Below are positions 1-64,000 of a stretch of 64,000 nucleotides of DNA, piece after piece (position 1 is the first letter of the stretch; every line of letters starts with the position of its first letter). The translations under genes and the position numbers were made by a program. The notes under the pieces were generated by a model. It ran no database searches, was not told the origin of the DNA, and saw only the letters and a program-made list of their open reading frames with translations. The stretch covers positions 259,806 through 323,805 of the forward strand of contig NZ_KZ614148.1 in NCBI RefSeq assembly GCF_002886185.1, given 5' to 3'. The DNA comes from Salipaludibacillus neizhouensis (GTDB lineage: Bacteria; Bacillota; Bacilli; Bacillales; Salisediminibacteriaceae).

Positions 1-9
1 TCGCAATCA

Positions 10-41
10 GGCGCAATTCTGTAATAAGGATTGCGCCCTTT
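10..41 (+). terminator. Rho-independent terminator of a gene left of the window
   Basis: An 8-bp perfect stem (GGCGCAAT at 10-17 with ATTGCGCC at 30-37) is followed by CTTTCTTT. No gene in the window precedes it, so it probably ends a plus-strand gene outside. Confidence 0.6.
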
Positions 42-132
42 CTTTGTGTATAGGGCTATATAGTAGGGGTTCTTTTTATTTATCGTCGAATATGGGTTTG
101 GGAGGTATTTTTGATCAAACTTTATTTCAAAG

Positions 133-573
133 CTACAGTTGTTTCATTTTCAAATCAGTAGTTAACTGGGAAAAAATAAAGTGGGTGACTGTATGGGCGA
201 GGGGACCAACACTTTCTATAAACTCTTCAGCTTCAGAGAAATTTGCAAACTGTATTTTCAGCATATAGCAGGCCCTTCCTGATATACGGTAACAAAATTC
301 AACGTTCGATAGCTCTTTAATATATTTTTTGAAAGTCTCGTATTCACTATTTTTAATAGTTGCTTCGATGATGCATTGAATAGGAGTCCCTATTTTTTCA
401 TGATCAAGTTCGATGGTGTATTTTTTAATGACCCCGTATGATTCCATGTTTCTCACACGTTCGGTGACCGAGGGGGACGACAGGTTAATTCTTCTCCCTA
501 ATTCACTCATAGATAACCGGCTGTTTTGGTTTAACTCATCGAGAATTCTGCGATCTATTTCATCTATTTTCAT
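133..573 (-). CDS. Lrp/AsnC family transcriptional regulator
   Basis: A 146-residue protein with the standard Lrp/AsnC layout. The N-terminal winged helix-turn-helix covers about residues 1-60 (IDEIDRRILDELNQNSRLS, then SELGRRINLSSPSVTERVR), and the RAM/ACT-like ligand domain covers about 65-140. The start has a good SD (TGAGGAGAG) upstream of ATG. Proteins of this family bind DNA as dimers or octamers and sense amino acids or related metabolites. It is divergent from the CMD/isochorismatase pair at 697-1710 with a 123-bp shared upstream region, so regulation of that pair is the simplest guess. The target and ligand are not visible in the sequence. Confidence 0.9.
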   Translation of the reverse strand: MKIDEIDRRILDELNQNSRLSMSELGRRINLSSPSVTERVRNMESYGVIKKYTIELDHEKIGTPIQCIIEATIKNSEYETFKKYIKELSNVEFCYRISGRACYMLKIQFANFSEAEEFIESVGPLAHTVTHFIFSQLTTDLKMKQL

Positions 574-696
574 TTTTAATGTCTCTCCTCAAAATACGAT
601 AATTATCTAAAGAAAATCGACTAATTTAACTTAATAACTGTATGTTAGAGTCCTATTTTTTATTATAACCTATAAGTATAGGAAGGGGGCATTCAG

Positions 697-1116
697 TTGG
701 CGAGAATTAAGCTATCAGAATATGGTTATACGCCTTTTCAAAGACTTCTAGGACATAATGAAATGGTTATGGAGAAATGGAGGCAACTAGGAATTGTTTT
801 GGAACAGGACGGACTGCTGCCTAAGGATTTAAAAGAACAAGTCAGAAGAACTATGGCACAGGTAAATGGCTGCGAGTATTGTAAGGGAAAAGGAAAGCCA
901 GAACCTGCAAGTTTTAATGAAAAAACATCTATTGCGGTAGGGTTTGCGGAAGTATTTTTAAAACAGAAAGGAAACATATCAAATTCTATTTTTGATCTAC
1001 TAAGAGAAAGCTTCAGCGATGAAGAAATAAGCGAGTTAAGTGCATTTATTGCGTTTACAACTGCATCACAATCTTTTGGTGCAATGTTGCAATTGGAAGC
1101 TAGTAACGAAGATTAA
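697..1116 (+). CDS. Carboxymuconolactone decarboxylase (AhpD-like) family protein
   Basis: A 139-residue all-helical protein that starts with TTG at 697 behind GAAGGGGG. The stretch RRTMAQVNGCEYC places a CxxC pair at about residues 59-62, the position of the redox-active cysteines of AhpD-like members of the CMD fold. The histidine that normally follows in the AhpD active site is not obvious here. It is followed 15 bp later by an isochorismatase-like hydrolase, probably in one transcript, and faces the Lrp regulator. Likely a small redox or hydroperoxide-handling protein; the substrate is unknown. Confidence 0.7.
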   Translation: MARIKLSEYGYTPFQRLLGHNEMVMEKWRQLGIVLEQDGLLPKDLKEQVRRTMAQVNGCEYCKGKGKPEPASFNEKTSIAVGFAEVFLKQKGNISNSIFDLLRESFSDEEISELSAFIAFTTASQSFGAMLQLEASNED

Positions 1117-1131
1117 TAGGGAGGTATGAAC

Positions 1132-1710
1132 ATGCTAAATGGTAAATGTGCGTTACTCATTATCGATGTTCAAAAGGCTTTTGAAGATAAGAAGTGGGGA
1201 GAGAGAAATAATCCAAATGCGGAAGAAAGTATTGAACAGATCTTATCTGTATGGAGAAACCTGGGATGGGACATAATTCATGTTCAACACAAATCTAATA
1301 AAGTTGACTCTGTTTTTCATCCTAATCATGCAGGTTTTCAAATCAAAGAGATCGTTAAACCAATAAAAGATGAAGTTGTTATCGAAAAGACAGTAAATAG
1401 TGCGTTTATAGGTACAGATTTAGAGAATTTGTTAAAAGAAAAACAAATTACACAGGTTGTGGTAACAGGCTTGACGACTCCTCATTGTGTATCTACTTCT
1501 ACTCGAATGAGTGGGAATTTAGGGTTTGATACGTTTTTAGTTTCTGATGCCACAGCAGCATTTGGTCTGAAGGGGCATGACGGAAGATATTATCGACCAG
1601 AGGAAGTACATGACGTTTCGTTAGTTGCGTTAAATGAAGAGTTCGCAACAATTCTTACGACAAATGAGTTGATTGCTAAGCTTAAAATGGAAAAGTTTGG
1701 AGTGTTTTAA
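1132..1710 (+). CDS. Isochorismatase-like cysteine hydrolase
   Basis: A 192-residue alpha/beta hydrolase of the isochorismatase/nicotinamidase superfamily. The catalytic triad positions are visible: Asp in ALLIIDVQKAF near the N terminus, Lys in VIEKTVNSAF in the middle, and Cys in TGLTTPHCVSTS. Two in-frame ATGs exist; 1132 is preferred because GGGAGG ends 7 nt upstream of it, whereas the ATG at 1126 almost touches the SD. Family members hydrolyse amides or vinyl ethers (nicotinamide, isochorismate, ureido compounds); the sequence does not fix the substrate. It probably forms an operon with the upstream CMD-family gene. Confidence 0.85.
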   Translation: MLNGKCALLIIDVQKAFEDKKWGERNNPNAEESIEQILSVWRNLGWDIIHVQHKSNKVDSVFHPNHAGFQIKEIVKPIKDEVVIEKTVNSAFIGTDLENLLKEKQITQVVVTGLTTPHCVSTSTRMSGNLGFDTFLVSDATAAFGLKGHDGRYYRPEEVHDVSLVALNEEFATILTTNELIAKLKMEKFGVF

Positions 1711-1862
1711 ACAAACGTTTGATTATATTGTTTCCTCATCTCGATTTAAATTTTCATCAAGATAACAAGGTTTTTACTTAGTAAGGAAGAAGTTAACATA
1801 AATGAGACTCTACAGACAGGCGGGATATATGAAAATATAATAATAAAAGGGAGAGTATATCT

Positions 1863-2351
1863 ATGAATTCAGAACAAAAAAGTACAATAACAGTTGTTTC
1901 AAAAGAAGCATTCCAAGCAGTAGGATTAAAGTGGGAGGGGACGTTTGAGGAAGCGGCTGCTGGTGGAATACGTCATGTTCAGGAAGAGATGCATCGGCGT
2001 TTAAAAGAGATTTCACATATTGTAGATTCGAAAACTCTTTTAGGATTATCCTACGATGCCAATCTTGGCGAACTCGGTTTTACACACTACGCGGTTGTTG
2101 AGGTGAAGGGAGCAGAGAACATTCCAGCAGAAATGGTTAGTGTAACTGTCCCTTCTTTATCCTATGCAACCAGCGAACATCAAAAGGATCAAAATATTGA
2201 ATATTCCTATCAAAACTTATATAAGTGGATAAAGGATCAAGGCTTAAAGACAAATAACGATACTCATTTAACTCATTTAGAAAAGTATCCATTGAGTCAA
2301 GACCCATATACTTTAGATCCTGCGTTTACAATGATGATTCCAATTGTTTAG
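1863..2351 (+). CDS. GyrI-like / AraC effector-binding domain protein
   Basis: A 162-residue stand-alone GyrI-like (small-molecule binding, SHS2-type) domain without a DNA-binding part. The pattern is a beta strand with FQAVGLKWEGTFEEA at the start, VEVKGAENIPAEMVSVTVPS in the middle and a C-terminal YPLSQDPYTLDPAFTMMIPI. Stand-alone members bind or hydrolyse hydrophobic cationic compounds, as shown for some relatives; no specific role can be assigned here. The 3' end overlaps the convergent VOC gene by 4 nt. The SD is AAAGGGAGAG. Confidence 0.75.
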   Translation: MNSEQKSTITVVSKEAFQAVGLKWEGTFEEAAAGGIRHVQEEMHRRLKEISHIVDSKTLLGLSYDANLGELGFTHYAVVEVKGAENIPAEMVSVTVPSLSYATSEHQKDQNIEYSYQNLYKWIKDQGLKTNNDTHLTHLEKYPLSQDPYTLDPAFTMMIPIV

Positions 2352-2779
2352 TTAATGATAAGCATTTCGTTGTCATCGAATTTCCAGTCAGAGGCAAAGG
2401 CTACTTCCCAATAGAACCCGTCTGGATCTGTAAAGTAACCACTATATCCTCCCCAGCTTTGGACCACAGGGGGCTTTACAATCGTTGCGCCTGCTAGTTT
2501 CGCTCGTTGCATCACTGCATCAACCTCTTCTTTTGACCGGACATTATGTGCTAGTGTAAAACGTGGGAAGCCAGCAGACACATCTGATGCGGAATCTCCA
2601 ATCTCTTTTTGAAGATCCGAGAGAGGGAAGAGTTCCAATTTCGTCCCGTTATTATTGAAGAAAACAATCGCTGGTTTTTCCTCTTCGGTAGTGGTTTCAA
2701 AACCTAGTCCATCTCGATAAAACGTTAGTGACTTCGAAATATTTTTCACGGCTAAACAAATTAAATGAATACTGTTCAT
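2348..2779 (-). CDS. VOC family (glyoxalase/bleomycin-resistance-like) protein
   Basis: A 143-residue protein with the paired beta-alpha-beta-beta-beta modules of the VOC fold. SIHLICLAVKNISKSLTFYR opens the first module and a C-terminal module ends in GYFTDPDGFYWEVAF, the typical metal-ligand Glu segment. VOC proteins include glyoxalases, dioxygenases and drug-binding proteins; which applies here cannot be told. The SD (GAAAGGGG) precedes the ATG at 2779. It is convergent with the GyrI-like gene. Confidence 0.8.
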   Translation of the reverse strand: MNSIHLICLAVKNISKSLTFYRDGLGFETTTEEEKPAIVFFNNNGTKLELFPLSDLQKEIGDSASDVSAGFPRFTLAHNVRSKEEVDAVMQRAKLAGATIVKPPVVQSWGGYSGYFTDPDGFYWEVAFASDWKFDDNEMLIIN

Positions 2780-2915
2780 TTTTTTCCCCTTTCATACTTA
2801 GATATTTTCTCTTGTACTAACTTTACCTAAATTACCCATTTCATACAATAACAATCTATTGTTTATCACTTGAAAAGTACGAACAATCGTTTTACGATAT
2901 AGAAGGTGATGAAAA

Positions 2916-3149
2916 ATGGAACTGATAGATTATTCATACAAGAGACGTGGGATGAAGGCATGGTTTGACGACTATCCGAATAGCCCAGTGATTCTCCGCG
3001 TAATTGGTCACTATTATATTATTTATCGGATTCTTTGGTCAGAGTGCGACCCTGTAGTAAAGCGGACCGACTTGATCGAAATGGAGAAACTAATAAACCG
3101 TGAGCTCGGTACCGAACAGGCTTACTTGTCTCGTAAACGAATGGGTTAG
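2916..3149 (+). CDS. Hypothetical protein, 77 residues
   Basis: A short basic protein behind a good SD (GAAGGTGATG). It has a central hydrophobic stretch (PVILRVIGHYYIIYRILW) flanked by charged segments and ends LSRKRMG. I do not recognise the family. The strong SD and the terminator that overlaps its stop codon support a real gene. It stands alone between the divergent VOC gene and an acetyltransferase. Confidence 0.55.
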   Translation: MELIDYSYKRRGMKAWFDDYPNSPVILRVIGHYYIIYRILWSECDPVVKRTDLIEMEKLINRELGTEQAYLSRKRMG

Positions 3150-3166
3150 TACCATTCGTTTTTTTA
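3135..3166 (+). terminator. Terminator overlapping the end of the 77-residue gene
   Basis: Ten-base arms AAACGAATGG and CCATTCGTTT surround the TAG stop codon, followed by a T-run. The last codons of the gene form the 5' arm. Confidence 0.8.
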
Positions 3167-3208
3167 ACGAATAGCAGTTTTTCTTACAATACAGGATTGG
3201 AGTGTTTC

Positions 3209-3739
3209 ATGATGTACAGTGAAGGTGACGTAACAATTAGGCCAATTGTGGAAAAGGACTTGCCTGCTTTATGGAAATTGAAGTACAAGGATGCCTCTCC
3301 TGAATGGAAAAAGTGGGATGCGCCGTACTTTGAGCATCAACAAATTCCTTATCGAGAATATTTGGAATCAAAATCCGAGGTTTTAAATCAAGAAAACTAT
3401 TGGGTGATTGAAGTAAATGGAGAGGTTATTGGGACAGTCAGTTATTATTGGGAACATAAGCCATCGAACTGGCTGGAAATGGGTATTGGCATTTATGATT
3501 CCGGATATTGGAACGGTGGTTATGGCACGAAGGCTTTTCGTCTTTGGATTGATCATTTGTTTCAAAGTTTACCATTGGTACGTGTGGGCTATACTACATG
3601 GTCTGGAAACAAACGAATGATTAAACTTGGGGTAAATCTTGGTATGACGATGGAAGCAAGATTAAGAAAATGCCGGTATTACAATGGCGAATATTATGAT
3701 TCGATAAGAATGGGCTTGTTGCGTGAGGAGTGGCAGTAG
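3209..3739 (+). CDS. GNAT family N-acetyltransferase (RimJ/RimL-like)
   Basis: A 176-residue GNAT protein of the RimJ/RimL type. After VTIRPIVEKDLPALWKL it shows the central strands (WVIEVNGEVIGTVSYYW), then EMGIGIYDSGYWNGGYGTKA, which is the acetyl-CoA pyrophosphate-binding region, and the C-terminal LGMTMEARLRKCRYYNGEY typical of this group. The ATG at 3209 is chosen because GGATTGGAG lies 7-8 nt upstream; an in-frame TTG at 3197 overlaps that SD. The acceptor substrate is unknown. It resembles B. subtilis YoaA-type proteins. Confidence 0.85.
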   Translation: MMYSEGDVTIRPIVEKDLPALWKLKYKDASPEWKKWDAPYFEHQQIPYREYLESKSEVLNQENYWVIEVNGEVIGTVSYYWEHKPSNWLEMGIGIYDSGYWNGGYGTKAFRLWIDHLFQSLPLVRVGYTTWSGNKRMIKLGVNLGMTMEARLRKCRYYNGEYYDSIRMGLLREEWQ

Positions 3740-3775
3740 GTTCAGGGTTACAGAGATTTCCCTATAAATATATTT

Positions 3776-3809
3776 AAAGAAGGAACACCAATTCTACGGT
3801 GTCCCTTCT
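3776..3809. terminator. Bidirectional terminator between GNAT and aspartokinase genes
   Basis: Arms AAGAAGGAACACC and GGTGTCCCTTCT form a stem with one mismatch that covers the end of the aspartokinase gene. It can serve both convergent genes. Confidence 0.6.
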
Positions 3810-5038
3810 ACGTTTGCGGTTTTTTCAACATCTAAGTCATAGGCACTATGTAATAGTTTGACTGCCTCAATCCCCCGGTCCTCTGGGATAATGCAAGAGA
3901 CTTTAATTTCAGAAGTTGTAATCATTTTTATCCGAATATCCTGATCTCCTAATATCTTGAACATTTTCGCTGCGACTCCGGGATTTGTCGTCATGCCTGA
4001 ACCTATAATTGATATTTTCGCTACATCTTTTTCATAAAAAGCATCCTCAAACTTTAATTCACTTTTGTGTTTGTTTAACTGATCAACTGTTTGCTGTCCT
4101 TTCTCTATCCCTACACTGAAAGCAACGTTAATGGTTTCGTGTCCATGTTCACTAAACACGATCATATCAATATTTATTTTTTCTGACGCAAGGTAATCAA
4201 ATAATTTTGCTATTGTCCCCATGATATTAGGCATTTTTAGAACTTCGACTTTAATAACATCCGTATCATAAGCTACCCCAGTAACCGCGATTGCTTGTTC
4301 CAAATCATTTTCCTCCTTTATAAAAGTTCCTTCTTCATCTGAAAAACTGGAACGAACTAAGATTTTCACACCGTGAATTTTTGCAAGTTCCACTGCTCTA
4401 GGGTGTATTACAGATGCACCAAGGGTGGCCATTTCAAGCATCTCATTATGGGTGATACACGGGAGCTTTCTTGCATTTGGTACAATTCGTGGGTCGGTAC
4501 TGTAGACACCCTCAACGTCTGTATTGATTTCACAGTAATCAGCCTTAAGCGCAGCTGCTACAGCAACGCCTGTTGTATCAGAACCACCCCTTCCTAAGGT
4601 AGAAATTTCCATATCGTCTGTTACGCCCTGGAATCCGGCGATGATAACAACTTTTCCTTCTCTGAGCGATTCAAACATGCGCTCAGGTTTAATATCAACG
4701 ATTCTCGCATTTCCGAAGACCGATTCTGTTTCAATCCCAGCTTGCCATCCTGTAAAAGAAATGGAGGGAATCCCTAGTTCAAACAATGCAGCAGATAATA
4801 AGGACATGGAAACTTGTTCCCCTGTGGTTAATATCATATCCATTTCCCGCTTAGGGGGATGGTCGGTTACTTCGTACATTAATGATACTAACTCATCTGT
4901 TTTATCTCCCATCGCGGAAACGACAACAACCACTTTTTTCTTTTCTTCAAGTGTTTTTTTTACTCGCTTTGCCACATTTTTTATTCGATCTACATTCCCT
5001 ACAGAGGTTCCACCATATTTTTGGACAACGATACCCAT
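3794..5038 (-). CDS. Aspartate kinase, probably supplying ectoine synthesis
   Basis: Catalyses ATP-dependent phosphorylation of aspartate, the entry step to aspartyl phosphate, lysine/threonine and ectoine. The 414-residue protein begins MGIVVQKYGGTSVGN (nucleotide-binding motif), contains FTGWQAGI and STLGRGGSDTTG of the kinase domain, and ends in two ACT domains (from about residue 265). The start at 5038 is preferred over the ATG at 5068 because AAGGTGGG lies 9 nt upstream and the KYGGTSVGN motif then falls at residue 7. It is divergent from ectA across about 200 bp, so it could be the Ask of an ectoine regulon; a housekeeping LysC-type role is the alternative. Allosteric behaviour cannot be read from the sequence. 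Confidence 0.9.
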   Translation of the reverse strand: MGIVVQKYGGTSVGNVDRIKNVAKRVKKTLEEKKKVVVVVSAMGDKTDELVSLMYEVTDHPPKREMDMILTTGEQVSMSLLSAALFELGIPSISFTGWQAGIETESVFGNARIVDIKPERMFESLREGKVVIIAGFQGVTDDMEISTLGRGGSDTTGVAVAAALKADYCEINTDVEGVYSTDPRIVPNARKLPCITHNEMLEMATLGASVIHPRAVELAKIHGVKILVRSSFSDEEGTFIKEENDLEQAIAVTGVAYDTDVIKVEVLKMPNIMGTIAKLFDYLASEKINIDMIVFSEHGHETINVAFSVGIEKGQQTVDQLNKHKSELKFEDAFYEKDVAKISIIGSGMTTNPGVAAKMFKILGDQDIRIKMITTSEIKVSCIIPEDRGIEAVKLLHSAYDLDVEKTANVEGTP

Positions 5039-5242
5039 AGAAATTATCCCACCTTCTCTCTTGATCATTCCATATCATTTCACATAGCTTTAACCATTTT
5101 GCGAGTGTTTAAAAGAGAACTGTGTTTCCAAAATTAGCGAATAGAATTATTTTCAATAAATGGGGGGAATTATTTTTATAAATATCCGTACTATGACAAA
5201 ACATAAAGGTATATTTCATAAAAGGTTTAAGGAGGGATCATT

Positions 5243-5737
5243 CTGGCACAAACGAAATCAGTTGCACTACGAAAACCTCATTTAGATGATGGAGGAGATA
5301 TCTGGCAGTTGATTAAGAGTACAAAGGTACTCGATTTAAATTCTGCTTATTATTATCTCATTCTATGTAAATATTTTAAGAATACATGTGTTGTTGCAGA
5401 AGATGATCATCAAATTGTTGGTTTTGTCTCTGCTTTTATCCACCCTGAAAATTCAAAAGTTCTATTTGTATGGCAAGTGGCCGTCGATCAATCCCAGCGA
5501 GGAAAGGGGCTTGCATCTTCTCTTTTAGAAGAAATCGTGAGTAGAGAAGAATGCGCAAGTATTCAATTTATCGAAACAACGATCTCTCCTTCAAATGAAG
5601 CTTCGAAGGCGTTATTTAAAAAATTCGCCGATAAATTAGGAATCAAAATGGAAGAAACAGAAACCATTTCTCAAGAAGCATTTCCAAGCGATAACCATGA
5701 ATCAGAGCAGACGTATCAAATCGGACCTTTCCATTAA
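5243..5737 (+). CDS. ectA: L-2,4-diaminobutyric acid acetyltransferase (EctA)
   Basis: Second enzyme of ectoine synthesis: acetylates 2,4-diaminobutyrate on the gamma amino group. The 164-residue GNAT protein carries LDLNSAYYYLILCKYF, VWQVAVDQSQRGKGLASSLL (acetyl-CoA loop) and TTISPSNEASKALFKKFA, all typical of EctA. The reading frame opens after a TAA at 5228 and has no ATG, GTG or TTG before codon 23 (TTG at 5309), which would delete the conserved RKPHLDDGGDIWQLIK region. The SD GGAGG at 5231-5235 sits 7 nt before CTG 5243 (4 nt before ATT 5240), so a rare CTG or ATT start is inferred. ectB follows after 27 nt. Confidence 0.92.
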   Translation: MAQTKSVALRKPHLDDGGDIWQLIKSTKVLDLNSAYYYLILCKYFKNTCVVAEDDHQIVGFVSAFIHPENSKVLFVWQVAVDQSQRGKGLASSLLEEIVSREECASIQFIETTISPSNEASKALFKKFADKLGIKMEETETISQEAFPSDNHESEQTYQIGPFH

Positions 5738-5764
5738 ATAGTAAACGAGGAGGAAAAGAATCTA

Positions 5765-7048
5765 TTGGCAACTAAAGATGAAAAATCCAACTTAAGTGTG
5801 TTTAACGAGCATGAATCAGAAGTGAGAAGTTATTGCCGCAACTTTCCAACCATCTTTGTAAAAGCAAAAGGACATTTGTTATGGGGAAAGGACGGAAAAG
5901 AATATATTGATTTTTTTGCTGGAGCCGGAGCATTAAATTATGGGCATAATCATCCGAAAATGAAAGAGAAATTAATAGAACATATTGAAAAAGATGGTGT
6001 GACACACGGTCTTGATATGGCAACAGATGCAAAAGAGGATTTGATAAAAAGACTTCAAGAAATAATATTAAAGCCGCGAAACATGGATTATAAAATCATG
6101 TTCCCGGGTCCCACAGGTACAAATGCTGTGGAGAGTGCTTTGAAGTTAGCAAGAAAGGTAACCGGGCGAGAAAAGATCATGAATTTTACGAATGCCTTTC
6201 ATGGTATGACTCTAGGGGCATTAGCCGTCACTGGTAATGAATCGAAAAGGCAAGGCGCAGGTGTGTCTCTTCCAAACACAGTGGTCATGCCTTTTGATAA
6301 TTTCTTTGGAGACGGTACCGATACGGCCCAATACATTGAACGTTTTTTTGAGAATAAAGGCAGCGGCGTTTCCATACCGGCGGCGATCATATTAGAAACT
6401 GTTCAAGGTGAAGGTGGTATTAATGTAGCCAGTTTTGAATGGATAAAACGAATTGGGGACCTATGCAAAAAGTGGGGGATATTTTTAATTATCGATGACA
6501 TCCAGGCGGGTGTTGGACGTACTGGTCCATTTTTTAGCTTTGAACCTGCTGGAGTTGACCCTGATATTATTTGTTTATCAAAATCAATAGGAGGCTACGG
6601 ACTGCCATTTGCCCTTACGTTAATGAAACCGGAGCACGACATTTTTAATCCAGGAGAACATAATGGAACGTTTCGTGGGAATAATTTGGCATTCGTAACG
6701 GCCACAGAAGCTTTAAATTTTTGGGAGGATGATTCGTTAACCAAAGAAGTGGCTCGAAAAGGAGAAAAAGTACATCAATTTTTAAAAGCACTTGCTGAAA
6801 AATATCCTGAATTACATGGTCACGTTCGAGGAAGAGGGTTAATGCAAGGGCTAGTCTGTGATATAGAAGGATTAACGAATACGATAACTGCTACTGCATT
6901 TGAAAAAGGATTGATTAGTGAAACGGCAGGAATGAATGATGAGGTTATTAAAGTGATGCCACCATTAACAATAGATGATGAGGCATTGGATAAAGGATTA
7001 GCGATTCTGGAAGAAAGCATTAAAGAAACATTAAGTAAGAAGGGTTAG
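5765..7048 (+). CDS. ectB: Diaminobutyrate-2-oxoglutarate transaminase (EctB)
   Basis: First ectoine-specific enzyme: transfers an amino group from glutamate to aspartate semialdehyde to give 2,4-diaminobutyrate, using PLP. The 427-residue class III aminotransferase shows [19 protein letters not shown] near residue 115, [13 protein letters not shown] (PLP-binding Asp) and [10 protein letters not shown] with the Schiff-base lysine at about residue 272. It starts with TTG behind AGGAGG at 5748-5753. It follows ectA in one transcript. No ectC lies downstream; a hairpin at 7121-7156 and an unrelated acetyltransferase follow instead. Confidence 0.95.
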
Positions 7049-7120
7049 GGACCAAGGTTTTACTTACTAAGACAGTCTTAATCTTTCGTAAAAAAAGCTA
7101 CTATAGATATAATAAAATCA

Positions 7121-7156
7121 ATACGCATGGGATTTAACATAAGATCCCATGCGTAT
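7121..7156 (+). terminator. Probable terminator after ectAB
   Basis: A perfect 13-bp inverted repeat (ATACGCATGGGAT / ATCCCATGCGTAT) with a 10-nt loop. The following TTGTCTTG is only weakly T-rich. It lies 72 nt after ectB and closes the ectAB unit before any ectC. Confidence 0.6.
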
Positions 7157-7338
7157 TTGTCTTGTTCATTACAAAAGAGTTGTAATAATTATTAGAAACG
7201 ATGTGGAGTCAATGAGAGAAGTGCCAACAATATATAAGGTATTTGGATATATATGCTAAAGTAGATGTGGAGAGAAGTAAGACAGTGGTACTGCTCGTTA
7301 ATTTAATAAGAGTAAAAAAATACAGGGGGGGAAAAGCA

Positions 7339-7836
7339 ATGAAAGTTAGAGAAATAGAAACATCCGATGCAGAAAAATTAGCAAACCTTACTAAGCGAGT
7401 TGATGAAAGTTCGCAGTATATGCTTTGGGAATCTGGAGAAAGAGATATCCAAGCCAAAAACCAATTAACAATGATTAAAGGTATGAAGGATGCTGAGAAC
7501 TCTACGATACTTGTTGCTGAAAAAGATAATGATTTGGTTGGCTACTTGATAGCTATAGGCGGGAATGCGCGAAGGAATAGGTATTCCGCTTACATTGTTA
7601 CTGGGATTTTAAAAGCCTATAGAGGACAAGGAATTGGGACAAAATTATTTAACGAACTGGAACAATGGGCTGCTAGTAACAATATTAGAAGGTTAGAACT
7701 AACAGTCGTCACTAAGAACGAAGGAGGTTTAAGGTTGTATAAAAAGGTAGGATTTGAAATGGAAGGGATAAAAAGAAATTCATTGATTATAGATGGGGAT
7801 TTTGTTGATGAATACTATATGTCGAAACTCTTATAA
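7339..7836 (+). CDS. GNAT family N-acetyltransferase
   Basis: A 165-residue GNAT protein starting at ATG 7339 behind an unusually G-rich SD (AGGGGGGGAAA). The core motif is VTGILKAYRGQGIGTKLFNE, followed by RRLELTVVTKNEGGLRLYKK and VGFEMEGIKRNSL, close to the RimI/ribosomal-protein or spermidine acetyltransferase type. The substrate is unknown. It occupies the place where ectC is usually found but has no cupin-like features. Confidence 0.85.
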   Translation: MKVREIETSDAEKLANLTKRVDESSQYMLWESGERDIQAKNQLTMIKGMKDAENSTILVAEKDNDLVGYLIAIGGNARRNRYSAYIVTGILKAYRGQGIGTKLFNELEQWAASNNIRRLELTVVTKNEGGLRLYKKVGFEMEGIKRNSLIIDGDFVDEYYMSKLL

Positions 7837-7876
7837 TAAAACTTCTTAAAGAAAGTAAATGAAAGGTAAATTAAAT

Positions 7877-8329
7877 ATGCCAATAATTAAACACAATATT
7901 TTTATCAGCGCACCAATCCATGTTTGTTTTGACCTTACGAGAAACATAGATGTACATACAGAAACAACGAGTAAAACAAAGGAAAGAGCGATTGATGGTG
8001 TCACAGTTGGACTTATGGAAAATGGCGATACAGTAACTTGGGAAGCTACCCATTTTGGAGTGAAACAAAAATTAACAGCTAAGATAATAGAGATGGAAAA
8101 ACCATTTAAATTTACAGATATAATGCTAAAGGGAGCATTTCGCTCATTTACGCATACACACGAATTTATAGAAAGTGGCACAGGGACTATTATGAAAGAT
8201 ACCTTTTCTTATAAAGCTCCTTTTGGCATTCTCGGAATAATAGCGGATAGATTATTTTTAGAAAAATATATGAGGAATTTTATCGTGAATCGTGCAAAAG
8301 AGTTAAAGAGAAGAGCTGAAAAAAAGTAA
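7877..8329 (+). CDS. SRPBCC (START-like) family protein
   Basis: A 150-residue protein with the SRPBCC pattern: N-terminal strand IKHNIFISAPIHVCFDLTR, alternating central strands, and a long C-terminal helix ending in RAKELKRRAEKK. The start at 7877 has AAAGG upstream; the ATG at 7859 is an alternative giving six more residues. Such proteins bind hydrophobic ligands or lipids. No ligand can be named. It stands between a GNAT gene and a convergent unknown gene. Confidence 0.75.
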   Translation: MPIIKHNIFISAPIHVCFDLTRNIDVHTETTSKTKERAIDGVTVGLMENGDTVTWEATHFGVKQKLTAKIIEMEKPFKFTDIMLKGAFRSFTHTHEFIESGTGTIMKDTFSYKAPFGILGIIADRLFLEKYMRNFIVNRAKELKRRAEKK

Positions 8330-8355
8330 TGAAACCACTTCAATATTAAAAAACA

Positions 8356-8390
8356 GAACGCTTGGATATGAAATCCAAGCGTTCGTTTTT
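8356..8390. terminator. Bidirectional terminator
   Basis: A perfect 11-bp stem (GAACGCTTGGA / TCCAAGCGTTC) with A-run upstream and T-run downstream, between two convergent genes. Confidence 0.85.
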
Positions 8391-8760
8391 ATTCTAGAAC
8401 ATCCTCATTCCAACAGGCTGTGTGTTCCCAGGGTTTTATCTTTTGTTGTTCTTGCTTTTCTAGGTAAAGAGAATAGGTAACATTCTCGAATTCCTTTTTC
8501 AGCTCGTCGCATTCAAAAACGTGAGAAATAATATCATCCTTGCTAAAGGACATTTCTGTTACTTCAGGTTCGACAGCAATGGTTACGTCTTCAAAAGAAT
8601 GTCTTAATAATCGGGTTTCATCACTATTCAAGGGTGAAGTCTCTTTTCCATCCGGATTAAATGTGTTTTCACTATTTGGATGAATCAATAGCTCAGTAAA
8701 GAACGTTTCCACCAACTTTTTTTCGTGCTCATTTTGAACAATAATTTGCAACGGGTACAC
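8389..8760 (-). CDS. Hypothetical protein, 123 residues, acidic
   Basis: The protein starts MYPLQIIVQNEHEKKLVETF and is rich in Glu and Asp, with no transmembrane segment, cysteine pair or catalytic motif. The SD is AGAAGGTGTAC. It contains one Cys in the middle (HVFECDEL) and one near the C terminus (TACWNEDVLE). I do not recognise the family. A good start, a shared strong terminator and codon use like its neighbours argue that it is real. Confidence 0.6.
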   Translation of the reverse strand: MYPLQIIVQNEHEKKLVETFFTELLIHPNSENTFNPDGKETSPLNSDETRLLRHSFEDVTIAVEPEVTEMSFSKDDIISHVFECDELKKEFENVTYSLYLEKQEQQKIKPWEHTACWNEDVLE

Positions 8761-8994
8761 CTTCTTTCATCAAGAAATGGTTTTTAGTAACTGTAGACCT
8801 TCACCAACTTAGAGTGTACATATTGAATATATTTAACCATGGAACAGCTTGATTGATTTAAAACATTCATTTGGGTTGACTTCGTAAAAAGACTTAGTGA
8901 TTTGTTTTAACAAATATAGGTTGAACAAGCACCGCTGCCTATTTGTCAAACATAGGATACGAGAGACAATAAAAACTAGGAGGATGTTCAAGAG

Positions 8995-9459
8995 ATGGAT
9001 CAACCGCTTTATTATTACAATTACAATCCTTATGATGGATATTTTCGAGGAGAGCCTGATACACATTTAGTCAACGATATTCAAACAGCATTGAATGGCG
9101 AGCTAAGAGCTTTTAATCGAAATGAAAATTTAATAAATAAGGCTGATACAAAAGAACTGAAGAAAAGAATAGCGGAGATGCAGAAAGATGAACAGGATCA
9201 TATAAAAGCATTCAGATCAATCTATTCTAATTTAACGGGACGCCAACCAACAATAGAAAAGACAGTCAGCTATCCAAAGGATCTCATAGAAGGTTTAGAA
9301 TCAGCGTTTAAGGAAGAACAAGAAACGGTTGATTTCTATTTAGATATTGCTGATAGGGCGCAGGATATGAAAATAAAAGAAATGTTTGGCCGGGCTGCAT
9401 CAAACAAACAAAATCATGCAGTATGGTTGTTGTATTATTTTCATCTGAAAGGACATTAG
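8995..9459 (+). CDS. Ferritin-like (rubrerythrin/DUF2202-type) four-helix protein
   Basis: A 154-residue helical protein with an aromatic N-terminal segment (MDQPLYYYNYNPYDGYF) and a ferritin-like four-helix pattern. Possible metal ligands are Glu/His pairs in ALNGELRAFNRNE, KDEQDHIKAF, EEQETVDFY and KQNHAVWLLY. This spacing suggests a di-iron site, as in rubrerythrin-related proteins. No rubredoxin Cys4 domain is present. Possibly involved in iron or oxidative stress handling. The SD is AGGAGGATG. Confidence 0.65.
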   Translation: MDQPLYYYNYNPYDGYFRGEPDTHLVNDIQTALNGELRAFNRNENLINKADTKELKKRIAEMQKDEQDHIKAFRSIYSNLTGRQPTIEKTVSYPKDLIEGLESAFKEEQETVDFYLDIADRAQDMKIKEMFGRAASNKQNHAVWLLYYFHLKGH

Positions 9460-9495
9460 CAAAAGTCAGCTTGGGAACGGGTAGGAAGGGGGGGA

Positions 9496-9960
9496 ATGAT
9501 GAAAATAAGTCAAACGAAAGACTATGAATTAGTTGCCAAACTAAATAAACACGTCCACGTTTTGCATGCTGATTTATACCCTCAGTACTTTATGCCATAC
9601 AATTACAAAGCAATAAAAGAAACGTTTAAGAATGTTTTTCAAATACCGAAGTACACGTTTCTACTATTAGAAGATAACGATGAAGCCGTTGGTTATGCTT
9701 GGATAGAAATGAGGAATTATCCTGAGAATGTATTTGTAAAAGGATATCGTTCTATCTATGTGCATCAAATAAGTATTGCGGAGACTAAGCAAAATAAAGG
9801 CTACGGATCACGGTTAATGGAAAAAATTTATGATATCGCTAAAAGTAAAGGAATTCATCTAGTAGAACTAGAGTACTGGTATGATAACGATGCAGCAAAA
9901 GAGTTTTATGAAAAACATAATTTCACCAATTATCGCGAATTTGTGAACAAGCGATTATAG
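9496..9960 (+). CDS. GNAT family N-acetyltransferase
   Basis: A 154-residue GNAT protein behind GAAGGGGGGG; either ATG 9496 or 9499 may be used. Motif A is QISIAETKQNKGYGSRLMEK, followed by HLVELEYWYDNDAAKEFY and EKHNFTNYREF, the typical C-terminal substrate-side region. No specific acceptor can be assigned. It is followed by its own terminator. Confidence 0.85.
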   Translation: MMKISQTKDYELVAKLNKHVHVLHADLYPQYFMPYNYKAIKETFKNVFQIPKYTFLLLEDNDEAVGYAWIEMRNYPENVFVKGYRSIYVHQISIAETKQNKGYGSRLMEKIYDIAKSKGIHLVELEYWYDNDAAKEFYEKHNFTNYREFVNKRL

Positions 9961-9972
9961 CATATAAATGAG

Positions 9973-10012
9973 AGACTTCCCGATCGGTAGAAAAACTTTT
10001 GGGAAGTCTTTT
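9973..10012 (+). terminator. Terminator after GNAT gene
   Basis: AGACTTCCC at 9973-9981 pairs with GGGAAGTCT at 10001-10009, followed by TTTTAG. Confidence 0.7.
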
Positions 10013-10029
10013 AGAAGTTGGTGTTTTCC

Positions 10030-10077
10030 TTTAAACAGAGGAGCTCGAATCCGCTCTAAGCATATGCTTAGATCGCG
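10030..10077. repeat. Family B interspersed repeat, left-end fragment (B1)
   Basis: Shares the left end AACAGAGG-CTCGAATCCG with copies at 34.7 kb and 61.1 kb, and is followed by a small palindrome around AAGCATATGCTT. The GC-rich right half of the family is missing. Confidence 0.6.
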
Positions 10078-10078
10078 C

Positions 10079-10285
10079 CTATTCATTCTCCATTTTTATC
10101 GTTTTAATGGGGAGATTTAGGGAATCAAGTGATTTCTTTAATTGTTCACTTGAAAAGTTCTTTTTCGGTATTATCTCTAAATGGCGCTTCGTCTTAAAAA
10201 TAGGAGTCCCTCTATAAAAACCGGTAAGTTGCCTTAACTTTTCGGACTCTTCTGTCGTTAAATCTCTCTTAAATACAACATCCAT
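10079..10285 (-). CDS. Hypothetical protein, 68 residues
   Basis: A small basic protein (MDVVFKRDLTTEESEKLRQL at the start, ending LPIKTIKMENE). Three ATGs in a row follow GGAGGG; the third (10285) has the best spacing. It has no membrane segment or cysteine. Predicted beta-alpha pattern is short and I do not recognise a family. It ends next to a family B repeat fragment. Confidence 0.5.
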   Translation of the reverse strand: MDVVFKRDLTTEESEKLRQLTGFYRGTPIFKTKRHLEIIPKKNFSSEQLKKSLDSLNLPIKTIKMENE

Positions 10286-10358
10286 CATCATTTACCCTCC
10301 TAATACTATGTTACCCAGAAGGAAGTCTTTCAATAATACATTTTAGGTTGGAAATCTA

Positions 10359-10778
10359 TCATTTAACTAATAAAATAGGTATATTCACATGTTTCATAAC
10401 TTTGTGACTAACTTTGCCAAGAATCATTGTTTGAACCTTGCTTCTGCCGCGACTACCTAAAATAAAACAATCGAAAGAATTTTCATTGGCATATTGAATC
10501 ATCGTTTCTGCCGGCAAACCGTGTAAAATAGTTATTTTCGAGAAAATACCGACTTTTTTAAATTTATCTCTAAAAACCGATAACATTTTTTCTCTTATTT
10601 TTAGTACTGAGCTAGAATCCCCATATTGCAAGACATCGGATTTAGATTTATTTACATCCACAACATAAACAATTTCAATACACGAATGACCAGTTAGTTT
10701 AGCTAGTTCGATTGCTTTATCTGCAGCACGATGTGAGTGGTCAGAACCGTCAGTGGCCAACAATAACTTCGAGAACAT
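10359..10778 (-). CDS. Universal stress protein (UspA family)
   Basis: A 139-residue single Usp domain. The N terminus MFSKLLLATDGSDHSHRAAD and the C-terminal GSRGRSKVQTMILGKVSHKV carry the ATP-binding signature (G-2x-G-9x-G-S/T like). The start at 10778 follows GGAGGT closely. Usp proteins of this class bind ATP and are induced by starvation and stress; the target process here is unknown. Confidence 0.88.
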   Translation of the reverse strand: MFSKLLLATDGSDHSHRAADKAIELAKLTGHSCIEIVYVVDVNKSKSDVLQYGDSSSVLKIREKMLSVFRDKFKKVGIFSKITILHGLPAETMIQYANENSFDCFILGSRGRSKVQTMILGKVSHKVMKHVNIPILLVK

Positions 10779-11160
10779 AACAGACCTCCATAGATCAAGT
10801 TTCACTTGAAAATATTTTAATGATCTGAAGCTCTCAATTGGCTGCCGACTACACCAGTAAGAGTACTATAAGCCCCAGAATGTTGTACCCTCAATATAAT
10901 GGCCTCAGATAACTCCATTATAACCCTTTTTAACGCTTTCATTAACAAGAAAATGAAAAATCATCTCCCTATGGTTAAATTATGTGGATTCCCTGTTAGG
11001 CTAAATCAACTTCCTTTCGCTCCTTCAAAGTCTTTTTCGAAAATAACAAAGAGAGTTAAACGAAAGATAATATTTCGCAAACATTTGAATACATTGTATT
11101 ATACCGAATGCTTGGCTCTAATTTTTCGTTTGGATAATAATCAAATGGGGTGAACGACTG
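10779..11160. other. Intergenic stretch of 382 bp, no supported gene
   Basis: Separates the minus-strand usp gene from the permease at 11161. An 84-codon open frame at 10899-11153 has no SD and no recognisable product, so it is not called. No substrate-binding protein gene or remnant for the permease is visible here. Confidence 0.5.
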
Positions 11161-11853
11161 ATGGATCTATTAGATATGATTTTGAGAACGATTCCCGGTT
11201 TTTGGGAAGCCGCCTGGATAACCTTAAAAATCACCTTTGTTTCAGTTGTTATAGGAGGTATTTTAGGAGTTTTTATATCTTTACTACGAAGTTCTTCCTC
11301 AAATATTTTGTGTGGTATTGCTCGAGTGTACATTTCTTTTATTCAAGGGATTCCATTGATTGTTCAGATCTCCATTTTATATTTCGGTATCTCATCCGTT
11401 TTTGATTTATCAAATTTTTGGGCAGGTGCCATTGCACTTGGAATATACAGCAGTACATCGATTGCAGGAATATTTCGACGTTCCATGCAACGTGTGGATC
11501 AAGGTCAGATGGAGGCAGCAAAATCATTAGGTATGAACAAACGTCAAATTGTTGGAAGTGTCATTGGTCCACAAGCATTAAAACTTTCCATTGCTCCAAT
11601 GGCTAACCAATTCATTATAACTTTGAAAGATTCTTCTCTCGTTTATATTATTGGTATTGCAGATATATTTGCATTTGCCAATCGAGAAGGGGCAAATTCA
11701 TTCCAGCAATTTGAAGCGTATTTAACGGCTGGATTATACTATTTAATTTTAGTTTCCGTATTTTCATATGTTGCCTATAAGTTAGAAAATCATTTTGATA
11801 CAGAAAAACGAAATCAGCGACCGATACAAGGTGGAGATTCGATTCTTAACTAA
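11161..11853 (+). CDS. Polar amino acid ABC transporter permease, orphan
   Basis: A 230-residue inner membrane permease of the HisMQ type with about five transmembrane helices. The EAA loop is visible as QRVDQGQMEAAKSLGMNKRQ. The SD GGGG lies upstream of ATG 11161. No ATPase or substrate-binding gene is adjacent, unlike the complete importer at 38.6-41 kb. It may borrow an ATPase from elsewhere or be a remnant of a larger operon. The open frame itself looks intact. Confidence 0.85.
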   Translation: MDLLDMILRTIPGFWEAAWITLKITFVSVVIGGILGVFISLLRSSSSNILCGIARVYISFIQGIPLIVQISILYFGISSVFDLSNFWAGAIALGIYSSTSIAGIFRRSMQRVDQGQMEAAKSLGMNKRQIVGSVIGPQALKLSIAPMANQFIITLKDSSLVYIIGIADIFAFANREGANSFQQFEAYLTAGLYYLILVSVFSYVAYKLENHFDTEKRNQRPIQGGDSILN

Positions 11854-11872
11854 AGAAAAGATTTTAGAGAAA

Positions 11873-11897
11873 TGCCCTATTAAAGCGGGCTTTTTTT
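11873..11897 (+). terminator. Terminator after orphan permease
   Basis: Short GCCC/GGGC stem followed by seven T residues. Confidence 0.55.
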
Positions 11898-11970
11898 GCT
11901 GTTGCAAAAAAGTATGGTTGTTGGAAAATTTAATGTGTTTAGACTGTAGTTATAGTTCATCAACAATAAA

Positions 11971-11984
11971 TGAAAGCGCTTATA
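11971..11984 (+). promoter_or_regulatory. Candidate CcpA catabolite-responsive element (cre)
   Basis: TGAAAGCGCTTATA matches the cre consensus TGNAARCGNWWWCA with one mismatch (T for C). It lies 66 bp upstream of the YetA-like gene, a position suited to glucose repression of a sugar-degradation locus. Confidence 0.55.
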
Positions 11985-12049
11985 TTTTTAGCAGGTGAAG
12001 TATTTATGCATGCTATTAGTTTCTTTCAAAATAAGAGGAGGAAAATAAC

Positions 12050-14602
12050 ATGAAATTGACCTGGATGGAAGACAATCCTACCCAAAAATCTGGAGTAGCA
12101 TGGGGTGTTCCTTGGGCAAAAGGAAAACTCAACCGCGAGGATTCGCTTGTGTTACAAAAAGAAACAGGGGAACTTGTAAGAATTCAATCATGGCCAACTG
12201 CATACTGGCCTGATGGAAGTATTAAATGGACAGGACAAGCTGCTGTTATCGATGGTATCAGCGCGAAATCGTATGAGTTAAAGGTGACCGCGAACAAGAC
12301 AAAAAACGAGGATATGTCGGTGAAGGACAGTCATCAGACAATTGAAATAGACACCGGTAATATGACGTGTGTTCTTCATAAAAAAGGAAAAACTCTCATT
12401 AAGAGCTTGACCATGAATGGTGTGGAAAAAGGTAAGGAAGGGAAATTAATCGCAGTAACAGAGCGTCGAACGGTAAAGGGAAACGAGTCGATCAGAAGTA
12501 CTCAACAGCATGATGGGGAAATCATAAGTGTCGAAGTGGAGCAAGTTGGCCCCGTCAGAACTGTAGTTAAAGTGGAAGGTGAACATACCCCCTCTGATCC
12601 GTCTGCGAAGATGCCGTTTATCGTAAGGTTATACTTGTATGCCGAAACAGAAACAATCCGAATAGTACATACGTTTCTCTACGATGGAGATGCGGAAAAC
12701 CATTTCATAAAAGGGCTCGGGATAGAGATTAGCCCTAGTATTACTGGGGAGGCTTGGAATCGTCATGTTCATGTTACAGGAGATACAGGTGTTTACTCAG
12801 AACCAGCCCAGTTAGTGCAAACGAGAAGATTCAAAGGAGCAAATGGATTATACAAAAAACAAATTGACGGAGAGATTCTTCAGGAAGAATTAGAATCCTC
12901 GCTAAAAGCACATGTTATTGAGAACGCAATCTGGAACGATTTTAAGGTGGTGCAGGATTCGGCCACACATTATAAGTTTGTGAAACGAACGAATGACGGC
13001 TATTCATGGATTGATTCCCTTCACGGTAAAAGGTCTCGGGGTGTGATGTATGCCGGTGGAGAAACGGGAGGAATAGCTGCAGGGATAAAGGATTTCTGGC
13101 AAAAGCATCCTTCTGCTTTGGAAGTGAATAAGTTAAGCACAGATGAAGCAAAAATGACACTTTGGTTTTGGTCTCCAGATGGTGAAATAATGGACTTTCG
13201 TCATTATAGTGAACATACACATGTAACAAGCGCTTATGAAGGTTTTGACGAGATGAGAGCAACGCCAAAAGGAATAGCTAATACGAGTGAAGCTTATTTA
13301 AAATGTTATACAGAAGCCCCTGCTCATCAAGAGCTTGAGCAACTCACGACTGACTGGCAAGCACCACCTTTACTCGTTTGTGAACCGGAATATTATTATG
13401 AGACAGAAGCAACAGGCGTTTGGAGTCTGCCAAACTACCAAAACCCGGCAAAAGCGAATCTGGAAAAACAGTTAGACGCTGCTTTTACTTATTATAAAAA
13501 AGAAATTGACCAGCGAAGTTGGTATGGTTATTGGAATTATGGTGATGTGATGCATACATATGATGCAGTTAGACACCAATGGAACTATGATATGGGAGGA
13601 TTCGCTTGGCAAAATACTGAGCTCGTTCCAAACCTGTGGTTATGGTACTCCTTTTTTCGCACAGGACGCAAAGATATTTTTAAGATGGCTGAGGCGATGA
13701 CTCGTCACACAAGTGAAGTGGACCAGTATCATTTAGGTGAGTATGCTGGACTAGGCTCGCGACATAATGTAAGTCACTGGGGATGCGGTTGTAAGGAAGC
13801 TAGAATAAGTATGGCTGGTCTTCATAAGTATTATTATTTCCTGACTACAGATGAGCGCACAAGAGATCTACTTGAGGATGTGCGGGATGCTGAGCAAGCA
13901 ACAGTTAATTTAGATCCGATGAGAGAATTTTTCCCTAAGGATGAACATCCTACCCATGCCAGAGTTGGTCCGGATTGGGCGGCCTTTTGTTCGAATTGGT
14001 TCTCAGAATGGGAAAGAACAGAGGACAAGAAATACCGCGATAAACTCATGACTGGAATGAATGATCTGAAGCAGTTGCCTTTCCGGCTCTTATCAGGGCC
14101 TACGTTTGGTTTTGATCCAAAGACGTCTCACCTTCATCATTTAGGGGACGGAAACTCCGGAGGATACCATATGGTAATCGCTTTCGGAGCACCTCAAGTG
14201 TGGATGGAAATGGCTCATGTAATGAAAGACGAAGAGTGGAAAGATATGCTCGTGGAATTTGGTCAATTCTACTTGTATTCCGATGCAGAAAAAAGAGAGA
14301 AGAGCGAGGGGATTCTCTCTGATGAGAAGTTTCACTGGCCAATGTTTGCAGCAGGAATGGGTGCTTATGCGGCAGCAAAAAAACAAGATAGCGAGATGGC
14401 GAGAAAAACATGGAACTTGCTGTTGAATAAAGAAACAAGTCATACTCCGTTACCGATTGAGACCGAAGTTGTTTCCGGATGGACAGAAATCGAGGAAATC
14501 CCTTGGATAACGACTAATACGATTTCTCAATGGTGCTTAAATACAATTACAGCTCTTGAATTGATAGGAGACTGCCTACCGGAGTTGGACGAAGAGAAGT
14601 GA
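12050..14602 (+). CDS. yetA: YetA-like exo-rhamnogalacturonan lyase family protein
   Basis: An 850-residue cytosolic protein (no signal peptide) that I recognise as the PcRGLX/YetA family. It has an N-terminal RIFT-barrel-like beta domain (about 1-400) and an (alpha/alpha) toroid-like C-terminal half with WYGYWNYGDVMHTYDAVRHQ, SRHNVSHWGCGCKEARI and HHLGDGNSGGYHMV, likely active-site segments rich in His, Tyr and Trp. Its length is close to B. subtilis YetA. Family members act on rhamnogalacturonan-derived oligosaccharides; whether this one is an active lyase is inferred. It lies behind a cre-like site and upstream of a YesU-like gene. No sugar transporter is beside it. Confidence 0.75.
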   Translation: MKLTWMEDNPTQKSGVAWGVPWAKGKLNREDSLVLQKETGELVRIQSWPTAYWPDGSIKWTGQAAVIDGISAKSYELKVTANKTKNEDMSVKDSHQTIEIDTGNMTCVLHKKGKTLIKSLTMNGVEKGKEGKLIAVTERRTVKGNESIRSTQQHDGEIISVEVEQVGPVRTVVKVEGEHTPSDPSAKMPFIVRLYLYAETETIRIVHTFLYDGDAENHFIKGLGIEISPSITGEAWNRHVHVTGDTGVYSEPAQLVQTRRFKGANGLYKKQIDGEILQEELESSLKAHVIENAIWNDFKVVQDSATHYKFVKRTNDGYSWIDSLHGKRSRGVMYAGGETGGIAAGIKDFWQKHPSALEVNKLSTDEAKMTLWFWSPDGEIMDFRHYSEHTHVTSAYEGFDEMRATPKGIANTSEAYLKCYTEAPAHQELEQLTTDWQAPPLLVCEPEYYYETEATGVWSLPNYQNPAKANLEKQLDAAFTYYKKEIDQRSWYGYWNYGDVMHTYDAVRHQWNYDMGGFAWQNTELVPNLWLWYSFFRTGRKDIFKMAEAMTRHTSEVDQYHLGEYAGLGSRHNVSHWGCGCKEARISMAGLHKYYYFLTTDERTRDLLEDVRDAEQATVNLDPMREFFPKDEHPTHARVGPDWAAFCSNWFSEWERTEDKKYRDKLMTGMNDLKQLPFRLLSGPTFGFDPKTSHLHHLGDGNSGGYHMVIAFGAPQVWMEMAHVMKDEEWKDMLVEFGQFYLYSDAEKREKSEGILSDEKFHWPMFAAGMGAYAAAKKQDSEMARKTWNLLLNKETSHTPLPIETEVVSGWTEIEEIPWITTNTISQWCLNTITALELIGDCLPELDEEK

Positions 14603-14632
14603 TTGCAAGGAATCGGAAGGTTCATGGATTCT

Positions 14633-14691
14633 ATGGAAAGGGAGCGGTCCTCTTCCAAACTAGCTTCCGTAATAACAAACCAACTAAATAG
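14633..14691. repeat. Family B interspersed repeat, right-end fragment (B6)
   Basis: Matches the right end of the copies at 41.6 and 61.2 kb: GGAAAG-GAGCGGT, CTTCCAAA, CTTCCGT and a terminal AAATAG. It lies between the yetA- and yesU-like genes. Confidence 0.55.
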
Positions 14692-14750
14692 ATAATAAAT
14701 GATAACATCAGCCTAATAATAAAAAGTCATTTTAGACTAGGAGTGAAAAA

Positions 14751-15446
14751 ATGCGTTACCTGAAGTTTAAAACCGGAGATTGTATCTATGAGAATTCATT
14801 ATCCACTCTCGATCATATTAAAGACTGGAAGTTAGAGGGGCAGGCCAAGTATTCTATAAACGACAAGCGACTTCTGTTAGAAAATGAATTGGATCCCGAT
14901 ATCCATGGGGATAACGCCCACTGGGTATTGTGGTGCCCGATAAATTTTCCAGATAAGATAGCCATAGAATGGGAGTTTTATCCGATTCAGGAACCTGGAT
15001 TATGTATGCTCTTTTTTGCAGCGAATGGGAAAGAAGGAGAGGACATATTTGATCCATCCTTGCCGGAAAGGTCAGGTAAATACCCTCAATATCATTCCGG
15101 AGCTTTGAATGCTTTGCATCTCTCCTATTTCAGACATAAGCATGCTTCAGAACGGGCATTTCGAACCTGTAATTTACGTAAAAGTTATGGTTTTCACCTC
15201 GTTGCACAAGGAGCCGATCCACTCCCACCGGTCGAGGACGCAATCTCGCCTTATTCGATGAAAGTGGTTAAATACGAGGGATTTGTTCAATTTTCAATCA
15301 ATGGATTGCCGGTATTAGAGTGGGAAGATCAAGGAGAAGCCTATGGAACAATGTTAGAAGGCGGTAGAATTGGTTTTCGTCAAATGGCTCCGATGAAAGC
15401 TGCTTATGCAAATTTAAAGGTTTATAAGGTAATAAAACAAGAATAG
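14751..15446 (+). CDS. yesU: YesU-like DUF1961 family protein
   Basis: A 231-residue protein of the DUF1961 family, close in length to B. subtilis YesU, which sits in the rhamnogalacturonan-utilisation region there. The N-terminal part (YENSLSTLDHIKDWKLEGQA) and the beta-rich middle (KIAIEWEFYPIQEPGLCMLF) suggest a concanavalin-like jelly roll. HLSYFRHKHASERAFRTCNL holds conserved His/Arg residues. It has no signal peptide. Neighbourhood with YetA supports a joint role on pectin side-chain fragments. The biochemical activity of the family is not firmly known to me. Confidence 0.75.
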   Translation: MRYLKFKTGDCIYENSLSTLDHIKDWKLEGQAKYSINDKRLLLENELDPDIHGDNAHWVLWCPINFPDKIAIEWEFYPIQEPGLCMLFFAANGKEGEDIFDPSLPERSGKYPQYHSGALNALHLSYFRHKHASERAFRTCNLRKSYGFHLVAQGADPLPPVEDAISPYSMKVVKYEGFVQFSINGLPVLEWEDQGEAYGTMLEGGRIGFRQMAPMKAAYANLKVYKVIKQE

Positions 15447-15862
15447 AACGCTAATGAGTTAATTTTAAGTTCAATTGAGAAAGTGAAAGAATTAATTTCA
15501 CTTCCTAGATGGTAAATAAATGTAATTTTTCAAAGAGGATAACCTTATGAAGCCTTGTTAGAATAGGGAAAACCTCTTTTTTGTAATACTTTATGTTTAA
15601 ACTGTCATATTTTTATAATATAGAAGACAAAATACCTATTTATAAGAAGGTCTTGAGAAGAGTAATCCTCTTTTTAAGGCCTTTTAGTTTAGGTTAATTA
15701 TCTTTTCTTCATAAATACTAACGATAAGTAATAGGAAATTGGACTTATTTTGATGCTTTTAAATACTCCTTACAAAAATTTAGTGAAGGTTTGAAGGTTT
15801 ATTCAAGTGGAATAACCTCACTACAAGTCAAAAAGTAAAATTTTAAAAGGAGTTGAATCACC
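15447..15862. other. Intergenic stretch of 416 bp with hairpins, upstream of the gas vesicle cluster
   Basis: Holds an 8-bp hairpin (AAGTGAAA 15481-15488 with TTTCACTT 15496-15503) and a longer AAAGAGG...CCTCTTTT structure (15532-15582) that may end the yesU transcript. The last 250 bp are AT-rich and must contain the gas vesicle promoter. I could not fix a convincing -35/-10 pair by eye. Confidence 0.45.
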
Positions 15863-16354
15863 ATGTCGAAAACGGATGATAAACAGTCAGAAGAAACTCA
15901 GAATAAGTCTTTAAATTATGTGCTAGTAGGTACTGCTGTCGGAGCGAGTGCAGGGTTATTATCAAGTAGCGATAAAGGTAGAAAAGTGTTGATGACAATG
16001 GCTTCATCACCAGCAATGAAATCAGTAGGCCAAGAATTTAGAAATTCAATTCAAGATATGATCACTGAGCAAGCTCTAAGTAGTGTGAAGAGTTCACTCT
16101 CAAGCTACCTTCATAAAGCGGAAGAGAAAATGCCTCTTCCAGATAAAGTTACAAACAAAGTAGAAGAAAAGTTAGCAATTGATGAAGGAGAAAATTCCGA
16201 GACAAGTCAGACGGAAGAAGAGTCTTCTGATGAAGAAAGTTCGGATACGAGCGAGTCTGATGGTTATGAAGAATTAAAAGAAGAAAATAAAGACTTAAAT
16301 GGACGCTTGGACAAAATTGAGGAAATGTTGACCAAATTAACGGAATCGAAGTAA
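15863..16354 (+). CDS. gvpP: Gas vesicle accessory protein, GvpP/GvpT-like
   Basis: A 163-residue protein and the first gene of the gas vesicle cluster. A Gly/Ala-rich hydrophobic segment (NYVLVGTAVGASAGLLSSS, about residues 18-36) is of the YtxH/GvpT type. It is followed by an amphipathic middle, an acidic Ser/Glu linker, and a C-terminal coiled coil (EELKEENKDLNGRLDKIEEM). That coiled coil is shared with the next gene, so the two are paralogues. The assignment to GvpP rather than GvpT is provisional and rests on cluster position and size. Probably a vesicle-surface or assembly factor. The SD AAAGGAG precedes ATG. Confidence 0.6.
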   Translation: MSKTDDKQSEETQNKSLNYVLVGTAVGASAGLLSSSDKGRKVLMTMASSPAMKSVGQEFRNSIQDMITEQALSSVKSSLSSYLHKAEEKMPLPDKVTNKVEEKLAIDEGENSETSQTEEESSDEESSDTSESDGYEELKEENKDLNGRLDKIEEMLTKLTESK

Positions 16355-16392
16355 AGGTGATAGGTAGAAAATAAAACTAGGAGGTTACAACC

Positions 16393-17217
16393 ATGGCAGA
16401 ACAGGAACGAAATGAGCAGGTTGAACAAGAAGAAGAACAGGAGCAGAGTGGAAGCGATAATAACAGCTCAAAGCCCATTAAGGGAGCAATAACAGGTTCC
16501 ATCGTTGGAGCTGCTGTTGGATATATGGTCACTCCGGAAAATCGGGAAAAGATTAAAGAAGGCGTAAAAAATTTCGATGGAGATGAGTGGAAATCTAAAG
16601 GTACTGATTTTGGGAATTCTGCTAAAGATAAAGCGAAATCTACTATGGATTCATTCAAGGGAGTAAAAGCAAAGTTCTTCGGTTCGAATGAAGAATCCGA
16701 AGAAAATGAAGATTCCTCAAATGAGGAGAATGGGGGTAATCAGGAAAACGAAACTTCCGAGGATTATCAATCATTGAAAGAGGAAAACAGTGCTCTTGGA
16801 GACAGGCTTTCGAAAATAGAAGAAACATTGACTAAGTTGGTAGAAGGAAATTCTGATTCTGAAGAAGAAGACCCATCGCAGGAGTCTGAAGAGGAAGAAG
16901 AAAAAGAAGAAGAGCCGTCTGCGGAGTCTAAGAAAGAAGAGGAAGAAGAAAAGGAAGACCCATCGGCAGCGTCTCAAGAAGAAGAGGAAGAAAAAGAAGA
17001 AAAAGAAGAGTCACCAGCTGAATCTGAAGAGAATGAAGAAGAGTCTCCTTCAAACGAAAAATCAGAAGAGAAAGAAGAGGACAATAAAACAACATCGGTT
17101 AAGAAAAAATCCTCCACTTCCAAAAGAAAAACAGATGGACAAGCAAAGAAAAAATCAAATTCTGGAACAAGAGCCAAATCAAGTGGGTCTACTGAGTCTA
17201 AAAGTTCAGCAAGTTAA
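16393..17217 (+). CDS. gvpT: Gas vesicle protein GvpT-like with long acidic tail
   Basis: A 274-residue, extremely charged protein. Residues about 30-60 form a YtxH-like segment (GAITGSIVGAAVGYMVTPEN). Around residue 125-150 it repeats the coiled coil of the preceding gene (LKEENSALGDRLSKIEETLT). The rest is a degenerate Glu/Ser/Pro repeat tract (about 155-235), ending in a basic Lys/Ser tail. This composition resembles the charged GvpT of Bacillus megaterium. Role inferred as accessory or surface interaction factor; the acidic tail fits a high-salt cytoplasm. The SD is CTAGGAGG. Confidence 0.65.
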   Translation: MAEQERNEQVEQEEEQEQSGSDNNSSKPIKGAITGSIVGAAVGYMVTPENREKIKEGVKNFDGDEWKSKGTDFGNSAKDKAKSTMDSFKGVKAKFFGSNEESEENEDSSNEENGGNQENETSEDYQSLKEENSALGDRLSKIEETLTKLVEGNSDSEEEDPSQESEEEEEKEEEPSAESKKEEEEEKEDPSAASQEEEEEKEEKEESPAESEENEEESPSNEKSEEKEEDNKTTSVKKKSSTSKRKTDGQAKKKSNSGTRAKSSGSTESKSSAS

Positions 17218-17275
17218 TTAAAGGTATTTCATAAAAAATAATGTGCCTTAAATTTAAAAGAGAAGAGGTGGTGTT

Positions 17276-17671
17276 ATGAGTGAGAGAAACACTCATCCTA
17301 ATACGGACAATATACTTCAGCTACTTACAGAAACAGCCAATACGAAAGACTACACTGTCGATATAACACTTAATGTAAAAGGCTCAGTGGTTACCGGGAC
17401 AGTGGTATCTGCGATGACTTATCTTGAAGAAATAGCTGGCGAATTTTCAGAAGAAAATGATATAGAACAGACAATTTATGAAAAGTTGATGGAAGCAGCC
17501 TCCAACCTGAAGGACGAAGAGGCTCCTGAGACGAACTACGTTCACTTAAAAGATGCAAAACTATTTAGTGAATCCGGCAAGTCTTTGCCCTCAAATGGAT
17601 CAGTCCTCTGGCGCGGGAAATTAAGTGATATCGACGGATTTTTTCTAGGTAAAATAACTACTGAAGAGTAG
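17276..17671 (+). CDS. gvpU: Gas vesicle accessory protein GvpU
   Basis: A 131-residue protein I recognise as GvpU. It shows YTVDITLNVKGSVVTGTVVS near residue 25-45 and the conserved C-terminal SNGSVLWRGKLSDIDGFFLG. In B. megaterium the gene lies at the 3' end of the cluster and the protein affects vesicle clustering; here it is third. The SD is AGAAGAGGTGGTG. Confidence 0.85.
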   Translation: MSERNTHPNTDNILQLLTETANTKDYTVDITLNVKGSVVTGTVVSAMTYLEEIAGEFSEENDIEQTIYEKLMEAASNLKDEEAPETNYVHLKDAKLFSESGKSLPSNGSVLWRGKLSDIDGFFLGKITTEE

Positions 17672-17807
17672 AGCTCCACTATTCACGTTTCTTTAATTCT
17701 ATTATCTGATAGCAGTTTCCGTTTAACTTTATGTTGTTAGCTACATGGCGATTAAGATTGTAGAAAGACTCTATAACTATGAAAAGAGAGGTGGTGTCAA
17801 CGAAAAT

Positions 17808-18389
17808 ATGTCCGAAGAAGAAAAGAATGATCAGGATTCTTTAATATCAGGTGACACGGCAAAGAAAGCCCTAGTTGCAGGTGGAGCAGGTCTCGCAGGT
17901 AGTGCAGCCTTAATGGCGAATAAAGACATCCGTAAAAAAACGAAAAAGTCTTTTAAAGCGGTAAAGGAAGAGGTCAAAGGCCAAGCGAAAGACCAAGCCA
18001 AAGACGTTGTAGATGACATGCCGAAAACAAAAAATGCGGCTGCAGCTTCGGTTGTCGGGAAGAAGTTTTATGACACCTTTGAGCAAGTACGCGAAGCAAA
18101 AGATGATATAAAAGAAAATTTTGAAGGTGTCGGCGATAAGCTCAAGGATAAGGCAGAAGAGTTTAAAGATAGTGCGCAAGATGCTAAAGGTAAGTTAAAG
18201 GATCAAGTTGAGAATGCGAAAGAAGAAATAAAAGATAATGAAATTACTAATCCTGGCGGAAGCGGGGGGAGTTCTGACGACGGAATTAAAAAAGCCAGTG
18301 ATTTAAAAGGGTATTCCGGCGTAAAAGGGTATGCAGATATAAAAGGCGCCAGCAGTATAAGAGGCGTTAACCAGATTAAAAAACCTTAA
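17808..18389 (+). CDS. gvpQ: Gas vesicle protein GvpQ-like
   Basis: A 193-residue protein. A small hydrophobic Ala/Gly segment (KALVAGGAGLAGSAALMANK, about 19-38) is followed by a long Lys/Glu/Asp-rich helix resembling LEA-type or apolipoprotein-like amphipathic repeats (for example DDIKENFEGVGDKLKDKAEE), then a Gly/Ser linker. The C-terminal tail consists of four six-residue units of the form hydrophobic-K/R-G-Y/A/V-x-x. It directly precedes the structural gene, as gvpQ precedes gvpB in B. megaterium. ATG 17808 is chosen; an SD-like GAGGTGGT lies 12 nt upstream, rather long spacing, so the in-frame upstream ATG 17745 cannot be excluded. Confidence 0.65.
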   Translation: MSEEEKNDQDSLISGDTAKKALVAGGAGLAGSAALMANKDIRKKTKKSFKAVKEEVKGQAKDQAKDVVDDMPKTKNAAAASVVGKKFYDTFEQVREAKDDIKENFEGVGDKLKDKAEEFKDSAQDAKGKLKDQVENAKEEIKDNEITNPGGSGGSSDDGIKKASDLKGYSGVKGYADIKGASSIRGVNQIKKP

Positions 18390-18404
18390 AGGAGAGATAT
18401 GAAA

Positions 18405-18668
18405 ATGGCTATTCAAAAAAGTACAGATTCTTCAAGTTTAGCAGAAGTAGTTGACCGAATTCTAGATAAGGGTGTTGTCATCGACTTGTACGCAAGAGTA
18501 TCACTAGTTGGTATTGAATTAATCACAATTGAAGCGCGTGTAGTTATTGCAAGTGTCGATACTTGGTTACGTTATGCCGAAGCAGTAGGTCTTTTAAGAG
18601 ATGAAGTTCAAGGTGAAATAGATATGGAAACCTCTGACAGAGGACAAGAACAACTTAATTTTGCATAA
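18405..18668 (+). CDS. gvpA: Gas vesicle structural protein GvpA (GvpB-type)
   Basis: The main wall protein of gas vesicles, 87 residues. It contains the near-invariant GvpA core: [20 protein letters not shown], then [20 protein letters not shown], then [13 protein letters not shown]. The second ATG (18405) fits the usual [10 protein letters not shown] start; ATG 18399 is two codons earlier. It forms the ribbed shell by self-assembly. Position between gvpQ and gvpO/R matches gvpB of B. megaterium, and it is the only A-type structural copy here besides the minor paralogues gvpS and gvpJ. A hairpin follows immediately. Confidence 0.97.
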
Positions 18669-18688
18669 GCAATACAAGAACGTCATAA

Positions 18689-18718
18689 GGCGGCATATGT
18701 GATCAGCATATGCCCGCC
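18689..18718 (+). terminator. Intra-operon hairpin after gvpA (attenuator or RNA stabiliser)
   Basis: GGCGG-CATATG (18689-18699) pairs with CATATG-CCGCC (18707-18718, one bulged C), loop of 7 nt. It lies 20 nt after the gvpA stop and is followed by a short T-poor stretch, so partial termination or 3'-end protection is likely. Confidence 0.6.
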
Positions 18719-18747
18719 TCTATTTCCAAGAAAAGGCGGGATTTAAA

Positions 18748-19023
18748 TTGAAATTAGAAGAGATTATGGATGCTATTAATTCTTTCTTTGAAAAACATGT
18801 TAAGCCTGTTCACCGTACAACTTCGGTGGTTAACCAAGGGAAGTATTGGGAGGTAGGCGTGGAGGTCATTGAAGAAAAAGAATACATGAAAAGGTATGGT
18901 CGCGACCAGCTCATTGGGGAATACGTGGCAAGATTAAATGATAACCTTGAAGTAATTTCATTTGAGCGAAAAGGTCTTAGACAACGAACTTCTGTGATTC
19001 AAGAGGAAGTTGAAGGGAGGTAA
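18748..19023 (+). CDS. gvpR: Gas vesicle protein GvpO family (GvpR of Bacillus)
   Basis: A 91-residue protein with the GvpO-family pattern: KYWEVGVEVIEEKEYMKRYG, then LIGEYVARLNDNLEVISFER and a final basic RKGLRQRTS. It corresponds to GvpR, the gene after gvpB in B. megaterium. GvpO homologues in haloarchaea are needed for vesicle formation. TTG start at 18748 behind AAGGCGGG. Confidence 0.8.
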   Translation: MKLEEIMDAINSFFEKHVKPVHRTTSVVNQGKYWEVGVEVIEEKEYMKRYGRDQLIGEYVARLNDNLEVISFERKGLRQRTSVIQEEVEGR

Positions 19024-19028
19024 ATTTG

Positions 19029-20147
19029 TTGGCTAATACAACGAGTAAAAACAGACACCAATCTCAAACGAGAAGAAGTGAGCCTTCAAAAGGAAAAGAA
19101 AGTGCAGTACGAACCTCAAGGAAAGGGGCTCCAAGAAGCCGTCCAGATAAAACACTGGATACACGTGCTGAAAGAATGAAAAAGAGATCGGAGAAAAATA
19201 CAGAAACGTCCCCAAGTAAGACTAGTGAACATCAATCATCATCCGGACGAACCAAAAATCAAGGCAACAAACCAATTAACCGTGCTGATTTTGTTGAAAC
19301 GGAAAAAGTTAAAGAGTTAACTAGCAGAATGAAGCCTTATCTTCAGGCGGGTTATCCTTTGCATTTAACAGGGCCTACGGGAGTTGGTAAAACAGCCATT
19401 GCTCTTCATTTAGCTGCTCAGTTTGATAAACCAATAATGCTCTTGCACGGAAATCATGAAATGAATAATGTTGATCTTATCGGTGGAGTCTCAGGTTTTA
19501 CTAGTGACAAGTTAATTGATAACTTTGTCCGTCAAGTTTATAAAAAACAGACGGAAGTAAAAGAGAAATGGAATCCCGGCCGACTCGTTGAAGCTGCCCA
19601 AAAGGGATATACGCTTATCTATGATGAATTTTCTCGTTCCTCTCCTGAAACAAATAATCTGTTTCTGTCAATCTTAGAGGAAGGTATACTTCCACTTTAT
19701 GGAACTAAGCAAAATCAATCGTTCATGAAAGTGCATAAAGACTTTCGTGTGATTTTTACATCGAATCCGGAGGAGTATGCCGGGGTATTTGATACACAGG
19801 ATGCTTTACTAGATCGCTTGATAACAATTGAGATAGAGCATGATAAAAAGGCAGAACGAGAAATTCTTCGGGAAAAATGTGGTGTTCTAGCCAAAGAAGC
19901 AGACCTTATTCTTAAGATCACAGGAAAGGTCAGAACAGCATGTGTAGATGAGAATAAACACGGACCCAGTTTAAGAGCTTCGTTGATGATTGCGACAATA
20001 TGTAAGAAATCCGATATCACAATATCTCAAGAAAATAAAAAGTTCACCAGAGTTTGCAAGGATATTCTATCGACACATTTAATGAAGTGCACGGAACAAA
20101 ATAATCTTCTTGAAGCAGAGAAGTGGTTTGAGAAAGAAATTAGTTAA
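19029..20147 (+). CDS. gvpN: GvpN AAA+ ATPase
   Basis: A MoxR-related AAA+ ATPase needed for enlarging vesicles to full width. The 373-residue protein has a basic, disordered N-terminal extension of about 90 residues, longer than in most GvpN. Walker A (LTGPTGVGKTAIAL) lies near residue 115 and Walker B (LIYDEFSRSSPETNN) near 196. VIFTSNPEEYAGVFDTQDAL is the typical sensor region. TTG 19029 has GGGAGG 8 nt upstream; an adjacent TTG at 19026 is closer. Confidence 0.95.
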   Translation: MANTTSKNRHQSQTRRSEPSKGKESAVRTSRKGAPRSRPDKTLDTRAERMKKRSEKNTETSPSKTSEHQSSSGRTKNQGNKPINRADFVETEKVKELTSRMKPYLQAGYPLHLTGPTGVGKTAIALHLAAQFDKPIMLLHGNHEMNNVDLIGGVSGFTSDKLIDNFVRQVYKKQTEVKEKWNPGRLVEAAQKGYTLIYDEFSRSSPETNNLFLSILEEGILPLYGTKQNQSFMKVHKDFRVIFTSNPEEYAGVFDTQDALLDRLITIEIEHDKKAEREILREKCGVLAKEADLILKITGKVRTACVDENKHGPSLRASLMIATICKKSDITISQENKKFTRVCKDILSTHLMKCTEQNNLLEAEKWFEKEIS

Positions 20148-20181
20148 TGGCAGAAAACACAGGAGGAAGGAGAGAGTTGAT

Positions 20182-20943
20182 ATGAGTAAGGACACCGGAG
20201 TTTATTTATTTGCGGTAGTAAAGGCAGAAACTGTAGGCGATCTAGAATCTGTAACACTTGCGGGGGAGGAAAGAGAAATATTTTTTGTTCCCTATAAAAA
20301 CCAAGTGATGGTAGTAGCCGAAGCACCTGTACAAATCTATGAACCAAATCGTGAAAATCTCAAAAGTCATCAGCAAGTAGTAGCTGAGTTGATGAAGCGA
20401 ACAACCGTAATCCCAATGAGTTTTGGGAATGTATTAGAAACAGAGAAAGATGCACTTATACTATTAGAACGATTATATGAAAAATTCGAATCTATTTTCC
20501 CAAAAATAGAAAATAAAATCGAAGTTGGTTTAAAAATAATTGGTAAAAAAGAATGGATGACTGAGCAGGCTGGTCAGCAAGCGGACTTGGCCAAAATGAA
20601 ACAATCTTTTCAAGGGAAGAAAGATGAAGCAACTCACTATGACAAAATTCGAATTGGCGAAGCGGCCCAAAAATTTGTAAAGGGAATCCACTTTGAATTC
20701 GAAGAAGAAGTATTTCAACCATTGGCTAAAATTGCGGATGCTGCAAAAAGTAATGAAGTAATCGGGGAAAGAATGTTGTTGAATGCATCTTTTCTCGTCG
20801 ATCGTTCAAAGGAGGAAGAGTTTGATAAACAAGTCGATGAGTTTCATGATAAGTGGAAAGACCGTGCAGACTTTAAATATACAGGTCCATGGCCAGCCTA
20901 TAATTTTATTGATGTGAAAATAAAAGCGGAAGATGCGTCATGA
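20182..20943 (+). CDS. gvpF: Gas vesicle protein GvpF
   Basis: A 253-residue GvpF/L family protein. It starts MSKDTGVYLFAVVKAETVGD and ends with GPWPAYNFIDV, the hallmark of the family, shared with gvpL below. In between are the conserved RTTVIPMSFGNV and a helical domain. GvpF binds GvpA and is thought to control its assembly. ATG 20182 lies behind AGGAAGGAGAG. It overlaps gvpG by 4 nt (ATGA). Confidence 0.93.
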   Translation: MSKDTGVYLFAVVKAETVGDLESVTLAGEEREIFFVPYKNQVMVVAEAPVQIYEPNRENLKSHQQVVAELMKRTTVIPMSFGNVLETEKDALILLERLYEKFESIFPKIENKIEVGLKIIGKKEWMTEQAGQQADLAKMKQSFQGKKDEATHYDKIRIGEAAQKFVKGIHFEFEEEVFQPLAKIADAAKSNEVIGERMLLNASFLVDRSKEEEFDKQVDEFHDKWKDRADFKYTGPWPAYNFIDVKIKAEDAS

Positions 20944-21197
20944 TTCACAAACTGTTTACATGGCCAATCGACACAGTACGTTTTGTTGGTGAAAAAGTTC
21001 AAGAAGAAGTGGACAAACAATTATATGACGTTGATCATATCCAGCAAAAACTCGTACATTTAGAAATGATGTTGGAAATGGATGAAATATCAGAAGAAGT
21101 TTATGAGAAGCAGCAAGTAGAACTTATGGGTAGGTACCGGATAGCAAAAGAGAAAGAACAAGCACAACTTAGAGAATCATTAGAGGATGGCCGATAA
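20940..21197 (+). CDS. gvpG: Gas vesicle protein GvpG
   Basis: An 85-residue charged helical protein with the GvpG start MIHKLFTWPIDTVRFVGEKV and a Glu/Gln-rich coiled coil. The ATG overlaps the stop of gvpF, indicating translational coupling. GvpG is an accessory factor that works with GvpF/L in nucleation of the vesicle. Confidence 0.9.
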   Translation: MIHKLFTWPIDTVRFVGEKVQEEVDKQLYDVDHIQQKLVHLEMMLEMDEISEEVYEKQQVELMGRYRIAKEKEQAQLRESLEDGR

Positions 21198-21241
21198 TGA
21201 TTCTGACCAGGCATAAATGCATGCAAAAGGAGAGGATACAG

Positions 21242-22093
21242 TTGAATGAACTAGAAAACGAAGAACTGATATATGTCTATGCTTTTTTACCGGCACAAGA
21301 AGCATCATCGGAAAAGATTACTGGAATAAAGGGAATCGATCCTAACAACGAAGTGAAATTTCATACAAGGACAGAACTGACAGCGGTCATCTGCAAGGTC
21401 CCTGCAACAGACTTTGCTGAGGAAAATTTCAAGCAAAATGTGGAAAATATAAAATGGTTGCAGCAGCGAGCATCTCATCATCATGAATTAATGAACACTC
21501 TCCACGATAAATTCACCATTTTACCCTTGAAGTTTGGAACGATTTACGAAAATGAGGAACGGCTAGAACAAATGATGTCGGAGTATTACGAACAAATGAA
21601 AACCATTCTTGAAGAGGTTCAAGATAAAGAAGAATGGAATCTTAAAATTTACTCGGATCCTCAAGTTTTTTCGAAAAAAGTTTTGGAAGAGAATCGTGAG
21701 ATCGAAGCAAAAAAAAAGGAAATCTCTGAGCTTTCCAAAGGGAAGCAGTTTTTTGCTCGTAAAAAGTTAGATCAGTTTATTACTGATCAGATTAAGGCAG
21801 AGACTGAGAAAAAGTGCAAGGAAGTACATGATAAAATTCTTAAATTCAGCCAGAATGCGGAAGTCAAGAAGAACTGGGAGCAAAAAGTAACAGGCAGAGA
21901 CGATGAAATGTCTTGGAATTGTGTGTATTTGATGGAGACTGGGGAAAATGTCGAAGCATTTACTCGTCTTGTGGAAGAATACCAAAAGCATTCAGTGGAA
22001 GAGAATGAGGGCTTACTTTTTGAATCTACTGGACCATGGCCTGCTTACCACTTCGCAAATTTCAAGTGTCTTACGAATAGTGTTAAAAGCTAA
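21242..22093 (+). CDS. gvpL: Gas vesicle protein GvpL
   Basis: A 283-residue GvpF/L paralogue. The N terminus (ELIYVYAFLPAQEASSEKIT) and the end (STGPWPAYHFANFKC) match gvpF. The middle contains LHDKFTILPLKFGTIYENEE and a long Lys/Glu helical insert. TTG 21242 is preferred because AGGAGAGG lies 8 nt upstream; ATG 21221 overlaps that SD. Probably an adaptor that contacts GvpA and other minor Gvps. Confidence 0.92.
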   Translation: MNELENEELIYVYAFLPAQEASSEKITGIKGIDPNNEVKFHTRTELTAVICKVPATDFAEENFKQNVENIKWLQQRASHHHELMNTLHDKFTILPLKFGTIYENEERLEQMMSEYYEQMKTILEEVQDKEEWNLKIYSDPQVFSKKVLEENREIEAKKKEISELSKGKQFFARKKLDQFITDQIKAETEKKCKEVHDKILKFSQNAEVKKNWEQKVTGRDDEMSWNCVYLMETGENVEAFTRLVEEYQKHSVEENEGLLFESTGPWPAYHFANFKCLTNSVKS

Positions 22094-22125
22094 CTTAAAT
22101 ATATGGCGAGTTGGGAGTGGAATAG

Positions 22126-22398
22126 ATGCAAACTGAATCATTAAAAAATAAAGATGTTTCCTTGCTGGATATCCTTGATGCTGTGTTAGAGAAGGGTGTA
22201 GTGCTGCGAGGAGACATTACCATTTCCATCGCTGATATTGACCTTGTTTATCTTGATTTGCGCATTCTGTTGTCTTCGGTTGAAACGTTGATGGAGGCAA
22301 GAAAGAAACCAGGTGTCATGGAAATGGAACAAAAAATAAAAGAGGCAGAAAGGGGAGTAGCCGGATATGGAACCGAAACAGACACTGTTAGTGAGTAA
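22126..22398 (+). CDS. gvpS: Gas vesicle protein GvpS (minor GvpA paralogue)
   Basis: A 90-residue GvpA-family protein: VSLLDILDAVLEKGVVLRGD, then DITISIADIDLVYLDLRILL and SSVETL, with a diverged C-terminal tail. Minor paralogues are thought to form caps or nucleate growth. It overlaps gvpK by 32 nt. Confidence 0.88.
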   Translation: MQTESLKNKDVSLLDILDAVLEKGVVLRGDITISIADIDLVYLDLRILLSSVETLMEARKKPGVMEMEQKIKEAERGVAGYGTETDTVSE

Positions 22399-22684
22399 CA
22401 ATAATGAAGAACATAAGCCAACAGGAAAAATTGCTTTGGACCCTGAAAAAGCAGAAGAAGGACTTGCTCAACTTGTTATGACGGTAATTGAACTTCTTCG
22501 TCAATTAGTAGAGCGTCAGGCAATGCGCCGAGTGGAAGGGGGCACCCTAAGCGATGAAGAGGAAGAAAAATTAGGAGTAGCATTAATGAATCTTGAAGAA
22601 AAAATGGAAGAGTTGAAGGAAGTATTTGGCCTGGATGATGATGACCTAAACATAGATCTTGGACCACTAGGAAACTTGTTGTAA
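22367..22684 (+). CDS. gvpK: Gas vesicle protein GvpK
   Basis: A 105-residue protein with the GvpK core IALDPEKAEEGLAQLVMTVI, then LLRQLVERQAMRRVEGGTLS and EEEKLGVALM. It starts inside the end of gvpS; GGGGAG lies a few nt before the ATG. The C terminus is acidic (GLDDDDLNIDLGPLGNLL). Confidence 0.93.
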   Translation: MEPKQTLLVSNNNEEHKPTGKIALDPEKAEEGLAQLVMTVIELLRQLVERQAMRRVEGGTLSDEEEEKLGVALMNLEEKMEELKEVFGLDDDDLNIDLGPLGNLL

Positions 22685-22730
22685 AAGGCTAGAGTTTCGC
22701 TTGAGAAACGGATATAAAGGGGAGAAAAAA

Positions 22731-23060
22731 ATGGATAATCAATCTATTAAACAATCGACAGCATCAAACGGTCTCGTAGATATTCTCGAAACTGTATTAG
22801 ATAAAGGTGTTGTCATTGCAGGAGATATACAAGTAAATATAGCAGATGTAGAATTGTTAACGATAAAAATTCGTTTAATGGTAGCTTCTGTTGATAAAGC
22901 AAAAGAAATCGGCATGGACTGGTGGGAAACGGATCCTCATTATTCATCAAAAGGACTTAGAATTCAGGAAATTCAAGAAGAAAATGAAGAACTTCACAAC
23001 CGTATCAAGCAACTGGAAGAAAACTCGGCAAATCCGAATAATAATGAATCTTCGACATAG
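22731..23060 (+). CDS. gvpJ: Gas vesicle protein GvpJ (minor GvpA paralogue)
   Basis: A 109-residue GvpA-family protein: GLVDILETVLDKGVVIAGDI, then IQVNIADVELLTIKIRLMVA. The family core is followed by a predicted coiled coil (EIQEENEELHNRIKQLEENS). GvpJ is a minor component required at an early stage. ATG 22731 has AAAGGGGAG upstream. Confidence 0.92.
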   Translation: MDNQSIKQSTASNGLVDILETVLDKGVVIAGDIQVNIADVELLTIKIRLMVASVDKAKEIGMDWWETDPHYSSKGLRIQEIQEENEELHNRIKQLEENSANPNNNESST

Positions 23061-23130
23061 ATTAAGAGATGCCGGTTACTTGCTTATAAAAAGAAGATCA
23101 GATAGCTTAAAGAAAAAGCAGGTGATTTGT

Positions 23131-23304
23131 TTGAATAAGAAAGATATTTTAAAAGATATGAAACAGCTGATCAATGATTTTGGCAATCAAGACCATACAA
23201 CCGTAGGAAGAACAGAAGAAAAAAAGACGGAATCTGGTACTTCTTTAAAAACAGAATATGTTCTTAGAGGTAAAGTTGGTATCATTCAGAAAAAGCCAGA
23301 GTAA
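23131..23304 (+). CDS. Uncharacterised small protein at the end of the gas vesicle cluster
   Basis: A 57-residue basic protein starting at TTG 23131 behind GCAGGTGAT. It begins with a short helix (KKDILKDMKQLINDF), has a Ser/Thr/Glu linker and ends in a strand-like TEYVLRGKVGIIQKKPE. It is the last gene before two terminators and 70 nt after gvpJ, so it is likely co-transcribed. I do not match it to any named Gvp. The frame is open further upstream (ATG 23043, inside gvpJ), so a longer form is possible. Confidence 0.55.
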   Translation: MNKKDILKDMKQLINDFGNQDHTTVGRTEEKKTESGTSLKTEYVLRGKVGIIQKKPE

Positions 23305-23328
23305 TATTATCTTAAATATATATAATAT

Positions 23329-23362
23329 ACACAGTTAGCTATGCGATAACTGTGTATTTATT
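23329..23362 (+). terminator. Terminator of the gas vesicle cluster
   Basis: ACACAGTTA (23329-23337) pairs with TAACTGTGT (23347-23355), followed by ATTTATT. Confidence 0.7.
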
Positions 23363-23365
23363 GGA

Positions 23366-23413
23366 GAGGGTGTCTCATAACGGCTAATAGCCTTATGAAG
23401 ACATCCTCTTTTG
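23366..23413. terminator. Second terminator, between gas vesicle and sortase loci
   Basis: GAGGGTGTCTCATAA pairs, with one bulge and G-U pairs, with TTATGAAGACATCCTC, followed by TTTT. Together with the hairpin at 23329 it separates two convergent units. Confidence 0.6.
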
Positions 23414-23477
23414 AGAAACGATGTTTTTTCCCAGTCTAAGAAAGCGGAGGTAATAACTAGGTATTATTCAGTATCCC

Positions 23478-24260
23478 CTATTTATTATTAAAGACAACTT
23501 TATCTCCATTACTATAACTTTTCTCATCAATAAGATAAGCTTCGAGCACATAGCGTTCAGGAGCATTTCCAATGAATTGGAATGGATAGCAGGTTGTGAC
23601 AGTTAATTTGGCTTTGCCGCTTGGAACAATCACTGTTCGATCATCAGCATCGACAATTCGAACATTAAAAACCCGATAAGTATATTCTCCACTTTTCGTT
23701 TTGACCACGAGGATGTCTTTCTCTCCGACTTCACCGAGCTTTCGGAAAACTGTATCACGGTGACCTGATAAAACAGAATTATCTTTATACCCCGGAAGGA
23801 CACTATCAGCATAATGACCAACGCCTTTTTCGAGTTCGTCTTCATCGGTCCCATGGTATATTGGTAAACTCGCTGTAATCGCGGGGATTTCTAATACACC
23901 CATTAGTTCTCCAATTTCAGGTACCCAGTTCTCTTCCGTTAAAATAGGTTCAGAATCAGTGATACTCGATTCAACCTCTGATTCGGATAGATCTGATTCC
24001 AATAGAATTGGATTTTCTGATTCAGTTTTCGCCACCGGGATAAGTTTGTCTTCTTGCAGAGATCCAATTCGAGACCTGGGAGCCGCTGAAGCTTTAAGCT
24101 CTTGTGATTGCTGAATTTCAAAAATGAGCATAGCTTTGCCAAACTTAAATGCATTTGTAGAAGTAAACCACAATCCACCTACTAGTAAACTAGTAGCTAA
24201 GATCATTAGAAAGATTCGTTTCCACGATCGTTTTTTAACTTGACCTTGATAGTCTGACAT
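23478..24260 (-). CDS. Class D sortase
   Basis: A membrane-anchored cysteine transpeptidase of 260 residues. One N-terminal membrane helix (FLMILATSLLVGGLWF, about 16-31) and an acidic linker precede the sortase barrel. Catalytic residues are visible: His in SVLSGHRDTVF, Cys in LTVTTCYPF, Arg in NAPERYVLEAY. It starts one nucleotide after the stop of its presumed substrate, so the two are translationally coupled. Class D sortases of Bacillus cleave LPxTA-type signals, which fits the LPNTA of the neighbour. Confidence 0.9.
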   Translation of the reverse strand: MSDYQGQVKKRSWKRIFLMILATSLLVGGLWFTSTNAFKFGKAMLIFEIQQSQELKASAAPRSRIGSLQEDKLIPVAKTESENPILLESDLSESEVESSITDSEPILTEENWVPEIGELMGVLEIPAITASLPIYHGTDEDELEKGVGHYADSVLPGYKDNSVLSGHRDTVFRKLGEVGEKDILVVKTKSGEYTYRVFNVRIVDADDRTVIVPSGKAKLTVTTCYPFQFIGNAPERYVLEAYLIDEKSYSNGDKVVFNNK

Positions 24261-24261
24261 A

Positions 24262-25287
24262 TTAAAAGGCTCTTACTTTACGCAGCATTAGGGCACCGCC
24301 AAGAGCTACGAGTATGCCGAATAACATATAAGACGGATAAGATGTAGCGGTATTAGGAAGTTTTCCGCCATTTACCGTACGAAGGGTTTCAGATTTTTCT
24401 TTGGAGGCCTCTTCAGACTCTTTTTTATCAACGACTTCTTTGCTTATGCCTTCCAAATCAACACTTACTTCATCAACCAGTTGACTATTTACCATGTCAG
24501 CAGTAATAATGAAATCTGCTAGTTTAGTTCCGTCAAAATCATAGAGAACAATCAGTAAGTCATAGCCATCAAGTGATGTTAATGTAAATAAGTCAGAATA
24601 GGTTATTGGCTTCTGTTCACCGGCCTTTGTAAGGAAGTACTCCGCTTTAATTTCAAGAGCACTTAACATATCTTGACCAATACTGAACATTTCAGCTATT
24701 TGTTCCGCTGTCAATTCCGTTGCTGTATCAAAATCCTCAAAGGCAAGAAGACGCTCATAGATCTTTTCAAGTTGATTGATCACATTAGGGTTTTTTTCGA
24801 AAACATAGTCTAAGTGGTCGGATAGTGCCCAAAGCTCACTTTCCGAAAGACCGAATTCTTCAAAAAATTCAGTAGGATCAAAGTCGTCTTCCCAATCTTC
24901 TTCCATCCAATCCTCTTCTTCATAGGTTAGATCATAGAGATAGATAGATAGGTCGTCGTAGAACTTAAAATCGGCCAGCGTTTTACCATTTTCTTGGAGA
25001 AGGGTTTCTAAAGTCTCCGGAGTAAGATCAAATTCATAATAAATGTAATCAAGGGAATCTTCATTTACCAAATCTCCAATAAAATCTTTTAGTTCTTTCA
25101 TAGTTTCAAAATCATTTATACTAGTATCCCATTCTTCTGATAGATAGCTCTCTAACTCTTCTTTTGTCCACTCAATCTCTGTCAGATAAACCTCCAATTT
25201 ATCATCAGAAATTTCAGCAAAACCGGCTGATGGAAATATGGTTAATAGTAATGCCATGATAGTAAATAAGACGATAACTTTCTTCAT
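24262..25287 (-). CDS. Processed acidic surface protein with LPNTA sorting signal
   Basis: A 341-residue exported protein. A signal peptide covers the first 24 or so residues (VLFTIMALLLTIFPSAGFA). The mature part is very acidic (for example the Glu/Asp/Trp-rich YEEEDWMEEDWEDDFDPTEF) and contains three or four similar SYLSEEW/LETLLQENG-like helices. The end is a cell-wall sorting signal: LPNTAT, a hydrophobic stretch and a basic RKVRAF tail. It matches the type called processed acidic surface protein that pairs with LPxTA-specific class D sortase. Function at the surface is unknown. The SD is GGGAGGAAC. Confidence 0.88.
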   Translation of the reverse strand: MKKVIVLFTIMALLLTIFPSAGFAEISDDKLEVYLTEIEWTKEELESYLSEEWDTSINDFETMKELKDFIGDLVNEDSLDYIYYEFDLTPETLETLLQENGKTLADFKFYDDLSIYLYDLTYEEEDWMEEDWEDDFDPTEFFEEFGLSESELWALSDHLDYVFEKNPNVINQLEKIYERLLAFEDFDTATELTAEQIAEMFSIGQDMLSALEIKAEYFLTKAGEQKPITYSDLFTLTSLDGYDLLIVLYDFDGTKLADFIITADMVNSQLVDEVSVDLEGISKEVVDKKESEEASKEKSETLRTVNGGKLPNTATSYPSYMLFGILVALGGALMLRKVRAF

Positions 25288-25580
25288 GTGTTCCTCCCAT
25301 AATATGTATTTTATATGTTGATAAAAAGATTATATACGATATCTCGGAAATATTCTATTAATTTTTTGTATATTTTCAGGGATTATTCTAGTTCGTTTTA
25401 ACAAGGAAATAAATATGTCCAGATACTCAGAAAATGCCGAAAAATATTTGTTTTCATATGTAATACAACCATTGATAATAAACCTAGAAACCAAACTTTC
25501 TAATGGTAGATAAAAAAAGGTTTAATAGTATAAAGTTCTGGATATTGAGGATAGTAAGATTATATTAGGAGGGATACTTG

Positions 25581-25910
25581 ATGCCGCATGAACAATACCA
25601 AACAGTTATTAAAACACTGCATGAGTGTATGGAAGCTTGTAATCACTGCTATGATGCCTGCTTAAAAGAGGATGATATTCAGATGATGTCTGATTGTATT
25701 CGCCTTGATAGAGAGTGCGCGGATATTTGCGGATATTTTGAACAAGCATTAGGAAGAGGGACTCCATTTGTCTCTGTATTAGCCGGGGTTTGTGCACAAA
25801 TTTGTGAAGCCTGCGGTAATGAATGCAAAAAGCATGACCATGATCATTGTCAGAAATGTGCTAAAGCATGTTTTGAATGTGCAGAAGAATGCAGAAAGCT
25901 AGCAGCATAA
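25581..25910 (+). CDS. Four-helix copper-binding (Csp-type, DUF326) protein
   Basis: A 109-residue Cys-rich helical protein with repeated CxxxC spacing: TLHECMEACNHCYDACLKED, SDCIRLDRECADICGYF, CAQICEACGNECKKHDHDHC, and CAKACFECAEECRK. This is the copper-storage protein pattern (Csp3/YhjQ), in which thiols line the inside of a four-helix bundle and bind many Cu(I). No signal peptide, so cytosolic. The ATG at 25581 is chosen; the preceding TTG is part of the spacer behind GGAGGG. Confidence 0.88.
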   Translation: MPHEQYQTVIKTLHECMEACNHCYDACLKEDDIQMMSDCIRLDRECADICGYFEQALGRGTPFVSVLAGVCAQICEACGNECKKHDHDHCQKCAKACFECAEECRKLAA

Positions 25911-25930
25911 GACCATAAAAAACAAGAGCT

Positions 25931-25978
25931 AGAAGGCATTGGAAACATTGCGTTTCACGTTTCCAATGCCTTCTTTAT
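25931..25978. terminator. Bidirectional terminator
   Basis: A perfect 16-bp stem (AGAAGGCATTGGAAAC / GTTTCCAATGCCTTCT) with a 12-nt loop between the convergent csp and alkX-like genes. Confidence 0.85.
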
Positions 25979-25990
25979 GTGTATGATGAA

Positions 25991-27166
25991 TTAAAGTTCA
26001 TATATATTTGTTACTTCTGCGCCTAGTCTTTCCCCAAAAGATCGTGAAGCAGTGCGTACATCGGCTCTTACCTGATTGTGACAAGATTCCTCGTAATGGA
26101 TCGTCAATTGAAGGGTTTTCTCTTGACGATTTAATATTGGATCTGCTCTCCCAACTAATTTGTCTCCTACCAAGATAGGTAAGCTGTAAGGTCCATACTT
26201 TCTTTTTACAGCAGGGGTGTAGATTTCCCACCTGTACGTAAAATCAAATAAATCCTCTATTCTTTCTCTTCTCCATAAAAGGTTATCCAGTGGCGGAAGA
26301 AAAGAAACGTGTGAAGATAATGTCTGGCTTGTATTATTTTCTATCTTTAGAAGAGCCTCTTCATCGTTTGCTAAAATAAAATACGGTCTTTTTACCCCCT
26401 CGACAGAAATAGGAAGGAGGGTATCATTCTCGACCAAAGACTCTATTTTTTCTCTGCGTACTGCCGCCTTCATTTTTTGCCAACCAAACCGAGGATCGGT
26501 ACCTTCAATGAAGCGATAAGCACGCAGGTATTTATGTACTAAACGTTCGTTTAATACACGGATTGGTGTTTCTTGGGCTTCTTGCAAGATCGTTTCTGGA
26601 ATCGTATCTTTAGTCAAAGCAAAAAAACGCTCTGCTCCTTTACGCCGAGAAACTTGAATCTCACCTGCGTGAAACAGCATCCCTAAAACGTGAGTTGTTT
26701 CCTTTGTAGTAGCCTTCTCGGGATGGTCCCATCCACCAACAACTTTGGAGGTGGACTTAAAAGCTTTTGAAGGTAGAGGGCCATTGTTGTGCAATTGGTT
26801 TAAGATGGTATCGATGGTCTCTTTAGAGTGATGTCGCTCATTCTGCCAGCTTTCTTGGAAATGCTGTCTTCGTGATTCGAAAAGTGGGTAGTCTTTCATT
26901 GGAATGATACAAGCAGCATTGGCAATATATTCGAAAGCTTGCTTATTTTCCAAATGACTTTCGAGTTCTTGAGGCTGATAATCAGATAATCGATTCATTA
27001 AAACAAGGTGATGATTTCTTTCGACGATAGCAACAGGATCCAGCTGTATACATTCTAGTTGATTGAACACTTGGTTAAAATCATGAGTTTCCGCGCTATT
27101 TAAGTAGTGTTTTTGAAGAAGGAATTGACGTGCCGTTCGCTTACTTACATTCAATCCTTTTTTCAT
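25991..27166 (-). CDS. AlkX/YcaQ-like winged-helix DNA glycosylase family protein
   Basis: A 391-residue HTH_42 (YcaQ/AlkX) family protein. The N terminus (VSKRTARQFLLQKHYLN) and the conserved LECIQLDPVAIVERNHHLVL, which includes the catalytic QxD motif of the family, are clear. Three winged-helix domains are expected; VSFLPPLDNLLWRRERIEDL and GPYSLPILVGDKLVGRADP are typical of the C-terminal part. Members remove alkylated or cross-linked bases. ATG 27166 is favoured over 27175 because the SD GAAAGGA directly touches the latter. Confidence 0.85.
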   Translation of the reverse strand: MKKGLNVSKRTARQFLLQKHYLNSAETHDFNQVFNQLECIQLDPVAIVERNHHLVLMNRLSDYQPQELESHLENKQAFEYIANAACIIPMKDYPLFESRRQHFQESWQNERHHSKETIDTILNQLHNNGPLPSKAFKSTSKVVGGWDHPEKATTKETTHVLGMLFHAGEIQVSRRKGAERFFALTKDTIPETILQEAQETPIRVLNERLVHKYLRAYRFIEGTDPRFGWQKMKAAVRREKIESLVENDTLLPISVEGVKRPYFILANDEEALLKIENNTSQTLSSHVSFLPPLDNLLWRRERIEDLFDFTYRWEIYTPAVKRKYGPYSLPILVGDKLVGRADPILNRQEKTLQLTIHYEESCHNQVRADVRTASRSFGERLGAEVTNIYEL

Positions 27167-27264
27167 ATATGACATCCTTTCTAAAGCATTCTCGACTTTG
27201 GAAAACTGATATACTGATTATAACTTTAATATACTTTATTTCGAAATTTAAAGGAGAGAATACC

Positions 27265-27663
27265 ATGGATAAAACTCAAAAAATCAAAACGTTTCTCATG
27301 TTTTCGGGTCAAGCGGAGGAGGCAATGAATTTCTATACATCACTTTTCAATGACTCGGAAATAACGAATATTATTCATTATCGCGCTGGTGAAGCGGGGG
27401 AAGAAGGGACGGTATTACAGGCTACTTTTACATTGAATGGGCATGAGTACATGTGTATCGACAGTAACGTGGAGCATGCATTTACTTTTACCCCTGCTAT
27501 TTCTCTCTTTGTGACCTGTGAAACAGAAGAAGAAATTAACAAAACCTTTGAGAAGTTATCGCAGGATGGCGCCATTCTCATGCCCCTTAATGAGTATCCA
27601 TTTAGCAAAAGATATGGATGGGTGCAAGACAGGTTTGGCATTTCATGGCAACTAAGTTTATAA
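27265..27663 (+). CDS. PhnB-like VOC family protein
   Basis: A 132-residue VOC protein of the PhnB/3-demethylubiquinone methyltransferase-like type: KIKTFLMFSGQAEEAMNFYT, then CIDSNVEHAFTFTPAISLFV and a C-terminal YGWVQDRFGISWQLS. The typical metal-binding residues are only partly kept, as is common in this subgroup. Function unknown. SD AAAGGAGAG. Confidence 0.82.
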   Translation: MDKTQKIKTFLMFSGQAEEAMNFYTSLFNDSEITNIIHYRAGEAGEEGTVLQATFTLNGHEYMCIDSNVEHAFTFTPAISLFVTCETEEEINKTFEKLSQDGAILMPLNEYPFSKRYGWVQDRFGISWQLSL

Positions 27664-27703
27664 ACCCGTAATGGAAAAAGTAGAAACAAATCAACAAATT
27701 TAA

Positions 27704-27747
27704 GCGTACTGAAAAGTGGATCCTTCCTTTTCAGTACGCTTTTTTTA
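27704..27747 (+). terminator. Terminator after PhnB-like gene
   Basis: Perfect 13-bp stem GCGTACTGAAAAG / CTTTTCAGTACGC followed by seven T residues. Confidence 0.9.
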
Positions 27748-27952
27748 CAGGTGAGAAGGTTAGAATCATGTTTTCTTAAGAGCGAATGACAAAGCGTTAT
27801 TCAGAAGCTCCTAATTAAGAAGTAAAACGGATAGTTGAAGTAATGATGAATGAGTACTCTCATAAAAAAGAAAGAACTTGCACAAACTAACCTTAAAATA
27901 TGGTGATTAGGTTTCTTAAAGGTTGATCAACTATAAAAAGTAGGTGAAAAAA

Positions 27953-28945
27953 GTGAAATCATCTCTTATTTCGATTATCATTCCCTCTTTTAATGAAGAA
28001 AGCAATATTGAAATGATTTACAAAGCGTTAAGTAAGGAATTTCATGACCTTAATTATGATTATGAAATTTTTTTCGTTAATGATGGAAGTACAGACTCTA
28101 CATTAAACGAGATTAAGAAGATCGTGTTAACTAGTTCAAAAGTAAAGTACGTTTCATTTACGAGGAATTTCGGGAAAGAAGTAGCTATTTTAGCCGGTTT
28201 TCAACATGTCAAAGGGGATGCCGTGATTGTGATGGACGCAGATCTTCAGCATCCTTGTACTTTAATAAAAGATTTCATTGCTGGTTTTGAAGAAGGATAT
28301 CACCAAGTCATTGCCAAACGTAATCGAAAAGGAGATGGATGGATACGTTCATGTTTTTCCTCTCTTTACTACTGTATCGTTAATAAAATAGTCGATGTGG
28401 AATTGAAAGATGGTATTGGTGACTTCAGGTTGTTAAGCAGAAAAGCAGTGGATGCCCTATTAATGTTAAATGAAGGCAATCGTTTTTCAAAAGGCTTGTT
28501 TTCCTGGATTGGACTAGATCAGAAAATCATTTATTATGACAACGTTGCTCGGCAAAACGGGAAGACAAAGTGGTCATTTCCAAAACTACTGAATTATGGT
28601 ATTGATGGAGTTATTTCTTTTAATAACAGACCACTTCGCATTTGTTTTTACACAGGAATTTTCACCTTAATATTGTCATTCATTTTTATTTTTACTGAGT
28701 TATCGCTTATTTTACGAAATGGGATCACTCAACCAGGTTACTTTACAACGATTTCTGCATTTCTTTTTTTCGGAGGCGTTCAATTATTTTGCCTAGGTGT
28801 AATTGGTGAGTATATCGGCAGAATCTACTATGAAACAAAGAAGAGACCGCATTATCTAATACAGGAGACAAATATTAACGATGGAAAAAGTGATGAAGCA
28901 AACCAACCGAGAATTTATAAGATTTATCGTGGTGGGAGTCATTAA
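27953..28945 (+). CDS. Family 2 glycosyltransferase (CsbB/GtrB-like)
   Basis: A 330-residue membrane glycosyltransferase that would load a sugar from a UDP donor onto undecaprenyl phosphate. The GT-A domain shows LISIIIPSFNEESNIEMIYK, VNDGSTDST and MDADLQHP (DxD-type site). Two C-terminal membrane helices follow (around FYTGIFTLILSFIFIFTELS and the FFGGVQLFCLGVIGEYIGR region). GTG 27953 is preferred to GTG 27944, because TAGGTG serves as SD for it. It overlaps the GtrA-like gene by 65 nt and heads a three-gene operon. Confidence 0.88.
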   Translation: MKSSLISIIIPSFNEESNIEMIYKALSKEFHDLNYDYEIFFVNDGSTDSTLNEIKKIVLTSSKVKYVSFTRNFGKEVAILAGFQHVKGDAVIVMDADLQHPCTLIKDFIAGFEEGYHQVIAKRNRKGDGWIRSCFSSLYYCIVNKIVDVELKDGIGDFRLLSRKAVDALLMLNEGNRFSKGLFSWIGLDQKIIYYDNVARQNGKTKWSFPKLLNYGIDGVISFNNRPLRICFYTGIFTLILSFIFIFTELSLILRNGITQPGYFTTISAFLFFGGVQLFCLGVIGEYIGRIYYETKKRPHYLIQETNINDGKSDEANQPRIYKIYRGGSH

Positions 28946-29267
28946 CACGTTTCATTATTATGTGAGTTATTTACTTTTGCATGGAATTTTTGGAATCAAT
29001 TATATGTTCGCGCATATCGCGGGTTTTTTAATCAGTTTAGTTATTTCATTCTACTTAAACTCCTTGTTTACATTTAAAGTGAAGCCGACATTGGTTAAAT
29101 TTTTGCAGTTTCCCGTTACACAGCTTTTAAATATCACCGTCTCTTCTCTCTGTGTGTACATCTTTATCGAGCAGTTCCAGATGGAAAGTAGAACGGCACC
29201 AATCTTGTCTATTTTCATAACAATTCCACTCACTTTTATCGTCACAGGAAAAATTTTAAAGAAGTAA
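28881..29267 (+). CDS. GtrA/GtcA family membrane protein
   Basis: A 128-residue protein with four membrane helices and the GtrA pattern (REFIRFIVVGVINTFHYYVS; HIAGFLISLVISFYLNSLFT). GtrA/GtcA proteins are thought to flip sugar-loaded lipid across the membrane for glycosylation of teichoic acids or O-antigen. The start is inside the preceding gene; ATG 28893 is a shorter alternative with a slightly better upstream GGA. Confidence 0.85.
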   Translation: MEKVMKQTNREFIRFIVVGVINTFHYYVSYLLLHGIFGINYMFAHIAGFLISLVISFYLNSLFTFKVKPTLVKFLQFPVTQLLNITVSSLCVYIFIEQFQMESRTAPILSIFITIPLTFIVTGKILKK

Positions 29268-29279
29268 CGGAGAGTTAAC

Positions 29280-31874
29280 ATGGATAAAAAGCGGAAACTT
29301 ATTGGACTTCTTGTCTCTTGTTTTGTTGTTGCTAGTCTGGCCCACTTATTTTTTTTAAGAGAGTGGACTCAGGAACAATACATGGTGGGGCCAAATGATG
29401 GGTTGCAGCAAATGGTAACATTTAAAAAACTGCTTTACGAACAATATACAAGCGGTAACTTTTTCTATTCCTATCAATTTGGATTAGGCGGAGGAACATA
29501 CAGTCAGTTAGCCTTTTACTTTTCGACTTCGGTTGTATTTATTATCACTACGGCTATCGTATTCCTTCTTGAATCGTTACATATGGTGGAGACACCTGAT
29601 ATTATTTTTTGGGCAAAGGCAACAGTTTTTATAAGTCTAGGTCGTTTAACAGGGATCCTATTTATAACAACACTTGTGTTTCACTATATGAAGAATAATT
29701 GGTTAGCATCTTTTATTGGTGCATGTGCTTATGGATTAACGGTCATCTATTTTCGACATGTAACCTATTGGGAGTTCTTTGCGGATGCAATGATCTGGGT
29801 CCCGCTGCTAGTATTAGGCGTAGAAAAAATCATTCGTGAAGCGCGTCCAAGTTGGTTTATTTTTGCTGTGGCACTGACGCTTTTTAATAATTTTTACTTC
29901 GCGTATGTAAACTTGATTTTTATTGTCATTTATATCGTCTTTCGATTGGTTTTTGGAATGGGACAAAATGAAAAAAGCAGATGGGAATTATTTTTGTTTA
30001 GTGGTGTGATCGGGGCAGGGATTAGTGCAGTTGCCTTTGTACCAGCTGTATATAGTTATTTAAATAATTACAGGCCGCCCTATAGGTTTCCGATTGAAAT
30101 GATCAAGGTTTCAGATAACATATTGTTTGCCAGTTCGATTATCATCCTTCCCACCGTATTTTTACTATTTCTTTTCACATACACTTTTTATAAAAATCAG
30201 GCTTTTCGCGTATTTGCTTTTATAAGCATTGTGTTTATACTGTTTCATTTCAGCCCACTTGTCGCAAGTGCTTTTAACGGATTTTCTGCACCTCAGTATC
30301 GATGGGAGTATTTACTTTCCTTTGTAGTTGGCGGTGTGGTGGCTTCAGGTCTTCAGAACTTGAGTAAGGTAAGTATAAAGGAAATGATCATAGCGAGTGT
30401 GTTAATGATTACCACCTATCTCGTCTTTTATAATAGGGAAGATTCCTTGTTAATTTCTCCTTGGATAAGTATCGGGACGATTTCTTTAGTAAGTATAACA
30501 ATGGTATTGGTCATTAGTTTCACATGGATTCCAACTAAAAAGTGGAAGTATTTGTTGTATGTCATTGTTTTGGTAAATGCTTTAGTTGTGGCTAATATAT
30601 CTCAATATGTTATTTTTGAAGCTGGTGGAGTAAATGAAGTATCTAAAAGTCATTTACTCAGTGACAAATATAACGGGAAAGAGCAACGAGAATTATTGCG
30701 GAAGCTTAAAAACAGAGAATCTGATTCTTTATCGCGGATAGATTGGAAGGTTGATTTATTAAATAATACGCCTATTGTGCAAGACTTTAATGGGATGAGT
30801 GTCTATTCAAGTATTATAAATAAAAATCTGCTCTTTTTTTATTTATACGATTTAAATATCGATATGGGACGGGAAAGTGTAAGCCGCTATGCAACACTTG
30901 GAAGTCGTGCGAATTTATATAGTCTGTTTCAAGGGAAGTACATGATTCGAAACAAGGATAATACGGCTAATATTCCGTATGGATTCAAGGAAATACTTAG
31001 GTCAGAAAACTATGTAGCCTATGAAAACAGCTATGTTTTACCATTTGCAACCACAAAAAAGCAGGTTTACGCTATGGATGATATGGAACATGCCACGGTC
31101 CTTGAAAAAGAACATGCAATGCTAGAGGGGGTCATTGTCGAAAACGTTGATATCGCTAATGCTGTCAAACTAGAAGAGATACCTAATATAATTAAAGAGG
31201 CATCTGTTGAAACAGTGGACGCAACATTTAAGAACAATCTGCTATCTGTTAAAGAGAAAACGGGAGGGATTGATCTCGTCATTGATCCCCTTGATAGCGA
31301 TACGAAGGATTACTATGTCAGCTTTCACCTCGAGAGTTTAGCTGGACGTCAAGGATTTGCGCTGAAAGTGAATGATTATCGAACGACACGTAAACATAAT
31401 CAATCCATTTACAAAACCTATGTCGATGATTTAACCATTCGAGTGGCAAAAGCAGAGAGAGTTTCGATTCGTGTCCCAAAAGGAGAATACATCCTAAAGG
31501 ATATTGAGTTATATCAAGAAAATTACCATTCCCTAGAAACAGCACACCGAAATGCTTCTGCAATAGAGCCGGTGAATTGGGTTGGTAATAAACTGACGGT
31601 CACCTATGACAACGAGGGAAATGATCGTTATATGGTCTTACCGATTCCCTTTGAAAGAGGTTGGGAGCTCCACATAAACAACAAAAAGCAGGCTGTAGAA
31701 AAGGTGAACTTCACATTTTTAGGATTTCCGATTAAAGAGGGCATGAATCAAATCAAACTAGTGTATTATCCACCGTTTTTCAAAGTTTCTTTCGTGGTAA
31801 CAATTCTTAGCGGGGGATTGGCTTTTATAGTGATAAGGGGTAAAAAAAATAATGCTCCGGCTAAGTTAAAATAA
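29280..31874 (+). CDS. YfhO-like membrane glycosyltransferase
   Basis: An 864-residue polytopic membrane protein (about 12-13 helices in the first 430 residues and one at the C terminus) with a large extracellular domain. It matches the YfhO family by the early GPNDGLQQMVTFKKLLYE, YQFGLGGGTYSQLAFYFSTS and the C-terminal FERGWELHINNKKQAVEKVN and GFPIKEGMNQIKLVYYPP. In Bacillus and Listeria-type systems YfhO transfers the flipped sugar to lipoteichoic acid. It closes the CsbB-GtrA-YfhO operon. The acceptor here is inferred, not shown. Confidence 0.88.
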   Translation: MDKKRKLIGLLVSCFVVASLAHLFFLREWTQEQYMVGPNDGLQQMVTFKKLLYEQYTSGNFFYSYQFGLGGGTYSQLAFYFSTSVVFIITTAIVFLLESLHMVETPDIIFWAKATVFISLGRLTGILFITTLVFHYMKNNWLASFIGACAYGLTVIYFRHVTYWEFFADAMIWVPLLVLGVEKIIREARPSWFIFAVALTLFNNFYFAYVNLIFIVIYIVFRLVFGMGQNEKSRWELFLFSGVIGAGISAVAFVPAVYSYLNNYRPPYRFPIEMIKVSDNILFASSIIILPTVFLLFLFTYTFYKNQAFRVFAFISIVFILFHFSPLVASAFNGFSAPQYRWEYLLSFVVGGVVASGLQNLSKVSIKEMIIASVLMITTYLVFYNREDSLLISPWISIGTISLVSITMVLVISFTWIPTKKWKYLLYVIVLVNALVVANISQYVIFEAGGVNEVSKSHLLSDKYNGKEQRELLRKLKNRESDSLSRIDWKVDLLNNTPIVQDFNGMSVYSSIINKNLLFFYLYDLNIDMGRESVSRYATLGSRANLYSLFQGKYMIRNKDNTANIPYGFKEILRSENYVAYENSYVLPFATTKKQVYAMDDMEHATVLEKEHAMLEGVIVENVDIANAVKLEEIPNIIKEASVETVDATFKNNLLSVKEKTGGIDLVIDPLDSDTKDYYVSFHLESLAGRQGFALKVNDYRTTRKHNQSIYKTYVDDLTIRVAKAERVSIRVPKGEYILKDIELYQENYHSLETAHRNASAIEPVNWVGNKLTVTYDNEGNDRYMVLPIPFERGWELHINNKKQAVEKVNFTFLGFPIKEGMNQIKLVYYPPFFKVSFVVTILSGGLAFIVIRGKKNNAPAKLK

Positions 31875-31891
31875 AGGGCTTAAGATTATAA

Positions 31892-31933
31892 AAAATCCAT
31901 TCCCCTCCGATCAAGGGCAATGGATTTTGCTTT
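31892..31933 (+). terminator. Terminator after the teichoic acid glycosylation operon
   Basis: A perfect 10-bp stem, AAAATCCATT (31892-31901) with AATGGATTTT (31919-31928). Confidence 0.65.
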
Positions 31934-31942
31934 AAGAGATAA

Positions 31943-32083
31943 GTTGACAGCTACCTTCTCGCCGCAAGTATCAAGGGAAACTCATCTCCTTTCGAGTAGC
32001 ACCTACACGCACTACGTAGGTGCTACTCGGGGGCGGCGGAAGCTGACGCTGTAATTAATAAAAGACGCTTTACGTTTTTCTTA
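31943..32083 (+). repeat. Family A repeat, long form with inner palindrome (A1)
   Basis: Left end TTGACAGCTACC, core CAAGTATCAAGGGAAAC, inner near-palindrome at 31993-32029 (arms CGAGTAGCACCTAC / GTAGGTGCTACTCG), then GCTGACGCTGTA and a right-end hairpin AAAAGACGC...CGTTTTTCTTA. It ends 3 nt before the stop codon of the minus-strand gene at 32086. Confidence 0.85.
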
Positions 32084-32085
32084 GA

Positions 32086-32199
32086 TTACCTTTTTGCAAG
32101 TTCAATAACAGCCTTGACTGCCTCAATCGATTGAAATGAAAAAACACTTAGAGCTGAAAATGATAAAAAACCAACAACTATTATGCGAAATAACATCAT
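32086..32199 (-). CDS. Putative small membrane peptide, 37 residues
   Basis: Starts MMLFRIIVVGFLSFSALSVF behind GGGGAG, with a single hydrophobic helix and a C-terminal EAVKAVIELAKR. It follows the membrane protein at 32213-32560 with 13 nt spacing. No family recognised. A longer open frame upstream (to 32328) overlaps that gene and lacks an SD. Confidence 0.45.
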   Translation of the reverse strand: MMLFRIIVVGFLSFSALSVFSFQSIEAVKAVIELAKR

Positions 32200-32212
32200 G
32201 GATATCTCCCCT

Positions 32213-32560
32213 TTACGTGTATTTGATTTCTGCAAATAACGAAAGGGAAACGCGAATGTAATCAACTCCAAAATAAACAGGGGTGAATAAAACTCTGTTT
32301 CTTCTAAAATACCAGTCTGGATACTCATGAATCGCTAAAACTAATTTAGTAGAGAGCAAGGCCAAGGTTAAAGCTAATAAAACGGTAATAAATAATTTAT
32401 CCAATTCAACAAGAAAGGAAGTATCGTGTATTATTTCATAAGATTGAATAGAATCGAAAATATTCGTGGGCTGAATTTCATCTAAACTGTATGTGTTATG
32501 AAGGAGGATCGCTGCAAGTGTTAAATGTATCAATGACACTATTAATTTAGGACTAGCCAT
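32213..32560 (-). CDS. Hypothetical membrane protein, 115 residues
   Basis: Two predicted membrane helices (KLIVSLIHLTLAAILLHN at the start; FITVLLALTLALLSTKLVLA in the middle) with a 40-residue loop rich in polar residues. It ends with aromatic and basic residues. SD GGAGGGTTGC lies before ATG 32560. No family recognised. A strong inverted repeat sits 40-80 bp upstream. Confidence 0.55.
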   Translation of the reverse strand: MASPKLIVSLIHLTLAAILLHNTYSLDEIQPTNIFDSIQSYEIIHDTSFLVELDKLFITVLLALTLALLSTKLVLAIHEYPDWYFRRNRVLFTPVYFGVDYIRVSLSLFAEIKYT

Positions 32561-32599
32561 GTAGCAACCCTCCAGTGAGTATCCTTGATTATATACTCA

Positions 32600-32642
32600 T
32601 TAACACTATTTGCATATGGGCAAACACAAAAAATAGTGTTAA
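32600..32642. promoter_or_regulatory. Perfect 12-bp inverted repeat, candidate operator
   Basis: TTAACACTATTT at 32600-32611 and AAATAGTGTTAA at 32631-32642, separated by 19 nt. It lies 40 bp upstream of the minus-strand membrane protein start. A terminator is less likely, because no T-run follows in either direction. Confidence 0.45.
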
Positions 32643-32895
32643 GTTTTCTGACCTCATGAATGGTTGTTTTGAAGAATGACCTTTCGCTTTCTGTGGATTA
32701 TCCGCATGCCTTCTAGGAAACAGCCTTTATATATATGTTAGGATGAAAGAAAACAATATGTTTTAACTCTTTGAAATACGCTTAAAAATGTAAAGAATAT
32801 GGATAATGATCTGTTTAGTAACATGGAATAGAGGGAATAAATCTACTGAAATACAGCGAGATATATAAGTTTTTTATTCTTATAGGAGGTACATC

Positions 32896-33624
32896 ATGCA
32901 AGCACGTCAATCGATGCTATTAACACAGGAAGACATAGATGGAAACCAAGAACATCCTAATTGGTTTCATAATGAATATGAAACATTTAGGCAAACTGTT
33001 ATGAGAAAAGACTTCCCCTGTTACTTTGGGCAAACTGGGGAGAGGAAAGGGGAGCTTCGCTATTCCTACATTAGCCAGGACGACTGGTCAACACTTCCAG
33101 AAACGTTAAGTGACTTTTTAAATTTATTTAATAAACCTAAGCTGACTCGTCATGGATTATTTGTTTTTGTGGAACCTGAGAAGGAAGAAAAGAGCATTGA
33201 CTATTATCGGGAATATTTTTGGGAAATCCTCCAATACCTTCATAGAAAAGATGGCTCTGAATGGCCAAGTGATCAACCGAAGGACCCAGAGCATTACCTT
33301 TGGGATTTTCATTTTAAGCAGGAGCCCATTTTTGTTTTTGGAAATGCACCGGCTTATAAACAAAGAAAAACGAGGGATCTCGGTAACAGTCTTGTACTCG
33401 GTTTTCAGCCTAGGCGAATATTCAAAGGGTTGGAAGGAACGGAGAAAGGTGGGGTAATGTCCAGAGAAAAGGTAAGAGAACGTGTAGAAGTTTGGGACAA
33501 CCTACCCAAACATCCGGACATTAGCCATTACGGGGACCCATCGCATAACGAGTGGAAGCAATTTTTTATCGGTGATGATGCAGAACCGATAAAAGGTAAA
33601 TGCCCCTTTCATGTGGAGAAGTAG
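32896..33624 (+). CDS. YqcI/YcgG family protein
   Basis: A 242-residue protein of the YqcI/YcgG family. The conserved segments NWFHNEYETFRQTVMRKDFP, CYFGQTGERKGELRYSYI and the end CPFH are visible, with paired Cys near residue 43 and near the C terminus. These could bind heme or metal, but the family's activity is not known to me. It has its own SD (AGGAGGTAC). Confidence 0.82.
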   Translation: MQARQSMLLTQEDIDGNQEHPNWFHNEYETFRQTVMRKDFPCYFGQTGERKGELRYSYISQDDWSTLPETLSDFLNLFNKPKLTRHGLFVFVEPEKEEKSIDYYREYFWEILQYLHRKDGSEWPSDQPKDPEHYLWDFHFKQEPIFVFGNAPAYKQRKTRDLGNSLVLGFQPRRIFKGLEGTEKGGVMSREKVRERVEVWDNLPKHPDISHYGDPSHNEWKQFFIGDDAEPIKGKCPFHVEK

Positions 33625-33632
33625 TTTGAACG

Positions 33633-34424
33633 TTACCCTTGAAGTAAAGATTCACCACCATCAATATAGAGCTCTGTTCCAGTAATGTGGCTTGCTTTTT
33701 GAGAGGTTAGAAATTCAACTGCATCAGCAATTTGTGAAGGGTCAGCAGAACCTTTCATTAAGGGCTGATTGCCTCTTGGAAAGTGAGGCTGCATACTAAT
33801 ATTTTGGACTTCCGGAGATTTGCTCATGTTCTCGCTCATGTTCGTTGCTACCCCTCCAGGACAGACAGCGTTTACACGAATGCCATATTGACCTAACTCT
33901 AAAGCTGCCATTTTCATAAAAGTAGCTTGCGCTGCCTTTGCTGTGCTGTAGCAACTAAAGCCAGCTTGGGAATAAACTCTGTTTCCACTGATAGAACTAG
34001 TAATAACAATACTGCCTCCTTGTTTTTTCAATAAAGGGATGGCATATTTAACGGTGGCAAAAGTGCCTGTAAGGTCAATATCAATTGTTTTCTTCCAATC
34101 CTTGATGTCCATCGTTTCGATAGGAGCCATGACGCCTCCAATACCCGCATTGGCAAAAACGATATCAAGTCTTCCCCAGCTATTGTTTATTTCTTTCATT
34201 CCTTTCTCAATTTGAGATGGCTCTGAAATGTCACACTCTAAGGTCATTATCTGATCTTCACTGGCAGATAAGTGTATATTTACTTCGTTCAACCTCGTTT
34301 TATTTTTATCCATAATGCATACCTTTGCACCTAACTCCGAGAATCTTTTGGCTGAAGCCAATCCCATTCCTGAGGCACCTCCTGTTATGAGTACAACTTT
34401 GTCTGTAAATTCATTGAGAGTCAT
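33633..34424 (-). CDS. Short-chain dehydrogenase/reductase (SDR)
   Basis: A 263-residue classical SDR. The cofactor motif VVLITGGASGMGLASAKRFS (TGxxxGxG), NAGIGG, the catalytic Ser in SSISGN and Tyr-x-x-x-Lys in CYSTAKAAQATF, and the C-terminal GTELYIDGGESLL are all present. An acidic Asp after the second strand (VCIMDKNK) points to NAD(H). Substrate unknown. It is convergent with the YqcI gene (8-nt gap). Confidence 0.92.
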   Translation of the reverse strand: MTLNEFTDKVVLITGGASGMGLASAKRFSELGAKVCIMDKNKTRLNEVNIHLSASEDQIMTLECDISEPSQIEKGMKEINNSWGRLDIVFANAGIGGVMAPIETMDIKDWKKTIDIDLTGTFATVKYAIPLLKKQGGSIVITSSISGNRVYSQAGFSCYSTAKAAQATFMKMAALELGQYGIRVNAVCPGGVATNMSENMSKSPEVQNISMQPHFPRGNQPLMKGSADPSQIADAVEFLTSQKASHITGTELYIDGGESLLQG

Positions 34425-35154
34425 TAGTATAAGCTCCTTTTGATCGTTGTATTTTTTAGTGGTAAATTGAGAATTCTTTCGCCATAGCGGATTAGAGTAA
34501 TGCCCCGTTCTATAAAAACATCTGTTTTAATAGACGCTATAAATAAATTATTTTGCCCATTTAACCTTACCTCATAATGTAACAGTTGCCCAGACTCCTT
34601 CCATGAATAAAACTAAGTTAATAAGACTTAGAAGCAGTTCTACTGTTTTTTAAAACAGGTAAGCGTTTATATAATTCTTGATCTTAGAGATTAGTTGTAT
34701 GCTTTCGAACAGAGAGGCTCGAATCCGCTCTAGGCGGACGCCTTCCGCGGGCAATGCTTCAGTCTTCTCGGGAAAGTTCGTCCCTGCGGGGTCTTCCAGG
34801 TATAGTAAAGCTTATCTTCCATTATAATGTACTGGAATATCCAAAGGAAAAGATGATTAAGTAAATCGAGTATAATGCTGTATGATTGTTTTAGTCCGAT
34901 AAATGGAAATTAAAAGTACAATAAAGTGATTGGATTATCCCCTTGAGAAGAAAGAATAGTCAAAAACACGAAACCTGAGTGTAATCTTGCACGTAAAAGA
35001 GAAGGTTAATCAATTTGAGATACTAAAAAACGAAAGAATCAAGACAATAGCAGCTCTAAAGGAACACGAAGTAGTGTGTAGACATAGAGCAGAACCTCCG
35101 ATTTACAGAAATTTTACAGTTGCTATTAGAAGATAAAGAGGGAGTGGAGACAGT
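34425..35154. other. Intergenic stretch of 730 bp with a family B repeat
   Basis: Contains repeat B2 (34703-34830) and AT-rich sequence. A 47-codon frame at about 34990-35130 (containing NQFEILKNERIKTI and EPPIYRNFT) has no convincing start and is not called. The last 20 bp carry the SD of the NatA-like gene. Confidence 0.5.
34703..34830. repeat. Family B interspersed repeat (B2)
   Basis: Left end TTTCGAACAGAG-GCTCGAATCCG, followed by GC-rich CGGACGCCTTCCGCGGG and GTCCCTGCGGGGTCTTCC, and a right end CTTCCATTATAA shared with B3. Much richer in GC than its surroundings. Confidence 0.75.
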
Positions 35155-36057
35155 ATGACGTTGGTGATAGAAAATGTGAAAAAAAGATTTGGCGACCAGA
35201 TGGCAGTTGACGGTATTTCTGTTCAAGTTGAAAAAGGAGATATGTTTGGCATGCTTGGTTCGAATGGTGCAGGGAAAACAACAACATTTCGAATGATCCT
35301 TGGACTCATTGATCCTACAGAAGGCTTGGTCACATGGGAAGGGAAACCATTATCTTACAAACGAACAAATTTAATAGGGTATTTACCAGAGGAACGAGGG
35401 CTCTATCCGAAGCTTAGTGTGAAAGAACAAATTATTTATTTAATGAGATTAAAGGGAATGAAAAAGGCGGACATTATTAAGGATTTACGAGATTGGTTGG
35501 AACGGTTTCAAGTACCGGAGTATGAGAATAAAAAAATCGAGGAGCTTTCCAAGGGGAATCAACAAAAGATTCAATTTATTGCAGCAGTTTTACATAAGCC
35601 TGAATTACTCATATTAGATGAACCTTTTAGTGGATTAGATCCGGTAAACTCCGACATGCTTAAAAATGCAGTATTACGATTACAGGAGGAAGGAACAACC
35701 ATTGTTTTTTCCAGTCATCAAATGGCTAATGTAGAAAAATTATGTGAAGATTTAATCATGTTGAAAAAAGGAAAAGCCGTGCTTCAGGGTAATTTACGTA
35801 ATATTAAAAGATCTTATAATATGAAAAGAATTCATATAAGAGCGGATTACGAGTTGGACTTTTTAAAAAATCTTGATGGTATCCTTGATTTAGAAGTTAC
35901 GAAAGACGGTGGAATTATCAAGGTGGAAAATGAACAAGTAGCAGAAACTATCTTTAAAAGAGTTGCCGATAAAGGTTTTGTTCGAAAGTTTGAAATAGAA
36001 GAACCATCTTTGCATGACATTTTTATTGATAAGGCAGGTGAAAACGACAATGAATAA
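35155..36057 (+). CDS. ABC transporter ATP-binding protein (NatA-like)
   Basis: A 300-residue ATPase with Walker A (GSNGAGKTTTFRMI), signature (ELSKGNQQKIQFIAA), Walker B (LLILDEPFSGLDP) and switch His (SSHQM). It has the C-terminal extension typical of NatA/CcmA-like exporters. With the permease below it forms a two-gene exporter. B. subtilis NatAB extrudes Na+; a Na+ role is attractive for a halophile but not provable here. It overlaps the next gene by 8 nt. Confidence 0.88.
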   Translation: MTLVIENVKKRFGDQMAVDGISVQVEKGDMFGMLGSNGAGKTTTFRMILGLIDPTEGLVTWEGKPLSYKRTNLIGYLPEERGLYPKLSVKEQIIYLMRLKGMKKADIIKDLRDWLERFQVPEYENKKIEELSKGNQQKIQFIAAVLHKPELLILDEPFSGLDPVNSDMLKNAVLRLQEEGTTIVFSSHQMANVEKLCEDLIMLKKGKAVLQGNLRNIKRSYNMKRIHIRADYELDFLKNLDGILDLEVTKDGGIIKVENEQVAETIFKRVADKGFVRKFEIEEPSLHDIFIDKAGENDNE

Positions 36058-37303
36058 TTTTTGGACTACGGTCAGCCATACGGCAGGAAGAAGATTGAAA
36101 TCAAAGACATTTATATGGTCCACAGTGATCGTCATGATATTAATCATTGGCCTTATAAATTTAAATACAATTTTAAATGGATTCGCTGATTCAGATGATA
36201 GTTTAGAGACTGTAGCTGTCATTGATGAGACAGAGGGAGAGGCATCCTTTGGAGAATTGCTTGATTCCTATGAAGAGGGGGCTTTCGAGTATATACATTA
36301 TACAGACGGATCATTGGAAGACGCTGTAGAAGCTGCTGAGAATAAGGATTATGATTTTGTATTATCATTACAAGGTTCCACCACAACCCTTGAGGCTGAA
36401 TTTTTAAGTGAAGGAAATGATTTTACGACGGCTCAACAAGTCAATCAAGATGTGCAACGTGTGAAAGAGGCAGTTGCAACAAATGAGCTAGATTTGAATG
36501 AAGAAGAGCTGGCATTAATTTACTCGCCAATAACCTTTAACGAACAATCGTTGACGGAAGGTGGAGATGTGCGAACGGAAGCGGAGCATATGCAGGCATA
36601 CTGGATGGTGTATGCACTTGTGTTTGCTATCTATATCATTGTGTTAACTTTAGGTACAATGATCGCAACGGAAGTAGCTACGGAGAAATCATCCCGTGTT
36701 ATGGAACTTATCGTTTCCAGCGTTAACCCAGTTACGCAAATGCTGGGGAAAATTACTGGTATTGCGCTTGTTGGTGTGGTCAATCTGGGTGGGTTGGCAA
36801 TAGCTGCGTATATCGGGTTCATGATTAGTGGAGAAGAAAATTTCATACAAATGATTTTCAATGATGGTATTGAAGTTTCTTTGTTACTATACGCTTTATT
36901 ATTCATCTTTTTAGGATATTTTGTGTACGGTGGCGTTGCTGCTATGTTAGGTGCTCTCGTGAGCAGGGCGGAAGAAGCTAATCAGGCCATTCAGCCGCTT
37001 ATTATAGTAGCGATGATGGCTTTCTTCATCTCGTTAGTTGGTCTCAACACACCTGATTCAACATTTATTCAAGTGTTATCGTATGTACCATTTTTTACGC
37101 CTCAGCTTTTGTTCCTAAGAATTGGAATGGGAACTGTACCAGTTTGGGAAATAGCAGTAATCGTAAGTATACTCGCCATTAGTGCGGTTTTAATTAATGT
37201 ATTGGCAGCTCGTGTGTACAGAGGGGGCGTTTTAATGTACGGGAAATTCTCATTGAAGAATGGACTTAAACAAGCCTTAACGATTTCGAAAAAAGAAAGC
37301 TGA
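36050..37303 (+). CDS. ABC transporter permease (NatB-like)
   Basis: A 417-residue ABC-2 type permease. One N-terminal helix, a large extracellular domain of about 150 residues (very acidic), then five or six helices with the conserved ATEVATEKSSRVMELIVSSV and PVTQMLGKITGI. This layout equals NatB/YhaP. It starts within the end of the ATPase gene (SD GGCAGGTG). The acidic outer domain fits a salty environment. Confidence 0.88.
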   Translation: MNNFWTTVSHTAGRRLKSKTFIWSTVIVMILIIGLINLNTILNGFADSDDSLETVAVIDETEGEASFGELLDSYEEGAFEYIHYTDGSLEDAVEAAENKDYDFVLSLQGSTTTLEAEFLSEGNDFTTAQQVNQDVQRVKEAVATNELDLNEEELALIYSPITFNEQSLTEGGDVRTEAEHMQAYWMVYALVFAIYIIVLTLGTMIATEVATEKSSRVMELIVSSVNPVTQMLGKITGIALVGVVNLGGLAIAAYIGFMISGEENFIQMIFNDGIEVSLLLYALLFIFLGYFVYGGVAAMLGALVSRAEEANQAIQPLIIVAMMAFFISLVGLNTPDSTFIQVLSYVPFFTPQLLFLRIGMGTVPVWEIAVIVSILAISAVLINVLAARVYRGGVLMYGKFSLKNGLKQALTISKKES

Positions 37304-37318
37304 TAATGATAACTTTTC

Positions 37319-37350
37319 CTCGGGAAATCACTTCCCGGGGTATTTTTTTG
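37319..37350 (+). terminator. Terminator after the NatAB-like genes
   Basis: CCTCGGGAA / TTCCCGGGG arms followed by TATTTTTTT. Confidence 0.8.
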
Positions 37351-37434
37351 CTTGAAGTGGCTTCAGGGTGTAACCAAATAGAAAATCTTTCGTCTATTTA
37401 ATTAAGATAGAAATAAGTGGATGGAGGTTTAAGA

Positions 37435-38187
37435 ATGTCTAAAAAAAACTGGTTAATTGCTTCAGGGTCTATTGTAGGTACAATTAGTGTGATTTTATTA
37501 CTGCAAATCTTATTTAGTCCGTTTTATGATCAACCTGCAACAGCAAATGCAAGCGATGGAATTCAAGAAGGAACTTTGGTGGTAAGCGCGGTTGGTGAAG
37601 TCAGTGCGGAACCGGATATGGCATATATTCATCTTGGTGCTGAGGCAGTGGATACTTCAGCGGATGATGCACAAACCGAGGTGAATCAAAAAATGGAGGC
37701 TATACGACTAGTTCTAGAGGAACATGGAGTGGAAGATGCGCATATTAAAACGGCACAGTTAGATGTCTACCCGCATCAACAGTTTGATTCTCAAGCGAAT
37801 GGAAATGAAGATGCACAGTATCTTGCCCAACATATCCTTGAAATTGAATACAGAGATATTGATCGTTTAGGTGAATTTATTGATGACGCATCAGAAGCTG
37901 GGGCAAACAGAATTCAACAGACAAGGTTTGTATTACAGGATTCTGAGGCGGCAGAAAACAAAGCATTACAGCAAGCTATTGAGAAAACGGTTGGGAAGGC
38001 AGACGCTATGGCTGAGAGCGCCAATAGAGAACGTGGCGAAGTTTTACAAATAACTGACCAGCAAGCGCAAGTAGATTTCCCGATGCAAAGTAGCGCCGAG
38101 ATGGCGGAAGAAGATAGTCGCACTAACGTCGAGTCAGGAGAAGTGAAGATTACTCAACGGGTGGATGTAGTGTATCAATTAAAATAG
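37435..38187 (+). CDS. SIMPL domain (DUF541) exported protein
   Basis: A 250-residue protein with an N-terminal membrane anchor (WLIASGSIVGTISVILLLQI) and a SIMPL/DUF541 domain: LVVSAVGEVSAEPDMAYIHL, then AHIKTAQLDVYPHQQFD and the C-terminal GEVKITQRVDVVYQL. Bacterial relatives form oligomeric periplasmic or surface assemblies; some respond to oxidative stress. ATG 37435 has TGGAGG upstream. Confidence 0.85.
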   Translation: MSKKNWLIASGSIVGTISVILLLQILFSPFYDQPATANASDGIQEGTLVVSAVGEVSAEPDMAYIHLGAEAVDTSADDAQTEVNQKMEAIRLVLEEHGVEDAHIKTAQLDVYPHQQFDSQANGNEDAQYLAQHILEIEYRDIDRLGEFIDDASEAGANRIQQTRFVLQDSEAAENKALQQAIEKTVGKADAMAESANRERGEVLQITDQQAQVDFPMQSSAEMAEEDSRTNVESGEVKITQRVDVVYQLK

Positions 38188-38213
38188 TTTTAAACTTATT
38201 TTTGTTAAGAAGA

Positions 38214-38252
38214 GGGTATCTCTAAAGTTCTTCAAATGACTTTAGAGTACCC
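38214..38252 (+). terminator. Hairpin after SIMPL gene
   Basis: GGGTATCTCTAAAGT pairs with ACTTTAGAGTACCC with one mismatch. No T-run follows, so its terminator role is uncertain. Confidence 0.45.
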
Positions 38253-38624
38253 GCTGGAAAAAATATGCTAAATCACTACACAATTATGTGAGAAAAACTT
38301 CCAGATGGATTGCCTATTTTTGTTCCTTGCATTATAAATAGAAGTAGTCACTTATTAAACTAGTAAAAACCCGTATTCATTTTCGTGAATAGATTATTTT
38401 TTTTGAAAAATAATATTATTTTGAAATAGACGTAAAAGCGTTTATTATCAGGCTTCGAGCTAGATTATGTCTAGTTTCAATCAAAAGTTAAGTCTAGTAT
38501 TTATTGAATAACTATGCTAAGATATTTTCAACAAAGAGAGTTAACAAAAGTAATTCATTTATTTAGAATAATGCGAATATTAGCATTATTAGTTTCTGTA
38601 CAAAATAAAAAAGGGGGAAATATT
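38253..38624. other. Upstream region of the amino acid importer (372 bp)
   Basis: AT-rich, with no gene called. A 37-codon in-frame extension of the following gene exists (from ATG 38514), but it would place the lipoprotein signal internally, so it is leader sequence. No riboswitch fold was recognised. Confidence 0.5.
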
Positions 38625-39515
38625 GTGAAAAAAGCTTTATTGTTTTTAGTAACGGCATTAGCGACAACAAGCATGGTAGCATGCGGAAATTCAAATGAAG
38701 ATGCTGGTGCTAACGAAAATACGAATGCAGCAGAAAACACGAATACAGAAGGGAATGCAAATGCAGCAGAAAACACGAATACAGAAGAGAATGCAAATGC
38801 AGAAGAGAATACAGATGCAAATGCAGGTGCAGAGGGAGAAACGTATACTGTAGCAGTTGATACAAACTACGTACCTTTTGGATTTTTAGATATTGAAACG
38901 AATGAAATGGTTGGATTTGATATCGATCTCATTCATGCAGTTGCGGACAAAGCTGGTTTTGAACTTGAAGTGGAAGTCGTTGAGTTTGACGGAATCCTAG
39001 CAGGGATGGAAACAGGTCGTTATGATATCGGCATTGCCGGAATGACAATTACAGAAGAAAGAGCAGAAAACTTTGACTTCTCTGATCCTTATTATGATGC
39101 AGGTTTAATCATAGCGGTAAGTGCTGATGAAGAAGAGATTCAGTCGGAAGATGACCTAGGTGGTGCAACTGTTGCAACCCGTGCATCTACTACAAGTGAA
39201 GATTATTTACTTGAAAATACAGATGCCGAGGTCAAAACGTTCCCTGATATCGTTAATGCGTATCAAGATTTAGTTGCTGGTCGTGTAGATGCAGTTGTTT
39301 ATGATGTTCCTAACGTTGCATATTACATTGAGACAGAAGCATTAGGTGAAATGAAAACTGTTGGTGATACATTAACAGGTGAACAATACGGAATTGCTTT
39401 CCCACAGGATTCTGAGTTAAGAGAACCTGTGAATGAAGCACTCGCAGAAATAATGGAAGATGGAACATATGATGATATTTATGAAGAATGGTTTGGCGAA
39501 CTCCCTCCAGAGTGA
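38625..39515 (+). CDS. Polar amino acid ABC transporter substrate-binding lipoprotein
   Basis: A 296-residue extracellular receptor. The signal peptide ends in a lipobox (TSMVACGNS), so the protein is lipid-anchored through Cys19-21. A low-complexity Asn/Thr/Glu/Ala tether with repeats of AENTNTE (about residues 24-66) follows. The type 3 periplasmic-binding fold starts at YTVAVDTNYVPFGFLDIETN and includes GMETGRYDIGIAGMTITEER. Ligands are probably Gln or another polar amino acid. GTG 38625 is preferred, with AAGGGGGAAA upstream. Confidence 0.9.
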   Translation: MKKALLFLVTALATTSMVACGNSNEDAGANENTNAAENTNTEGNANAAENTNTEENANAEENTDANAGAEGETYTVAVDTNYVPFGFLDIETNEMVGFDIDLIHAVADKAGFELEVEVVEFDGILAGMETGRYDIGIAGMTITEERAENFDFSDPYYDAGLIIAVSADEEEIQSEDDLGGATVATRASTTSEDYLLENTDAEVKTFPDIVNAYQDLVAGRVDAVVYDVPNVAYYIETEALGEMKTVGDTLTGEQYGIAFPQDSELREPVNEALAEIMEDGTYDDIYEEWFGELPPE

Positions 39516-39549
39516 TAGTCACCTTTAATAACACACCAATTGTATATCT

Positions 39550-39585
39550 AAGGCGCGACGAGAATGTCTTGTTGCGCTTTAGATG
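39550..39585 (+). terminator. Intra-operon hairpin between receptor and permease genes
   Basis: AAGGCGCGACGAGA (39550-39563) pairs with TCTTGTTGCGCTTT (39567-39580), using G-U pairs, loop ATG. It lies 35 nt after the receptor stop; probably sets a higher level of receptor than permease. Confidence 0.55.
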
Positions 39586-39615
39586 TTTCATAAGAAGAAG
39601 GAGGCCCTTCATAAG

Positions 39616-40287
39616 ATGATAGAACAATTAACCGAAATTTTCACAAGTACACATTTTAGAACAACACTCCCCTATATTTACCGTGGGTTACAGGTAACGC
39701 TTTTTATTACCTTCGTTGGTGTTATCATTGGATTTATTTTAGGTACTATTTTTGGGCTTGCTCGTTTATCGAAAAGCAAAATAATTTATGGTTTAGCTAC
39801 CGTTTATATCGAATTAGTTCGTGGAACACCTATATTAGTTCAAGCATTGTTTTTGTATTTTGCTGTATCAGACTTTTTTGGTATTAACTTTGATGCTGTC
39901 ACAGCTGGTATTATTGCAATTGCGATTAATGCAGGTGCATACATAGCAGAGATCGTTCGTGGAGGCGTGGAATCTGTAGACAAAGGACAGATGGAAGCCG
40001 GGCGTTCTATTGGATTGAGTTCAACCCAAACGATGCGGTACATTATTTGGCCGCAAGCATTTAGACGGATGATTCCGCCGTTAGGGAATCAGTTTATTAT
40101 TAGTTTAAAAGATACATCGATTTTTGCAGTTATATCAGTAGGGGAAGTAACATTCTTACTGAGACAGTATGTAAGTACAACGGGAGAGACTTTCGTTCCT
40201 TATATTATGCTTTGTCTGGCTTATTTAGTAATCACGATCCCAGCAATGCTTATTCTTCGGCGTGTTGAACGGAGGTTAGATGTATAA
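39616..40287 (+). CDS. Polar amino acid ABC transporter permease
   Basis: A 223-residue HisMQ-type permease with five helices and the EAA loop [23 protein letters not shown] 39616 has GGAGG 11 nt upstream. It follows its receptor and overlaps the ATPase gene by 1 nt (TAATGA), making a complete three-gene importer. Confidence 0.92.
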
Positions 40288-41009
40288 TGATTAAAGTTAA
40301 CGATCTTCACAAATCATTCGGGGACTTAGAAGTACTTAAAGGTATAGATGCTGAGGTTAAAGAGAAAGAAGTTGTCTGTGTCATTGGACCATCAGGATCA
40401 GGAAAAAGTACATTTTTACGTTGTATGAACCATCTCGAGGAAATTACTTCAGGAGATGTAGTTATAGATGGAGAAAGTTTACGAGACCCAAAGGTTAATA
40501 TTAACAAACTCAGGTCTCAAGTAGGCATGGTTTTTCAGCATTTCAATTTATTTCCGCACAAGTCTGTATTAGAAAATGTCACATTAGGTCCTATTAAAGT
40601 TAAAGGGATTTCTAAGGAAGAGGCAGAGAAGTCTGCACTCGAATTACTTGCTAAAGTTGGGCTATCGGATAAGGCAGACGTTTATCCGAAAAGTTTATCG
40701 GGTGGTCAAAAACAAAGAGTAGCAATTGCCCGTGCATTGGCGATGAATCCAAAGGTTATGTTATTTGATGAACCGACGTCTGCACTTGATCCAGAATTAG
40801 TCGGTGATGTTTTACAGGCCATGAAGGATTTGGCTATTGAGGGGATGACGATGGTCGTGGTTACTCACGAAATGGGATTTGCTCGTGAAATGGGCGATCG
40901 TGTTATCTTCATGGATGAGGGCATAATCATGGAAGAAGGGCCCCCTAGTCAAATATTTGATGATCCACAACATCCAAGGACGAAAGAGTTTTTAAGTAAG
41001 ATAATTTAG
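40287..41009 (+). CDS. Polar amino acid ABC transporter ATPase (GlnQ-like)
   Basis: A 240-residue ATPase with Walker A ([13 protein letters not shown]), Q-loop ([17 protein letters not shown]), signature ([15 protein letters not shown]), Walker B ([14 protein letters not shown]) and switch (VVTHEMGFA). Length and motifs match GlnQ/HisP. Translationally coupled to the permease. Confidence 0.94.
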
Positions 41010-41030
41010 TTGATATAGTATCATAGAGTT

Positions 41031-41068
41031 GGGAGCACGAGGATTTTTCCTTGTGTTCCTTTTTTAGA
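41031..41068 (+). terminator. Terminator of the amino acid importer operon
   Basis: GGGAGCACGAGGA pairs with TCCTTGTGTTCC across a short T loop, followed by TTTTTT. Confidence 0.8.
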
Positions 41069-41132
41069 TAGGTTTGGTTTTATTATGGATATATAATATA
41101 TCGCTGAAATATAAATCACATTCGATAGATGA

Positions 41133-41309
41133 TTAAACCGTTCGTTCTTTTTCCATCAATTTTTTAATATGATCTTTTGGTTCCCAACAATTAAATTGGT
41201 AAGAAGTTTTCGTTTCAAATCCTAAGCGAGAGCAAAAGTACTGAGTACCGTTGGTTGTTTTTGTTATAGTCAAATGAATACAAGTTGCACAGCAGTGGTA
41301 GTCCTTCAT
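41133..41309 (-). CDS. Small Cys-rich protein, 58 residues
   Basis: Found by reading the minus strand. It starts MKDYHCCATCIHLTITKTTN and ends with FNCWEPKDHIKKLMEKERTV. Five cysteines (CC, C, C, C) with two His could make one zinc site; this pattern (CCATCxH...CSRLGFET...CW.P) is reminiscent of small Bacillaceae zinc-binding proteins, but I cannot name the family. SD GGGAAAGGAATG is 7 nt upstream of ATG 41309. Confidence 0.65.
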   Translation of the reverse strand: MKDYHCCATCIHLTITKTTNGTQYFCSRLGFETKTSYQFNCWEPKDHIKKLMEKERTV

Positions 41310-41941
41310 TTACAATCATTCCTTTCCCAGATAAAAGATTAATGTTATTGTAACATCAATTATTTAGACATACGTAGAAAAGGATAATGAATAGTTACTT
41401 AAACAAACGTTTATTTAACCTAGAGGCTTGAATGCTTTAGGTATAGGCTGACGCTTTCCGCGGGAGTCGCAGCCTTCGCTTCTTCTAGTTGTTTGTTCAA
41501 AAAAAGAAAGTCAATGTAGACTGCGTTTCTACTATCGGTGTCTATTTGCTATTTCATTCAACTTATTAGAAAAAATAATGGTTATGTAAACGGGATCCCG
41601 CAGAGCGTTCGTTTGCTCGCGGATCATCCCACGGAAAGCGAGCGGTTATTCTTCCAAACAACCTTCCATTATAACAAAAACAATAAAATAGAAAAAAGAC
41701 ACTCATTTTTAAGGGAATTGGTAAAAAAGGTCAGAATTTCCCGGGAAATGTCGTTTAAATTATACGAGTCAGTTTGTTTTATATGATTAATTATCCCCGG
41801 GTTTATATCATTATAATTCCCCAAGGGGCTATTCTTTACTTGTAATAATTGGGGACGTAAGAAGTGCATAACCTCACTTATATTTGCTAATTATATGAGT
41901 TGTGCAACAGCTTTTTTTAGTTGTTCCAGGGGAGGTATGGG
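41310..41941. other. Intergenic stretch of 632 bp holding a split family B repeat
   Basis: Mostly repeat B3. An 82-codon frame at 41538-41786 runs through the repeat and is not called. A palindrome-like TTAAACAAACGTTTATTTAA lies at about 41399-41418. Confidence 0.5.
41418..41691. repeat. Family B interspersed repeat, long or doubled copy (B3)
   Basis: Left part CTAGAGGCTTGAATG and CTTTCCGCGGGAGTCGCAG (to about 41490); right part from 41595 with CACGGAAAGCGAGCGGT, CTTCCAAACAACCTTCC and terminal AAAATAG. About 100 bp of unrelated sequence separate the two parts. Confidence 0.65.
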
Positions 41942-42568
41942 ATGAATGAAATGATACTCTTCCTAGCTCTTATTGTATTGGTCGGTGTGATATTTGTTGG
42001 ATTGAAGCTTATTAATAAGCCAACACCAGCATATCAGACGGCAAAAGTATCATCAAATAAGAGTAGTAATTATAACTACAAGGAGGAATTTGCCATGGAA
42101 AAAGAAACAGAACAAGTAAAGGCAAGAGCAAAAGCAAAAGCTGCCGAATTAGCACAAATTGAAAAGGTAGTAAGTGCAGAAGTAGGAAATGAACTTACTC
42201 CACTAAAAAGCCAGTTAGATTCTGTTCAACAAGCGTTAACACAGCTTCAATCCAACGGCCAACAGCAGCAGCAACAGGGTGGAGGCTCGTCGGGACAAAA
42301 TTCGTCGGGACAAAACCAACAAGCTCAAGCACTCAGGCAACAAGTACAGCAATTCACTTCTCAAACAGAGCAACAGCAGCAACAAACGTTACAACAGCTT
42401 CAACAATCATTACAGCAAGTAACGCAAACGTTAGGTGATGCTGAACAATCACTACAGTCTTTTAGTGTATTGAATCAAGTTAACGGTCAATTGCACCAAA
42501 CCGAAAACCAGTTACAGCAACAAGGTCAGCAACAAGCTCAAAAAAATCAACAACCTCCTAGTCAATAA
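41942..42568 (+). CDS. Membrane-anchored Gln-rich protein
   Basis: A 208-residue protein with one N-terminal membrane helix (MILFLALIVLVGVIFVGLKL) and a cytosolic or surface part dominated by glutamine. A charged helix (KETEQVKARAKAKAAELAQI) precedes Gln-rich coiled-coil tracts and a Gly/Ser/Gln linker. ATG 41942 follows GGGGAGG. A second, perfect SD-start pair exists in frame at 42080-42097, so a soluble form may also be made. I do not recognise a family; low-complexity content makes homology difficult. Confidence 0.65.
   Translation: MNEMILFLALIVLVGVIFVGLKLINKPTPAYQTAKVSSNKSSNYNYKEEFAMEKETEQVKARAKAKAAELAQIEKVVSAEVGNELTPLKSQLDSVQQALTQLQSNGQQQQQQGGGSSGQNSSGQNQQAQALRQQVQQFTSQTEQQQQQTLQQLQQSLQQVTQTLGDAEQSLQSFSVLNQVNGQLHQTENQLQQQGQQQAQKNQQPPSQ
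42080..42097 (+). promoter_or_regulatory. Internal ribosome binding site and in-frame ATG
   Basis: AAGGAGG at 42080-42086 lies 8 nt before ATG 42095, in frame with the Q-rich protein. Initiation here would give a 157-residue form without the membrane helix. Confidence 0.5.
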
Positions 42569-42603
42569 CCTGTGACTTATGTAAATAAAATATGCATTGA
42601 GAG

Positions 42604-42637
42604 AAGTAGCTGATGCTCCGACATCAGCTACTTTTGT
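42604..42637 (+). terminator. Terminator after the Q-rich gene
   Basis: AAGTAGCTGATG / CATCAGCTACTT, a perfect 12-bp stem with a 6-nt loop, followed by TTGTTATT. Confidence 0.85.
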
Positions 42638-42677
42638 TATTACCATAAATTGAGTACCGGAAAGAAATTGTTTAAGA

Positions 42678-42803
42678 GAATTTATAAAATTGGCAGCTAT
42701 CTTTACGCCACAAGTATCAAGGGAAACCCACCCTTGATACTTAAGTGATGGTGGCTAAAGATCACGCTGTATTTAATAAAAGACGGCTCTGCCGTTTTTC
42801 TTA
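42678..42803 (+). repeat. Family A repeat, form without inner palindrome (A2)
   Basis: Left end AATTTATAAAATTGGCAGC, TTTACGCCACAAGTATCAAG, a short middle (CCACCCTTGATACTTAAGTG), GTGGCTAAAGATCACGCTG and the right hairpin GACGGC-TCT-GCCGTTTTTCTTA. Its last three bases are the stop codon of the minus-strand P450 gene. Confidence 0.85.
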
Positions 42804-44108
42804 TATGACTGTGTGTGTTTGTTCATTATCCTCTAAATCATGCAATGACTTTTTAAGTTTTTTAACACGGGTTATGACAAAACGACTTTTCGGTACAGTG
42901 GGCATTCGAGTCATACTATAGTTTAAATTTTGATCGGGAACTGTGTATGTTACATTTTCGGTGAGATATTGAAAAAATGAACGCATGATCATGACAGTAA
43001 CCCATTCACCGGCACACCGATGGCCAATATGATGATCACCACCACCTTGAGGAATGAAGGAAAAGGGACTGCCTTTCCAGTCCTTAAATCGCTCTGGGTT
43101 AAATTCATCTGGATGGTCCCAAATGTCAGGATGATGATTCGTGCCAAAAATATCTAAAATAACTAGCATGTTCTTTTTAAAATGATAGTTGTACCAATAG
43201 AAACTCTTTTTTACTTTTGCTCCCATAGCTGGAGCAAATGGATAGAAGCGACGGACTTCCTGAGTAAACATGAGGCTGTAATTACTTTTGTTTTCCTTAA
43301 GACTAGAAATGGTTTCCGGATGTTCATGCAGCGCCATTGCACCAAATGTTAGGTAATAGGCTGTTGCAACAATCGGACGAATGATATTATTCAATTCTAC
43401 AGCAGCGATTTGTGCATCCAATTGTTTCCCATTAGGTTCACGGTGATGGGATATAATATATGCAGCTGTATTTGCCGGAGCTGGAATTTTACCAGAACGG
43501 ACGTTTTTGACGATTCCTTTTAACCACTTTTCTTGACTTTCCCTAGCTTTTTTCCCACTTCTGAATCGTGCAACCGAGCCGCCGAAGGAATCAACCATTT
43601 CGCCAAGCTCCCATGCGCGTTGTTTTACATCTTGATCACGCAGTGGAATTCCGGCCCACTTGCAGCCTGTTCGGGTTAAAACTTCTTTTATTTCTTCAAA
43701 AAACACTACGTTCTCCTTGGTTTCCCACTCCGCAACCTTTGAATTGAGTTCATTTACCGCTATCTTTCTGACATCCTCTAGTCTTTCCGGAGTCATCATA
43801 GATAGAAACATTCTTTTTCGTTGTTTATGAGCTTCATCATCTAGTCCATGAACTCCACCTTCACCTAGCAAGGATTTTTTAATAGACGTGGGGACAGCAT
43901 CTTTTCGCTTAAATAGGTTGTTGTTATAAAACATTTCCGCTGCTTCTTTACCGCCCATACAAATTACTTTTTGTCCCATAAGACGTGTTTCAAAGATATC
44001 GGATTCTAACTCTTTGCGGAGCCCAGGAAGAAAGTGAAATCCTTCTTTGATGAGAGCTAGTGTATTATCAATGCCTTGTGCTTTAGGAATCGGGGTCTTT
44101 ACATTCAT
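42801..44108 (-). CDS. cypC: CYP152 fatty acid peroxygenase (cytochrome P450)
   Basis: A 435-residue H2O2-dependent P450 that would hydroxylate or decarboxylate fatty acids. The I-helix has NNIIRPIVATAYY, where Arg-Pro replaces the usual acid-alcohol pair, the hallmark of CYP152. The heme-binding loop is GGGDHHIGHRCAGEW. The K-helix ExxR is in FTQEVRRFYP. ATG 44108 is chosen because the conserved IPKAQGIDNTLALI start follows; the frame is open to 44204. No redox partner is needed or adjacent. Its TAA stop lies in a family A repeat. Confidence 0.9.
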   Translation of the reverse strand: MNVKTPIPKAQGIDNTLALIKEGFHFLPGLRKELESDIFETRLMGQKVICMGGKEAAEMFYNNNLFKRKDAVPTSIKKSLLGEGGVHGLDDEAHKQRKRMFLSMMTPERLEDVRKIAVNELNSKVAEWETKENVVFFEEIKEVLTRTGCKWAGIPLRDQDVKQRAWELGEMVDSFGGSVARFRSGKKARESQEKWLKGIVKNVRSGKIPAPANTAAYIISHHREPNGKQLDAQIAAVELNNIIRPIVATAYYLTFGAMALHEHPETISSLKENKSNYSLMFTQEVRRFYPFAPAMGAKVKKSFYWYNYHFKKNMLVILDIFGTNHHPDIWDHPDEFNPERFKDWKGSPFSFIPQGGGDHHIGHRCAGEWVTVMIMRSFFQYLTENVTYTVPDQNLNYSMTRMPTVPKSRFVITRVKKLKKSLHDLEDNEQTHTVI

Positions 44109-44354
44109 TAGTGGAAAACTCCCTTTATCGTAAATAATTTTGAGACTCTGATGCTCTCTTTCGAAAACAAATAATCTTCTAAGTATTATCCCTAACTTTG
44201 CCAAAATTATATCTACTATATTCCTTTGAAAATTTTACTAAGTATGTAATTAAGTTTTCATAATTCTAGTTCGATTAAGATCTCTAATGAAACTGCATAG
44301 AGTCAATCTTGATAAACGTCTAAGGAGATGTACGTTAAAAAAATCAGCAAAAAA

Positions 44355-44399
44355 GGATAGACAGTTGAATGGATCATAACTGTCTATCCTGTAATTTTT
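44355..44399. terminator. Terminator after cheX-cheY (bidirectional)
   Basis: GGATAGACAGTT / AACTGTCTATCC, a perfect 12-bp stem with A-run upstream and T-run downstream. Confidence 0.8.
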
Positions 44400-44419
44400 T
44401 ATCTGACTGCTTTGTATCT

Positions 44420-44776
44420 TTATAAAACCTTTTCTAAAGCTTCCTGAATTCTTTCTGAAGAAAATGGCTTAACGATAAAGTCTTTCGCACCCGCTTGAAT
44501 GGCTTCAACAACCATGCCTTGCTGACCCATCGCTGAACACATTATAACTAGTGCATTACCATCCAGTTTTTTAATTTCTTTTAGTGCATCTACACCATTT
44601 AACTCAGGCATAGTTATATCCATTGTGACAACATCGGGTTTTAATTCTTGATACTTTTCTATGGAAACCTGACCATTCTCTGCTTCACCTATTACTTCGT
44701 GACCAAGTTTAGTCAAAATATCTTTCAATTGCATTCTCATAAAAGCTGCATCATCTGTAACTAAAACACTTGCCAT
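44420..44776 (-). CDS. cheY: CheY-like response regulator
   Basis: A 118-residue single receiver domain. The phosphorylated Asp lies in PDVVTMDITMPELNG (about residue 54), the acidic pair in SVLVTDDAAFMR, Thr/Ser and Lys in IMCSAMGQ and DFIVKPFSSER. It has no output domain. It is preceded on the same strand by a CheX-like phosphatase gene, which suggests a small phosphorylation module. Flagellar genes are not in the window. Confidence 0.93.
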   Translation of the reverse strand: MASVLVTDDAAFMRMQLKDILTKLGHEVIGEAENGQVSIEKYQELKPDVVTMDITMPELNGVDALKEIKKLDGNALVIMCSAMGQQGMVVEAIQAGAKDFIVKPFSSERIQEALEKVL

Positions 44777-44854
44777 CTTTTTCGCCTCCTTAGTTTATCC
44801 CTATCTTTATTTACGGTTTCTTTGTTGGAATTGCATCATAGTCATTTCAATAGA

Positions 44855-45316
44855 TTAATCTAGTAAAAAGTAAATACTCATTGGTCCAACGCTTTCAAAG
44901 GAAACAGGTACGTGAAGTGCTTTTTTGTATCCTGTAAGTGTAGTATTCCCTTGAAATATAGTTGGTGAAGTGATATCTGTATTAACTCCTTGTTCGGTGA
45001 TATTAGTAGACAATCTCCCGGCTATCATATTTCCTAACTCCCCACTAAAAGAAAGTAGCATTTCTCCCTCAAGAGGCATGCCGAACATCGTTTGCCCGAT
45101 TCCACCAAAGACTTCAGGATCTCCTGTTAATATCATTTTCCCTTTAAGGTCACCTGTAATTCCTATGAAGACACCATAATTCAAAGTTAGAACTTGTTCA
45201 GATAACTTTGCCTTTTGTAGTTCCAAATTTAACGGGACTACGCTCTTGATCGCATTAACTGTTCCATTCAATAAATTAGTAATATTTTGATTTTTTTCCG
45301 TTGTTAAGTTTGTCAT
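44855..45316 (-). CDS. cheX: CheX-like chemotaxis phosphatase
   Basis: A 153-residue CheC/CheX-type protein. The dephosphorylation motif ExxN appears once in LLSFSGELGNMIAGRLSTNI, as in CheX, which has one active site per monomer. GVFIGITGDLKGKMILTGD is the conserved N-terminal beta segment. It would remove phosphate from the CheY encoded 78 nt downstream. SD AAAGGGGAG. Confidence 0.85.
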   Translation of the reverse strand: MTNLTTEKNQNITNLLNGTVNAIKSVVPLNLELQKAKLSEQVLTLNYGVFIGITGDLKGKMILTGDPEVFGGIGQTMFGMPLEGEMLLSFSGELGNMIAGRLSTNITEQGVNTDITSPTIFQGNTTLTGYKKALHVPVSFESVGPMSIYFLLD

Positions 45317-45776
45317 ATAATCACTACTCCCCTTTTAAAGCTATGGTTGTACGGTCTTTTCACAATTAAGTATAATGACGCATTTAAAGTTAAGTATTTC
45401 GTTTATAAAATGAAAAATAGCTACCTAGTATAACTGCGGCAGCCATCTGGATTTTAAATAAAAACCGTGGCGGCTAAGGTAAAAGAAATAATTCTAATAC
45501 TTTAGACCCTATGCTTTGCGTCCTATTCTTTCAAATAGTTTGCCTATATCAATACTAATATTATAATGTTAGTAGGACCTTTATCACCTGTCTTTTATAA
45601 TGTTACAATGATTTATGTCATATATCAACCTATTTCGACAAAACTTTATTTCATTGTACATATTTCGTATGGACTAGTAATTCTTATGCAATTGAAGAAG
45701 AGCACCAATAATAGAAGGGTTTTACCCTAGGCTTGAAGTACTAAACTAAAGTCTCGCAAGAGAAAAATTCGTAAAA
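45317..45776. other. Intergenic stretch of 460 bp, nothing recognised
   Basis: AT-rich region upstream of cheX and downstream of the BCCT gene. A patch at about 45434-45485 (GCGGCAGCC...CGTGGCGGCTAAGG) faintly resembles family A but is too diverged to call. Confidence 0.4.
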
Positions 45777-45820
45777 AAAGATTCTCATAAGGCCATGATG
45801 CCCTTTTGAGAATCTTTGAT
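45777..45820. terminator. Terminator of the BCCT gene
   Basis: AAAGATTCTCA...TGAGAATCTTT arms around a GG-CC inner stem, close to the stop at 45826. Confidence 0.75.
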
Positions 45821-45825
45821 TTTGT

Positions 45826-47343
45826 CTATTTTATTATACCTTGAGATTTAGCCATCTTTTTTACTACCTTAGGTGCTAACCAAAGCGTAGGAAGGAGAAT
45901 AAGCGAAACAGGAACAGCGGTAAAAACAATAAATGACTGTAGGGCATTAATACTGCCTTCGCCTATGAATAGCAATACTGCTGCTACGGCTCCCATAGTT
46001 ATTGCCCAAAACACCCGAATACTTCTAGCAGGAGTATCATTTCCGGTTACTGTCATAGAGATACTGTACGCCATGGAATCAGTTGTCGTAGCAACAAATA
46101 CAATACTAACAAATAAGAAAGCACTTGCGACCCATGTGCCGAATGGTAGTTGAGTTGCGATCGCAATCATTGTAGCGGGCATTCCGCCTTCATAGAGTGC
46201 ATCTCCGACAGAGCCAGGGTTTTGAAGTTCGAAAAATATCCCTGATCCACCAACAACGGTAAACCAAAAATTGGTCACGAGAGGTGCAATAATAATTACC
46301 GCAAGGAATAACTCTCGAACAGTCCGTCCGTGAGAGATACGGCTAATGAAGAGCGCCATGGCAGGACCAAAACCAATAAACCAGGCCCAAAAGAAAATGG
46401 TCCAGTAGCCAAGCCAATCTCGATCCCCTCTGTATAAACTTAGTTCAAAATAATCTCCAAGATAGAGTCCAAAAGTACCAATGAAAGAGTCGAAGATAAA
46501 ACCTGCTGGCCCTATGATTAAAATAAGGATCATCAAAGTTATTGTTAATATGATATTAAAACGACTTAGCCATTCGATTCCTTTATGAATGCCGGTTAGT
46601 GCAGATATGGCCGCAATGGTGACAAGAGAAAATATAATCACTACTTGCGTTAAGAATGTATTTGAGATACCAAACAATGACTCAAGGCCATAGGCTGCTT
46701 GAAGTCCTAAAAAACCAATAGGTCCTATCGTTCCTGCAGCAACTGCTAAGATAGAAAAAGCGTCTACTATTATACCTAGAATGCTGTTTTTTTTCATAAT
46801 GCTGTCACCGAAAAGGGGATAAAGAAGCGTACGAGGTTTCATTGGTAACCCTTTTGAGTAGCCATACATCAAAACGACAACACCTAATGTACCTAATATT
46901 GCCCAACCGGAGAATCCCCAATCTAAGAAGGATTGTGCCAAGGCGGGTGAAATAGTAGCTTCTTGACCTGGAGCAATATCCCCATACATTGGCGGAGTCT
47001 CTAGAAAGTGGTACATCGGTTCTGCTGCTGCCCAAAAGACACCACCCCCTCCAAGAAGAGTGGTCATGATCATGGCTATCCACTTAAATGTACTCGTTTC
47101 AGGTTTTCCAGGCTCTCCAAGGCGCACATTTCCATATTTGGATACCATCATAACGGCAGCAACGATTAGATTAAGTAGCATAAATACTTGCCAAAAAGCA
47201 CCAAAATAAGTTGCGGACCAGGTGAATGTTGACTCAACGAAATTAGCTATCCACTCGACTGAAATAAAAGAAGCGATCACAAATAAAACGAGTGAACCCC
47301 CGCTGATAAGAAAAACCGGCCATTCAATTTGTCGTTGTTTCAA
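45826..47343 (-). CDS. BCCT family osmolyte (betaine/choline/carnitine) transporter
   Basis: A 505-residue protein with 12 membrane helices. The BCCT signature region appears as WTIFFWAWFIGFGPAMALF followed by ISRISHGRTVRE; Trp-rich segments form the aromatic substrate box. These carriers take up trimethylammonium compounds or ectoine with Na+. Short termini suggest limited osmotic sensing compared with BetP. TTG start behind TAGGAGGC. It lies 1 kb from ectD, so uptake and hydroxyectoine genes are neighbours. Confidence 0.92.
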   Translation of the reverse strand: MKQRQIEWPVFLISGGSLVLFVIASFISVEWIANFVESTFTWSATYFGAFWQVFMLLNLIVAAVMMVSKYGNVRLGEPGKPETSTFKWIAMIMTTLLGGGGVFWAAAEPMYHFLETPPMYGDIAPGQEATISPALAQSFLDWGFSGWAILGTLGVVVLMYGYSKGLPMKPRTLLYPLFGDSIMKKNSILGIIVDAFSILAVAAGTIGPIGFLGLQAAYGLESLFGISNTFLTQVVIIFSLVTIAAISALTGIHKGIEWLSRFNIILTITLMILILIIGPAGFIFDSFIGTFGLYLGDYFELSLYRGDRDWLGYWTIFFWAWFIGFGPAMALFISRISHGRTVRELFLAVIIIAPLVTNFWFTVVGGSGIFFELQNPGSVGDALYEGGMPATMIAIATQLPFGTWVASAFLFVSIVFVATTTDSMAYSISMTVTGNDTPARSIRVFWAITMGAVAAVLLFIGEGSINALQSFIVFTAVPVSLILLPTLWLAPKVVKKMAKSQGIIK

Positions 47344-47619
47344 TATAAAGCCTCCTAAAGGTATGTATCCTTTTTATAAGTGATTTAAAGCTTATTTACT
47401 CTACCACATCCCGATATGGAGAGACAATAGAATGAATAACCTTCTGTTTATTGGGAGTATTTTGTGAATTTAATATTCTTATTAAATATATTGGTAACAA
47501 AGGTTCCTTTGTATTATTTGGTGAAGCAAGAGATTTATGCAAAAGTAAAACGAATAAGATATAAAGTGTGGTTTTTAGTAAATGAACCAATTTCATAATA
47601 CAATTTTTTAGCTATTTTA

Positions 47620-47655
47620 ACGAACGTTTGAATAAATACTGATATCAACGTTCGT
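47620..47655. promoter_or_regulatory. 9-bp inverted repeat ACGAACGTT / AACGTTCGT
   Basis: Perfect arms at 47620-47628 and 47647-47655 with an 18-nt spacer, flanked by T- and A-runs. It could be an operator or a bidirectional terminator; no gene lies within 250 bp on either side. Confidence 0.35.
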
Positions 47656-47678
47656 AAAAAAATGAATGATTGAAGTGT

Positions 47679-47820
47679 AAGACGGCGACTCCTGTGGGTT
47701 CAGCGAAGTCTGAAAATCCATTATTACGGAGATTTTCGGAGGAAGAATTAGTTGAAGAAGAGCCCCACGGAAAGCGTCCGTCTGAAATGGAGATCATTAA
47801 GAACATTCGGAAATCAACAT
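47679..47820. repeat. Family B interspersed repeat (B4)
   Basis: GACGGCGACTCCTGTGGG at one end, CCCCACGGAAAGCGTCCGTC toward the other, ending in CGGAAATCAAC. The ends GACGG... and ...CCGTC can pair. This layout matches a GC-rich repeat I recall as widespread in Bacillaceae genomes. Confidence 0.75.
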
Positions 47821-48084
47821 ACAACGATGACTTATGAAACTCATTCAAATAAAAGATTATATAATGGAGGCTAGTGAAATTTTTATGAAAAACCATAATT
47901 CGTGTTTAACATACATAAATATAGGGTAAATTCCTAAATGAGGACGAGTATTTAAAGCTTGACCTTGAATAGAGATTTGTATTTTCAGAAAAGTTGAATT
48001 TGAGAAAGTAAGTTGATAAATTTAATGGTTAAAATAGAAAAAATAGTTCCGGCAGTAATGATGTAGACAATAGAGCTAACAGAT

Positions 48085-48122
48085 GAGCTGGGAAGGGTCC
48101 TTACCCTTTCCAGCTCTTTTTT
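48085..48122 (+). terminator. Strong terminator upstream of ectD
   Basis: GAGCTGGGAAGGG pairs with CCCTTTCCAGCTC (one G-U), followed by TTTTTT. There is no called gene upstream on this strand; it could end an unseen RNA or act as a leader attenuator. Confidence 0.75.
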
Positions 48123-48155
48123 ACGTTATTTTACTTTAATAGGGAGGTGACATCC

Positions 48156-48306
48156 TTGTCAAAATCTTTCTTGCAAAGTATGCAATGTTGGAATTACCAC
48201 TAGCCATTCTTTGGGAGAAAAAATATGTACGAATGGTAACCAACGTAGTAAATTGATAGGTTTACTCAAAAAGAAGCCTAAATATTTTAAGCGAAGGAGA
48301 CTTGAA
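48156..48306 (+). pseudogene. Possible frameshifted small zinc-ribbon protein
   Basis: A good SD (GGGAGGTGAC) precedes TTG 48156, but that frame stops after 15 codons. Shifting frame near 48165-48174 gives a continuous reading: MSK, then a Cys-rich CKVCN, KICTNGNQ and a basic tail LLKKKPKYFKRRRLENA that ends one codon before ectD. Two Cys knuckles suggest a former zinc-binding protein. It may be a real decayed gene, a sequencing error or chance. Confidence 0.35.
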
Positions 48307-48307
48307 A

Positions 48308-49237
48308 ATGCATAAAGATTTTTATCCATCAAGAACGGGAGAAAATGCTGGGAAAATTACTAACCGGAAGGATCCTGTTGTATATGGAAATGCGGCAGAA
48401 GGCCCGCTCGATAAGAATGACTTAGATTACTATAATGAGAATGGTTATTTGTTATATGATGATCTATTTAACGAGGAAGAGTTAAAAGTAATGCAAGAAG
48501 GTCTGCAAGATATTCTAAACAAAAACGAGAAAAAAGAAGCGGATCACATTATTAGAGAACCTGGAAGTAATGAAATTCGTTCTGTTTTTGAAATTCATAA
48601 AGATGATCCATTTTTCAAATCTCTTTCTAAAAATAAACGAATTGTCCAGATTGCGGAACAACTACTTGGAAGCCAAGTCTATATTATGCAGTCACGAATT
48701 AATTTTAAACCCGGGTTTAAAGGCAAAGAGTTTTATTGGCATTCAGACTTTGAGACATGGCATGTAGAGGATGGTATGCCAAATATGAGGGCAGTGAGTT
48801 GCTCGATTGTATTGACAGATAACCATGAGTTTAATGGACCAATAATGCTAATTCCTGGATCCCATAAATGGTACGTATCTTGTCCTGGTAAAACGGAAGA
48901 GGACAATTATAAAACGTCGTTGAAAAAGCAAGAATCGGGAGTGCCGGAGAACAAGAAAATGGAGAAACTAGTTGAGGAAGCGAACGGCCAAATCGACAGA
49001 GCAGTTGGACCGGCTGGATCCGTTTTATTTTTTGATTGCAACACGATGCACGGATCGGCAGGAAACATCTCGCCGTTTCCACGAAGTAACGTATTTTTTG
49101 TATTTAACTCGATTGAAAATAAATTAGTGGAACCATTCGGAACGGGCCAACCTCGTCCTGAGTTCCTGGCAAATCGAGAAAATATAAAACCAATTAAGCC
49201 GGAAACGAGTACCTTCAGAAAATCGCAGTATGCCTAA
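48308..49237 (+). CDS. ectD: Ectoine 5-hydroxylase (EctD)
   Basis: A non-heme Fe(II), 2-oxoglutarate-dependent dioxygenase that turns ectoine into 5-hydroxyectoine. The 309-residue protein has the Fe-binding H-x-D in GKEFYWHSDFETWHVEDGMP, the PhyH-type GPIMLIPGSHKW, and the distal His in NTMHGSAGNIS. N-terminal DLDYYNENGYLLYDDLFNEE is also typical. ATG 48308 has GAAGGAG 9 nt upstream. It stands alone 41 kb from ectAB. Confidence 0.95.
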   Translation: MHKDFYPSRTGENAGKITNRKDPVVYGNAAEGPLDKNDLDYYNENGYLLYDDLFNEEELKVMQEGLQDILNKNEKKEADHIIREPGSNEIRSVFEIHKDDPFFKSLSKNKRIVQIAEQLLGSQVYIMQSRINFKPGFKGKEFYWHSDFETWHVEDGMPNMRAVSCSIVLTDNHEFNGPIMLIPGSHKWYVSCPGKTEEDNYKTSLKKQESGVPENKKMEKLVEEANGQIDRAVGPAGSVLFFDCNTMHGSAGNISPFPRSNVFFVFNSIENKLVEPFGTGQPRPEFLANRENIKPIKPETSTFRKSQYA

Positions 49238-49419
49238 TAGGTATTAGAATATAAAATCTTTTTTTGCTAATTTACGTAGGTAACGAAAAGACTTCTCCCT
49301 AATAAGTAAACTAAATATCTCCATAACGATAGGTTTAAATTTCCTTGGGTAATGGGAATGAATAAATTGTTGTCAAACTCGTAAAGAATGAGGAAAGTAG
49401 CTGGGAGACAGTAGTGATG

Positions 49420-49444
49420 GGCTGCAATTGTGCAGCCTATTTAT
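49420..49444 (+). terminator. Terminator downstream of ectD
   Basis: GGCTGCA / TGCAGCC with a 4-nt loop, followed by TATTTATT. It lies 183 nt after the ectD stop. Confidence 0.65.
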
Positions 49445-49501
49445 TACTGTAAGTTATTATTAGGTTGTGGGATTGAATGATATCTTATTTGGAGGTTTCC
49501 A

Positions 49502-50203
49502 ATGGTTGAAAAAAATGAAGAACTAGAGGTTAAAAACAAACAAAAAGAAGTTTCCAGTTCTGTAAGTAAGGAATTACGTGATCATTTTGGAAGGGGGCCT
49601 GAGTCTGTTTTTGTAAGTTTAACACCCTGTGTAGTTGTGATCCATATCAGAAATTTTTTATCCCCAATAGAAAGTGTTGTTATGAAACAAGAGGGTCTTA
49701 AAGGAGTGGAATCTTTACGTGAGATTCTAATGAAAAGTGTTCTTCCTGAAATAAAAACCAAAATATCAGCTTCTTTTGATATCAAGGATTTTGAATTCTT
49801 TTATGATTGGAATATCGATCAAAAGTCAGGAATGATTATTGGAATTCACTGGGATAAAATAGATAGGCAAGAGATTGAGAAATCCTTTTATGGTGCCATG
49901 AATCAAGAGATTCGAAAAATAAGTGAAACTGCTGAAAAACAACCGGAGCATGTGTTTACTTATCAAGTAAATCCCAGAACGATTATTTCAGGCAGAGAAG
50001 GAATTTTGATTCGTATTGAAAAAGAGCTTATTAGTTTAGGTTCTGGTGAGACACTGCAAATTGCGAAAAGAAGATTAGAAAAAAGGTTACTAAATGAAGG
50101 AGAGTTTAACAAAATACTTGGGGTTTCGGTACAGGATATTTTTGTGCATTGGGATTTCGAGTCTGATAAAAGTATCATTGTTTTTATAACTGATCCTTTT
50201 TAG
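49502..50203 (+). CDS. MpsC-like (DUF2294) protein
   Basis: A 233-residue protein of the DUF2294/MpsC type. The conserved core is KELRDHFGRGPESVFVSLTP, then VVVIHIRNFLSPIESVVMKQ and LREILMKSVLPEIKTKISAS. A second partial copy seems to lie at the C terminus (GETLQIAKRRLEKRLLNEGE, ending WDFESDKSIIVFITDPF). MpsC belongs to a Na+-dependent membrane-potential system in Staphylococcus; MpsA/MpsB genes are not in the window. SD TTGGAGG. Confidence 0.75.
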   Translation: MVEKNEELEVKNKQKEVSSSVSKELRDHFGRGPESVFVSLTPCVVVIHIRNFLSPIESVVMKQEGLKGVESLREILMKSVLPEIKTKISASFDIKDFEFFYDWNIDQKSGMIIGIHWDKIDRQEIEKSFYGAMNQEIRKISETAEKQPEHVFTYQVNPRTIISGREGILIRIEKELISLGSGETLQIAKRRLEKRLLNEGEFNKILGVSVQDIFVHWDFESDKSIIVFITDPF

Positions 50204-50233
50204 TGACAAACATATAAAGTACCTGGAGGGAAT

Positions 50234-50479
50234 ATGAATCAAAATCAATTAAAAAAGATGTTAAAAGAATTAACGGTTGAGCCTTACAGTTCATGTAAAA
50301 TGACATACACTTTTGCTAAGGACGAAGATCAGAAACCAGTTGTTTCTGTATTTTTAGACAGAGAAACAAAAGCTTTTCATATCCAAGATATTGAACAAGG
50401 GATGACTGAATGTATGAAAGATGTGGAAAATGCAGTATCTTATATTATTAAAAGAGTAAGTACTGAAGAAAGTATATAA
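50234..50479 (+). CDS. Hypothetical protein, 81 residues
   Basis: Acidic, cytosolic, no recognisable motif beyond a predicted beta hairpin (CKMTYTFAKDEDQKPVVSVF) and a C-terminal helix. It follows the MpsC-like gene after 30 nt with its own SD (TGGAGGG), so it is probably co-transcribed with it. One Cys near residue 16 and one near 56. Confidence 0.55.
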   Translation: MNQNQLKKMLKELTVEPYSSCKMTYTFAKDEDQKPVVSVFLDRETKAFHIQDIEQGMTECMKDVENAVSYIIKRVSTEESI

Positions 50480-50521
50480 TGCCGGTTTTGGTCTCATTTT
50501 AAGTTCTTCTTTAGATAAAAA

Positions 50522-50556
50522 GGAGAGAAAGAATTTTAAATTCTCTCCAATTTTGT
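50522..50556. terminator. Terminator between the MpsC-like operon and the DUF1540 gene
   Basis: GGAGAGAA / TTCTCTCC with an 11-nt loop, followed by AATTTTGT. Confidence 0.7.
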
Positions 50557-50578
50557 AAAAAAACGTTATTTTTGTTTA

Positions 50579-50734
50579 TTAGTGTTGATTCTCAAAGGTT
50601 TTACAATCTGTTTCTTCTTGATGTTCAGCTTCTTTACCGGTGTGGCTGACTACATATATTCTGTCAGCGGCACATTGATTTCCGTTTGCCCAATGAACGC
50701 AGTTACTTACTTCGCAAAGTACATCTACAGCCAT
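50579..50734 (-). CDS. DUF1540 domain protein
   Basis: A 51-residue protein, found on the minus strand. It starts MAVDVLCEVSNCVHWANGNQ and shows the DUF1540 pattern C-x4-C-x8-C...C, with four cysteines that probably bind one metal ion, and the typical ADRIYVVSHTG. DUF1540 proteins are common in spore formers and of unknown function. ATG 50734 lies behind GAGGAGGTG. Confidence 0.85.
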   Translation of the reverse strand: MAVDVLCEVSNCVHWANGNQCAADRIYVVSHTGKEAEHQEETDCKTFENQH

Positions 50735-51137
50735 CAAAAAACACCTCCTCTTGTACGCTTAGAATAAGCTAAATCAGAGTCCGTAATACTATAGAGATAT
50801 TGTGATTGATGAGAATATTAGGAGCCCAAGCTATTTGTATCCATTATTTATTAATGAAGGAATTATAATTTAATCCAAATAAAGTAATTGGCAGCTATCT
50901 TTACGCCACAAGGAAGAGAAGTTCGCCCTTGATGCTTAAATGATGGTGGCTTTAAAGATCACGCTGTATTTAATAAAAGACGGCTCTGCCGTTTTTCTAA
51001 TTGAAAGTTGTACATATGCTCTAAGCAAATAAATGGACTTGTTAAGTTCTATGAGATAGTTTATTGTTACGGTCGAAAATGGATAATAACCGTATAAAAG
51101 TGACACTAAAGCATAAAGACAGCAGGAGGAGTTAGGG
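50735..51137. other. Intergenic stretch of 403 bp with repeat A3
   Basis: Contains family A copy A3 and the SD of the Old Yellow Enzyme gene (AGCAGGAGG). A 101-codon minus-strand frame at 50936-51241 overlaps both and is not called. Confidence 0.5.
50886..50999 (+). repeat. Family A repeat, form without inner palindrome (A3)
   Basis: AATTGGCAGCTATCTTTACG, a variant middle (CACAAGGAAGAGAAGTTCG), GATCACGCTGTATTTAATAA and the right hairpin GACGGC-TCT-GCCGTTTTTCT. Closest to A2. Confidence 0.85.
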
Positions 51138-52265
51138 ATGAAGAAACAATATGAACCAATGTTTGATACATTTACATTCAAACGAGGAGTTTCGGTGCCG
51201 AACCGTATTATGATGGCGCCAATGACGAACTTTGCTTCCAAGGAAAATGGGGAAGTATCGGAAGAGGAACTAGAGTATTATCGAGTTCGTTCCAATGGAC
51301 CCGGAACGGTGATTACTGCAGTTGCCTATGTTACTAGAGGTGGAAAAGGCTTCTCTCATGAAATAGGTGCGGATAAGGATCAACTAATTCCTGGGTTGGC
51401 ACGGCTTGCGTCAACGATTAAAGATCAGGGGGCAAAAGCAATTTTACAAATTTTTCACGGAGGAAGAATGTGTCCTCCAGAGGAGTTATTAGACGGACAA
51501 CCGGTTAGCGCAAGTGCAGTTGCTCCATTAAGAGAGGGTGCCGTTACTCCTCGAGAACTTGATCATACTGAAATAGAAGGAATTATTTCAGATTTCGGCG
51601 ATGCCACTAGACGTGCAATTGAGGCTGGTTTTGACGGTGTAGAAATACACGGTGCTAATACGTACTTAATCCAACAGTTTTTCTCTCCTCATTCAAACCG
51701 ACGTGAGGATGAGTGGGGTGGTTCTTTAGAAAAACGCATGCGATTTCCTTTCGCTGTGATTGATAGCGTAAAAAAAGCAGTTGATCAGCATGCTAAAAAT
51801 CCATTTGTTATCGGCTATCGTATTTCTCCCGAAGAAATGGAGAACCCGGGAATTAAAATGGAAGATACATTAGCATTCGTGGATCAGTTAGCAGAGGCAG
51901 ATCTAGACTATCTTCATATATCTGTTCAAGATTTCTGGAGTGGGTCAATGAGAGATAAGGAAGATAAAGAGTCACGGATCGTACTGATTCAAGATAAAGT
52001 AGGTGCTCGAGTTCCGGTCATTGGAGTGGGATCGCTTCATACGCCAGACGAAGTGATGAAAGCTTTTGACACAGGAATCCCTTTTGTAGCACTAGGTCGT
52101 GAGTTAATCATGGAACCTAATTGGGTGAAAAAAGTTCAGGAAGAGAAGGAAGATTCAATTCGTCAAACATTAACGAAAAATGATCAAAAAAAGCTAGTTG
52201 TTCCTGATTATTTATGGAATGCTATTATGAATAGTCCAGGTTGGTTTCCAGTAGAGGAAAAATAA
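51138..52265 (+). CDS. Old Yellow Enzyme family NADH:flavin oxidoreductase (YqiG-like)
   Basis: A 375-residue FMN-dependent TIM-barrel ene-reductase. Motifs are IMMAPMTNFASKENG, ILQIFHGGRM, GVEIHGANTYLIQQFFSPH with NRREDEWGGSLEKRMRF, and FVALGRELIMEPNWV near the C terminus. The length and C-terminal region match B. subtilis YqiG. Substrates are probably activated alkenes or nitro compounds. Own terminator downstream. Confidence 0.92.
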   Translation: MKKQYEPMFDTFTFKRGVSVPNRIMMAPMTNFASKENGEVSEEELEYYRVRSNGPGTVITAVAYVTRGGKGFSHEIGADKDQLIPGLARLASTIKDQGAKAILQIFHGGRMCPPEELLDGQPVSASAVAPLREGAVTPRELDHTEIEGIISDFGDATRRAIEAGFDGVEIHGANTYLIQQFFSPHSNRREDEWGGSLEKRMRFPFAVIDSVKKAVDQHAKNPFVIGYRISPEEMENPGIKMEDTLAFVDQLAEADLDYLHISVQDFWSGSMRDKEDKESRIVLIQDKVGARVPVIGVGSLHTPDEVMKAFDTGIPFVALGRELIMEPNWVKKVQEEKEDSIRQTLTKNDQKKLVVPDYLWNAIMNSPGWFPVEEK

Positions 52266-52275
52266 GCAATGTTAG

Positions 52276-52315
52276 GTGTCTCAATAGGTCAAAAAGACCT
52301 ATTGAGACACTTTTC
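52276..52315 (+). terminator. Terminator after the Old Yellow Enzyme gene
   Basis: A perfect 15-bp stem (GTGTCTCAATAGGTC / GACCTATTGAGACAC) with an A5 loop, followed by TTTTCTT. Confidence 0.92.
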
Positions 52316-52329
52316 TTATAATAAAGATA

Positions 52330-52406
52330 AAGCTATTTTACGCCACAAGCATCAAGGAGACGGAAGCTTACGCTGTATTTAATAAAAGACGCTACGCGTT
52401 TTCTTA
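52330..52406 (+). repeat. Family A repeat, short form (A4)
   Basis: AGCTATTTTACGCCACAAGC, ATCAAGGAGACGGAAGC, ACGCTGTATTTAATAAAAGA and the right hairpin GACGCTACGCGTTTTCTTA. The middle is missing. It ends about 6-10 nt before the stop of the minus-strand channel gene. Confidence 0.8.
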
Positions 52407-52411
52407 TTAGG

Positions 52412-52939
52412 TTATTCGTCCTCTTTTTCTCTTGAGCTGGTTAATGCTTTCATAAAATAAGCGGTTGGAAGTAAAAGCCCGATACTTGCTTCAATTAATG
52501 AAAAAAACCTGGCACTTCCGACAGGAACTAAATCCCCGTAACCGACTGATAAAATAGTAACCCCACTAAAATAAAGGGAGTCTAAAAATGTGACATCCGC
52601 AACATCGCCTGTGGGAGAGCTAACTAATAATACAACTTCATTTAAAGACAGTAAGTAATAAAGGCAAGCAAAACCTATTGTGAATCCTAAAAGTACAAAG
52701 AATAGCTTATAGAAAAGAATTGAACTGAAATAGCTATTTTTAAAGGATTTGTTATTGAAAAAATAATATAAATTAACAATCATAAATATGATTGTTATTC
52801 CTATTAATATACCGGATAAAATAGTAAAACCCCTTTCAAAGTAATAATAATCCGTTCCCGTTACTGAGAGGCTAAAACATGTAAGGATTCTTTGGTTTTT
52901 CAAGACCGTATTTGAAATTATTATGAATGGAAGCTCCAT
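52412..52939 (-). CDS. Two-pore-helix potassium channel family protein
   Basis: A 175-residue Ion_trans_2 protein with about four hydrophobic segments. The pore loop carries the K+ selectivity filter in SLYFSGVTILSVGYGDLVPV. The first two helices are GFTILSGILIGITIIFMIV and KLFFVLLGFTIGFACLYYLL. ATG 52939 is assumed; no good SD is seen there. The frame is open to 52990, where it enters repeat A5, so the true start is uncertain. Confidence 0.78.
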   Translation of the reverse strand: MELPFIIISNTVLKNQRILTCFSLSVTGTDYYYFERGFTILSGILIGITIIFMIVNLYYFFNNKSFKNSYFSSILFYKLFFVLLGFTIGFACLYYLLSLNEVVLLVSSPTGDVADVTFLDSLYFSGVTILSVGYGDLVPVGSARFFSLIEASIGLLLPTAYFMKALTSSREKEDE

Positions 52940-52955
52940 TTTTTTATTAGTAGAT

Positions 52956-53108
52956 AATTTATAAAATTGACAGCTATCTTTACGCCACAAGTATCAAGGG
53001 AAACCCACCCTCCTTTCGGGTAGCACCTACACGAACTACGTAGGTGCTACCCGGGGTGGCTAAAGATAACGCTGTATTTAATAAAAGACGGCTATGCCGT
53101 TTTCCTTA
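52956..53108 (+). repeat. Family A repeat, long form with inner palindrome (A5)
   Basis: Left end AATTTATAAAATTGACAGC, TTTACGCCACAAGTATCAAG, inner palindrome with arms GGGTAGCACCTAC / GTAGGTGCTACCC, GTGGCTAAAGATAACGCTG and the right hairpin GACGGC-TAT-GCCGTTTTCCTTA. It lies just upstream of the minus-strand channel gene. Confidence 0.88.
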
Positions 53109-53187
53109 ATCAGTGTAAGATAGTGGGTAGAAACGATTAGAAAGTGTGTTGCTGTGTTAACGATACTTTTGAGAAGGATGGGATACG

Positions 53188-54063
53188 ATGGATTCATTGG
53201 AATTGGTAGTCGATGCAAAGGCGGAACTAGGAGAAGGTCCTTTTTGGGATGAGCGCACTAATCAACTCATCTGGGTCAATATTAATGGGTACAGTGTAAA
53301 CTTCTATGATCCTTTTACGAGAGAGAATGTTGGTCATGACGTTGGTCAGCATGTGGGAGCAGCGGTGGTAAGGGAAAGTGGCGACCTGTTGCTGGCAATG
53401 AGACAAGGTTTTTATACGTATGATATTAAAAGCAAAAAGTTAATTGCTGTTCATGATCCTGAACCTGATAAAACAGGTAATCGATTTAATGATGGGAAAT
53501 GCGATCCGCAAGGAAGGTTTTGGGCAGGAACGATGGTTTTAGAAGGGGATTCTGGACAAGCAAATTTGTTCAAAATGGATACGGATTTTTCAGTAGAAAA
53601 AATTATATCAGGGGTAACGATCTCTAACGGTCTGGCGTGGGATACAGAAAAAGGAAAAATGTATTATATTGATACACCGACTAAGAAAATCCAATCGTTT
53701 GATTTCTATTCGGAAACTGGAGAATTAACAAATGAACAAACAGCCGTCACCTTTGCGAAAGACGTTGGTAGTCCTGATGGAATGACTATTGATGAAGAAG
53801 GAATGTTATGGGTAGCTTTTTTCAGAGGTTCGAGAGTTGCAAGGTTTAATCCAGAGACAGGAGAGCAGCTTGCTGAAATTCCTGTGCCAGCTAGTCAAGT
53901 AACCTCTTGTGCATTTGGAGGAGAAAACATGGATGAATTATATATAACTACAGCTAGAAACGGTTTAACTGCTGAGGAATTGAAAGAGCAACCTCATGCA
54001 GGTGGTTTATTCCGCATTAAACTGGATGTTAAAGGAGCCCCTTCTTACAAGTTTAGAGGCTAG
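53188..54063 (+). CDS. SMP-30/gluconolactonase family hydrolase
   Basis: A 291-residue six-bladed beta-propeller lactonase. It begins VVDAKAELGEGPFWDERTNQ (metal-binding Glu), and has NRFNDGKCDPQGRFWAGTM, TISNGLAWDTEKGKMYYIDT and GSPDGMTIDEEGMLWVAFF with the catalytic Asp/Asn. These are Ca/Zn-dependent sugar lactonases; substrate not fixed. SD AGAAGGATGGG. Confidence 0.92.
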   Translation: MDSLELVVDAKAELGEGPFWDERTNQLIWVNINGYSVNFYDPFTRENVGHDVGQHVGAAVVRESGDLLLAMRQGFYTYDIKSKKLIAVHDPEPDKTGNRFNDGKCDPQGRFWAGTMVLEGDSGQANLFKMDTDFSVEKIISGVTISNGLAWDTEKGKMYYIDTPTKKIQSFDFYSETGELTNEQTAVTFAKDVGSPDGMTIDEEGMLWVAFFRGSRVARFNPETGEQLAEIPVPASQVTSCAFGGENMDELYITTARNGLTAEELKEQPHAGGLFRIKLDVKGAPSYKFRG

Positions 54064-54081
54064 GGTAGTACTTTTGCTTTG

Positions 54082-54128
54082 TTATGCGCAGCCGGACGGC
54101 GGGAATGAGCTAGCCTTGTTCGGAGATG
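54082..54128. other. GC-rich foldable segment after the SMP-30 gene
   Basis: TTATGCGCAGCCGGACGGCG to GTTCGGAGATGCGCGT: outer GCGCA/TGCGC and CCGGA/TTCGG arms with an inner GGC/GCC. Much richer in GC than its surroundings. It may be a decayed repeat or an RNA structure. Confidence 0.35.
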
Positions 54129-54190
54129 CGCGTGAATAGTGGAATTATGAAATTATGAGCCTCTTGATAGAAGAATTGCGCTACTATTGA

Positions 54191-54232
54191 AAAAGGAACT
54201 CTCGATAAGTCATTCTAGGGTTCCTTTTAATT
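54191..54232 (+). terminator. Terminator after the SMP-30 gene
   Basis: AAAAGGAAC / GTTCCTTTT with a 20-nt loop, followed by AATTTAAC. Confidence 0.6.
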
Positions 54233-54253
54233 TAACTAAAAGATAAGCGTATA

Positions 54254-54290
54254 AGTTGACAAGCTATCTTTACGCCACGTGTTTTTCTTA
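54254..54290 (+). repeat. Family A repeat, minimal form (A6)
   Basis: Left end TTGACAAGCTATC, TTTACGCCACGTG, directly fused to the right end TTTTTCTTA. All of the middle is deleted. It ends 1 nt before the stop of the minus-strand hydrolase gene. Confidence 0.75.
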
Positions 54291-54291
54291 T

Positions 54292-55152
54292 CTAATGTTT
54301 TGGTTTTTCCGATATATATTTACCGTGATCTGGAATGGCAATTTGATCAAAATTGGCAACGAGATTCTTTAAATTCTTTGACAATTCTTCTCCATTCATC
54401 GGTAGTCCGTGGCCGGTTACCGCAATAGAGGGGTGGAGTTCTTCCAGAAGTTTCACCGATTCCCATGAGGTTTCCCAGTCAGGAGTGAGGTATCTCGGTG
54501 GGCCACTTATCTCCTGCTCTTGCGTCAAGACGCTGTATAGGGATTCTTGTTTCACTGTGACAAAGGCATCACCAACGATCAAGCTTCGATCAGATTCCCT
54601 GAATAAAGAGACGTGCCCAGGAGTATGTCCAGGAGTATGCAGCCATTTAAAGTCTGCCATAAAGGGAACCTCACCATTTTCGGGTAGTTTTTCTACATGA
54701 CCACCTAAGTTGATTGGTTCATTTGGGAAAAGGGCAGACATTTTTGCTATTAATCCTCCTTCTACACTGGGGTCCGGTTCTGGGTATTTCATTTCACCTG
54801 TAAGATAAGGAATTTCTAATTCGTGAGCGTAAACAGGTATTTTCCAATGCTCAATTAATTCAATAATTGCACCAACGTGATCAAAGTGTCCGTGTGTTAA
54901 AATGATTGCTTTTGGCCGACTATTAGGGCCAAAACGCTTTTCTACAACAGAGATGATTTTATCAGCAGAAAGAGGCATACCTGCATCAATGAGCACGAAA
55001 TCTTCCGTTTTAGGATCCCCGACCAAACAAATATTCACTATTTGAATAGTGTGTGTATATATGTCTGGTAATAATTCTATTCCATTACCGCTTGCAACGG
55101 AGGTTGAGGGAACATATTTATAATCTTTCCCATAGGACATTTCGTTTTCCAA
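54292..55152 (-). CDS. Metallo-beta-lactamase fold hydrolase
   Basis: A 286-residue MBL-fold protein with the metal motif LTHGHFDHVGAI, then HTPGHTPGHVSLF, GDAFV (bridging Asp) and TGHGLP (last His). No cysteine or rhodanese domain that would mark a glyoxalase II or persulfide dioxygenase. TTG 55152 has AAAGGAAAG upstream. Substrate unknown. Confidence 0.88.
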   Translation of the reverse strand: MENEMSYGKDYKYVPSTSVASGNGIELLPDIYTHTIQIVNICLVGDPKTEDFVLIDAGMPLSADKIISVVEKRFGPNSRPKAIILTHGHFDHVGAIIELIEHWKIPVYAHELEIPYLTGEMKYPEPDPSVEGGLIAKMSALFPNEPINLGGHVEKLPENGEVPFMADFKWLHTPGHTPGHVSLFRESDRSLIVGDAFVTVKQESLYSVLTQEQEISGPPRYLTPDWETSWESVKLLEELHPSIAVTGHGLPMNGEELSKNLKNLVANFDQIAIPDHGKYISEKPKH

Positions 55153-55347
55153 TTATATCTTTCCTTTCTGTTATGAATCTCTATGAATAGGATGTCCGAA
55201 GTCTTGGAAAAGATACATAAGGGTGGTTTTGAATACTATTCGTACCCACTTAATAAATAATTTAAAGTGATCAATAGGCTTTGGTTTACAAATCTAAAAG
55301 AGCGGGAAGATAAAGAATAATACATTAAGTGAAAGGATGATACACAC

Positions 55348-55416
55348 ATGTTACGTACGATTCTAATGGTTATTGGAGCAATTGTAGTAATTAGCTTTTT
55401 GTTAACACTACTCTAA
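55348..55416 (+). CDS. Small membrane peptide, 22 residues
   Basis: ATG 55348 behind GTGAAAGGATG encodes a single hydrophobic helix starting MLRTILMVIGAIVVIS and ending LLTLL. A terminator follows 33 nt after the stop. SD and terminator support expression; the function is unknown. Confidence 0.55.
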   Translation: MLRTILMVIGAIVVISFLLTLL

Positions 55417-55448
55417 AATGCAATGATAAGATCAATTTTTATAATATG

Positions 55449-55477
55449 CCCTAGGATGAAAAGTCCTGGGGTTTTGT
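55449..55477 (+). terminator. Terminator after the 22-residue gene
   Basis: CCCTAGGA / TCCTGGGG arms followed by TTTTGT. Confidence 0.65.
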
Positions 55478-55543
55478 AGTACTAAACGGATAATGTTTAA
55501 ATAGTTGTTTTAAAAGGAAAATAACTTTTCAGGAGGGATTTTA

Positions 55544-55720
55544 ATGACTAAAAGATCTGATAATAAAGAAAACACCTTCAAAAAAGATAGAGAAGAACAA
55601 AAGAAACGTGATCAATCAACCATGCCTGTTGATGAACTTCCATTAGAAGAAATTAAACGGGAAGAAGAGGAAGAGCGTAATAAGAGAAGCTCAAAAAATA
55701 AATCATCCACGGATAAATAG
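55544..55720 (+). CDS. Small charged protein, 58 residues
   Basis: ATG 55544 behind CAGGAGGGA. The protein is almost all charged (MTKRSDNKENTFKKDREEQK at the start; a Glu/Lys-rich middle with MPVDELPLEEIKREEEEERN; a Lys/Ser tail). It looks disordered. The stop is part of a 16-bp terminator stem. No family recognised with certainty. Confidence 0.7.
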   Translation: MTKRSDNKENTFKKDREEQKKRDQSTMPVDELPLEEIKREEEEERNKRSSKNKSSTDK

Positions 55721-55755
55721 GTCAAAGCTGGCAATCAGCTTTGACCTATTTATAT
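55715..55755 (+). terminator. Terminator overlapping the 58-residue gene
   Basis: A perfect 16-bp stem (AAATAGGTCAAAGCTG / CAGCTTTGACCTATTT) with a 5-nt loop that includes the TAG stop codon. Confidence 0.85.
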
Positions 55756-55761
55756 GTTGAC

Positions 55762-55794
55762 TTGACAGCTACCTTTACGCTATGCGATTTTCTT
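55762..55794 (+). repeat. Family A repeat, minimal form (A7)
   Basis: TTGACAGCTACCTTTACGC joined to ATGCGATTTTCTT; left and right ends only. Confidence 0.65.
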
Positions 55795-55922
55795 GAAAAG
55801 TAAGAAAGCACAGGCCATATTAAGTTATATAACCTAGACACTAAGCATGAGTGATAACCAGTGTTAAAGGTGCTTGCGCTTTTCAAATAAAATTGTTTAC
55901 TATAGAGGTGGGGGTGAACGGA

Positions 55923-57152
55923 TTGTTTAAACAAATGCTCTTATCATTTTTATTTATAGTCATGATTATATCCTCTGCATGCACAGATAATGAGGCAGAA
56001 ACTCCTATGGAAAACAAAAATGTAAATGTGGAAGAACCTGAAGCAGAAAACAATGGAAACATAGCTCCAGAAGAAGAAATTAAAAGGTTGGTAGTCACCT
56101 CTTTGAATCCCGAGCTGGAAGTGGATGACTCAGAGTATACTGAAAAGTTTGACCAACTGGATGTCATCGTAAGTGACGTTAATTTATCGGAGGAAGAAAA
56201 GCTTGGCACATTTGATTTTGATGGGATTGTTTATAATGTTGCAAATATCTCTTTACATGAAATAGAAGTTACTGAGGAAGCACAAAATGAATATTCTACG
56301 AACGCTGCTGGGAATTTTCTGATCAGCTATGATGTGATTGCATACAATCAAAAGGAACAGCGTGAGAGAGTATTCTTGCCACATTTAGATGTGAAAATTA
56401 ATGGTCATACTTTTACGAATGAGGGAATTATTGGTCCGAGTATCCTTTACACCGAACTCAGACCAGAACAGGCGAAAGTGATTAGAAATCATATCATGGT
56501 TGCTTACCCGCTTGAGAATTCTGAAAGTATTGATGTAGGTCTTGGTTATGAATTTAGAGCGGAAAACATTGTAGGTCAGACGCCACGTGTGACAATCTAC
56601 GGAGATGCTCAAGAAAAAGTTGACTACAATACAGTAATTGAGACTAACCTAGCGACTAAATTTAAAGATGGGTATCACAATATGCTGGGATCTTTGGAAG
56701 AAGATTATGAGTTAAATTTTGGTGAAACAATTTTCCAGCATGCAGAGCCTCTTTTATTTGATGAAGACAATGGAATAGCGATTCGGGTAAATCGTGTAGA
56801 GGTGATGGAAGTAGATACATCTGAAAACGAGGAATTTGGCAGTAGTGATGGCAAAGTAGCACTGTTAGTGGACACTACATACCTAAATAAAACTGATTTC
56901 CCTTTTGAAAAGCAGACGGAGATGGTTGAATTTGAATTAGGGGAAGGCACGTACGAAAATAAGATAGTTCTGTTACCCTATGAAAATGAAAATATCATCG
57001 TTGATCCTGGGACCTTATTTTATAATCGTGAGCTTATTATATTTGATATGTATAAAGATAATTTACAAGACATCACTGTAAAGCTTAGCCCATATGTAAT
57101 GAGGCAACTTAGTGCAGATGATTCTGAGTACGTAATATATGAGAGAGAGTAA
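55923..57152 (+). CDS. Lipoprotein, probably DUF5068-like
   Basis: A 409-residue exported lipoprotein. The hydrophobic N terminus ends in IISSACTDN, a lipobox with Cys about residue 20. An acidic linker follows, then a beta-rich body with DFDGIVYNVANISLHEIEVT and ISYDVIAYNQKEQRERVFLP, repeated loosely in the second half (AIRVNRVEVMEVDTSENEEF; KVALLVDTTYLNKTDFPFEK), so it may hold two related domains. Surface location. TTG 55923 lies behind GAGGTGGGGG; GTG 55914 is an alternative. The family name is a guess. Confidence 0.6.
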   Translation: MFKQMLLSFLFIVMIISSACTDNEAETPMENKNVNVEEPEAENNGNIAPEEEIKRLVVTSLNPELEVDDSEYTEKFDQLDVIVSDVNLSEEEKLGTFDFDGIVYNVANISLHEIEVTEEAQNEYSTNAAGNFLISYDVIAYNQKEQRERVFLPHLDVKINGHTFTNEGIIGPSILYTELRPEQAKVIRNHIMVAYPLENSESIDVGLGYEFRAENIVGQTPRVTIYGDAQEKVDYNTVIETNLATKFKDGYHNMLGSLEEDYELNFGETIFQHAEPLLFDEDNGIAIRVNRVEVMEVDTSENEEFGSSDGKVALLVDTTYLNKTDFPFEKQTEMVEFELGEGTYENKIVLLPYENENIIVDPGTLFYNRELIIFDMYKDNLQDITVKLSPYVMRQLSADDSEYVIYERE

Positions 57153-57233
57153 TTTCAAGAACTTGCGTTAGATTGTCTAATTAATTAACTGTATTAAAAA
57201 GTTTGTCTTCTAAGTTTCTGTTTGAAGTAAAAT

Positions 57234-57385
57234 AAGAAAAACGGCACAGCCGCCTTTTATTAAATACAGCGTCAGCTTCCACCGCCCCGAGTAGCACCTA
57301 CGAAGTGCGTGTAGGTGCTACTCGAAAGGATGGTGGGCTTTCCTTGATACGTGCGGTGTGAAGGTAGCTGCCAATTTTATAAATT
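57234..57385 (-). repeat. Family A repeat, long form with inner palindrome, reversed (A8)
   Basis: Reading the minus strand: AATTTATAAAATTGGCAGC, CGCACGTATCAAGGAAAGC, inner palindrome (GAGTAGCACCTACACGC / GTAGGTGCTACTC), GGAAGCTGACGCTGTATTT and the hairpin GGCGGC-TGT-GCCGTTTTTCTTA. The only full reversed copy in the window; its hairpin end faces the upstream lipoprotein gene, 80 nt after its stop. Confidence 0.88.
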
Positions 57386-57421
57386 CTTTTCTCTCAATAA
57401 AATTCTAGAAAACACCCGTTA

Positions 57422-57468
57422 AAACAAGGCCTTTGCGTAGAGTTTACTCGTAAAGGCCTTGTTTAATT
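57422..57468 (+). terminator. Terminator before the catalase gene
   Basis: A perfect 13-bp stem AAACAAGGCCTTT / AAAGGCCTTGTTT with a 17-nt loop, then AATTTT. Confidence 0.85.
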
Positions 57469-57602
57469 TTAGAAATAAACGAGATCAGCGAATGGTATTA
57501 TACCCTTTCTAAAAAATGCCCTATATATTCCTGTTGAGGGTGGTTATTCCATCCCATATTGGGCATAAATAAATGGAACAAATTTTTAGAGGAGGGTCTC
57601 GA

Positions 57603-59243
57603 TTGGAAAATAATTCAGAAGAAATCAGTAATTCCCCTGTGGAGGGAATGGGAAGTTCCGCAGATCGCCGAACCGGGACAGGAGAATCCGATGACTCGCT
57701 TACAAATAGACAGGGACATCCTGTCACAGATAACCAAAATGTAAGAACTGTTGGTAACAGAGGACCAACTATTCTGGAGAACTATGATTTCCTTGAGAAG
57801 ATTTCACATTTTGATAGAGAACGCATACCAGAACGGGTCGTTCATGCTAGAGGAGCGGGAGCCCATGGCTACTTCGAAACGTATGGAAAAGCTGGAAATG
57901 AAGATGTATCAAAGTATACTCGGGCAAAAGTATTTGAGGGTGTTGGGAAACAAACACCCGTTTTTGTGCGCTTTTCAACAGTAATCGGAGCCAAGGAGTC
58001 ATCGGAAGTTGCCCGGGATCCAAGAGGTTTTTCTGTTAAATTTTACACAGAGGACGGCAATTGGGATTTAGTTGGGAACAATCTAAAGATATTTTTTATC
58101 CGCGATCCTTTAAAATTTCCGGATATGGTTCATGCCTTCAAACCAGATCCTGTCACGAATGTTCAAGATCCTGAAAGAATGTTTGACTTTTTTTCTCAGT
58201 CGCCTGAAACAACGCACATGGCCACGTTTCTTTTCTCACCCTGGGGTATTCCGGCTAATTACAGACAAATGCAAGGGTCTGGAGTTAATACGTATAAATG
58301 GGTGAATAAGGATGGAGAATCCGTGATTGTTAAGTATCACTGGGAGCCGATAAATCAAGGTATTAAAAACTTGACTCAAAAAGAAGCAGATGACATTCAA
58401 TCACAGTCAACAAACCATGCTACACAGGATTTATATGAAGCGATTGAAAAGAAAGATTATCCTGAGTGGGAGTTTAGTGTACAAATAATGAGTGATGAAA
58501 AACATCCTGAACTAGACTTTGACCCATTGGATCCTACGAAACTATGGCCCACTGATCAGTTCCCTTTTCTTCCTGTTGGAAAGATGGTATTAAATAAAAA
58601 TCCAGAAAACTTCTATGCTGAGGTTGAGCAAGTGGCATTCGGTACTGGGGTTTTAGTGGACGGTCTTGATTTTTCTGATGATAAACTTTTACAAGGTCGA
58701 ACTTTCTCCTACTCGGATACGCAAAGATACCGTGTTGGATCGAATTACTTACAGCTTCCTATCAATTCGCCTAAAAAAAGGGTGGCTACAAATCAAGAAG
58801 GTGGACAAATGCAATATCGAGTGGACAAAGATCCTGATCTAAACCCTCATATTAACTATGAACCTTCAAGCCTAGGCGGATTGACAGAAGCAAAACAAGA
58901 GGGGAAGGTACATGAGCCTTTCTATGAAGATAAGTTAGTTCGACAAAAGATAGACAGACCGAATGACTTCAAACAAGCTGGAGAAACGTATCGTAATTTC
59001 GAAGATTGGGAAAAAGACGAGTTGATCAACAATCTTGCCAGTGCTTTAATGGTATGTGAAGAGCATATTCAAAAAAAGATGATCGAACATTTTACGGAAG
59101 CAGATGCTGATTATGGGAAACTCGTTTCGGAGCGGTTGGCAGAGGTACTGAAAGCTGCAAATAGTCAGCATACTGGGTCAACCAATGCTGATCGAGCCGT
59201 GGATACGGCTAAAAGAGAAGGACATGACGCAGATCCATATTAA
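57603..59243 (+). CDS. Monofunctional heme catalase
   Basis: Breaks down H2O2. The 546-residue protein has the catalytic His in [17 protein letters not shown], Asn in [15 protein letters not shown] and the heme Tyr in [20 protein letters not shown]. It is longer than vegetative KatA (about 483) and close to B. subtilis KatX (about 547), the catalase of spores, which fits the spore coat genes nearby; this is inference. TTG 57603 has AGGAGGG 7 nt upstream; the ATG at 57573 is earlier but lacks SD. Confidence 0.94.
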
Positions 59244-59413
59244 TATTAACTGTTTGTTGATATCGCAGCGTATTCGTTAAAGAAAGGCTTCGTTGAAAGT
59301 GTCATCAATTCTTATCTCCTTTCATAGACTAATGTGGAGTAAAAAGCAGTGAAAAGGGAAGTCCTAGCAGGTCCTCCTGCATTCGTTATCTCTGCAAAAA
59401 AGGAGTGGGATAG

Positions 59414-60283
59414 ATGATTTCACCGGGTACTTTTGATATCTATTTACAAGACGTCAGTCAGTGGGTTGCCAGCATAGAAGCTGATGTACAAAATCGTTCA
59501 AATCCAGATGCCAAAGAAAGTATTTACAAGGAAATAGAAGTACTGAAACAGATTTTATCTGAGAAGTCTTTTCCTGACGAGGATCAGCAGTTAAATGTGA
59601 CGGAGCAAGTCGATCGATTAGGAGAAATGTACGCCAACCTTTTTTCAGGTAATGACTATGTTCCGATTGGGGAACATAGACTGCCACCATTGCCATATGA
59701 ATATGATGCGTTGGAGCCAGCTATTAATGAAGAGATAATGAAGCTTCATCATCAGGAACATCACCAATCCTATGTAGACGGTTTGAATAAAGCGGAGAAA
59801 AAAATGCAAACAGCAAGAGAGACTGATGACTTCGATTTGCTAAAACATTGGGAAAAAGAAGCGGCATTTAACGGGGCTGGGCACTATTTACACACGATGT
59901 TTTGGAGTAATATGAGTCCTGATGGGGGCGGAGAACCAACGGGAAAACTTAGATCTTATATTGATCGTGATTTTGGAAGCTTTGATGCCTTCAAAGCGCA
60001 TTTCTCCGAGGCAGCCAAACAGGTTCAAGGTGTTGGATGGGCTATTTTAATATGGTCGCCACGTTCAAGGAGATTAGAAATTTTACAAGCTGAATTTCAT
60101 CATTTGTTAAGTCAATGGGATGCAATCCCTTTGCTCGGTCTAGATGTCTGGGAGCATGCTTATTATCTACAGTATAAGAATGGTCGAGGAGAATATGTTG
60201 ATAATTTCTGGACTATTGTTAATTGGCCGAATGTAAATGAAAGATTCGAGCAGGCAAGGAAACTTAAGTGGGAGCCTTATTAA
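59414..60283 (+). CDS. sodF: Fe/Mn superoxide dismutase with N-terminal extension (SodF-like)
   Basis: A 289-residue SOD. About 85 extra N-terminal residues precede the usual start (LPPLPYEYDALEPAINEEIM). Metal ligands are the His in LHHQEHHQSYVDGL, His in GAGHYLHTMFW, and Asp/His in LGLDVWEHAYYLQYKN. The length matches B. subtilis SodF (about 281) rather than SodA (about 202). The extension is helical and of unknown role. It follows the catalase gene by 170 nt; SD AAAGGAG. Confidence 0.9.
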   Translation: MISPGTFDIYLQDVSQWVASIEADVQNRSNPDAKESIYKEIEVLKQILSEKSFPDEDQQLNVTEQVDRLGEMYANLFSGNDYVPIGEHRLPPLPYEYDALEPAINEEIMKLHHQEHHQSYVDGLNKAEKKMQTARETDDFDLLKHWEKEAAFNGAGHYLHTMFWSNMSPDGGGEPTGKLRSYIDRDFGSFDAFKAHFSEAAKQVQGVGWAILIWSPRSRRLEILQAEFHHLLSQWDAIPLLGLDVWEHAYYLQYKNGRGEYVDNFWTIVNWPNVNERFEQARKLKWEPY

Positions 60284-60344
60284 GGAGTCTTATTGAAAGA
60301 TTTAGATATGTATTAACACAAGATAGATTTACACATTTAAAAAG

Positions 60345-60388
60345 CTGTTTCGTTAGGTTTTGTAAACCTTATGAAACAGTTTTTTTAT
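60345..60388 (+). terminator. Terminator after the superoxide dismutase gene
   Basis: CTGTTTCGTTAGGTTT pairs with AAACCTTATGAAACAG (one mismatch), loop TGT, followed by a T-run. Confidence 0.9.
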
Positions 60389-60501
60389 TTGTAATGCAGA
60401 GAATCAAAGTCCGGGTGATGAATAGAAGTTAATAGATATGTTTTGATTAAAAAGGACGTGGGTATAAAAAATACAAGGAAATAGAAGAAAGGATGATAAT
60501 T

Positions 60502-61011
60502 TTGAGTAAGGTTGCATGTGTAATGACGAGTATGTTTGAAGATGCGGAGTATACGTCGCCTTTCAAAGCTCTTAGTGATAAAGGACATGAGGTCATTGTT
60601 ATCGGCCAAGAGGCAGGTAAAGAAGTAGAAGGGAAAAATGGCGAAGCGAAAGTAAAGGTAGATTTGAGTATTAAAGATGCTAAACCAACTGATTATGATG
60701 CATTATTTATACCAGGTGGATTTTCACCTGATATTCTTCGTGCCGATGATCGATTTGTTGAGTTTGTGAAACACTACATTTTGCATGACAAACCAATTTT
60801 TGCAATATGTCATGGACCTCAGCTTTTAATTACGGCAGATGTTTTAAAAGGAAGAAAAATGACTGGATTTAAATCAATCTTAGTCGACTTGCAACATGCA
60901 GGAGCCAATGTTTTTGATGAAGAAGTTGTCGTATGTGGTAATTTAGTGACAAGCAGGAGTCCTGATGATTTAGATGCGTTTAACCGAGAATCACTTAAAC
61001 AGTTGAAATAA
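60502..61011 (+). CDS. PfpI/DJ-1 family protein
   Basis: A 169-residue class I glutamine amidotransferase-like protein. It has the early Glu (FEDAEYTSP), the nucleophile elbow AICHGPQLL with Cys about residue 103 followed by His, and DALFIPGGFSPDILR. Members act as stress-induced proteases, glyoxalases or deglycases, and the exact activity is debated. TTG 60502 is preferred, as AAAGGATG serves as SD; ATG 60493 overlaps it. Confidence 0.88.
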   Translation: MSKVACVMTSMFEDAEYTSPFKALSDKGHEVIVIGQEAGKEVEGKNGEAKVKVDLSIKDAKPTDYDALFIPGGFSPDILRADDRFVEFVKHYILHDKPIFAICHGPQLLITADVLKGRKMTGFKSILVDLQHAGANVFDEEVVVCGNLVTSRSPDDLDAFNRESLKQLK

Positions 61012-61017
61012 ATTTCT

Positions 61018-61047
61018 AAAAGCGTCCCATAATGGGGCGTTTTTTTA
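61018..61047 (+). terminator. Terminator after the PfpI gene
   Basis: AAAAGCGTCCC / GGGGCGTTTTT with loop ATAAT, followed by T-run. Confidence 0.8.
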
Positions 61048-61093
61048 AAAGTTAATTTATAAAATTCTTAGTTTTACAGAAATTATTGTACTT

Positions 61094-61226
61094 CTTTGAA
61101 CAGAGGTACTCGAATCCGTGAGACTCCTATGGAAGAATGATCCAAGCGAGACCCCACAGAACATCCACGGAAAGCGAGCGGTAATTCTTCCAAATAACCT
61201 TCCGTACTAATAAAGCAACAAAATAG
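61094..61226. repeat. Family B interspersed repeat (B5)
   Basis: TTTGAACAGAGG, ACTCGAATCCGTGAGACTCC, AGCGAGACCCCACAG, CCACGGAAAGCGAGCGGT, CTTCCAAATAACCTTCCGT and terminal AAAATAG. The most complete copy of the family in the window. Confidence 0.8.
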
Positions 61227-61228
61227 AG

Positions 61229-61254
61229 ATAAAAGACGCTACGCGTTTTTCTTA
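61229..61254 (+). repeat. Family A repeat, right-end fragment (A9)
   Basis: AGATAAAAGACGCTACGCG followed by TTTTTCTTA, identical in layout to the right end of A4. Confidence 0.7.
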
Positions 61255-61372
61255 GTAATTACATTTTGATATGATCACGTTAGATGGTAAACCATAAACA
61301 AAGGAAGCAATGAAAAAGTAAAGTTGGTTAATAATTAAGACTATTACTGCAATAAAGAAGAGGGTTGAGACT

Positions 61373-62104
61373 ATGTGGTTCGGGGGAGATGCCTCGAGAA
61401 TTCCTTTTACAATGTTTACGGAAAATCATTGGATCGTGATCAGTGTCTTTTTGTTTGTTTTATTAGCTATGTATTTATTGCGCAACAAGCTATCTACAAG
61501 GGTTAATAGAAGGTTTGAGATAGGGATTGCCTTGTCGTTGATTCTCTTTGAAATAGCGTTTCAGCTTTGGATCATTATAACAGGCAAGTGGGATGTGAGT
61601 TTTGCATTACCATTAGATCTAAGCAGTATTAGTGTAATGCTAGTTATTATTTTATTACTGACACACCATCATTCTGTATTTGAAATTGTATTTTTGGTAG
61701 GAATTGCGGGAGCTTTACAAGCGGTTTTTACGCCAGTATTAAGTTTTGATTTTCCACACTTTCGTTTTTTTCACTTTTTTTACAGTCATATTTTAGTGAT
61801 ATGGACTGTATTTTATTTTAGGTGGTATAAGGGATTCAATATATCACTTTTTAGTATTGCAAAAGCGATGGTTTTTCTTAATGTCTTGTTTCCTTTTATT
61901 TATGCTTTGAATATTATAGTCGGCGGAAATTATTGGTTTCTTATGAGGAAGCCAACTGGAGGAAGCTTACTTGATTTCTTAGGAACCCACCCGTGGTATA
62001 TTCTGGGGATGGAGGTTACGGCAATACTTTTCTTTTTCTTATTGTGGCTGGTTTTTGCTGAAAAGGGAAAATTCGTGAAGCATGAAAAATCTTTCAAGGA
62101 ATAA
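61373..62104 (+). CDS. YwaF-like integral membrane protein (TIGR02206-type)
   Basis: A 243-residue protein with six or seven membrane helices. The N-terminal FTENHWIVISVFLFVLLAMY, LPLDLSSISVMLVIILLL, and the C-terminal GGNYWFLMRKPTGGSLLDFL with THPWYI match the YwaF family, whose function is unknown. Several aromatic and His residues lie at helix ends. SD GAGGG. Confidence 0.85.
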   Translation: MWFGGDASRIPFTMFTENHWIVISVFLFVLLAMYLLRNKLSTRVNRRFEIGIALSLILFEIAFQLWIIITGKWDVSFALPLDLSSISVMLVIILLLTHHHSVFEIVFLVGIAGALQAVFTPVLSFDFPHFRFFHFFYSHILVIWTVFYFRWYKGFNISLFSIAKAMVFLNVLFPFIYALNIIVGGNYWFLMRKPTGGSLLDFLGTHPWYILGMEVTAILFFFLLWLVFAEKGKFVKHEKSFKE

Positions 62105-62108
62105 ATAA

Positions 62109-62150
62109 AAGGTCTGTCATCAGGTCAAAGACCCTCTGTCAGACCTTCTA
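62109..62150. terminator. Terminator between YwaF-like and manganese catalase genes
   Basis: AAGGTCTG / CAGACCTT arms with an inner hairpin AGGTC/GACC; serves two convergent genes. Confidence 0.7.
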
Positions 62151-62168
62151 TGCCTTACGGGGAATGTT

Positions 62169-63008
62169 TTACTCTTCATTGTCATTACGAACGGTTGGAG
62201 GTGTATTAAAAACATCTGGAGGGGTAGGTTTTAATTTTGGAGCATCCCCGAAAGCTGGTGCTGGGGAAATATATCGGAATTCACCTAGGCCGTCCATGCT
62301 TTTTCCATGAGCCCAACGTCCTTTACTGCTAGCGTCTCCTTCAGAGAGGTTATAGAAGTCATACGCAACTTCTTGTTTTTCCAGTTCTCTAGGGAAAGTA
62401 CTAGGAACTACAACGTTTTCTTGAGATTCAAGCTCAGCAATTGCTGCAAGCCACATATTTTGATGCATCGTATCTCGGGCAATTAAGAAGGAAAGCATGT
62501 CTTTAACCCCAGGATCTGTTGTCATTTCATATAACCGGCATGCTTGCAATCTTCCTTGTGATTCATAGGTTAAGTTCATTCGAAAATCAGCGAGTAGGTT
62601 TCCACTGGCGTTAATATACGAGGCAGTCCAAGGGTTACCTACACTATCTGCTGGTAGGGCTCCTAGTCCTGACACGATCGCATGTTGTGGATTCATACCG
62701 CCAAGTATCGCACCAACAGCGGGGTCTTTGGCTGCTGCTTCCTGGTCTGCCACGGGAGCATCATTAAGTAGTCTGGCAATCATCGTTGCTAGCATCTCAA
62801 CATGAGCTAATTCTTCTGCCCCTACGTCCATCAGTAAGTCTCGATATTTGGCATTTACCCTGCTGTTCCAACCTTGAAATAAATATTGCAAGGCTACAGA
62901 TATTTCTCCAAACTGTCCCCCAAGAATTTCCTGTAATTTCTTTGCGTAAACTGGATCAGGTCTACTCGGTTTCGCATGGTATTGCAAATCTTTTATATGA
63001 TAGAACAA
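62169..63008 (-). CDS. Manganese catalase
   Basis: A 279-residue ferritin-like di-manganese catalase. Metal ligand segments are GGQFGEISVALQYLFQGW (first Glu), VGAEELAHVEMLATMIARLL (Glu and His) and a second pair in ESQGRLQACRLYEMTTDPG and ARDTMHQNMWLAAIAELE. The Pro-rich C-terminal tail is typical. Related to CotJC and YdbD, both linked to spores or stress. TTG 63008 has GGAGGG 6-7 nt upstream. Confidence 0.93.
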   Translation of the reverse strand: MFYHIKDLQYHAKPSRPDPVYAKKLQEILGGQFGEISVALQYLFQGWNSRVNAKYRDLLMDVGAEELAHVEMLATMIARLLNDAPVADQEAAAKDPAVGAILGGMNPQHAIVSGLGALPADSVGNPWTASYINASGNLLADFRMNLTYESQGRLQACRLYEMTTDPGVKDMLSFLIARDTMHQNMWLAAIAELESQENVVVPSTFPRELEKQEVAYDFYNLSEGDASSKGRWAHGKSMDGLGEFRYISPAPAFGDAPKLKPTPPDVFNTPPTVRNDNEE

Positions 63009-63144
63009 ATTTATCCCTCCATTTCAATATATACACCCATAATACATATGAAATTTAATGATCAATTATAACTAAAACTCCACATTTGACTTAACACTTG
63101 TCTAACCTAGTGAACATATCCTAGTACTAATTGAAGGAAAGGAT

Positions 63145-63471
63145 GTGTTTATTATTAATTCTCAAGAGGCAATTATTGATTTAATGGTTAACCAGGTTTT
63201 TAAAAAGCATGGAGTGAAAAAGGAATTAGATATGTCAGTGGACGATAAATCAAAGCTGAAAGAAATTGTTGACCAGTTGCAATCAGATGTGGATAAGTTT
63301 GTGGAAAACGAAAAAGTTGCTTATACAGAGAATAACGTCGGTGTAAATAGTTTGTCCGAGAATGCAGACACGCCGTCAGTCAAGCAGACAAACCAGGTAT
63401 TGAATCAAAATAATAATGATGTTAAAACGATTAAAAACTTTGTGTATCGGAAAAAAAAGTGGAGAAAATAG
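63145..63471 (+). CDS. cotW: Spore coat protein CotW-like
   Basis: A 108-residue protein resembling CotW of the B. subtilis insoluble coat fraction. The conserved part is IDLMVNQVFKKHGVKKELDM, then a helix with DKSKLKEIVDQLQSDVDKFV. It ends with an Asn-rich stretch and basic YRKKKWRK. GTG 63145 lies behind GAAGGAAAGG. The adjacent cotX-like gene supports the call, as cotV, cotW, cotX form one locus in B. subtilis. Confidence 0.7.
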   Translation: MFIINSQEAIIDLMVNQVFKKHGVKKELDMSVDDKSKLKEIVDQLQSDVDKFVENEKVAYTENNVGVNSLSENADTPSVKQTNQVLNQNNNDVKTIKNFVYRKKKWRK

Positions 63472-63554
63472 TGAATTTGCCTTGAGGTATTTGTCCAATC
63501 AGTACCAAACATCAATCATACGCTAAAGTAGTAACCGAAAAGGAGGAAAAGTAA

Positions 63555-64000
63555 ATGACTCATAAAGTGTATTATACAATTAAAGATTCTGCTGTATCGC
63601 CAACTAATAGGTGGTCTGCTTTAGATCCAAATGCGTGTCACCCTTCAGATGTGGATGCAGACGATGATGATGATGTTGTACAGGAAAGTAATCAAGTAAA
63701 TAAAACATTGCAAATCTCTGAGGAGTATATATTTATTAAAGATTCTTGTGATGTTACGATCTCTACCACTGATACGAAAGCAGCTGTATCTTTACAAGGT
63801 GCGCTTCAAGCAGCAATTGCTTTGGTAATTAACATTTCGATTGCTGATGGAGAAACAGCTGAGCGAGTTACTCAAGACTTACTTCAAGCTGCGAAGACGA
63901 AGCAAAAAACATTCCAGAAAACGGTTGTTGAAAATTCCCGTAACGTTGATGTAACTACTACGGATACGCAAGTTTCTGTTAATATTCAAATCTTACTTCA
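63555..64000 (+). CDS. cotX: Spore coat protein CotX-like, incomplete at the window end
   Basis: The 148 visible codons begin MTHKVYYTIKDSAVSP, followed by the CotX hallmark RWSALDPNACHPSD. Two tandem copies of the CotX repeat can be seen: ISEEYIFIKDSCDVTISTTD with AALQ-rich helix, then VVENSRNVDVTTTDTQVSVN. The protein is part of the cross-linked outer spore coat. The frame is open to the last base, so the stop lies outside. SD AGGAGGAAAAG is 7 nt before ATG. Confidence 0.85.
   Translation, partial: MTHKVYYTIKDSAVSPTNRWSALDPNACHPSDVDADDDDDVVQESNQVNKTLQISEEYIFIKDSCDVTISTTDTKAAVSLQGALQAAIALVINISIADGETAERVTQDLLQAAKTKQKTFQKTVVENSRNVDVTTTDTQVSVNIQILL

Follow-up and report, generated by a model that had tools for sequence, protein, structure and literature searches.

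The family A repeat lands at the 3' ends of genes, behind T-rich tracts and often right after an existing predicted terminator, and its orientation follows replication beyond the direction of the neighbouring genes. Judged by its sequence record the repeat is mobile, and the account that we favour, with modest confidence, makes it a non-autonomous element that is carried as single-stranded DNA by an enzyme acting in trans, possibly a Y1 transposase of the RAYT type, a role that we infer for this enzyme.

A genome search with a 21-nt family A core, allowing up to three mismatches, gave 253 matches (132 forward and 121 reverse), while the reversed core, used as a control, gave none, which excludes chance; the repeat is real. 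A profile built from 78 seed copies gave 178 matches, of which 163 reach the 3' part and, with three lying at the edges of stretches, 160 were placed. The sample from this genome comprised 75 stretches, including the window (the whole 64,000-nt stretch of DNA that was analysed), and covered 982 kb of 5.51 Mb. The source organism is a relative of Bacillus and holds a few hundred copies.

Copies are about 135 nt (short type) or 165 nt (long type) in length. A long covarying stem comes first, and a small terminator-like hairpin that ends in TTTTTCTTA closes the element. The A-run before this hairpin and the T-run after it, described in the sequence-only reading, were confirmed; the left end drawn there was too short, the true end being NNA-GATAAG before AATTTATAAAATT. 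The right end is sharp in 84 copies and its hairpin is present with compensatory variants. The left end pairs with distant sequence in folds and shows no clear local hairpin like those of IS200/IS605 elements. Both ends are A+T-rich and form imperfect inverted repeats that pair with each other in the fold. The left flanks do not discriminate whether the last base is a 1-nt target copy. The long type carries an apical hairpin in which GTAG is paired within the stem; the short type lacks it.

The structure was named by hand and its pairs were then counted; as it was derived from the same sequences, the slid controls favour it. Paired cells amounted to 96.9% and two-sided cells to 80, values each reached in 0 of 500 shuffles. 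Three of five covariation measures exceeded all shuffles and two did not, namely pairs with two-sided change (131/500) and further pair types (345/500). The RNAalifold consensus on short copies was poor (−2.06 kcal/mol) because of gaps in their alignment. The short alignment (A1) held 53 of 65 copies, omitting nine poor copies from this genome and three repeated loci from G025, a genome of a second genus; the long alignment (A2) held 59 of 71, the best-scoring 60 minus one.

All nine places first noticed in the window were recovered, six by the profile and the other three, which are remnants or a tail, by eye. Profile matches here stop one base short of the element's final A, and none lies before 31,935, in keeping with the stated absence of copies from the first 31.9 kb. 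The places and their neighbours are as follows.

31935 to 32083, plus strand: long type with the GTAG apical hairpin (profile match 31935-32082), starting after the T-run of the likely terminator of the upstream gene (about 31896-31934); an opposing 38-aa ORF, seen by eye and below the gene caller's size, has its stop at 32086, 2 nt past the repeat.
42673 to 42803, plus strand: short type (profile match 42673-42802); the repeat's last TTA, 42801-42803, serves as TAA stop to the opposing P450 gene (PF00067).
50882 to 51000, plus strand: short type with degenerate left part and tail, TTTTTCTAA (profile match 50882-50999).
52320 to 52406, plus strand: internally deleted copy (profile match 52357-52403, left limit by eye), directly preceded by a hairpin and TTTTCTTA that follow an FMN-oxidoreductase gene (51138-52265); the predicted stop of the opposing ion-channel gene is at 52412, 5 nt past the repeat.
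52950 to 53108, plus strand: complete long type behind a T-run (profile match 52942-53107, left limit by eye).
54239 to 54290, plus strand: remnant with the left part joined to TTTTTCTTA by internal deletion, seen by eye below the profile threshold; the predicted stop of the opposing metallo-hydrolase-fold gene is at 54292, 1 nt past the repeat.
About 55760 to 55795, plus strand: remnant with internal deletion, seen by eye below the profile threshold and directly preceded by a strong hairpin (55706-55760).
57233 to 57398, minus strand: complete long type (profile match 57398-57234).
61229 to 61254, plus strand: an A-type tail only, ATAAAAGACGCTACGCGTTTTTCTTA, seen by eye below the profile threshold, at the right end of a family-B-like element starting near 61046.

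The four opposing stops that had been placed close to repeat ends (32086, 42801-42803, 52412 and 54292) are thus all in position, including the P450 stop formed by the repeat's own last three bases; the best P450 matches in congeners end at residue 418-426 of 435.

Context counts across the sample are biased towards well-kept copies, since the stretches were mostly picked around exact-core or top BLAST copies, and genes and stops are the predictions of a simple gene caller written for the analysis. A gene lies upstream on the same strand in 127 of the 160 placed copies against 41% expected, a figure obtained by arithmetic on copy-free intergenic lengths. An opposing stop falls within −4 to 13 nt of the repeat end in 38 of 59 cases, and in 19 of the 59 the last TTA is itself the predicted stop. 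The enrichment next to stop codons anticipated from the window therefore extends through the sample, and the view of family A as a small element of mobile type, copied to the 3' ends of genes, is supported.

Flank statistics, taken over 104 full copies with a CAGC anchor, locate the insertion point more closely. A run of at least four T lies within −38 to −18 of CAGC in 79 of the 104 copies, compared with 21.7% of 5000 control windows; 33 of the 104 lack an upstream T5 run. Folding is stronger in the left flanks than in the right ones (means of −11.3 and −5.9 kcal/mol, p=1e-8, n=104), and 46% of left flanks but 11% of right flanks fold below −10 kcal/mol, which indicates that about half of the copies already follow a strong hairpin and that family A often adds a second predicted terminator. 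At two comparable loci, inspection by eye showed a predicted terminator and no repeat in every one of the seven congeners. For family A, terminators seem to be where it lands at least as much as what it is for: the hairpin at gene 3' ends stands, whereas the earlier proposal that the element exists to provide terminators is less supported, about half of the copies having a strong hairpin ahead of them.

The mobility of family A is deduced from empty orthologous sites and from nested copies. Three sites that are filled here are empty at the orthologous positions of all seven congeners, and those seven genomes hold no family A at the thresholds used. Two copies are nested in another repeat, family B, with little or no target duplication: a duplication of 0 or 1 nt fits one of them (L049), and 0 nt fits the other (L085), where up to 4 nt is possible, both as compared with somewhat divergent family-B copies elsewhere. 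Above threshold, the family occurs in six of 35 genomes of the bacterial family and reaches high copy number in two; in the congener G007 a single match of 33 nt was seen, to the apical hairpin part only. The copies fetched from G025 are all of the short type, so the type without the GTAG hairpin has also spread and this hairpin is not needed for movement. An exact 21-mer gave no match in a genome contig collection, the plasmid and phage collections gave none to family A, and a literal search of the literature did not find its sequence. That family A is instead an immobile set of functional 3' UTR terminators or RNA regulators, kept by vertical descent, would suit the covarying structure and the 3' location but is very improbable given the patchy presence and the nested insertions, and is already contradicted by the empty sites in congeners.

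Copy orientation was compared with the direction of replication. Between convergent genes, copies lie with replication at 34:11 (p=8e-4), or 31:10 when one copy per gap is counted (p=1.5e-3); between divergent genes the ratio is 14:5 (p=0.06), and among lagging tandem genes nine copies run against gene direction and four with it. Replication orientation fits 64 of 81 exact-core copies. In G025 it fits 51 of the 54 copies listed of 94 scored, a count made on two arcs fitted to the data (GC skew agrees) with gene direction uncontrolled. The top strand is preferentially the lagging-strand template, a bias shared with IS200/IS605-type elements, and an orientation mostly in step with DNA replication suggests that family A jumps as single-stranded DNA. 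Members of the IS200/IS605 family insert without target duplication, as is also seen in the two nested cases, within the limits of 1 and 4 nt.

If family A were a conventional MITE, mobilised by a DDE transposase, its size, its A+T-rich and imperfectly inverted ends and its high copy number would be accounted for, provided that a short target duplication were masked by the T-rich target and tail. We regard this as distinctly unlikely. The duplication of at least 2 nt expected of such elements was not found in the two nested copies, L085 leaving room for up to 4 nt; a bias towards one replication strand is not expected of DDE elements; and no relative with a transposase gene was met in the Y1 loci scanned.

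Copying via RNA, in which a terminated transcript would be reverse-transcribed and inserted in trans by the enzyme of a terminator-homing group II intron, is also rather unlikely, though less so. Class C group II introns home to terminators without duplicating the target and can show a preference for the lagging strand. This genome has two group II introns, which we take to be group IIC; they are 99% identical over 1.85 kb (with an Rfam match for L128), and both (L128 and L130) sit directly behind terminator T-runs, a target shared by family A (T-tract in 79/104, strong hairpin in about half), whose covarying structure ends in a terminator-like hairpin. Against this, family A gave no Rfam match at gathering thresholds, including in stretches with further copies, and two copies searched at E up to 10 gave none either, one unrelated weak match lying beside them; an Rfam intron match was found for the true introns and not for family A, and the introns' 5' end (GTGTGCCCGGCATG) is unlike the ends of the repeat.

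Y1 genes are present in both high-copy genomes, and the two in this genome, of 204 and 267 aa, resemble RAYTs; five of the seven congeners carry Y1 genes yet lack family A at the thresholds used. A tandem array of 91-bp units adjoins the 204-aa RAYT frame of this genome, and long family A copies share its 11-nt arm. The sequence GTAGCACCTAC occurs 153 times, 124 of them inside family A, 28 in arrays and one elsewhere, while its reversed and three scrambled forms do not occur. The RAYT-type genes of this genome are the best candidates for the enzyme, because one of them adjoins the array whose palindrome forms the apical hairpin of long copies; the long copies alone share this palindrome. Arrays of other sequence adjoin RAYT relatives 56-58% identical in G003 and G002, and none was found beside the relative of the 204-aa RAYT in G007. 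No autonomous element with family A ends was found in seven loci from five Y1 places of this genome, nor in nine further Y1 loci (four in G025, one in this genome, three in congeners and one in G008).

The data support insertion immediately 3' to T-rich tracts, in many cases the one that belongs to the predicted intrinsic terminator of a gene. Under the single-strand account, tracts behind hairpins may be exposed as single-stranded DNA at the replication fork or where transcription complexes pause, and an HUH/Y1 transposase acting in trans could cut and join there; the repeat itself would move as single-stranded DNA. A copy adds one more two-way terminator-like hairpin after the gene and in many cases gives the opposing gene a predicted TAA stop, and harmlessness at gene 3' ends may be why copies persist. 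The highest identity between two full copies of this genome, 98.5%, counts against this account in that it leaves present activity conjectural. Families A and B and a third family in G025 start behind T-runs and finish with TTTTCTTA in copies whose end is seen. We tentatively raise the possibility of a class of small elements that take the T-tracts of terminators as safe places to land on the lagging template, move as single-stranded DNA and have common ends and swapped inner modules. Were the RAYT's REP palindrome one of the modules traded, a RAYT/REP system would have been taken aboard a larger mobile element.

Small bacterial repeats are common, and to our knowledge the way they move is understood in few cases. 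Family A offers a target rule (behind T-tracts, often those of terminators), a strand rule (lagging template), natural before-and-after sites and two genera for testing, and is a repeat that supplies predicted stop codons to neighbouring genes. Like group IIC introns, also in this genome, it often inserts directly behind predicted intrinsic terminators; unlike them it carries no RT and gave no intron match in Rfam. The SPRITE repeat of Streptococcus pneumoniae, in the part of its description compared (PMC3049150), is likewise small, A+T-rich, terminator-like and enriched near convergent gene 3' ends, with no clear target duplication and no significant similarity to known IS ends. SPRITE is an 18-bp duplex with a long U-rich tract, whereas family A, compared by description, combines a separate long covarying stem with a short hairpin of terminator type, inserts behind T-tracts and is biased towards one replication strand. 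By description alone, family A also resembles bcr1-bcr3 of the Bacillus cereus group, which occur in Bacillus relatives, are MITE-like and often lie in UTRs, bcr1 being about 150 bp, according to the passages compared (PMC3446304, PMC2267715). With IS200/IS605 elements, as treated in portions of PMC6006769, it shares the lagging-strand template bias and a terminal hairpin followed by a fixed 3' end; it differs in that it encloses no transposase gene, lacks a clear local hairpin at the left end and has a less fixed target tract. A further parallel is REP/REPIN with RAYT, in the sections compared (PMC3733652, PMC6006769): high-copy intergenic hairpins downstream of genes, a single-stranded DNA biology and, in the long type, a GTAG-starting palindrome that here is also arrayed beside a RAYT gene; arrays also adjoin relatives of that gene in two of three congener loci examined. 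REPs are 20-40 bp, and the passage of the REP survey compared lists GTAG repeats in other phyla only; family A measures about 135 or 165 nt, its short type lacks the GTAG hairpin, and its long type holds GTAG inside a stem, not as the unpaired terminus of a 20-40 bp palindrome. Family A links a REP-like hairpin with a larger repeat in a relative of Bacillus.

The dispersed repeat noticed in the sequence-only reading of the window, family A, is real: six copies there match a profile made from 78 seed copies, and three further places hold short remnants or a tail. In 75 stretches (982 kb) of the S. neizhouensis genome the profile matches 178 whole or partial copies, of which 127 are close to full length, and across the entire 5.51-Mb genome the 21-nt core has 253 matches at up to three mismatches versus none for the reversed core. 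A covariance model of family A scored above the E 1e-5 threshold in 6 of 35 genomes of the bacterial family, with at least 95 scored hits in S. neizhouensis, at least 94 in G025, a genome of a second genus, and one to five in each of four others, scoring being capped at 95. Seven congeners gave no match to this model at E 1e-5; one of them, G007, has a single 33-nt match, to the apical part only.

Family A is about 135 or 165 nt long (seed stretches, which include a few flank bases, have modes of 140 and 168 and range from 107 to 172). From 5' to 3', it begins with NNA-GATAAG, an A+T-rich stretch, CAGCTAYCTTYACRCCRC and the apical part; then come the corresponding right arm, GCTGTATTTAATAAAAG, a variable small hairpin (GACGGCTATGCCG, GACGCTACGCG, GACGCTTTGCG, GACCGCTATGCGG and others) and TTTTTCTTA, at which the element ends sharply. 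When 138 full copies, including 14 G025 loci (3 of these repeats), were classed by pattern, the ACC arm was combined with GAAGC in 57 and the ATC arm with AAGATC in 48; six had mixed arms (ATC with GAAGC), and the remainder fell into small or unclassed groups. In 53 short copies, 96.9% of cells in this stem are paired versus 92.1% after shuffling, 80 cells are changed on both sides versus a shuffled mean of 25.1, and the covariation score is 0.184 versus 0.097, values reached by none of 500 shuffles. No excess was seen in these 53 copies in the number of pairs with two-sided change (6, matched by 131 of 500 shuffles) or of further pair types (18, matched by 345). The covariation counts fit RNA and single-stranded DNA alike and do not discriminate between them.

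Two apical types were distinguished. The short type has a simple hairpin, GTATCAAGGG...CCCTTGATAC, and is probably ancestral, since the G025 copies retrieved belong to it. By eye, in the long type GAGTAGCACCTAC...GTAGGTGCTACTC replaces the 3' half of that hairpin and the orphan 5' half is kept. Each stem type is found with each of the two apical forms, so modules of family A have been exchanged.

The sampled S. neizhouensis DNA contains the 11-mer GTAGCACCTAC 153 times, and its reversed and three scrambled forms not at all. Of the 153 occurrences, 124 lie in family A, 28 belong to tandem arrays spread over four stretches, and one is elsewhere. One such array, of 91-bp units, directly adjoins a 204-aa frame for a Y1 (tyrosine) transposase, which scores 67 bits against the REP-associated tyrosine transposase (RAYT) model, somewhat below the 80-bit cut-off. 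Arrays also adjoin the relatives of this frame in the congeners G003 and G002 (56-58% identity), with units of 91 and 103 bp and different sequences; the G007 relative (52% identity) has no array beside the gene. Arrays of approximately 91-bp units with paired GTAG palindromes were observed in stretches L151 (4755-5257), L069, L071, L076 and L085, one of them beside a RAYT gene; GTAG repeats are not listed for this phylum in the consulted passage of PMC3733652.

Partial copies of a second dispersed repeat, family B, adjoin the second, 267-aa RAYT-like gene of S. neizhouensis and one broken Y1 locus, which may be chance because family B is common. Family B is up to about 500 nt long (...CTCGAATCCGCTCTAGGCGG...GGAAAGCGAGCGGTAATTCTTCC...), often starts behind T-runs and ends, where the right end is seen, in TTTTTCTTA; some copies share the family A left end. 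It was also seen at further loci of the genome. A third repeat in G025 (AAGAGTTAAGAAATTATAAAAATCTACGTTTCGATGTCTAGCTCC...; stretches L104, L106 and L108) has an A-like left end and lies mostly behind T-runs, and one copy extends to GCGCTTTTCTTA.

Other features of the window
10022, 14630, 34657-34900, 41629 and 61046-61254: family B
16232-17051: low-complexity stretch of GAAGAAGAA repeats that probably encodes a Glu-rich part of a protein
32086-32202, minus strand: possible gene for a 38-aa membrane peptide with a plausible ribosome-binding site, ending 2 nt from a family A copy (by eye)
38718-38825: 18-nt tandem repeat (AATGCAAATGCAGCAGAA...) within a predicted gene (38514-39515)
45466-45554, minus strand: c-di-GMP-I riboswitch aptamer (Rfam RF01051, 47.7 bits)

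A same-strand gene lies upstream of 127 of 160 placed copies, and 45 copies are in convergent, 96 in tandem and 19 in divergent gaps, compared with 15.2, 70.6 and 36.3 kb of copy-free intergenic DNA. Relative to the CAGC anchor, T content is 48-74% at −32 to −25, and T4 or longer runs occur at −38 to −18 in 79 of 104 copies, against 21.7% of control windows; upstream T5 runs are present in 71 of the 104 and absent from 33. Nine of the 104 directly follow a TTTTCTTA tail resembling that of family A itself. The 52-nt left flank folds more stably than the right flank of equal length (−11.3 vs −5.9 kcal/mol, p=1e-8), with 46% of left and 11% of right flanks below −10 kcal/mol; a strong hairpin therefore precedes roughly half of the copies and none precedes the other half. 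At the other end, the element's last TTA is the predicted stop of the opposing gene in 19 of the 59 copies that have such a gene downstream, and that stop lies −4 to 13 nt from the repeat end in 38 of the 59. The proposal that family A supplies terminators at gene stops holds for its anatomy, while we judge a role in termination to be secondary because about half of the copies already lie behind a strong hairpin.

Family A copies are present in S. neizhouensis and in none of the seven congeners in three intervals, sdhB-MarR, racE-gerM and gerM-rph (genes that we take to be such from their protein sequences). By eye, the first two intervals contain only a terminator in the congeners and a terminator plus family A in S. 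neizhouensis; in gerM-rph the copy sits behind the tail of an older copy. Nested copies in L049 (inside family B) and L085, compared with unfilled family-B copies, have identical element ends and fit target duplications of 0 or 1 nt and of 0 to 4 nt, respectively.

With leading strands assigned by gene strand and GC skew, 64 of 81 exact-core copies are co-oriented with replication. Convergent gaps, where gene direction can introduce no bias, hold 34 co-oriented copies and 11 in the opposite orientation (p=8e-4; 31:10 at one per gap), and divergent gaps give 14:5 (p=0.06). Among tandem genes, 78 copies run with leading-strand genes and five against, versus four with and nine against lagging-strand genes. 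In G025, 51 of 54 copies among the matches listed fit two arcs, which were fitted to the copies and agree with the GC skew of the loci sampled, gene direction being uncontrolled.

Little or no target duplication, coupled with the lagging-template bias, points to movement as single-stranded DNA, as described for HUH/Y1 elements (PMC6006769), or to an insertion process like that of introns. The position behind terminators is shared with group II introns of S. neizhouensis and so cannot by itself settle the mechanism; two such introns that are 99% identical were seen directly behind intrinsic terminators (L128 and L130; contig C2 near 535 kb and C1 near 438 kb). We favor a Y1 enzyme that would move family A in trans, given the Y1 genes in both high-copy genomes and the shared palindrome, even though 31 of 40 genomes searched carry a Y1 gene, which is common also where family A is absent, and the palindrome is missing from short copies.

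Sequence and topic searches of the open-access literature, with subscription journals outside their scope, returned no description of family A. The nearest described analogue found is SPRITE of pneumococcus (PMC3049150), and the nearest mechanisms are those of REP/REPIN and IS200/IS605.
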